Of a stretch of DNA of 20,329 nucleotides, positions 1 through 20,329 are shown piece by piece. Origin of the DNA: a virus; IMG/VR virus record IMGVR_UViG_3300017917_004195, positions 1-20,329 of that record. One strand, written 5' to 3'. The position numbers and the translations under genes are program-made. The notes beneath the pieces are model-generated. The model ran no database searches, was not told the origin of the DNA, and worked only from the letters and a program-made list of their open reading frames with translations. Position 1 is the stretch's first letter; every line of letters begins with the position of its first letter.

Positions 1-60
1 AATAAAAATAATTATAATCAATTACACCATAAATGTTCTCCTAAAAAACATAGACGATAA
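1..60 (+). CDS. 3' end of an upstream gene (partial)
   Basis: From the first base the frame is open and ends in TAA at 58-60, giving a C-terminal tail that finishes HHKCSPKKHRR. The stop overlaps the next start in the arrangement TAATG, which is also used at 9759 and 13184 in this genome, so I read it as the end of an upstream gene. Only 19 codons are visible and no function can be given. It could instead be non-coding leader; the basic, His-rich tail and the overlap are the only support. Confidence 0.45.
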   Translation, partial: NKNNYNQLHHKCSPKKHRR

Positions 61-266
61 TGGAATTAATATCAAGTTATAATATAGAAATTGAATTAAC
101 TTTGGAGCAACGATTGGAATTAGCTGAGAAGTCATACTCAATGTTTGATATACTTGATTTTGGTGTAGGGATTAAATCTATTATGCCTATGGAAAACTAC
201 CACAATATGATAGACACCTACTACCCAGGCATACCTAGAAAAACTATTGTAAAAGTTATCATATGA
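60..266 (+). CDS. Small protein of unknown function (68 aa)
   Basis: An ATG-started frame of 68 codons. It lies directly upstream of the ClpP-like gene and overlaps it by 4 nt (ATGA), so the two are probably translated together. The protein is mildly acidic with an N-terminal predicted helix (LTLEQRLELAEKSY) and no membrane segment or signal peptide. An in-frame stop at 51-53 limits upstream extension, which supports the chosen start. I do not recognise a family. The tight coupling makes a role linked to the protease (adaptor or regulator) possible, but that is only positional inference. Confidence 0.7.
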   Translation: MELISSYNIEIELTLEQRLELAEKSYSMFDILDFGVGIKSIMPMENYHNMIDTYYPGIPRKTIVKVII

Positions 267-835
267 CAAATAGGAAAAATAGATATTTTGATAGAGAAGA
301 TCAATTTAGAAGTATTGTTTTAAGTAATGATATTGATAATGAGAGTGTTGAAGAAACAATCCAATTTTTACTAGATGTTAATGAATATGATGATGAACAA
401 GAATCAGTAACTAAAGATTATGAACGTAAACCCGTTAAATTAATAGTTAATAGTTTTGGTGGAGTAATTTATGATGGATTTGCACTAGTAGGAGTAATTG
501 AAAATTCTACTACCCCAATACACACATACTGTTATGGATATGCTATGTCAATGGGGTTACCAATATTTACTTCTGGTCATAAACGAATAGCAAGTAAATA
601 CGCTACATTCATGTACCATGAAGCTTTAAATAATTACCCCCAGTATGATAAATTATCTATTATCAAAGATGATTTAGATGAATGTAATCGTATAATGAAA
701 CAATACGACTCAATTTTGTTAGAAAAATCAAATTTAACCCAAAAACAACTTGATGATACTAAAAAATCAAGACGTGATTGGTATTTCACAGCTAATGAAG
801 CATTAAAATATGGAATTGTAGATGAAATAATATAG
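263..835 (+). CDS. clpP: ClpP-family serine protease (peptidase S14)
   Basis: A 190-aa ClpP-like protease. The oxyanion-loop motif appears as NSFGG (63-67) where bacterial ClpP usually has NSPGG. The nucleophile lies in YGYAMSMG (Ser96), the histidine in FMYHE (His119), and the aspartate in SRRDWYFTANEA (Asp172), matching the Asp-bearing RDxFxSAxEA block near the ClpP C-terminus. The end, YGIVDEI, matches the family pattern. The triad looks intact, so it should be active. Length is close to a mature ClpP subunit, and there is no scaffold or ATPase partner in view. Phage S14 proteins act either as prohead proteases or as ClpP homologues working with host ClpX/ClpA. No capsid genes are visible, so the role is open. 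It overlaps the upstream 68-aa gene by 4 nt. Confidence 0.9.
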   Translation: MTNRKNRYFDREDQFRSIVLSNDIDNESVEETIQFLLDVNEYDDEQESVTKDYERKPVKLIVNSFGGVIYDGFALVGVIENSTTPIHTYCYGYAMSMGLPIFTSGHKRIASKYATFMYHEALNNYPQYDKLSIIKDDLDECNRIMKQYDSILLEKSNLTQKQLDDTKKSRRDWYFTANEALKYGIVDEII

Positions 836-870
836 TGTGTGATATTTATTACAAACAAACACATAATATT

Positions 871-1110
871 ATGAAAAAAACAATTTTATTACTCTCTATC
901 TTATCATTGGTAGCTTGTACCCCACCAATGAAATCCGAATCAAATAAATGTAACTGCACCCCAGGACATTGTTGTGCTGATACTGTTACTGTTAAAGAAA
1001 ACTTCCCTTCTTATCCTGAATTTCAGATGGAAGAAAATACTATTTTTGATGAGCCTTTTCCAACTCACCATTATGAAGAAATCCCGGATAATAATGAAGA
1101 GATACTTTAA
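871..1110 (+). CDS. Small lipoprotein, possible outer spanin
   Basis: A 79-aa protein with a lipoprotein signal peptide: N-terminal MKKT, a hydrophobic stretch (ILLLSILSL) and the lipobox LVAC with the acylated cysteine near residue 19. The mature part, about 60 residues, is Cys-rich at its start (CNCTPGHCC), then acidic and Pro-rich. I chose ATG at 871 because it places the signal peptide at the N-terminus; the frame can be read back to a GTG at 835 but that adds a non-signal leader. The size, lipid anchor and Pro content resemble phage outer spanins (Rz1 type), and a holin-like gene follows. No sequence-level match to a known spanin is claimed. A surface-exclusion lipoprotein is the main alternative. 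Confidence 0.8.
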   Translation: MKKTILLLSILSLVACTPPMKSESNKCNCTPGHCCADTVTVKENFPSYPEFQMEENTIFDEPFPTHHYEEIPDNNEEIL

Positions 1111-1112
1111 TT

Positions 1113-1124
1113 CATATATTTATA
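1113..1124 (+). promoter_or_regulatory. Candidate phage promoter, CATATATTTATA
   Basis: Exact copy of the 12-mer CATATATTTATA in the gap between the lipoprotein and the holin-like gene, 24 nt before the ATG at 1149. The same 12-mer occurs at 2834 and 9368 and near-copies precede other genes. It resembles the Bacteroidota -7 element TAnnTTTG (here TATATTTA), and the phage encodes a late sigma factor that could read it. Not experimentally shown. Confidence 0.5.
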
Positions 1125-1148
1125 ATTAACACACAAATCTTATAAATT

Positions 1149-1433
1149 ATGAAAAATGCAATTAAAACCTTCTTTAGCTGGATAGGAGGTATTTTTAAAG
1201 ATGAAAGTGGTAATCCTTCATCTAAACGTTTAGTTGGTATCATTGCTGGTATTACATTATGTATTACAATGTATCATAATAGTTTTACTACAGTTGATAT
1301 AGCACCCGCTGAATATTTAGTTGATGCTGTAGCATTATTGGCATTTGGTTGCCTAGGACTAGCATCAGTAGATAAAATTTTCGGTAAGAAAATTGGCAGT
1401 GAAGAAGTAAAAGATGAAATTCTTAAAAAGTAA
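1149..1433 (+). CDS. Two-TM holin-like membrane protein
   Basis: A 94-aa protein with an amphipathic N-terminus (FFSWIGGIFKDESG), then two hydrophobic segments at about residues 28-43 (VGIIAGITLCITMY) and 57-74 (LVDAVALLAFGCLGLASV), and a charged C-terminal tail (EEVKDEILKK). Small size, two TM helices and a charged tail fit phage holins, which form the membrane lesion that starts lysis. The KRLVGIIAG...LLAFG...DKIFGKK pattern recalls small membrane proteins of Bacteroidota phages that are often labelled holin, from memory rather than from a search. A perfect terminator follows 23 nt after the stop, so this gene ends a transcription unit. No endolysin is in the window, which keeps the holin call tentative. 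Confidence 0.65.
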   Translation: MKNAIKTFFSWIGGIFKDESGNPSSKRLVGIIAGITLCITMYHNSFTTVDIAPAEYLVDAVALLAFGCLGLASVDKIFGKKIGSEEVKDEILKK

Positions 1434-1455
1434 TTATAGTTCAATTTTTTAAATT

Positions 1456-1480
1456 AGGCTTGCGTTTGCAAGCCTTTTTT
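1456..1480 (+). terminator. Rho-independent terminator
   Basis: Perfect 8-bp stem AGGCTTGC / GCAAGCCT (1456-1463 and 1468-1475), 4-nt loop GTTT, then a run of T to 1480. It sits between the holin-like gene and the next gene and is the clearest GC-rich stem followed by a T-run that I saw in the window. It ends the unit containing the protease, lipoprotein and holin-like genes. Confidence 0.9.
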
Positions 1481-1482
1481 AT

Positions 1483-1492
1483 TATCTTTATA
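1483..1492 (+). promoter_or_regulatory. Candidate promoter right after terminator, TATCTTTATA
   Basis: TATCTTTATA differs by one base from the TATATTTATA core of the other sites. It lies just after the terminator and 2 nt before the GTG start at 1495, where a new transcript must begin. TATCTTTA also matches the first seven positions of the Bacteroidota -7 box TAnnTTTG. If used, the mRNA would start at or inside the start codon. Confidence 0.45.
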
Positions 1493-1494
1493 TA

Positions 1495-1692
1495 GTGAAC
1501 TTAACTGATATTAAGCAATTAGAACAATTATTAATAAAGGAGAAAAAGTCTCCATTAGTAGATAATGCTGTAAAAGAATTGTGGATTGTATTAAACAATA
1601 AAGAAAATAAATACACTAAATTCACTACAGATCAAATAATTAATTATTATACTTCTATTTGCCGTTATGAAAATTATTCGAAAAATAACTAA
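1495..1692 (+). CDS. Small protein of unknown function (65 aa, GTG start)
   Basis: A 65-aa helical, Lys/Asn-rich protein (TDIKQLEQLLIKEKKSP at the N-terminus) with no membrane segment. The GTG start is the first possible start after the terminator and directly follows the candidate promoter. No SD sequence is present. The 3' end overlaps a short downstream reading frame (1667-1762) by 26 nt. I recognise no family. Alternative starts further in would shorten it; if the transcript is leaderless, GTG would be unusual, since leaderless mRNAs prefer ATG. Confidence 0.6.
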   Translation: MNLTDIKQLEQLLIKEKKSPLVDNAVKELWIVLNNKENKYTKFTTDQIINYYTSICRYENYSKNN

Positions 1693-1762
1693 TTGGTGGA
1701 AAACATTTGTTAAAAAACATATAATTGACAAATGTCCACCTGAGTTAGATGATATATTTTAG
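1667..1762 (+). CDS. Very small Trp/Lys-rich protein (31 aa)
   Basis: A 31-codon frame starting at ATG 1667 and ending TAG 1760-1762. The product starts MKIIRKITNWWKTFVKK, a basic amphipathic helix with two adjacent Trp, and ends DKCPPELDDIF. It overlaps the preceding gene by 26 nt in another frame and fills a stretch that would otherwise be empty. The charge-and-Trp pattern is like the N-termini of the proteins at 2173 and 2271, which argues that it is translated. Its stop codon lies inside the left arm of the 17-bp inverted repeat. Function unknown; an amphipathic membrane-surface peptide is an inference. Confidence 0.5.
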   Translation: MKIIRKITNWWKTFVKKHIIDKCPPELDDIF

Positions 1763-1772
1763 TAGGCGTTCT
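1756..1772 (+). repeat. Left arm of a 17-bp perfect inverted repeat
   Basis: ATTTTAGTAGGCGTTCT here is the exact reverse complement of 2176-2192. The arm covers the last codons and stop of the 31-aa gene and the start of the leader of the TM-coiled-coil gene. The GC-containing core (GTAGGCGTTC) stands out from the AT-rich surroundings. Confidence 0.9.
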
Positions 1773-1786
1773 TTGAAATAAAAAAT

Positions 1787-1792
1787 AAGGAG
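1787..1792 (+). promoter_or_regulatory. Shine-Dalgarno sequence (unusual here)
   Basis: AAGGAG lies 9 nt before the ATG at 1802. Most genes in the window have only A/T-rich leaders before the start, as is normal in Bacteroidota, so this strong SD is an exception. It supports the start chosen for the TM-coiled-coil gene. Confidence 0.7.
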
Positions 1793-1801
1793 AAATAAAT
1801 T

Positions 1802-2164
1802 ATGGAAACAACATATTTTGTTTTAGGTATGCTCTCGATTATTGGTGTTATTTTTGTAGCATTAATAGTTTGGGGTATAGTTAAGATTAACGAATTGTCA
1901 AAAATAACTAAACAACATGAAGAAGAGATCAGTAACTTAAATCGCACTTTATGGGAAAATCATCATGATTTACGTGAAGATCTAAATCGTAGAATGGACA
2001 ATATGGATCATCATGCTAATGATTATATCAAAGATCTTAATCGCGAGTTGGATTTAAGATTTAAAGACATATGTGATGAAATTGGTCATACTCGCTCATA
2101 TATTGATTCACGTATCGATAAAGCAACAGGCACATTAGGTGCAAAACAAGTAATTAAAGGATAA
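1802..2164 (+). CDS. TM plus coiled-coil protein, possible inner spanin
   Basis: A 120-aa protein with one N-terminal membrane segment (about residues 5-27, including LSIIGVIFVALIVWGIV) followed by a long charged helical region (about 28-105) with heptad-like spacing, rich in Glu, Asp, Arg and His, and a short C-terminal tail. A single N-terminal TM with an extended periplasmic coiled coil is the architecture of phage inner spanins (Rz type), which would pair with a lipoprotein such as the one at 871. The two genes are not nested as in lambda, and other T4-like phages carry similar unassigned membrane coiled-coil proteins, so this stays an inference. It is preceded by the strongest SD in the window and flanked by the 17-bp inverted repeat. 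Confidence 0.75.
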   Translation: METTYFVLGMLSIIGVIFVALIVWGIVKINELSKITKQHEEEISNLNRTLWENHHDLREDLNRRMDNMDHHANDYIKDLNRELDLRFKDICDEIGHTRSYIDSRIDKATGTLGAKQVIKG

Positions 2165-2172
2165 TATTAACC

Positions 2173-2274
2173 ATGAGAACGCCTACTAAAATTAAAAAAA
2201 TTTGGAAGTGGTTATTGGAAGTTCAACAAATAACCTCTGAAATTCAAAGTAAACAAATGTTCGGAAAATTATGA
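2173..2274 (+). CDS. Very small Trp/Lys-rich protein (33 aa)
   Basis: A 33-codon frame beginning MRTPTKIKKIWKWLLEVQQ and ending in TGA that overlaps the next ATG (ATGA at 2271-2274). This 4-nt overlap, also seen at 263, 4318, 4587 and 5678, is strong support for real translation. The N-terminus is a basic amphipathic helix with two Trp, like the 31-aa protein at 1667. Codons 2-7 lie in the right arm of the inverted repeat, so an RNA duplex between the arms would abut its start codon. Function unknown. Confidence 0.55.
   Translation: MRTPTKIKKIWKWLLEVQQITSEIQSKQMFGKL
2176..2192 (+). repeat. Right arm of the 17-bp perfect inverted repeat
   Basis: AGAACGCCTACTAAAAT, the exact reverse complement of 1756-1772, begins immediately after the ATG of the 33-aa gene. 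The two arms are separated by 403 nt that hold just one gene, the TM-coiled-coil protein. Confidence 0.9.
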
Positions 2275-2819
2275 AATATAAATTACAACGAGTATGGGAG
2301 TTATTTAGATATAACCTCCCTGCATTCTTCAGATCACTTTGGGTATTCCGTAAAGCATTATGGAGTTATCGTTGGTATAGTGGTCATCACGGAGTGTTTG
2401 ATTTTATGTCTGCTGCTATAAAGGACATACACACTAATGTAGAAGAACGAGGTATCGAAGAATGGGTATCGAAAGAAAAGAAAGTAGAAGCCATGAAACG
2501 ATTAGTGTACTTGCTTGATATGTTCAATAATGAAACTTTTATTGAAAAAGCGGAGAAAGAACTAGGATTAGAAATGGTATTTCGTAATCGTTTTGTTGCT
2601 CTAGAAGATCGACCCGGTTATTTTGAAATGGTAAATGACCTTACAAAAGAAGAATGTAAAACTAATGAGCGAATATTAAAAAGAGCTCATGATATACAAT
2701 CAAAAGGCTGGAAGGAACTCATTCATTTAATTAATGGACAGGATTATTCTAAATTTAAAAAAGAAATTGATTTCCTAGAACAATTCGATGGATCAGGTAT
2801 TCGTGGATGGTGGGATTAA
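2271..2819 (+). CDS. Conserved-looking phage protein of unknown function (182 aa)
   Basis: A 182-aa protein with a basic, aromatic-rich N-terminus (WELFRYNLPAFFRSLWVF...WSYRWYSGHHG), a helical acidic middle, and a C-terminus ending FDGSGIRGWWD. The closing GWWD with an SG-rich lead-in is reminiscent of unassigned proteins in large myophages, from memory. The aromatic/basic N-terminus could lie on a membrane but is not a clean TM segment. Its ATG overlaps the stop of the 33-aa gene, so the two should be co-translated. No catalytic motif is visible and I give no function. Confidence 0.85.
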   Translation: MKYKLQRVWELFRYNLPAFFRSLWVFRKALWSYRWYSGHHGVFDFMSAAIKDIHTNVEERGIEEWVSKEKKVEAMKRLVYLLDMFNNETFIEKAEKELGLEMVFRNRFVALEDRPGYFEMVNDLTKEECKTNERILKRAHDIQSKGWKELIHLINGQDYSKFKKEIDFLEQFDGSGIRGWWD

Positions 2820-2833
2820 TCTCTTCGAATCCG

Positions 2834-2845
2834 CATATATTTATA
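2834..2845 (+). promoter_or_regulatory. Candidate phage promoter, CATATATTTATA
   Basis: Exact 12-mer copy placed only 4 nt (TACC) before the ATG at 2850. If it is a -10/-7 element, transcription would start within a few bases of the start codon and the mRNA would be leaderless. Confidence 0.55.
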
Positions 2846-2849
2846 TACC

Positions 2850-3281
2850 ATGGATATTAATGATTTGTTTAAGTTATTTTCTGATGAAGACAAGGAATTA
2901 TCTAAAGACAAACCTCCTGTTTTAGATTTTACTGAACATCCTGTATATTGGGTAGGAATGTTTACTAAAATTATTAAAAACCATAAAGGATTTGATTTAT
3001 ATATTAAACAAATTTTCAATAAACTTACCCCAGAACTAGAAGTTGAAATAGAAAAAATGGAAGAACTTGGGGACTGGGTTACTTTTAATAGAGCATGGTA
3101 TTATATAGAAAAAATTGACCTAAACTCAGAATTCCATTATGAACATTTAATATCTAGTGGAACTAAAGATACTTTATTTGCCTTAGAAATAACAATAGCT
3201 CATTTTGAACGTTTTGAAGAATATGAAAAATGTGCACATCTTTATAAAATAAAAAAGGAACTTCAAGATTTTATTAAATAA
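2850..3281 (+). CDS. Protein of unknown function with a UVR-like C-terminal helix pair (143 aa)
   Basis: A 143-aa acidic, helical protein. The N-terminal third is charged (LFSDEDKELSKD), the middle has aromatic residues (HPVYWVGMFTK, WVTFNRAWYYIEK), and the C-terminus (FERFEEYEKCAHLYKIKKEL, about residues 120-139) fits the loose pattern of the UVR/UvrB-UvrC helical hairpin (EEYEkAaxLrxxIxxL). That pattern is common and does not by itself show DNA repair. The start is preceded by a candidate promoter 4 nt away, with no SD. I recognise no family. Confidence 0.8.
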   Translation: MDINDLFKLFSDEDKELSKDKPPVLDFTEHPVYWVGMFTKIIKNHKGFDLYIKQIFNKLTPELEVEIEKMEELGDWVTFNRAWYYIEKIDLNSEFHYEHLISSGTKDTLFALEITIAHFERFEEYEKCAHLYKIKKELQDFIK

Positions 3282-3328
3282 ACTTGGGTTAACTCAACTA
3301 TTACATTACATTAAATACAAAATAATTT

Positions 3329-3526
3329 ATGAAAAACAGAGACACAGTTTTAAAAAAACTAGATTCAATCGAAGCAGGATTAAATGCTTTGCGTTTTATG
3401 GTACAACGTCAAGAACCTGTAACAGATTTTGTTGCTCGAATAGAACAAACCCGTGAGCTTGTAGATCAAGTTAAAGGATACATTGAAAATGAACCTATTG
3501 CTGGAACAGAATTAAACAGAATCTAA
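3329..3526 (+). CDS. Small helical protein of unknown function (65 aa)
   Basis: A 65-aa almost entirely helical protein with heptad-like hydrophobics (VLKKLDSIEAGLNALRFMVQ, then VARIEQTRELVDQVKGYIEN), suggesting a short coiled-coil or helical hairpin that oligomerises. There is no TM segment. It follows a 47-nt spacer without a recognised promoter and lies 18 nt before the HD-domain gene, with an A-rich leader and no SD. Function unknown. Confidence 0.75.
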   Translation: MKNRDTVLKKLDSIEAGLNALRFMVQRQEPVTDFVARIEQTRELVDQVKGYIENEPIAGTELNRI

Positions 3527-3544
3527 AAATAAAAAATAAAAGTT

Positions 3545-4321
3545 ATGAAATTAACAGCAGAAGAAATCCAAAATAATTGGATTGATTTAGAAGAAACCAT
3601 TAAAACATTTATTAGTGAACCTCGCCGCTCACAACTACTTGATTTTTATTCCCAATATTCAGAACGTATTATGATGATGCCTGCATCTCATAAAAAAGAA
3701 TATCATAATGCATTTCCTGGGGGATATGTTGATCACGTACTAAGAGTAATAGATTGTGCTCTTAAATTAAATGATGTTTGGACTGAAATGGGAGTAGATG
3801 ATTCTACTTACACTAAAGAAGAATTAGTATTTGCTGCTTTAAATCATGACTTAGGTAAATTAGGAGATAATGAATATGAATCATATATCCCACAAACTGA
3901 CCAATGGCGTAAAGATAAATTAGGTGAGGATTACACATTTAATAATAAACTTGCATTTGCATCAGTACCAGACAGAGGATTATTTTTACTTCAACAACAT
4001 GGAATTAAGTATACATTCAATGAAATGATTACTATTCAAACTCATGATGGTTTATATGATGAAGGTAATAAAAAATATCTAATGTCATGGTCTCCTGAGC
4101 AAAAACCACGTACTGCTTTACCGTTTATTGTTCACCAAGCAGATTTAATGGCTGCTCGTATTGAATTTGAACGTGAATGGTTACCTAAATTTAAAGAAAA
4201 TACTACTAAGAATTTTAAAATAGATGCTAAACCTTCTTCTGATAAAAAACTTCCTATTAAAACTAAAGCTTTAGGAAGTGTTAAAAGTGAAAGTTTAAAA
4301 AATATGTTAGATAGTTTATGA
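3545..4321 (+). CDS. HD-domain metal-dependent phosphohydrolase
   Basis: A 258-aa protein with a recognisable HD fold. Candidate metal ligands are His64 in GGYVDHVLRV, the signature His101-Asp102 in AALNHDLGKLG, His152 (QQHGIK) and/or His167 (IQTHDG), and Asp200 in VHQADLMAARIE. His54 in EYHNAFPGG precedes the first ligand, as in many HD proteins that begin HHA(F/Y)xGGLxxH. HD enzymes hydrolyse nucleotides, cyclic or signalling nucleotides, or phosphate esters; the substrate cannot be read here. The last 45 residues are Lys/Ser-rich and probably flexible. It overlaps the next gene by 4 nt (ATGA) and stands two genes before the late sigma factor. A dNTPase/nucleotidase or an enzyme degrading a host alarm nucleotide are both possible. 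Confidence 0.85.
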   Translation: MKLTAEEIQNNWIDLEETIKTFISEPRRSQLLDFYSQYSERIMMMPASHKKEYHNAFPGGYVDHVLRVIDCALKLNDVWTEMGVDDSTYTKEELVFAALNHDLGKLGDNEYESYIPQTDQWRKDKLGEDYTFNNKLAFASVPDRGLFLLQQHGIKYTFNEMITIQTHDGLYDEGNKKYLMSWSPEQKPRTALPFIVHQADLMAARIEFEREWLPKFKENTTKNFKIDAKPSSDKKLPIKTKALGSVKSESLKNMLDSL

Positions 4322-4590
4322 TTTGGATAATTACCATATTAAGTTGTTTAGTAATAGTATTAGGATATGCTACTTATAATCTTCTTAAAAAAAACGAACA
4401 AGCAGAAGATATTATAATATCATACGAAAACTATATATCTAATTTAGGTAGTATACTTTCAAAAGCTAGTGATAAATTAAAAGAAATTGATAATAAAGGG
4501 TTATTTGATAGTGACGATGAAATCGGCTGGTTTTTTAAACATGTAAAAGAAATACAGGAAGACCTGAATAACTTTAATCCTAACCGATGA
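4318..4590 (+). CDS. Small membrane-anchored protein of unknown function (90 aa)
   Basis: A 90-aa protein with an N-terminal membrane segment (residues 2-20, IWIITILSCLVIVLGYATY) followed by a helical, acidic domain. That domain carries the pattern KLKEIDNKGLFDSDDEIGWF then FKHVKEIQEDLNNF. A soluble domain of the type LxxVDxxxxFexDDEVGxxF is familiar to me from T4-like marine phages as an unassigned conserved protein (memory, not a search). It overlaps the HD gene and the sigma-factor gene by 4 nt each, so the three are translationally coupled. Function unknown; the TM anchor puts the acidic domain at the membrane. Confidence 0.8.
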   Translation: MIWIITILSCLVIVLGYATYNLLKKNEQAEDIIISYENYISNLGSILSKASDKLKEIDNKGLFDSDDEIGWFFKHVKEIQEDLNNFNPNR

Positions 4591-5300
4591 TGACCTTGCT
4601 AATAGAACCAAAACCAAAAAAGAATACTGTATATTTTACTCAAGATACAGAAAATGCTATTATTTTATATAATAGTACTTTAGATACTGATATAAAAAGT
4701 AAAATTTACCGTGAACGTATTCATTATGCTTTCTTTAAACTAACAGAAAATATTATCCACACTTTTAAGTTTTATTATACTGAAGTAGATAATATTGAGG
4801 ATTTACAGCATGAAGTAATAACATTTTTACTTTCCAAAATCCATTTGTTTAACCCAGAAAAAGGAGCTAAAGCATATTCTTATTTTGGTACTATTGCTAA
4901 ACGTTATCTTATTTTATACAATACTAAAAACTATAAAAAACGTGTAGATTCTGTTCCTGTAGAAGATATAGAACAAGATGAATCCCATTCATATTCACTT
5001 GATGAAAATCTAAAAAATGAATTTCTATCTAATTATATAGATGAATTCGTAACCTATTGTAGTAACAATATATATGATCTTTTTCCTAAAGACTCAGATG
5101 CTCAAATTGCAGATGCTATATTAGAATTATTTCGTAAACGAGAAAATATAGATATTTTTAATAAAAAAGCATTATATATTTACATAAGAGAAATGGTAGA
5201 TGCTAAAACTCCTAAAATAACTAAAATAGCAAATCAATTATATTCTATATTTAAACGTGGATATACTCATAATCTTGAAAATGGGTATATAAAATTCTAA
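4587..5300 (+). CDS. T4 gp55-like late-transcription sigma factor
   Basis: A 237-aa protein matching the T4-type late sigma factor family. Sigma region-2-like signals are NIEDLQHEVITFLLSKI (about 69-85) followed by FNPEKGAKAYSYFGTIAKRY (88-107), the compact equivalent of region 2.1-2.3 with its aromatic DNA-melting residues. The basic stretch NYKKRVDS follows. T4 gp55 is about 185 aa, so this version is longer, with a C-terminal helical part (about 150-230, including IREMVDAKTPKITKIANQLY) that could be a helix-turn-helix-like or coactivator-binding region. In T4, gp55 directs host RNA polymerase to late promoters with the sliding clamp. Its place just before the baseplate genes fits that role. 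Start ATGATG overlaps the preceding stop; either ATG may be used. Confidence 0.85.
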   Translation: MMTLLIEPKPKKNTVYFTQDTENAIILYNSTLDTDIKSKIYRERIHYAFFKLTENIIHTFKFYYTEVDNIEDLQHEVITFLLSKIHLFNPEKGAKAYSYFGTIAKRYLILYNTKNYKKRVDSVPVEDIEQDESHSYSLDENLKNEFLSNYIDEFVTYCSNNIYDLFPKDSDAQIADAILELFRKRENIDIFNKKALYIYIREMVDAKTPKITKIANQLYSIFKRGYTHNLENGYIKF

Positions 5301-5308
5301 TTATATCT

Positions 5309-5318
5309 CATATTTATA
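5309..5318 (+). promoter_or_regulatory. Candidate late promoter before baseplate genes (CATATTTATA)
   Basis: CATATTTATA is the 12-mer of the other sites with one TA step missing; the TATTTATA core at 5311-5318 is kept. It lies in the 30-nt gap between the sigma factor and the first gene of the baseplate block, 12 nt before the ATG at 5331. Confidence 0.5.
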
Positions 5319-5330
5319 TAAAAATATATT

Positions 5331-5681
5331 ATGAGTGCTTTAGAAAATATTATTTTTGGTGATAAAAAATTTTCTGACATACTAGAAGAAATTTATAACA
5401 ACCAAAAGAAAAAAGAAAAACAAATATCTGCTTTAATCTCAGAACTAAAACCTCTTGTTAATGAGATAGGTGATGCTACTTTAATTGTTCCTCTTATTAA
5501 AGAATATATGGAAATAGGAGTTAAAAATGATGAACAACTAATTAAAATGGCTACTATTATTCAACGTGCACTTCAAGCTAATGTAGCCGCTGGTGGAGAT
5601 GGATTTACAATTTCTGAAGAAGAGAAAGCTCAATTATTGTCTGAAATAAATAAACTTGACTCTAAATCCGATAACAAATGA
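5331..5681 (+). CDS. Helical structural or assembly protein next to the hub gene (116 aa)
   Basis: A 116-aa helical protein: IFGDKKFSDILEEIYNNQKK at the N-terminus, a charged KKKEKQ coiled-coil section, then the pattern IGDATLIVPLIKEYMEIGVK and NDEQLIKMATIIQRAL. This pattern is like a small unassigned protein that accompanies hub/spike genes in T4-like marine phages (from memory). It overlaps the gp5-like gene by 4 nt (ATGATG) and probably works with it as a hub component or assembly factor. There is no membrane segment or catalytic motif. Confidence 0.75.
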   Translation: MSALENIIFGDKKFSDILEEIYNNQKKKEKQISALISELKPLVNEIGDATLIVPLIKEYMEIGVKNDEQLIKMATIIQRALQANVAAGGDGFTISEEEKAQLLSEINKLDSKSDNK

Positions 5682-6949
5682 TGCCAGATACTAGAGGTGG
5701 TACCGCAACAATGTCGGATTTCTTAAGAAAAGGTTTTAAAAGCCTTGGAGGAGGAAGATCTGGGATAGGTATAACATCTGTTAGAGTAACAGATATTATT
5801 CTAAATAGTTCCCACCCAAAATATGAAGCATTAGGAAGAGAAGATTCAATAGGAACTATCTTCTTTTCTTCAGTACAATATCCTAATGATTCTAATGCAA
5901 ATTATTATGCTATACCATTATTACCTAATGTCTCTCATTACCCATTAATAAATGAGCTAGTACCAGTTTTAATGCTATCATCACCTAATGTATCAGATAT
6001 AAATAATAGATTAGATAGTAAATTTTATTATTTACCTCCTGTTAATTGTTGGAATAATCCTCATCACAATGCTGTCCCAAGTGATTTATTACTTTCATCA
6101 TTAGAACCTCCCCAAGACTATTCTCTTACAGATATAGGATTTGAAATAAATAAAGGAACAGGTGATTATATTTCTGATGAACCTATTGTAGGAACAACCT
6201 TTACTGAAAAAGATAGAGTTCATCCACTTCAACCATATGAGGGTGATATAATTTATGAAGGAAGATGGGGAAATTCTATAAGATTTGGTTCTACTAGTGA
6301 TGGTGTTCCTCCTCCTAACTGGTCACTTACTCCATCTCCTGCTGGAGATCCTATTACTATTTTTAGAAATGGGCAACCTTCAACAAATGATCTATTAAGT
6401 ATAGATCCTTGGGCTTATATAACAGAAGATATTAATTTAGATAAATCTTCTATATACCTAACAACTACTCAGACTATACCTTTAAAAACATCTACTAATA
6501 ATAGTTCATTTGCTGCTAGTGACGTTAAACCTATACAAATAGATAAATATAACCAACCACAAGTTATCCTTTCATCTGGAAGATTGGTTTTAAATGCTAA
6601 AGATGACTCAATTATCTTAACTACCCCCAATGTTATCCAATTATCAGGTAATGAATCCGTTAATATAAATGGAAATAAACAAGTTACAGTTGCTGCAAAT
6701 AATGTTTATTTAGGAACTAGACAAGCTGATCAACAGCTAATTTTAGGAAATAAATTTATGGGAGATTTTAAACAATTACTAGAACTTTTACAAGATGTGA
6801 GTAATACACTATCTTTATTAGTAGGGGTACCACCTGGTGCTCCTTTAAATCCTAATCTTACATTACAAGCTACAAATTTAGCAGGCAAATGTGCTACTTT
6901 ATCTAGTAATTTAAATAGTTATTTATCTACTACTACTAAAACTTCATAA
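5678..6949 (+). CDS. Baseplate hub/spike protein, gp5-like without lysozyme domain
   Basis: A 423-aa tail-spike/hub protein. Residues about 33-125 look like the N-terminal OB-type beta domain, with conserved-looking elements VRVTDIILNSSHPKY, GTIFFSSVQYPN, and PLINELVPVLM. Then VHPLQPYEGDIIYEGRWGNS (181-200) with IRFGST next is a signature shared with gp5-like proteins of marine T4-like phages (memory). Residues about 294-347 alternate hydrophobic/polar residues with Asn/Gly turns (ILSSGRLVLNAKDDSIIL..., VNINGNKQVTVAANNVYLG), typical of the triple-stranded beta-helix needle of gp5/VgrG trimers. A helical C-terminus (360-423) follows. Between OB part and needle there is no region resembling a T4 lysozyme domain, so cell-wall digestion must come from elsewhere. 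It starts the core baseplate block, 2 nt before the next gene. Confidence 0.85.
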   Translation: MMPDTRGGTATMSDFLRKGFKSLGGGRSGIGITSVRVTDIILNSSHPKYEALGREDSIGTIFFSSVQYPNDSNANYYAIPLLPNVSHYPLINELVPVLMLSSPNVSDINNRLDSKFYYLPPVNCWNNPHHNAVPSDLLLSSLEPPQDYSLTDIGFEINKGTGDYISDEPIVGTTFTEKDRVHPLQPYEGDIIYEGRWGNSIRFGSTSDGVPPPNWSLTPSPAGDPITIFRNGQPSTNDLLSIDPWAYITEDINLDKSSIYLTTTQTIPLKTSTNNSSFAASDVKPIQIDKYNQPQVILSSGRLVLNAKDDSIILTTPNVIQLSGNESVNINGNKQVTVAANNVYLGTRQADQQLILGNKFMGDFKQLLELLQDVSNTLSLLVGVPPGAPLNPNLTLQATNLAGKCATLSSNLNSYLSTTTKTS

Positions 6950-6951
6950 CA

Positions 6952-9366
6952 ATGTACTTTGTCATCACAGGTAAATTCGTCACCTCAGATAATATAGCAA
7001 TCCCTGGCACCTCTCTCCCAGAAGTAAATCTTTTATATATAGATCCAATTGACCTTAACAATCTTACAGATATAACAGAATATAAAAAGGAAAAAATTAC
7101 CATTGCAGATGATGGAACTTTTATTATTCCTTTAACTTCTAAAATATTAGGATTTGCAACTACTATAGAAGAAATAGTAAAGATTGTTGATGAACAACTT
7201 AAAATATATATTATGGAAGATAGAGGAAGAATAGCCGAATATAAACGAGGAATTAAATCAACAAGTACAACTACTGTGTCTAATGAAGTAATTAATGGAA
7301 AATCTAAATTTAAAACATCTGGGGAAATAATAATATTAGACATAGGTAATATAATTTTAAAATACTATACCCCACCTGTAGCCTCTCTACCCCCTCCTAT
7401 CCCCAAAACTATAACATTTTCAGATATTCCAATTGCTTCTGATGCATCTCTTTTATTTAACCCTTCTACTGCCTCATTTTTTATTCTTAAAGGAGTAGTT
7501 AAAGACAATGAATCTAAACTTCCCATCCCAGATGTATCTGTTCACCTTACTTCTGTTAATTATTTTAGTCAGGGGACTACTGATAATAACGGAGTATTTT
7601 ATATACCAACAGAAAAAAGTACACTTACAGAATTAGATATTCTTTCAACGAGTATATATGAACAACTAGAATTTACTATTCCAACTGATAAACAACTTAC
7701 ATTTAGTGGTTATCAAGAAATAATTTTAGACTCAACTCTTACTCCTTCTCCTACTTCTTTTCCTGTATTTGAATACTCGGATTTTTTTCTTAAAAAAAAG
7801 AATATAGAAGAAGAAGTTATAGATGAAGCATCCCCATCAATAATAGGACCTGATTCAATAACAAATACTCTTAATTTAGTAACACCTGAGTTAGCAAATG
7901 CTGGAGCAATTCCATTACCTTCTTCACCATCACCTAAAATTGTAACAACTGACCCATTAACTGGAGTTACAGTTATAGCAAATCCTAAAAATAAAATTCG
8001 TAATACATTAGTAGGAATAGTAGTGGATGAAAATGGTGAAGGAATTGAAAAAGCAAACATAGTTTTAAAATATTACCCATTTGATATAAGTAGCCCCGAT
8101 ATAAAACCTTTACTTCTACAACAAATTCAGTTAGCATCCCCAGTTCCTTTACCTTTAGATCTTGCTAATAGTATTTTATCTTCAATATTTGAAAAAGCTA
8201 CACCTGAGCAAGCTATGAATAAATTTATAGAAAAAACAGGTGTTGATTTAAGAAAAAAAGTACGAGCTACTACAAATAGTACTGGAAATTTTGAAATTGT
8301 TCTTACTAAAAAGAATGGAAATATAAAAATAAGTTTACAAGGAGCATCTATAGAAGTAGAATCTCCTAATTATAATAAATCTACAATTCTTTTAACTAAT
8401 TTAAATTCAACTACCGATAAAAACCCATATAAAAACGGAAAAATATTAATAACAACCCAATACAGTACTGGAAGAATATCTTTAACTCCTGCTACATTAA
8501 ATGCACTAGATGAAGAACAAATAAAAACCAGAATAAAAAGACAAGCAGCAGCATCTGATGAAGAAGGAACCCCAGAACAAAAATTAACTAAACTTAATAT
8601 TAGAAAATTTAATAGTGCTTTAGATAAACTTATTCCATTTTTAACTAGTTTACTACTCCCATTTGGACAAGCCGCTGTAACTGCCGCATTTGGTAATGGT
8701 CAAATAGAAAAAGCATTTTGTCCTTCTTCTGAAAGACTAACAACAATTATAAATGCTCGAAATTCAGTAGCAACTCAGATTAATATTTTATATAATGGGC
8801 TTAGAGTTTTAACTCAACTATCTAATACTACTGATGTTTTTATAACCTCTCTTACTACTGCTCTACAAGCATATCCTTTATTACCTATCCCTGCTAATAT
8901 TTTAACAGTAGGAGCAATTAGTGTAATTGAAGATCGTAAAAAATCACTAGAAGAAGATTTAAAAATTAGAAGAGTTATTCTTAGAGGAATAACTAGAATA
9001 ATAGTATATTGTGTTGCTATTTTAGCATATGTTATTACAATATTAACTATTCTTGATAGACTTATTCAAGGATGTGCTGAGGAACAAAATATTCCATTTA
9101 TTGCTTTAAATCCTGAAATTACTAATATAACTAATCCTGTGAGTAATGAATTAATAGAAAACCCTCCTATGTATAAAGGATTTAAGTTAGAAATTAAACT
9201 TGACCTTACTAATAATTTATCGTACCCTAGACGATACGCCCAGGCATTAAACCTACAAGGAGTACCCGTTTTAAAAACAGATTCATCATTTGCATCTGAC
9301 CCACAAATATTAATAGACCAATTAAAATTTATAATAGACTCAGACCCTAATTTAACAGCCGGATAA
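6952..9366 (+). CDS. Baseplate-associated protein with carboxypeptidase-regulatory-like domains (804 aa)
   Basis: A large structural protein between the spike and gp25-like genes. Two segments fit the carboxypeptidase regulatory-like (CarboxypepD_reg) beta-sandwich: residues about 178-262 (LKGVVKDNESKLPIPDVSVH, then TTDNNGVFYIP) and 352-478 (LVGIVVDENGEGIEKANIVL, then TNSTGNFEIVL). The N-terminal 140 residues form another beta-rich domain with DDGTFIIPL. From about 545 the protein becomes helical and hydrophobic, with LIPFLTSLLLPFGQAAVTAA (560-579) and the strongly apolar RIIVYCVAILAYVITILTIL (682-701). The last 60 residues (FKLEIKLDLTNN...YPRRYAQALN...LTDQ-like tail) look like a folded attachment domain. 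A TM-like helix in a baseplate protein is odd and could be buried in the trimer or act at the host membrane. Adhesin or hub extension are plausible roles. Confidence 0.75.
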   Translation: MYFVITGKFVTSDNIAIPGTSLPEVNLLYIDPIDLNNLTDITEYKKEKITIADDGTFIIPLTSKILGFATTIEEIVKIVDEQLKIYIMEDRGRIAEYKRGIKSTSTTTVSNEVINGKSKFKTSGEIIILDIGNIILKYYTPPVASLPPPIPKTITFSDIPIASDASLLFNPSTASFFILKGVVKDNESKLPIPDVSVHLTSVNYFSQGTTDNNGVFYIPTEKSTLTELDILSTSIYEQLEFTIPTDKQLTFSGYQEIILDSTLTPSPTSFPVFEYSDFFLKKKNIEEEVIDEASPSIIGPDSITNTLNLVTPELANAGAIPLPSSPSPKIVTTDPLTGVTVIANPKNKIRNTLVGIVVDENGEGIEKANIVLKYYPFDISSPDIKPLLLQQIQLASPVPLPLDLANSILSSIFEKATPEQAMNKFIEKTGVDLRKKVRATTNSTGNFEIVLTKKNGNIKISLQGASIEVESPNYNKSTILLTNLNSTTDKNPYKNGKILITTQYSTGRISLTPATLNALDEEQIKTRIKRQAAASDEEGTPEQKLTKLNIRKFNSALDKLIPFLTSLLLPFGQAAVTAAFGNGQIEKAFCPSSERLTTIINARNSVATQINILYNGLRVLTQLSNTTDVFITSLTTALQAYPLLPIPANILTVGAISVIEDRKKSLEEDLKIRRVILRGITRIIVYCVAILAYVITILTILDRLIQGCAEEQNIPFIALNPEITNITNPVSNELIENPPMYKGFKLEIKLDLTNNLSYPRRYAQALNLQGVPVLKTDSSFASDPQILIDQLKFIIDSDPNLTAG

Positions 9367-9367
9367 C

Positions 9368-9379
9368 CATATATTTATA
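9368..9379 (+). promoter_or_regulatory. Candidate phage promoter, CATATATTTATA
   Basis: Exact 12-mer copy in the 18-nt gap between two genes of the baseplate block, ending 5 nt before the ATG at 9385. Transcription from it would begin at about the start codon. Confidence 0.55.
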
Positions 9380-9384
9380 ACCGT

Positions 9385-9759
9385 ATGAAAACAGATTTAC
9401 TAAAAAAATTAATTAAAGAAGCAGTACGTGAAGCAATTCAAGAAGAATTAAAAGATATTCTCCTTGAAGCAGTTAAATCACCTAAAACAGTAGTACAAGA
9501 AACATATACTGGAGGAGTACAACCATTTCTAAATCAACCTGTAATGGCTCAACCAAATGGGACTACTGTAAATCATGATCTTAGACGTAATCTAAGAGGT
9601 ATGATTGGAGGTGAGTTTGATACTACTATTACCGCTAATTCATCACATGCTCAACCCGCATATTCTCCACCGCCCGTTAGTACTATAGGTGAAGGATCTA
9701 GTTTACCTGGTGGTGAAGTAAGTTTAGACCAAATAATGGGAATAATGAATGCTAAATAA
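9385..9759 (+). CDS. Small baseplate-region protein with an N-terminal amphipathic helix (124 aa)
   Basis: A 124-aa protein with a long charged amphipathic helix at the N-terminus (LLKKLIKEAVREAIQEELKD, residues 5-24, then ILLEAVK), a Gly/Pro/Asn-rich low-complexity middle (QPFLNQPVMAQPNG, PAYSPPPVS), and a short C-terminal helix (SLDQIMGIMNAK). Two helical ends joined by a flexible linker suggest a connector or assembly peptide that links structural proteins. I do not recognise it as a known T4 baseplate protein. Its stop overlaps the gp25-like start by one base (TAATG), so it is made together with the wedge proteins. Confidence 0.7.
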   Translation: MKTDLLKKLIKEAVREAIQEELKDILLEAVKSPKTVVQETYTGGVQPFLNQPVMAQPNGTTVNHDLRRNLRGMIGGEFDTTITANSSHAQPAYSPPPVSTIGEGSSLPGGEVSLDQIMGIMNAK

Positions 9760-10160
9760 TGGCTATAAGAATACCAAATAAAAATCCCTTAGACCTGAAC
9801 AATAATGTAGCAGTAGGGGTGGCTATTCCTTTTAACCAACCTGCTGTATTTAGATCTACATTTACAACTACAGATCAAGTAAAATCAAATCTAATTAATT
9901 ATATTTTAACTAAAAAAGGAGAAAGGGTTTTTAATGCTAATTTTGGTAGCAATGTTACTGCACTATTATTTAATAACATTACTCCTCAAAACATTAATAC
10001 TCTTGAATCTTCTCTTATAGGAGAAATCCAAACCAATTTCCCCCAAGTACAGATTAAAAGTTTAACTCTTACTCCGAGCTATGATACTAACACAGTATTA
10101 TTAGTTTTTAGCTATTCAATATATAATAACACCCCAGAAACTGTTGAAATAACCTTATAA
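9759..10160 (+). CDS. Baseplate wedge protein, gp25/gpW family
   Basis: A 133-aa protein of the GPW/gp25 family; T4 gp25 is about the same length. The family core is visible: a helix with QVKSNLINYILTKKGERVFN (40-59), the hallmark KKGERxFxxxFGS (52-64) with Glu55, ALLFNNITPQNINTLE, then strands VQIKSLTLTP and VLLVFSYSIYN and a final TVEITL. In T4, gp25 sits at the inner baseplate, where it links the wedge to the sheath and helps trigger contraction. The gp6-like gene follows 2 nt after its stop, the usual order in contractile tails. Confidence 0.93.
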   Translation: MAIRIPNKNPLDLNNNVAVGVAIPFNQPAVFRSTFTTTDQVKSNLINYILTKKGERVFNANFGSNVTALLFNNITPQNINTLESSLIGEIQTNFPQVQIKSLTLTPSYDTNTVLLVFSYSIYNNTPETVEITL

Positions 10161-10162
10161 TA

Positions 10163-12037
10163 ATGGCTGAAAATAAAAATATAAATTATATAAATAAAAC
10201 ATTTGCGGAATTTCAAACTTCCCTTATAGAGTTTACTAAAACATATTTCCCACAAACCTATAATGATTTTACCCCAGCATCACCAGGAATGATGTTTATG
10301 GAGATGGCTTCTTATGTAGGAGATGTTATGGCATTTTATCTTGATAATCAAATTCAAGAAAACTTTATTCAATTTGCTAAACAACAAAATAATTTATATT
10401 CTTTAGCATATCTATTAGGTTATCATCCTCAAGTAACTGGAGTAGCATCAACTAATATTGATATTTATCAACAAGTTCCCGGTCTTTTATCAGGTTCAGT
10501 TTATATTCCTGACTATTCATATACTGTTAAACTACTACAAAACACACAGATAACCTCAGCAAATGTAGGATCTGCAGCTCCGTTTTTAATTCAAGATGAA
10601 GTAGATTTTTCTTTTTCTAGTTCTATGGATCCTACTACTGTTTCCATCTATCAAAAAACAGGAAACGTAGTTGACTATTTTTTACTTAAAAAAACCAGAA
10701 GAGCAATTTCAGCTACAATAAAAACTGCTACATTTAGTTTTGGTGCTCCTGAAAGATTTCAAACTGTTAATATAAATGATTCTAATATAGTTAAAGTTTT
10801 AGATATTATTGATAGTAATGGAAATAAATGGTATGAAGTACCTTATCTTGCTCAAGAAATGGTTTATGACACTATTAAGAATACAAATGTTAATGACCCT
10901 AACTATTATTCTGACGAAGGTAATGTCCCATATTTATTAAGACTAAAAAAGATTCAAAGACGCTTTGTAACCCGTTTTACATCCCCAGGTACAATGCAAC
11001 TTCAATTTGGAGCCGGAATTAATCCTGCTAATAATGATGAAGAAATTATCCCTAATCCTGATAATGTAGGTTTAGGGTTACCATATAAAAGATCACTACT
11101 ACAAACAGCTTTTGCTCCTGCAAACTTCTTATATACAGATACTTATGGAATTGCTCCATATAATACTACTTTAACTGTTAGATATATAGTTGGTGGGGGT
11201 TTATCTTCTAACATAAATGCTGGAGTACTTAATAAAATCCAAAACCCTTCTAACATTAAATTTCTTTCACAAAATTTAGATAGTACCATCACATCATATA
11301 TAGTAAATTCACTTACAGTACTTAACCCCGCAGCAGCTACTGGAGGTAGAGGAGGAGACACAGATGATGAATTAAGACAAAAATCACTTTTAAGTTTTTC
11401 TACCCAATTAAGAAGTGTTACCCAAGATGATTACTTAGTTAGAGCCTTAAGTTTACCATCAGAGTATGGTACAATTGCTAAGGCATATATAGAAGCAGAA
11501 AAACTTTCTAATCTACTTCCTGGCGAAACACCATCTATACTTGATTTATATGTGTTAACATACGATTTAAACAAAAATCTAGTAGGAACATCAGCTGCCC
11601 TAAAACAAAATTTAAAAACTTATTTATCACAATATAGAATTATAAATGATTCTATTAAAATAAGAGATGCATATGTTATTAATATAGGAGTTAATTTTGA
11701 TATAATTGTATTACCTCAATATAATAATAACGAGGTTATTATAAAATGTATTGAAGAACTTAAAAAATATTTTAACATAGATAATTGGCAAATAAATCAA
11801 CCAATAATACTAAGAGACTTATATATAATGCTAGATAGAATAGAAGGAGTTCAAACTGTAAAAAATATTGAAATATATAATAGAAATTCTACTGAATATT
11901 CTTCAAATTATTCAAATTTATCTTACAACATATCTGGGGCTACTAGAAATGGTGTTGTTTACCCATCTTTAGATCCAATGATTTTTGAGATAAAATATCC
12001 TAATACTGATATAAATGGAAGAGTAGTTCCTTTGTAA
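10163..12037 (+). CDS. Baseplate wedge protein, gp6/gpJ family
   Basis: A 624-aa protein, near the length of T4 gp6 (660 aa). The N-terminus has the T4-type signature DFTPASPGMMFMEMASYVGD (about 35-54) leading into VMAFYLDNQIQEN. The middle has GGRGGDTDDELRQKSLLSFS and DDYLVRALSLPSEYGTIAKA (about 393-440), the baseplate-J core. The C-terminus has the wing-like region IKIRDAYVINIGVNFDIIVL and QPIILRDLYIMLDRIEGVQT. Two copies of gp6 with one gp7-like subunit form the wedge triplex of the inner baseplate ring in T4, and here the likely partner is the 1590-aa protein at 13532. A 34-nt gap with a candidate promoter follows. Confidence 0.92.
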   Translation: MAENKNINYINKTFAEFQTSLIEFTKTYFPQTYNDFTPASPGMMFMEMASYVGDVMAFYLDNQIQENFIQFAKQQNNLYSLAYLLGYHPQVTGVASTNIDIYQQVPGLLSGSVYIPDYSYTVKLLQNTQITSANVGSAAPFLIQDEVDFSFSSSMDPTTVSIYQKTGNVVDYFLLKKTRRAISATIKTATFSFGAPERFQTVNINDSNIVKVLDIIDSNGNKWYEVPYLAQEMVYDTIKNTNVNDPNYYSDEGNVPYLLRLKKIQRRFVTRFTSPGTMQLQFGAGINPANNDEEIIPNPDNVGLGLPYKRSLLQTAFAPANFLYTDTYGIAPYNTTLTVRYIVGGGLSSNINAGVLNKIQNPSNIKFLSQNLDSTITSYIVNSLTVLNPAAATGGRGGDTDDELRQKSLLSFSTQLRSVTQDDYLVRALSLPSEYGTIAKAYIEAEKLSNLLPGETPSILDLYVLTYDLNKNLVGTSAALKQNLKTYLSQYRIINDSIKIRDAYVINIGVNFDIIVLPQYNNNEVIIKCIEELKKYFNIDNWQINQPIILRDLYIMLDRIEGVQTVKNIEIYNRNSTEYSSNYSNLSYNISGATRNGVVYPSLDPMIFEIKYPNTDINGRVVPL

Positions 12038-12053
12038 AATAATTTTATAAGTT

Positions 12054-12063
12054 TATATTTATA
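12054..12063 (+). promoter_or_regulatory. Candidate phage promoter, TATATTTATA
   Basis: The 10-bp core of the 12-mer, with TT in place of the leading CA, lies 8 nt before the ATG at 12072. It is in the only sizeable gap (34 nt) between 9385 and 18304, again just before a gene that does not overlap its neighbour. Confidence 0.5.
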
Positions 12064-12071
12064 ATAAAAAA

Positions 12072-13184
12072 ATGGCTGTATATAAAATATTCCCATCACA
12101 AGATACTACTATATATTCTGAAACCCCTAACAAAAACACAGGTTTAGATGAAATTTTAGAAGTATCTACTTTTCCTACTTCACTATCTGAGTATGCTGAA
12201 GCGAGCCGTTTTCTTATTCAATTTTATTCTAATGAGATAAATGATATTATAACTAATAAAATTAGTGGTAGTGCATGGAATGCTTATTTAAGATGTTTTA
12301 TTGCCCATGTGCAAGGATTAAATTTAAATACTACAATAGAAACCTATCCTATTTCTCAATCTTGGAATATGGGAATAGGAAAATATCTTTATAACCCTGA
12401 AGTAACAGAAGGTTCTAGTTGGGGATGGAGAGATTATGAAAATGGAAATGTATGGTTTACAACATCTTCTATATTTCCTGCAAATACTACTGGTTCTTAT
12501 AATTCTGGTTCATTATCTGTAGGGGGAGGTACTTGGTATACTAATCTATCTTCTTCTCAAACATTTAACTACTTTAGTGATAAGGATTTATTTTTAGATG
12601 TAAAAAATATAGTTAGTGCATGGTATAGTTCAAGTATACCTAATAATGGATTTATTGTTAAACAACAAAATGAATTTTCAACAGGATCTCTTTATGAAAC
12701 TGTTATAAAATACTTTTCTAGAGATACTCATACTATCTACCCCCCATGCCTAGAATTTAGATGGAGAGATTATACTTGGAATACCGGCTCTTCAACCCTA
12801 ACAATCCTCAACATCACCCCAGCAACTATTACATTAGATGAAAATCCTGGAGTATTTTATCCTGAAAGTATTAATAGATTTAGAGTAAATTCTCGACCTG
12901 AATATCCTGCTAGAGTATTTCAAACTTCTTCATATTATGTTCAAAATTATTATCTCCCAACATCTTCTTACTATGCTATAAAAGATCTAGACACTAATGA
13001 AATCCTAATCGATTTTGATACCCAATATACACAGTTAAGTGCAGATGAAAATGGAAGTTATTTTGATCTTTACATGAATGGGTTGGAACCTGAAAGATAT
13101 TATAGTATATTAATTAAGACTGTTATTAATAATAGTACAATTGTATTTGATAATGATTATTATTTTAAAGTTGTAAACGGGTAA
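12072..13184 (+). CDS. DNRLRE-like domain structural protein in the baseplate block (370 aa)
   Basis: A 370-aa beta-rich protein. Residues about 2-235 fit the DNRLRE/disaggregatase-related fold found in extracellular proteins: the opening FPSQDTTIYSETPNKNTGLD (7-26), then ASRFLIQFYSNEI, AYLRCFIAHVQGLN, YPISQSWNMGIGKY, and DLFLDVKNIVSAWYSSSIPN. From about 245 a second beta domain (LTILNITPATITLDENPGVF ... RYYSILIKTVINN) resembles an Ig/Fn3-like fold. By position after gp6 it could stand in for gp8 or another wedge/outer baseplate protein, but I see no direct gp8 likeness. It has many Tyr/Ser repeats (TSSYY) shared in style with the downstream proteins. Its stop overlaps the next start by one base. 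Confidence 0.75.
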   Translation: MAVYKIFPSQDTTIYSETPNKNTGLDEILEVSTFPTSLSEYAEASRFLIQFYSNEINDIITNKISGSAWNAYLRCFIAHVQGLNLNTTIETYPISQSWNMGIGKYLYNPEVTEGSSWGWRDYENGNVWFTTSSIFPANTTGSYNSGSLSVGGGTWYTNLSSSQTFNYFSDKDLFLDVKNIVSAWYSSSIPNNGFIVKQQNEFSTGSLYETVIKYFSRDTHTIYPPCLEFRWRDYTWNTGSSTLTILNITPATITLDENPGVFYPESINRFRVNSRPEYPARVFQTSSYYVQNYYLPTSSYYAIKDLDTNEILIDFDTQYTQLSADENGSYFDLYMNGLEPERYYSILIKTVINNSTIVFDNDYYFKVVNG

Positions 13185-13528
13185 TGGAAACATATAATCT
13201 AAATAAAAAACTATATGGTAAAATTTCTTATGAAAATGTTATAAATACATCTATAACACAACTTCAACCCCCTCCTTTACCACAAACTAATACAATTACT
13301 GTAGAAGAATTTTTTAATTATTATCAAACTTTATTTTATGAAATTCCAAAAGAAGGAGAAATAAATTCACATAGGTTTTTAGTAGAACAAAGTGGACAAT
13401 ACATTGGAGATGCACAAATAACAACAGATGTACAGGCTTTACTTGATGAAATAACATCATTAAGACAAAATTTACTTGCTGCTAATCAACAACTATTAGA
13501 CACTCAAATGTCATCGAGTATAATATAA
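13184..13528 (+). CDS. Small coiled-coil protein of the baseplate block (114 aa)
   Basis: A 114-aa protein with a Pro-rich segment (QPPPLPQTN, about 28-36), a folded-looking middle (ITVEEFFNYYQTLFYEIPKE, then HRFLVEQSGQYIG), and a C-terminal coiled coil (QALLDEITSLRQNLLAANQQ, about 84-103). The start overlaps the preceding stop (TAATG), and the 1590-aa gene begins 3 nt after its stop. The design suggests a trimerising or connector subunit associated with the large wedge protein. I do not recognise the family. Confidence 0.75.
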   Translation: METYNLNKKLYGKISYENVINTSITQLQPPPLPQTNTITVEEFFNYYQTLFYEIPKEGEINSHRFLVEQSGQYIGDAQITTDVQALLDEITSLRQNLLAANQQLLDTQMSSSII

Positions 13529-13531
13529 CAT

Positions 13532-16500
13532 ATGGGATTAATTTTATTACCAAATACCTCACTTACCCAAGTATCCCCTACGCAGGAATACTCTCCTTCA
13601 GATATTTCTCTTATCCAAGGGATAGATGTTGGATCAACTTTTAACCCTCAAACAGATTATATAGAATTTACTATATCTACTCTTAATGGATCATACCAAG
13701 TAACAAACATACCATATTCTAACTATACTCTCCCTTCATCAACTACTCCTAACTCAGTTGTAGGAATAGATGTAGAGCAAGATCTTATAAACGCAGGTTT
13801 TACCACAGGTCAATATACAGTATTATATAATTTTTTAAGACCTATTCTTAATTCTTCATATAGTAATCAAATTTACTATGTAAAAGAAATATCTTCTGAT
13901 AGAACTGAAGTAAGACTTTCAAGTCAACAAATGGGGAACACCTCATTAATAAATTCTATTAATGCTTATATAAATCAAAGAAATAATTCCCCATATTTTT
14001 ATGATTTTTATTTAGATTTTGGTAATAATGTTTTATGTGTATCAAATAATATAATATTAGATACTACTACTTCTCCACCTTCTATTCTTATCAATCTTTA
14101 TGACCCATTACCTAACTCAGTTAGATTAAATGATACTTTGTGGATTGTAGAAACAGTTGCAGACCCTCTTTCATATCAAGCAGAATTTATTCCTGAAGTA
14201 GTAGCCTTTACCCCTATTGTAAATCAAATTCAAGGACCTAATTTTAATCTTTCTTTACAAGACCAAATAAATAATTCGTCTAACTATACTAACTACGCTC
14301 AACTAACATCAGTTGGTTTATCTTCTTCTTTTTATCAAATTAGTAGTTTGTTAGAAGAAAAAGGAATAGAAATTAATATAGATTATGATGATTTCTCTAA
14401 TTTTATTCACTTTTCCTCAGCTACTCAAAGATTAAAAAATTTTCAATATAAAGTTGAACTTTTAGAACAATACGCTGAAGAAATTGCAATTCTTAGTGAA
14501 ACAGCTGCTTCTACCTCAGCAGGTGATATATTAACTTTAGAAAATAAAATAAATAATGTCATAACTAATTTTGATGGGTATGATTATTTTTTATATTACA
14601 ATTCTGGTTCGGCATATAGTTGGCCTAAACAAACTCAAACACCTCCATATTCTCTATACCCATCAGATGATCCAATTGTTTTAACATGGTTAGGAAGTGA
14701 TGAATTATCTTCTCCTTATTTTGGAGGAGTTTTACTAAGTGCTTCTATATATGACCAAAACAACCAGGACTATCTTTACAACACTGTTCCTGAGTATATA
14801 AGAGATGATTCTAATAATAATCCCTACAGACTATTCATAGAAATGATTGGTCAGATGTTTGACAATGTGTGGATTTATTATAAAGACGTAACCAATCTTC
14901 ATTCAGCAGATAATAGATTAGATTATGGTATTTCTAAAGATTTAGTAGCAGAAGCACTAAAATCATTTGGTGTAAAAATCTATCAAAATAATTTTTCTAC
15001 TAATGATTTATATAATGCATTTTTAGGGTACTATGCATCTTCAGCATCATTAGAAGATCCTAGTAGTAATGTGTATGTAGTAAATAACTATATTGATAAT
15101 TATTTTATAAATGATGCTATATATATTCCTCAATCATGTGAATATATAACAAATTATATAAGTGCTTCATTTGAAGCTTTAATATCCCCCACTGATGATG
15201 TAAACAAAGAAATATATAAACGTTTATATCACAATTTACCATATTTATTAAAAACCAAAGGTACTATACCTGGCCTAAGAGCTCTCATCAACTGCTATGG
15301 AATACCAGATACTATATTAAGAATCAGTGAGTTTGGAGGAAGAGACAAAGAGATTTCAACTTATGATTATTATTACCAAAGATATAGTAAAGCATTTACT
15401 CCCTCAAATAGTGCTTCTATATTAATCCCTTGGCTACCATTATACAGAAATTATTTAGAAGCATTTAATGATTTTTATGTATGGCCAGTAGGGTATGTAG
15501 CTCCTGTTAATTTTGATAATTTAGATTATATACAAGAAAGTTCTAGTATTCTTTATACAGTCCCTGATTGTATTCAATTTAGATTTAAAACTACAGGAAT
15601 ACCCCCACAGTCACATTATTCTCAATCTCTTTTACTTAAAATTACCACAGGTAGTGTTGTTGATGATCCTAGCAATAACCAATATGTAGTAAATAATTAT
15701 ATTGATAATTATTTTATTAGTGATATAGCATTTGAAAGTGGATCTTCAAATTGGGACATGGGTATTTTCTTATATTATACAGGATCTGGAACAGAGTATA
15801 ATGGAAATGCATATTATCCTAATTATCAATATGGTAATTTAAGATTTTATCTATCTGGTTCTTCAGCAGAAGGAGGATTTGCAGTTTCTGAAGATATATA
15901 TTTGCCGTTTTTTGATGGGGGATGGTGGAGTGTAATGCTACAAAGAAATGTTCATGCTTCTTCATCACAAAACTCAGATAATGTAACTTATACATTGTAT
16001 GCTGCAAATAAAATTTATAACGGTTATGATGGAGATACTATAGGATACATAGGTTCATCAAGCATATATGTTGATGGTTCCACATCTAGTTCATTAAACG
16101 CAGCTTGGAATCATTATGAACCTCAAGGTTATTTAGCACTAAATGAAGGTATTTTCCTTGGAGGATTTATCTCCGGAGCTATGGTAGATAACAGCTATAT
16201 CCAATCCCCAGGAGTATTATTTACTGGATCATTACAGGAATTTAGATATTATGCATATGCTTTAGATGAAAAAATATTTAAAGATTATACAATGAACCCT
16301 GAATCTATTGAAGGAATTCATCTCACAGGTTCATTAAGTTCATTTGATATTTTAAATTTTAGAGCTCCATTAGGAAATGAATTAGGAGAAGATTTTGTTT
16401 ATTCCCAAAGTGGATCTACTATATATGATCTTTACTCTTCTATTCACCCTGCATCTACAGCTTCTGCCAATACACTAATTACAGAATCATTTATATTACC

Positions 16501-18304
16501 AATTTCAACATTTGTTAATTTTAGTGCTAATAATACTAGTTCTGCATATAATACTTTAAATAATACTACGTATACTAATGTATATAATGGACTTAACATG
16601 GTTGCTAACACAAGTGGACCATATTTGTCTTGGAATGCAACTAATGGAACAGTATATGTAAATGATACATGTTTAGGAGGATATGGAGATTTTACAGTTG
16701 AAGGTACTTTAGATGATCCTTTATCTAGTACCTATAGCGTTTATTTTGTTTTATCATCTTCTGTAAGAGGTGAAATAGAATCTTATACCCTCCCAGTTAC
16801 TTCACCTCAAGGTTTTGTATTTTCATTTGATACTGTAGATATATACAATGGAGAAATAATTTCAATATGGGCAAGTAGTTCTATAAATAACGTAGAATTA
16901 ACTCCTGCTAGTTTATATGGATTATCAATAGAAGAACTTAACATATATGGTGTTACTAGATTAAATAACTATCAAATTTTATATTACTCTTCTTCATTTA
17001 CTGCATCTCATACAGAAAACCAAACAGAAGAATATTATTTTGATCAACCAATTGCTGGTATAAGAAATAGAGTAACTGAAAAAATTAATATTGAGTCTAC
17101 TCCTCTCCCATATGTTAATATGTTTATAACAGAGTCTTGGAATTTACTTTCTCAATATACTCAATTAACAAATCAAAATTATCCTTCTCTTAGTAGTGAA
17201 ATTCCTAATGTTAATCTATTAGAAGTAGCATTCTCTCCTCAAAATGAAATTGATGATGATATTATTGCTTCTTTAGGATATTTTAATATAGGTGAATTTA
17301 TTGGAGATCCAAGATATGTTTCTTCTTCTAACACTACATATGTTGACTTAGATAAATTAAAAGAAGATTATTTTAAAAAATATTTTAGTCAATATACTTT
17401 ATATGATTACATAAGATTAATTAAATTTTATGATAATTCATTATTTAAAATGATTAAAGATTTTGTTCCTGCAAGAACAGATCTTATAACAGGTATAGTT
17501 GTAAAATCTCCTTTATTAGAAAGAAATAGATACCCACAACCTCAAGTAGATTATGAAGATGTAACATACTCTGGATCTATTGATACCGCGTTTATAAGTG
17601 GAAGTACTGGGGGAGTATTTAATCCATATAATGTGTTAGTAGATGATGCATATTTTAACACTACTCCACAAATATATACTTTTTCAACAACAACCGTTAA
17701 CCCATTTTTAGGAACAACCGCTACCTCAAGTGGTGATTACCTCATCTGGATACCAGAAACTGGTGAAATAATGACTAATTTTTATGGAATAGTTAAATTT
17801 CAAACATCTGGGCTTGTAGGTAGTAGTGGTACTACATATATAGGATACACATCCTCTATTCATGGACCTCTAGAATCATTTACTGACATCAACTCAGTTA
17901 CTTCATATTATAGTTGTTCATACGGAGAAAGATTTACAGTTTCTGTAGCAAGTGATGCTCTTTGGTTACCAATATATAATCTAACTTTTAGATCTAATAC
18001 AGTAGTACCGTTCTCAAACCAAGCATGGTATGAATCAACTATTGGCCCATCAGGTTCTACCCAGTTTTTGAATATCACTCAAGAAGAATTTTATGATGGA
18101 GAATTTTCAGGTAGTATCGTAGAAGTTACCAATGGTAATTTAGGAATAGGAAACCCATTTCTTTACCCAAACCCATCAGGATTTAATTTTGATGTGGTTT
18201 TATACCGTCAATACCCATCAAATATTACCCCTCCTCCAGATTTCTTAAATAGTAATACTTCCCCAAATCAAGGAGAATTATATTTATGGTTTGGATTTGC
18301 TTAA
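13532..18304 (+). CDS. Giant baseplate wedge protein, gp7/gpI-like with LamG-like domain (1590 aa)
   Basis: The largest gene of the window. Residues about 425-500 and 545-610 (RLFIEMIGQMFDNVWIYYKD, DVNKEIYKRLYHNLPYLLKT, GTIPGLRALINCYGIPDTIL) resemble the helical core of P2 gpI/T4 gp7-type proteins, the third member of the wedge triplex with gp6. Residues about 735-925 look like a LamG/concanavalin-type beta-sandwich (GGFAVSEDIYLPFFDGGWWS, then FTGSLQEFRYYAYALDEKIF). Further beta-rich Ser/Thr/Asn repeats lie at 980-1150, a helical connector (LDKLKEDYFKKYFSQYTLYD, about 1271-1290) and a final beta domain follow. A 22-residue sequence occurs at 509-530 and again at 712-733. T4 gp7 is about 1030 aa, so this protein has extra, probably surface-exposed domains that may bind host glycans. 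The gpI/gp7 assignment is a pattern judgement. Confidence 0.75.
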   Translation: MGLILLPNTSLTQVSPTQEYSPSDISLIQGIDVGSTFNPQTDYIEFTISTLNGSYQVTNIPYSNYTLPSSTTPNSVVGIDVEQDLINAGFTTGQYTVLYNFLRPILNSSYSNQIYYVKEISSDRTEVRLSSQQMGNTSLINSINAYINQRNNSPYFYDFYLDFGNNVLCVSNNIILDTTTSPPSILINLYDPLPNSVRLNDTLWIVETVADPLSYQAEFIPEVVAFTPIVNQIQGPNFNLSLQDQINNSSNYTNYAQLTSVGLSSSFYQISSLLEEKGIEINIDYDDFSNFIHFSSATQRLKNFQYKVELLEQYAEEIAILSETAASTSAGDILTLENKINNVITNFDGYDYFLYYNSGSAYSWPKQTQTPPYSLYPSDDPIVLTWLGSDELSSPYFGGVLLSASIYDQNNQDYLYNTVPEYIRDDSNNNPYRLFIEMIGQMFDNVWIYYKDVTNLHSADNRLDYGISKDLVAEALKSFGVKIYQNNFSTNDLYNAFLGYYASSASLEDPSSNVYVVNNYIDNYFINDAIYIPQSCEYITNYISASFEALISPTDDVNKEIYKRLYHNLPYLLKTKGTIPGLRALINCYGIPDTILRISEFGGRDKEISTYDYYYQRYSKAFTPSNSASILIPWLPLYRNYLEAFNDFYVWPVGYVAPVNFDNLDYIQESSSILYTVPDCIQFRFKTTGIPPQSHYSQSLLLKITTGSVVDDPSNNQYVVNNYIDNYFISDIAFESGSSNWDMGIFLYYTGSGTEYNGNAYYPNYQYGNLRFYLSGSSAEGGFAVSEDIYLPFFDGGWWSVMLQRNVHASSSQNSDNVTYTLYAANKIYNGYDGDTIGYIGSSSIYVDGSTSSSLNAAWNHYEPQGYLALNEGIFLGGFISGAMVDNSYIQSPGVLFTGSLQEFRYYAYALDEKIFKDYTMNPESIEGIHLTGSLSSFDILNFRAPLGNELGEDFVYSQSGSTIYDLYSSIHPASTASANTLITESFILPISTFVNFSANNTSSAYNTLNNTTYTNVYNGLNMVANTSGPYLSWNATNGTVYVNDTCLGGYGDFTVEGTLDDPLSSTYSVYFVLSSSVRGEIESYTLPVTSPQGFVFSFDTVDIYNGEIISIWASSSINNVELTPASLYGLSIEELNIYGVTRLNNYQILYYSSSFTASHTENQTEEYYFDQPIAGIRNRVTEKINIESTPLPYVNMFITESWNLLSQYTQLTNQNYPSLSSEIPNVNLLEVAFSPQNEIDDDIIASLGYFNIGEFIGDPRYVSSSNTTYVDLDKLKEDYFKKYFSQYTLYDYIRLIKFYDNSLFKMIKDFVPARTDLITGIVVKSPLLERNRYPQPQVDYEDVTYSGSIDTAFISGSTGGVFNPYNVLVDDAYFNTTPQIYTFSTTTVNPFLGTTATSSGDYLIWIPETGEIMTNFYGIVKFQTSGLVGSSGTTYIGYTSSIHGPLESFTDINSVTSYYSCSYGERFTVSVASDALWLPIYNLTFRSNTVVPFSNQAWYESTIGPSGSTQFLNITQEEFYDGEFSGSIVEVTNGNLGIGNPFLYPNPSGFNFDVVLYRQYPSNITPPPDFLNSNTSPNQGELYLWFGFA
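15056..15120 (+). repeat. In-frame repeat, copy 1 (partly palindromic)
   Basis: Codes for DPSSNVYVVNNYIDNYFIND. A 35-nt core (15074-15108) matches copy 2 with a single mismatch. The core holds an inverted repeat (15082-15091 with 15096-15105, loop ATTG) with one C-A mismatch. Confidence 0.85.
15665..15729 (+). repeat. In-frame repeat, copy 2 (perfect hairpin)
   Basis: Codes for DPSNNQYVVNNYIDNYFISD, 203 codons after copy 1 and in the same reading frame. It contains a perfect 10-bp hairpin, AAATAATTAT / ATAATTATTT (15691-15700 and 15705-15714) with loop ATTG. Confidence 0.85.
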
Positions 18305-18310
18305 AAATTT

Positions 18311-18321
18311 CATATATTATA
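18311..18321 (+). promoter_or_regulatory. Candidate phage promoter, CATATATTATA
   Basis: The 12-mer with one T missing (CATATATTATA), in the 21-nt gap before the last gene and 4 nt before its ATG at 18326. A forward TATAAATA, the T4 late consensus, also lies at 18318-18325 immediately before the ATG, so this site is ambiguous. Confidence 0.45.
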
Positions 18322-18325
18322 AATA

Positions 18326-20329
18326 ATGTCAGCACCTGCCGTACACTACGCAAAAATAAGTAGATTTGACCCTAATGGGAATGATATAACTGATTATCTT
18401 TCTCAATTAGAGACATTTATTATATCATACCCTGATATTGGTCAAATTCAATATAATGTTTTATCATCCCAGGCTCAGTCTACATATTTTATTTACGGAG
18501 TAGAACCAGTATATGTAACTTCTTCTTATTATAGAATTTTAGATTATACATTAGATAATGCTCATAAAAATCTATTTACAGTAATCCCAAGCTTAGCAGG
18601 ATCAACCATAACTTCATATACTAGTGTAGACAATAACCCTAATGGATATTTTACAGCTTCTTCCGGTGTATATAGATTTTATGATACCCCAAATATATTT
18701 TTAACTGCATCCTTTACAGCATCTATATCAATGCCCGCAGGTACTTTTTGCGATATTGATAGTGGAATATATGTCTACATAGATAGACCAGATGGAGTTG
18801 ATTTATCTAAACGATTATGGGATCTTACAGGATTTAATTCATCTTCTTTTATAACTGTTTCTGCTTCTGTTCCTTTAAGATTTACTCAAACTTTTGGTAC
18901 ATTTCCATATAGTGCTAGTATTATAGAAAACTCTAATTTATATGTACAAATTGTAAACGCAGACCCAGGAGGACCAAGTGGAGGAAATTTAACAGTAAGT
19001 GATTTTTCATTTAATATCACTCAACTAACACCAACCCAATCCTCAGGAACTCCAACTGTATCTTTTTCTCCGGATCAAGTAGATTTCTTTTATTCTGATT
19101 ATAATCCATTATATGGTAATGCTTCTGATAATAGATTATCTACATATATAATGGATGTAGACTATAGTAATAATCCTTTAGTTCCAATAAATTTTAATCA
19201 ATTAGTTGACTCAACCGCTACTAGAGCTCAAGTTCAAGATTCTAATTATGCTTCTCAAGCTTGGTCTAATATTAGATATAATGGGAATAAATCAAATGCT
19301 CAATTTTCTGTATTAAATGATGGTTTTAATTCCCCATCTGATCCTCCACAACCAAATCAATTAGATAGTGGTTACGGAGCTCTTTCTCCTGCAGAAAAAA
19401 ACGAGGCTTATTTTGCATATTTTGAAGGAGTAGGAGGAACAGGACCTGAAATTATTAATCAAACTGCTTATTTTGTTAAATGGCTAATAGATGAAAAAGG
19501 AAATGTAGAAGACCCCGAACCTAGGTTTAACCCATATAATGGTCTACAACAAAACAATGGGGTATTAAATCTTGAAGCTACTTTTGAACCAGGAAATAAT
19601 AGATATGCTGTAGTATCACTAATAGGAAACGATCCAACACTTACTACTAATCCAAATGATGATGCCTTAGTAGGAACTCATCCTATTACTCATGTAGGTA
19701 GAATAGCTAATATTTTAATAACTGAAACTGGATCATCACCTAGTGCATGTCTTACTACAATGTCATTTTCTGCAGAAGGATTTGGAGCCACATCCTCAGT
19801 TAATTATAATTTTGGAGCTTCATTAACAAGTACTATAGATGTAAGTCCAAATAGCCCAATTAATGGTATTGATTTTACAACTGTATTTCTTAACCCTGGA
19901 GGATATTATGATGGAACAGATACATATACAGTTCCTGCTAATAGTATTCCTAATAATGTTCAAGTTCAATTTAAATTTAGAACCCAAGTAAGAAATCTCT
20001 GGGAAGATGGAGATAATAACTGGACACTTACCTTTTTAAAATCTACAGATGGAGGAGCAACTTACAACCCTACCCCAGTACAAGGACATTGGAAAAGACC
20101 TAATGTTGCTGGAACAGTAAATGGAGTTAATGCTAATACAATTTGGTATGATCCATCATTTTATAGTGGAAACAGCAACCAATGGGGATTTAATGGAATA
20201 GGAGTTAATCCACCAAATAATACAAATGGGTTACCTGGAGATCTTATTGAAATAGAAATGTGGACTCCACCATTAGATGTACAAACTGGACATAAGTATA
20301 AAGTTTATATAAACTCTTCTCGTGAATAT
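18326..20329 (+). CDS. Large tail structural/adhesin-like protein (partial, at least 668 aa)
   Basis: Open from ATG 18326 to the last base of the window with no stop, so the 3' end is missing. The start MSAPAVHYAKISRFDPNGND follows the candidate promoter. The protein is beta-rich, high in Ser, Thr, Asn, Tyr and Gly, with few Lys. Visible segments include a beta-sandwich-like section (FYDTPNIFLTASFTASISMP ... GIYVYIDRPDGVDLS, about 115-160), a patch DNRLSTYIMDVDYSNN (about 269-284) followed by RAQVQDSNYASQAWSNIRYN (about 301-320), and a later beta region (NNVQVQFKFRTQVRNLWEDG, about 540-560). There is no signal peptide or TM segment. Composition and position at the end of the baseplate genes suggest an outer baseplate or tail-fibre/adhesin protein that contacts the host; this is inference, as I do not recognise a named family. 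Confidence 0.8.
   Translation, partial: MSAPAVHYAKISRFDPNGNDITDYLSQLETFIISYPDIGQIQYNVLSSQAQSTYFIYGVEPVYVTSSYYRILDYTLDNAHKNLFTVIPSLAGSTITSYTSVDNNPNGYFTASSGVYRFYDTPNIFLTASFTASISMPAGTFCDIDSGIYVYIDRPDGVDLSKRLWDLTGFNSSSFITVSASVPLRFTQTFGTFPYSASIIENSNLYVQIVNADPGGPSGGNLTVSDFSFNITQLTPTQSSGTPTVSFSPDQVDFFYSDYNPLYGNASDNRLSTYIMDVDYSNNPLVPINFNQLVDSTATRAQVQDSNYASQAWSNIRYNGNKSNAQFSVLNDGFNSPSDPPQPNQLDSGYGALSPAEKNEAYFAYFEGVGGTGPEIINQTAYFVKWLIDEKGNVEDPEPRFNPYNGLQQNNGVLNLEATFEPGNNRYAVVSLIGNDPTLTTNPNDDALVGTHPITHVGRIANILITETGSSPSACLTTMSFSAEGFGATSSVNYNFGASLTSTIDVSPNSPINGIDFTTVFLNPGGYYDGTDTYTVPANSIPNNVQVQFKFRTQVRNLWEDGDNNWTLTFLKSTDGGATYNPTPVQGHWKRPNVAGTVNGVNANTIWYDPSFYSGNSNQWGFNGIGVNPPNNTNGLPGDLIEIEMWTPPLDVQTGHKYKVYINSSREY

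Follow-up and report, generated by a model that had tools for sequence, protein, structure and literature searches.

A probable late promoter box in a clade of T4-like phages infecting Bacteroidota

In T4, a late promoter is a single short box resembling TATA that stands ahead of the late virion genes and lacks a -35 element; the phage encodes a small sigma factor, gp55, and other genes have host-type two-part promoters. The T4 box, TATAAATA, is positioned at -13 to -6 (PMC1524935), and T4 late transcription requires gp45 (PMC2988020). Variants of the box occur in KVP40, 44RR, and S-PM2, and Aeh1, with CTAAATA, provides a precedent for a diverged gp55 accompanied by a diverged box (PMC1524935). 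The other system that bears on the locus described here is that of Bacteroidota sigma-A, whose promoters combine a -33 TTTG with a -7 TAHHTTTG in which G(-5) is near-invariant (PMC6847099).

The DNA analysed here (the window), 20,329 bases long, makes up the whole of an IMG/VR fragment and derives from a T4-like virion module. Its genes include those for a head maturation protease and for gp25-like and gp6-like baseplate wedge proteins (PHROG matches), and the presence of the latter two led us to assign the window to the late virion module. No near-identical phage records were found, and the virion module is held in common with Flavobacterium phage vB_FspM_immuto (Immutovirus, hereafter immuto), whose gp6-like protein is 44% identical to that of the window, and with uncultivated relatives. 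These phages also have a short box in common, the unit of which is the 9-mer [A/C]TATTTATA, usually followed by A. We consider it probable that a large T4-like clade infecting Bacteroidota, mainly Flavobacteriia, uses this box for late transcription, in which a gp55-like sigma factor would read a single -10-type element. Like the T4 late promoter, the box is short, TATA-like, and placed ahead of virion genes; TATTTATA agrees with TATAAATA at six of eight positions, the central AA being replaced by TT. The T4-type features that the box system lacks are the TATAAATA sequence itself and a detectable gp45 clamp.

The box in the window and in relatives

A sequence-only reading of the window had listed seven plus-strand sites, at gaps of 2, 4, 4, 5, 8, 12, and 24 nt from a start codon, and all seven are present as listed. 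Three are exact copies of CATATATTTATA outside coding DNA (1113..1124, 2834..2845, and 9368..9379) and four are variants (1483..1492, 5309..5318, 12054..12063, and 18311..18321). As promoter boxes they fared unevenly when we scored the orthologues of each downstream gene, taking all of them, box-bearing or not, with the window included. The strongest case is the box at 9368 (core 9371-9379), 5 nt before ATG 9385 of a small virion-module gene (9385..9759, plus strand, 124 aa): the box is present in 63 of its 68 orthologues, where shuffling predicts 2.25, and 61 of the 63 boxes lie 3–5 nt from the ATG. The CATATTTATA at 5309 (core 5310-5318, 12 nt to ATG 5331) recurs in 26 of 37 orthologues, against 1.4 expected, and the TATATTTATA at 12054 (core 12055-12063, 8 nt to ATG 12072) in 14 of 82, against 0.55. 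Smaller counts attach to the box at 2834 (core 2837-2845, 4 nt to ATG 2850; 3/19 orthologues, with gaps of 3, 4, and 6 nt) and to that at 1113 (core ATATTTATA at 1116-1124, 24 nt to ATG 1149; 2/4 orthologues, with the box of relative G001 21 nt from its ATG). These five of the seven sites are sound candidates, the box being co-placed in at least some orthologues. The remaining two are doubtful: the TATCTTTATA at 1483 lies at the T-run of a terminator-like hairpin, is followed by a GTG ORF for which no clear orthologue exists, and lacks orthologue support, and the CATATATTATA at 18311 is the core minus one T, with the full box in none of nine orthologues.

Exact TATATTTATA occurs in the window at 1115, 2836, 9370, and 12054, always intergenic and on the plus strand, and there are no exact copies of it or of CATATATTTATA in the window's coding DNA. 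Counting alone is uninformative here: the 23 one-mismatch matches in the window equal the 23.35 seen in dinucleotide shuffles, and the case is therefore built on position, strand, and relatives. The sequence-only reading had proposed counting the box upstream of genes in relatives, and there the enrichment is strong.

A scan with the gp6-like protein returned 594 relatives, 80 of which were kept for box counts. TATATTTATA was counted in the window together with these 80 relatives (863 kb in all): the upstream windows (50 nt each, 43 kb) contain 33 copies of it and none of its reverse complement, compared with four copies in the 813 kb that are coding. The core ATATTTATA emerged from k-mer enrichment, with 121 upstream windows against 0.56 expected; since it is a mirror string, the reversed pattern is uninformative as a control, and antisense matches and shuffles served instead. 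Because relatives collected at the gp6 locus have genes in common, independent tests were run on the complete genome of immuto (160 kb) and four contigs (147, 102, 59, and 40 kb). In these five long relatives the density of [AC]TATTTATA is 75–293 fold higher upstream of genes than in coding DNA (p from 1e-16 to 1e-31 per genome), in the sense orientation only, and in 11 records all exact ATATTTATAA matches lie on one strand, that of the genes. After single-linkage clustering of simple ATG-based ORFs, the box is found upstream of 63 unrelated gene families at gaps of 3 to 43 nt, with one at 1 nt, and the information is limited to about 14 bp. Intrinsic terminators are not enriched before the boxes (6/63 vs 10/148, p=0.57). 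In 50 kb each of LR756508 and Mel-JY01, distant relatives with a related sigma factor, the box was not found and de novo motifs were no better than shuffles.

Proposed promoter classes, candidate sigma factor, and start spacing

Immuto differs from the window in that the first box base is C or A, the gaps are longer (mostly 10–25 nt), and a second promoter class beside the late box is more strongly developed. The layout of this second class is TTG-N20-TATATT, with TTC upstream of TATATT, resembling the -33/-7 layout of Bacteroidota sigma-A; a de novo motif search in immuto returned TTCNTATATTTAGG first, not the late box. The 48 sites of this class are mostly from immuto and relative G002, with TTG at one fixed offset in 88%, whereas TTG before the late box stays at background at every upstream offset in the 63 families, so that there is no -33 element. 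The two classes are split by gene module. Seventeen of the 26 late-box sites in immuto fall inside two virion blocks and nine outside, compared with one of 26 second-class sites inside and 25 at other genes (Fisher p=4e-6). Among immuto genes with an upstream gap of at least 14 nt, the late box precedes 15/26 virion genes and 7/72 others, and the second class 1/26 and 22/72. The genes preceded by late boxes include those for terminase, gp20-like portal, sheath, and tape measure. Among the immuto late boxes are those at 117605, 118991, 120596, 122478, 131295, 145345, 146992, 150774, and 153827, and second-class sites lie at 60950-76210. Gene timing was assigned from function, and the second class is presumably the promoter of early or middle genes, as judged from gene content only.

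The window also encodes a candidate late sigma factor of 237 aa (4587..5300, plus strand) with sigma region 2 and a C-terminal domain. Every relative spanning the region encodes this protein, at 62–75% identity in close relatives and 43–44% in immuto, where it is immuto26A_153. Pfam Sigma70_r2 matches 23 of 25 family members (best 3.5e-5), the PHROG 234 late sigma factor weakly matches 21 of 25 (best 4.6e-4), and hhalign of the sigma profile against nine gp55 proteins gives 94% probability over 93 columns; a single T4 gp55 gave no match to the profile, and the nine-member gp55 profile was needed. These matches agree with the earlier identification of a gp55-like sigma in the window, and the sequence comparisons place it as a distant relative of T4 gp55. 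Unlike gp55, it has a longer C-terminal domain, whose 90 residues, with an invariant KKA.YI.IRE, have no gp55 counterpart in the hhalign alignment. A sequence search of the PDB with the sigma profile gave no match, and an AlphaFold model of middling quality (mean pLDDT 71) gave no Foldseek match under 0.001, though many of the top matches were sigma factors. The pairing of this sigma with the box is suggested by homology and co-occurrence. The system also differs from T4 in its clamp and polymerase: no PF02916 (gp45-type clamp) match was found in immuto, G001, or G002, with the T4 control matching at 2.9e-35, no DnaN-type clamp was found in the same three, and immuto encodes a family A DNA polymerase. 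Given the T4 requirement for gp45, late transcription in these phages must be activated in another way or through a clamp that escaped recognition.

The position of the box relative to start codons bears on where transcripts may begin. The -7 element of Flavobacterium johnsoniae is defined by T(-12), A(-11), T(-8), T(-7), T(-6), and G(-5), and the transcript starts 4 or 5 nt past it (PMC6847099). Placed on this frame, TATATTTATA would direct a start at the third or fourth base past the box, and a gap of 3–5 nt would correspond to a leader of about 0–3 nt, whereas T4 spacing with gaps of 3–4 nt would cut the AUG and is improbable at those genes, provided their assumed starts are used. At gene 9385, where the 61 boxes at 3–5 nt accord with host -7 spacing, none of the 68 orthologues has an in-frame start upstream of the ATG, and only 15 of 68 have a further ATG, GTG, or TTG within codons 2–20; the orthologous gene of immuto has a variant box, CTATTTATT, 3 nt from its ATG. 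The sequence-only reading had placed RNA starts at or within a few bases of the start codon at several genes. This geometry suits the boxes at 2834 and 9368, whose messages are predicted to be near-leaderless, and 11 of the 63 families, those whose median gap does not exceed 5 nt. The gaps of most families would imply leaders of about 8–30 nt, and leaderless messages are thus not the general rule; in F. psychrophilum, leaderless transcripts account for 5.5% (PMC9723704). Host-like spacing with near-leaderless messages at a minority of genes is therefore plausible if the boxes are promoters and the starts are those in use.

Upstream enrichment in each long relative, sense-only orientation, bias toward virion genes, the missing -33 element, and a conserved adjacent sigma gene all point to the late promoter that the sequence-only reading had proposed. 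The box is very probably a start signal for late genes distinct from those of both the host and T4. We infer its promoter role, its reading by the sigma, and the positions of transcript starts and 5' ends.

Alternative readings

The box could instead be a variant -7 promoter of host sigma-A that is favoured at late genes, with the phage sigma uninvolved. Its core, TATATTTA, resembles TAnnTTTG, both signals have the T-rich -7 core TATATTT in common, their predicted start spacing is alike, and the gap floor of 3 nt across families (apart from the one at 1 nt) fits the host distance from the -7 element to the start (PMC6847099). To this extent the description of the box as having moved toward a host -7 style holds. 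It does not extend to the details, since the near-invariant G(-5) is replaced by A in the box, which also includes an extra TATA(A) and has no -33 TTG, an element that the phages' host-like second class retains, and since TAHHTTTG itself occurs at only 0–1 upstream sites per phage. The division of the two classes by gene module also stands against a host promoter. Over 163 kb from a Winogradskyella MAG, moreover, TAHHTTTG shows a 12-fold enrichment ahead of genes (p=4e-21), whereas the late box, searched over the same 163 kb, is not enriched (one upstream site, p=0.38). The assembly includes a contig encoding a 69% identical sigma, and the host link of this MAG is weak because a phage contig may be co-binned. 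With no -33 element and no signal in this flavobacterial genome, the late box appears to be neither a chance occurrence nor a host promoter, and we regard the sigma-A reading as unlikely.

If the box acted at the RNA level, by enhancing translation initiation or marking a site of mRNA processing before late genes, its nearness to start codons would be accounted for, in hosts whose translation relies on A-rich upstream bases, not Shine-Dalgarno sequences (PMC6847099). The distance to the ATG, however, varies from 3 to 43 nt over the families, which fits a promoter and not a translation signal acting at fixed distance, and the box favours a single gene module. It is missing from genes that overlap or abut an upstream neighbour: the gp25-like and gp6-like baseplate wedge genes (9759..12037, plus strand) have no box of their own, and the box precedes none of the orthologues of 9759 (0/76), 10163 (0/82), or 13184 (0/57), in agreement with the sequence-only reading, which had seen none before overlapping genes. 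We consider an RNA element quite improbable.

Alternatively, the functional element could be the reverse complement, since TATTTATA read on the opposite strand gives exactly the T4 TATAAATA, and late transcripts of T4 run in either polarity (PMC2988020); an ordinary leftward T4-type promoter would then give antisense RNA. As 859 of 868 ORFs run rightward, leftward starts would serve almost no gene, the placement of the box is tied to downstream ATGs, and the opposite orientation, TATAAATA[TG], is rarely encountered ahead of genes. We reject this reading, which we hold to be very improbable, because the genes are nearly all rightward and the opposite orientation is scarce upstream. A further reading would make the box an artefact of base composition in AT-rich intergenic DNA, as the chance-level raw count in the window might suggest; it is scarcely credible against its position, the strong strand asymmetry, the 63 observed versus 2.25 shuffled occurrences at gene 9385, and the lack of enrichment in the flavobacterial genome under the same method.

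Proposed late transcription in the clade

Under the late-promoter reading, host RNA polymerase carrying the phage gp55-like sigma would read a single -10-type box without a -33 element, and transcripts of the virion and lysis genes would start a few bases past it. Other genes, presumably early or middle, would use a two-part promoter made up of TTCNTATATT and a TTG near -33. Where the box lies 3–5 nt from the ATG, as it does in a minority of late genes, host-like spacing would leave a leader of about 0–3 nt. A more specific version holds that the gp55-like sigma operates with no clamp of the gp45 type and recognises TATTTATA at host -7 spacing, nearer to the start site than in T4, such that a conserved subset of late messages is essentially leaderless in hosts that do not use Shine-Dalgarno sequences; we advance this only tentatively, at somewhat less than even likelihood.

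To our knowledge, the promoters of Bacteroidota phages are almost unmapped, and searches of open-licence full texts for a late-promoter motif in them turned up nothing relevant. For this uncultivated but very common clade, the present analysis supplies a precise late box and a second promoter class separable from it. One member is in culture, immuto, with Flavobacterium sp. LMO8 as its host, and both classes can be tested there. The box could also be used to mark operon boundaries and as a lineage marker on metagenomic contigs. More broadly, the case illustrates how a late sigma of the T4 type may have been adapted to a host whose polymerase is unusual and which makes no use of Shine-Dalgarno sequences, apparently dispensing with the clamp on which T4 relies for late activation.

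A second, two-part class of predicted promoters

A second class of predicted promoters, TTG-N16-TTCNTATATT followed by AGG or CACG, is found in the complete Flavobacterium phage immuto (loci L081 and L082; for example, 60950-76210) and in the long uncultivated contig G002 (locus L073; for example, 52820-69365), where the downstream genes are non-virion genes. Where Bacteroidota host promoters have a strict TTTG, these sites have TTTAG or TTCACG, and so this class also differs from the host consensus. Some sites are nested with terminator-like hairpins (immuto 22069, 25489, 33322, 46501, 64499, 67962, and 160363; G002 67462 and 68219): the -33 TTG falls within a 9-10 bp stem, on its left arm, and TTCNTATATT is often directly preceded by a T-run. 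Stems of at least 5 bp occur at 8 of 27 second-class sites in immuto, compared with 9% in shuffles.

Bacteroidota-type promoter matches in Mel-JY01

The genome of Microcystis phage Mel-JY01 (PP395634, locus L105) contains 12 exact matches to the Bacteroidota sigma-A-type promoter TTG-N20-TATATTTG, against 1 for the reversed pattern. Its gp6-like protein (44% to the window's) and sigma protein group it with immuto. Microcystis may be a mislabelled host.

Sigma domain and hybrid sites

Residues about 144-232 of the gp55-like sigma (window 4587-5300, plus strand) form a conserved C-terminal domain, with an invariant KKA.YI.IRE and then T.KITKIA..LY..FK, that has no counterpart in gp55; it may resemble sigma region 4 or serve as a contact for an activator.

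Upstream of window gene 1802 lie GTTCTTTGA-like and AGGAG-like stretches, seemingly shared with two relatives (L034 1752 and L047 3068), which are possibly another control element.

At hybrid sites, TTC[AG]TATATTTATA, the second-class TTC is joined to the late box, the single-box candidate promoter of virion genes (immuto 149754 and 128566; window 1111). The first of these additionally has TTG at the -33 position, and such arrangements suggest that both promoter systems may serve some genes.
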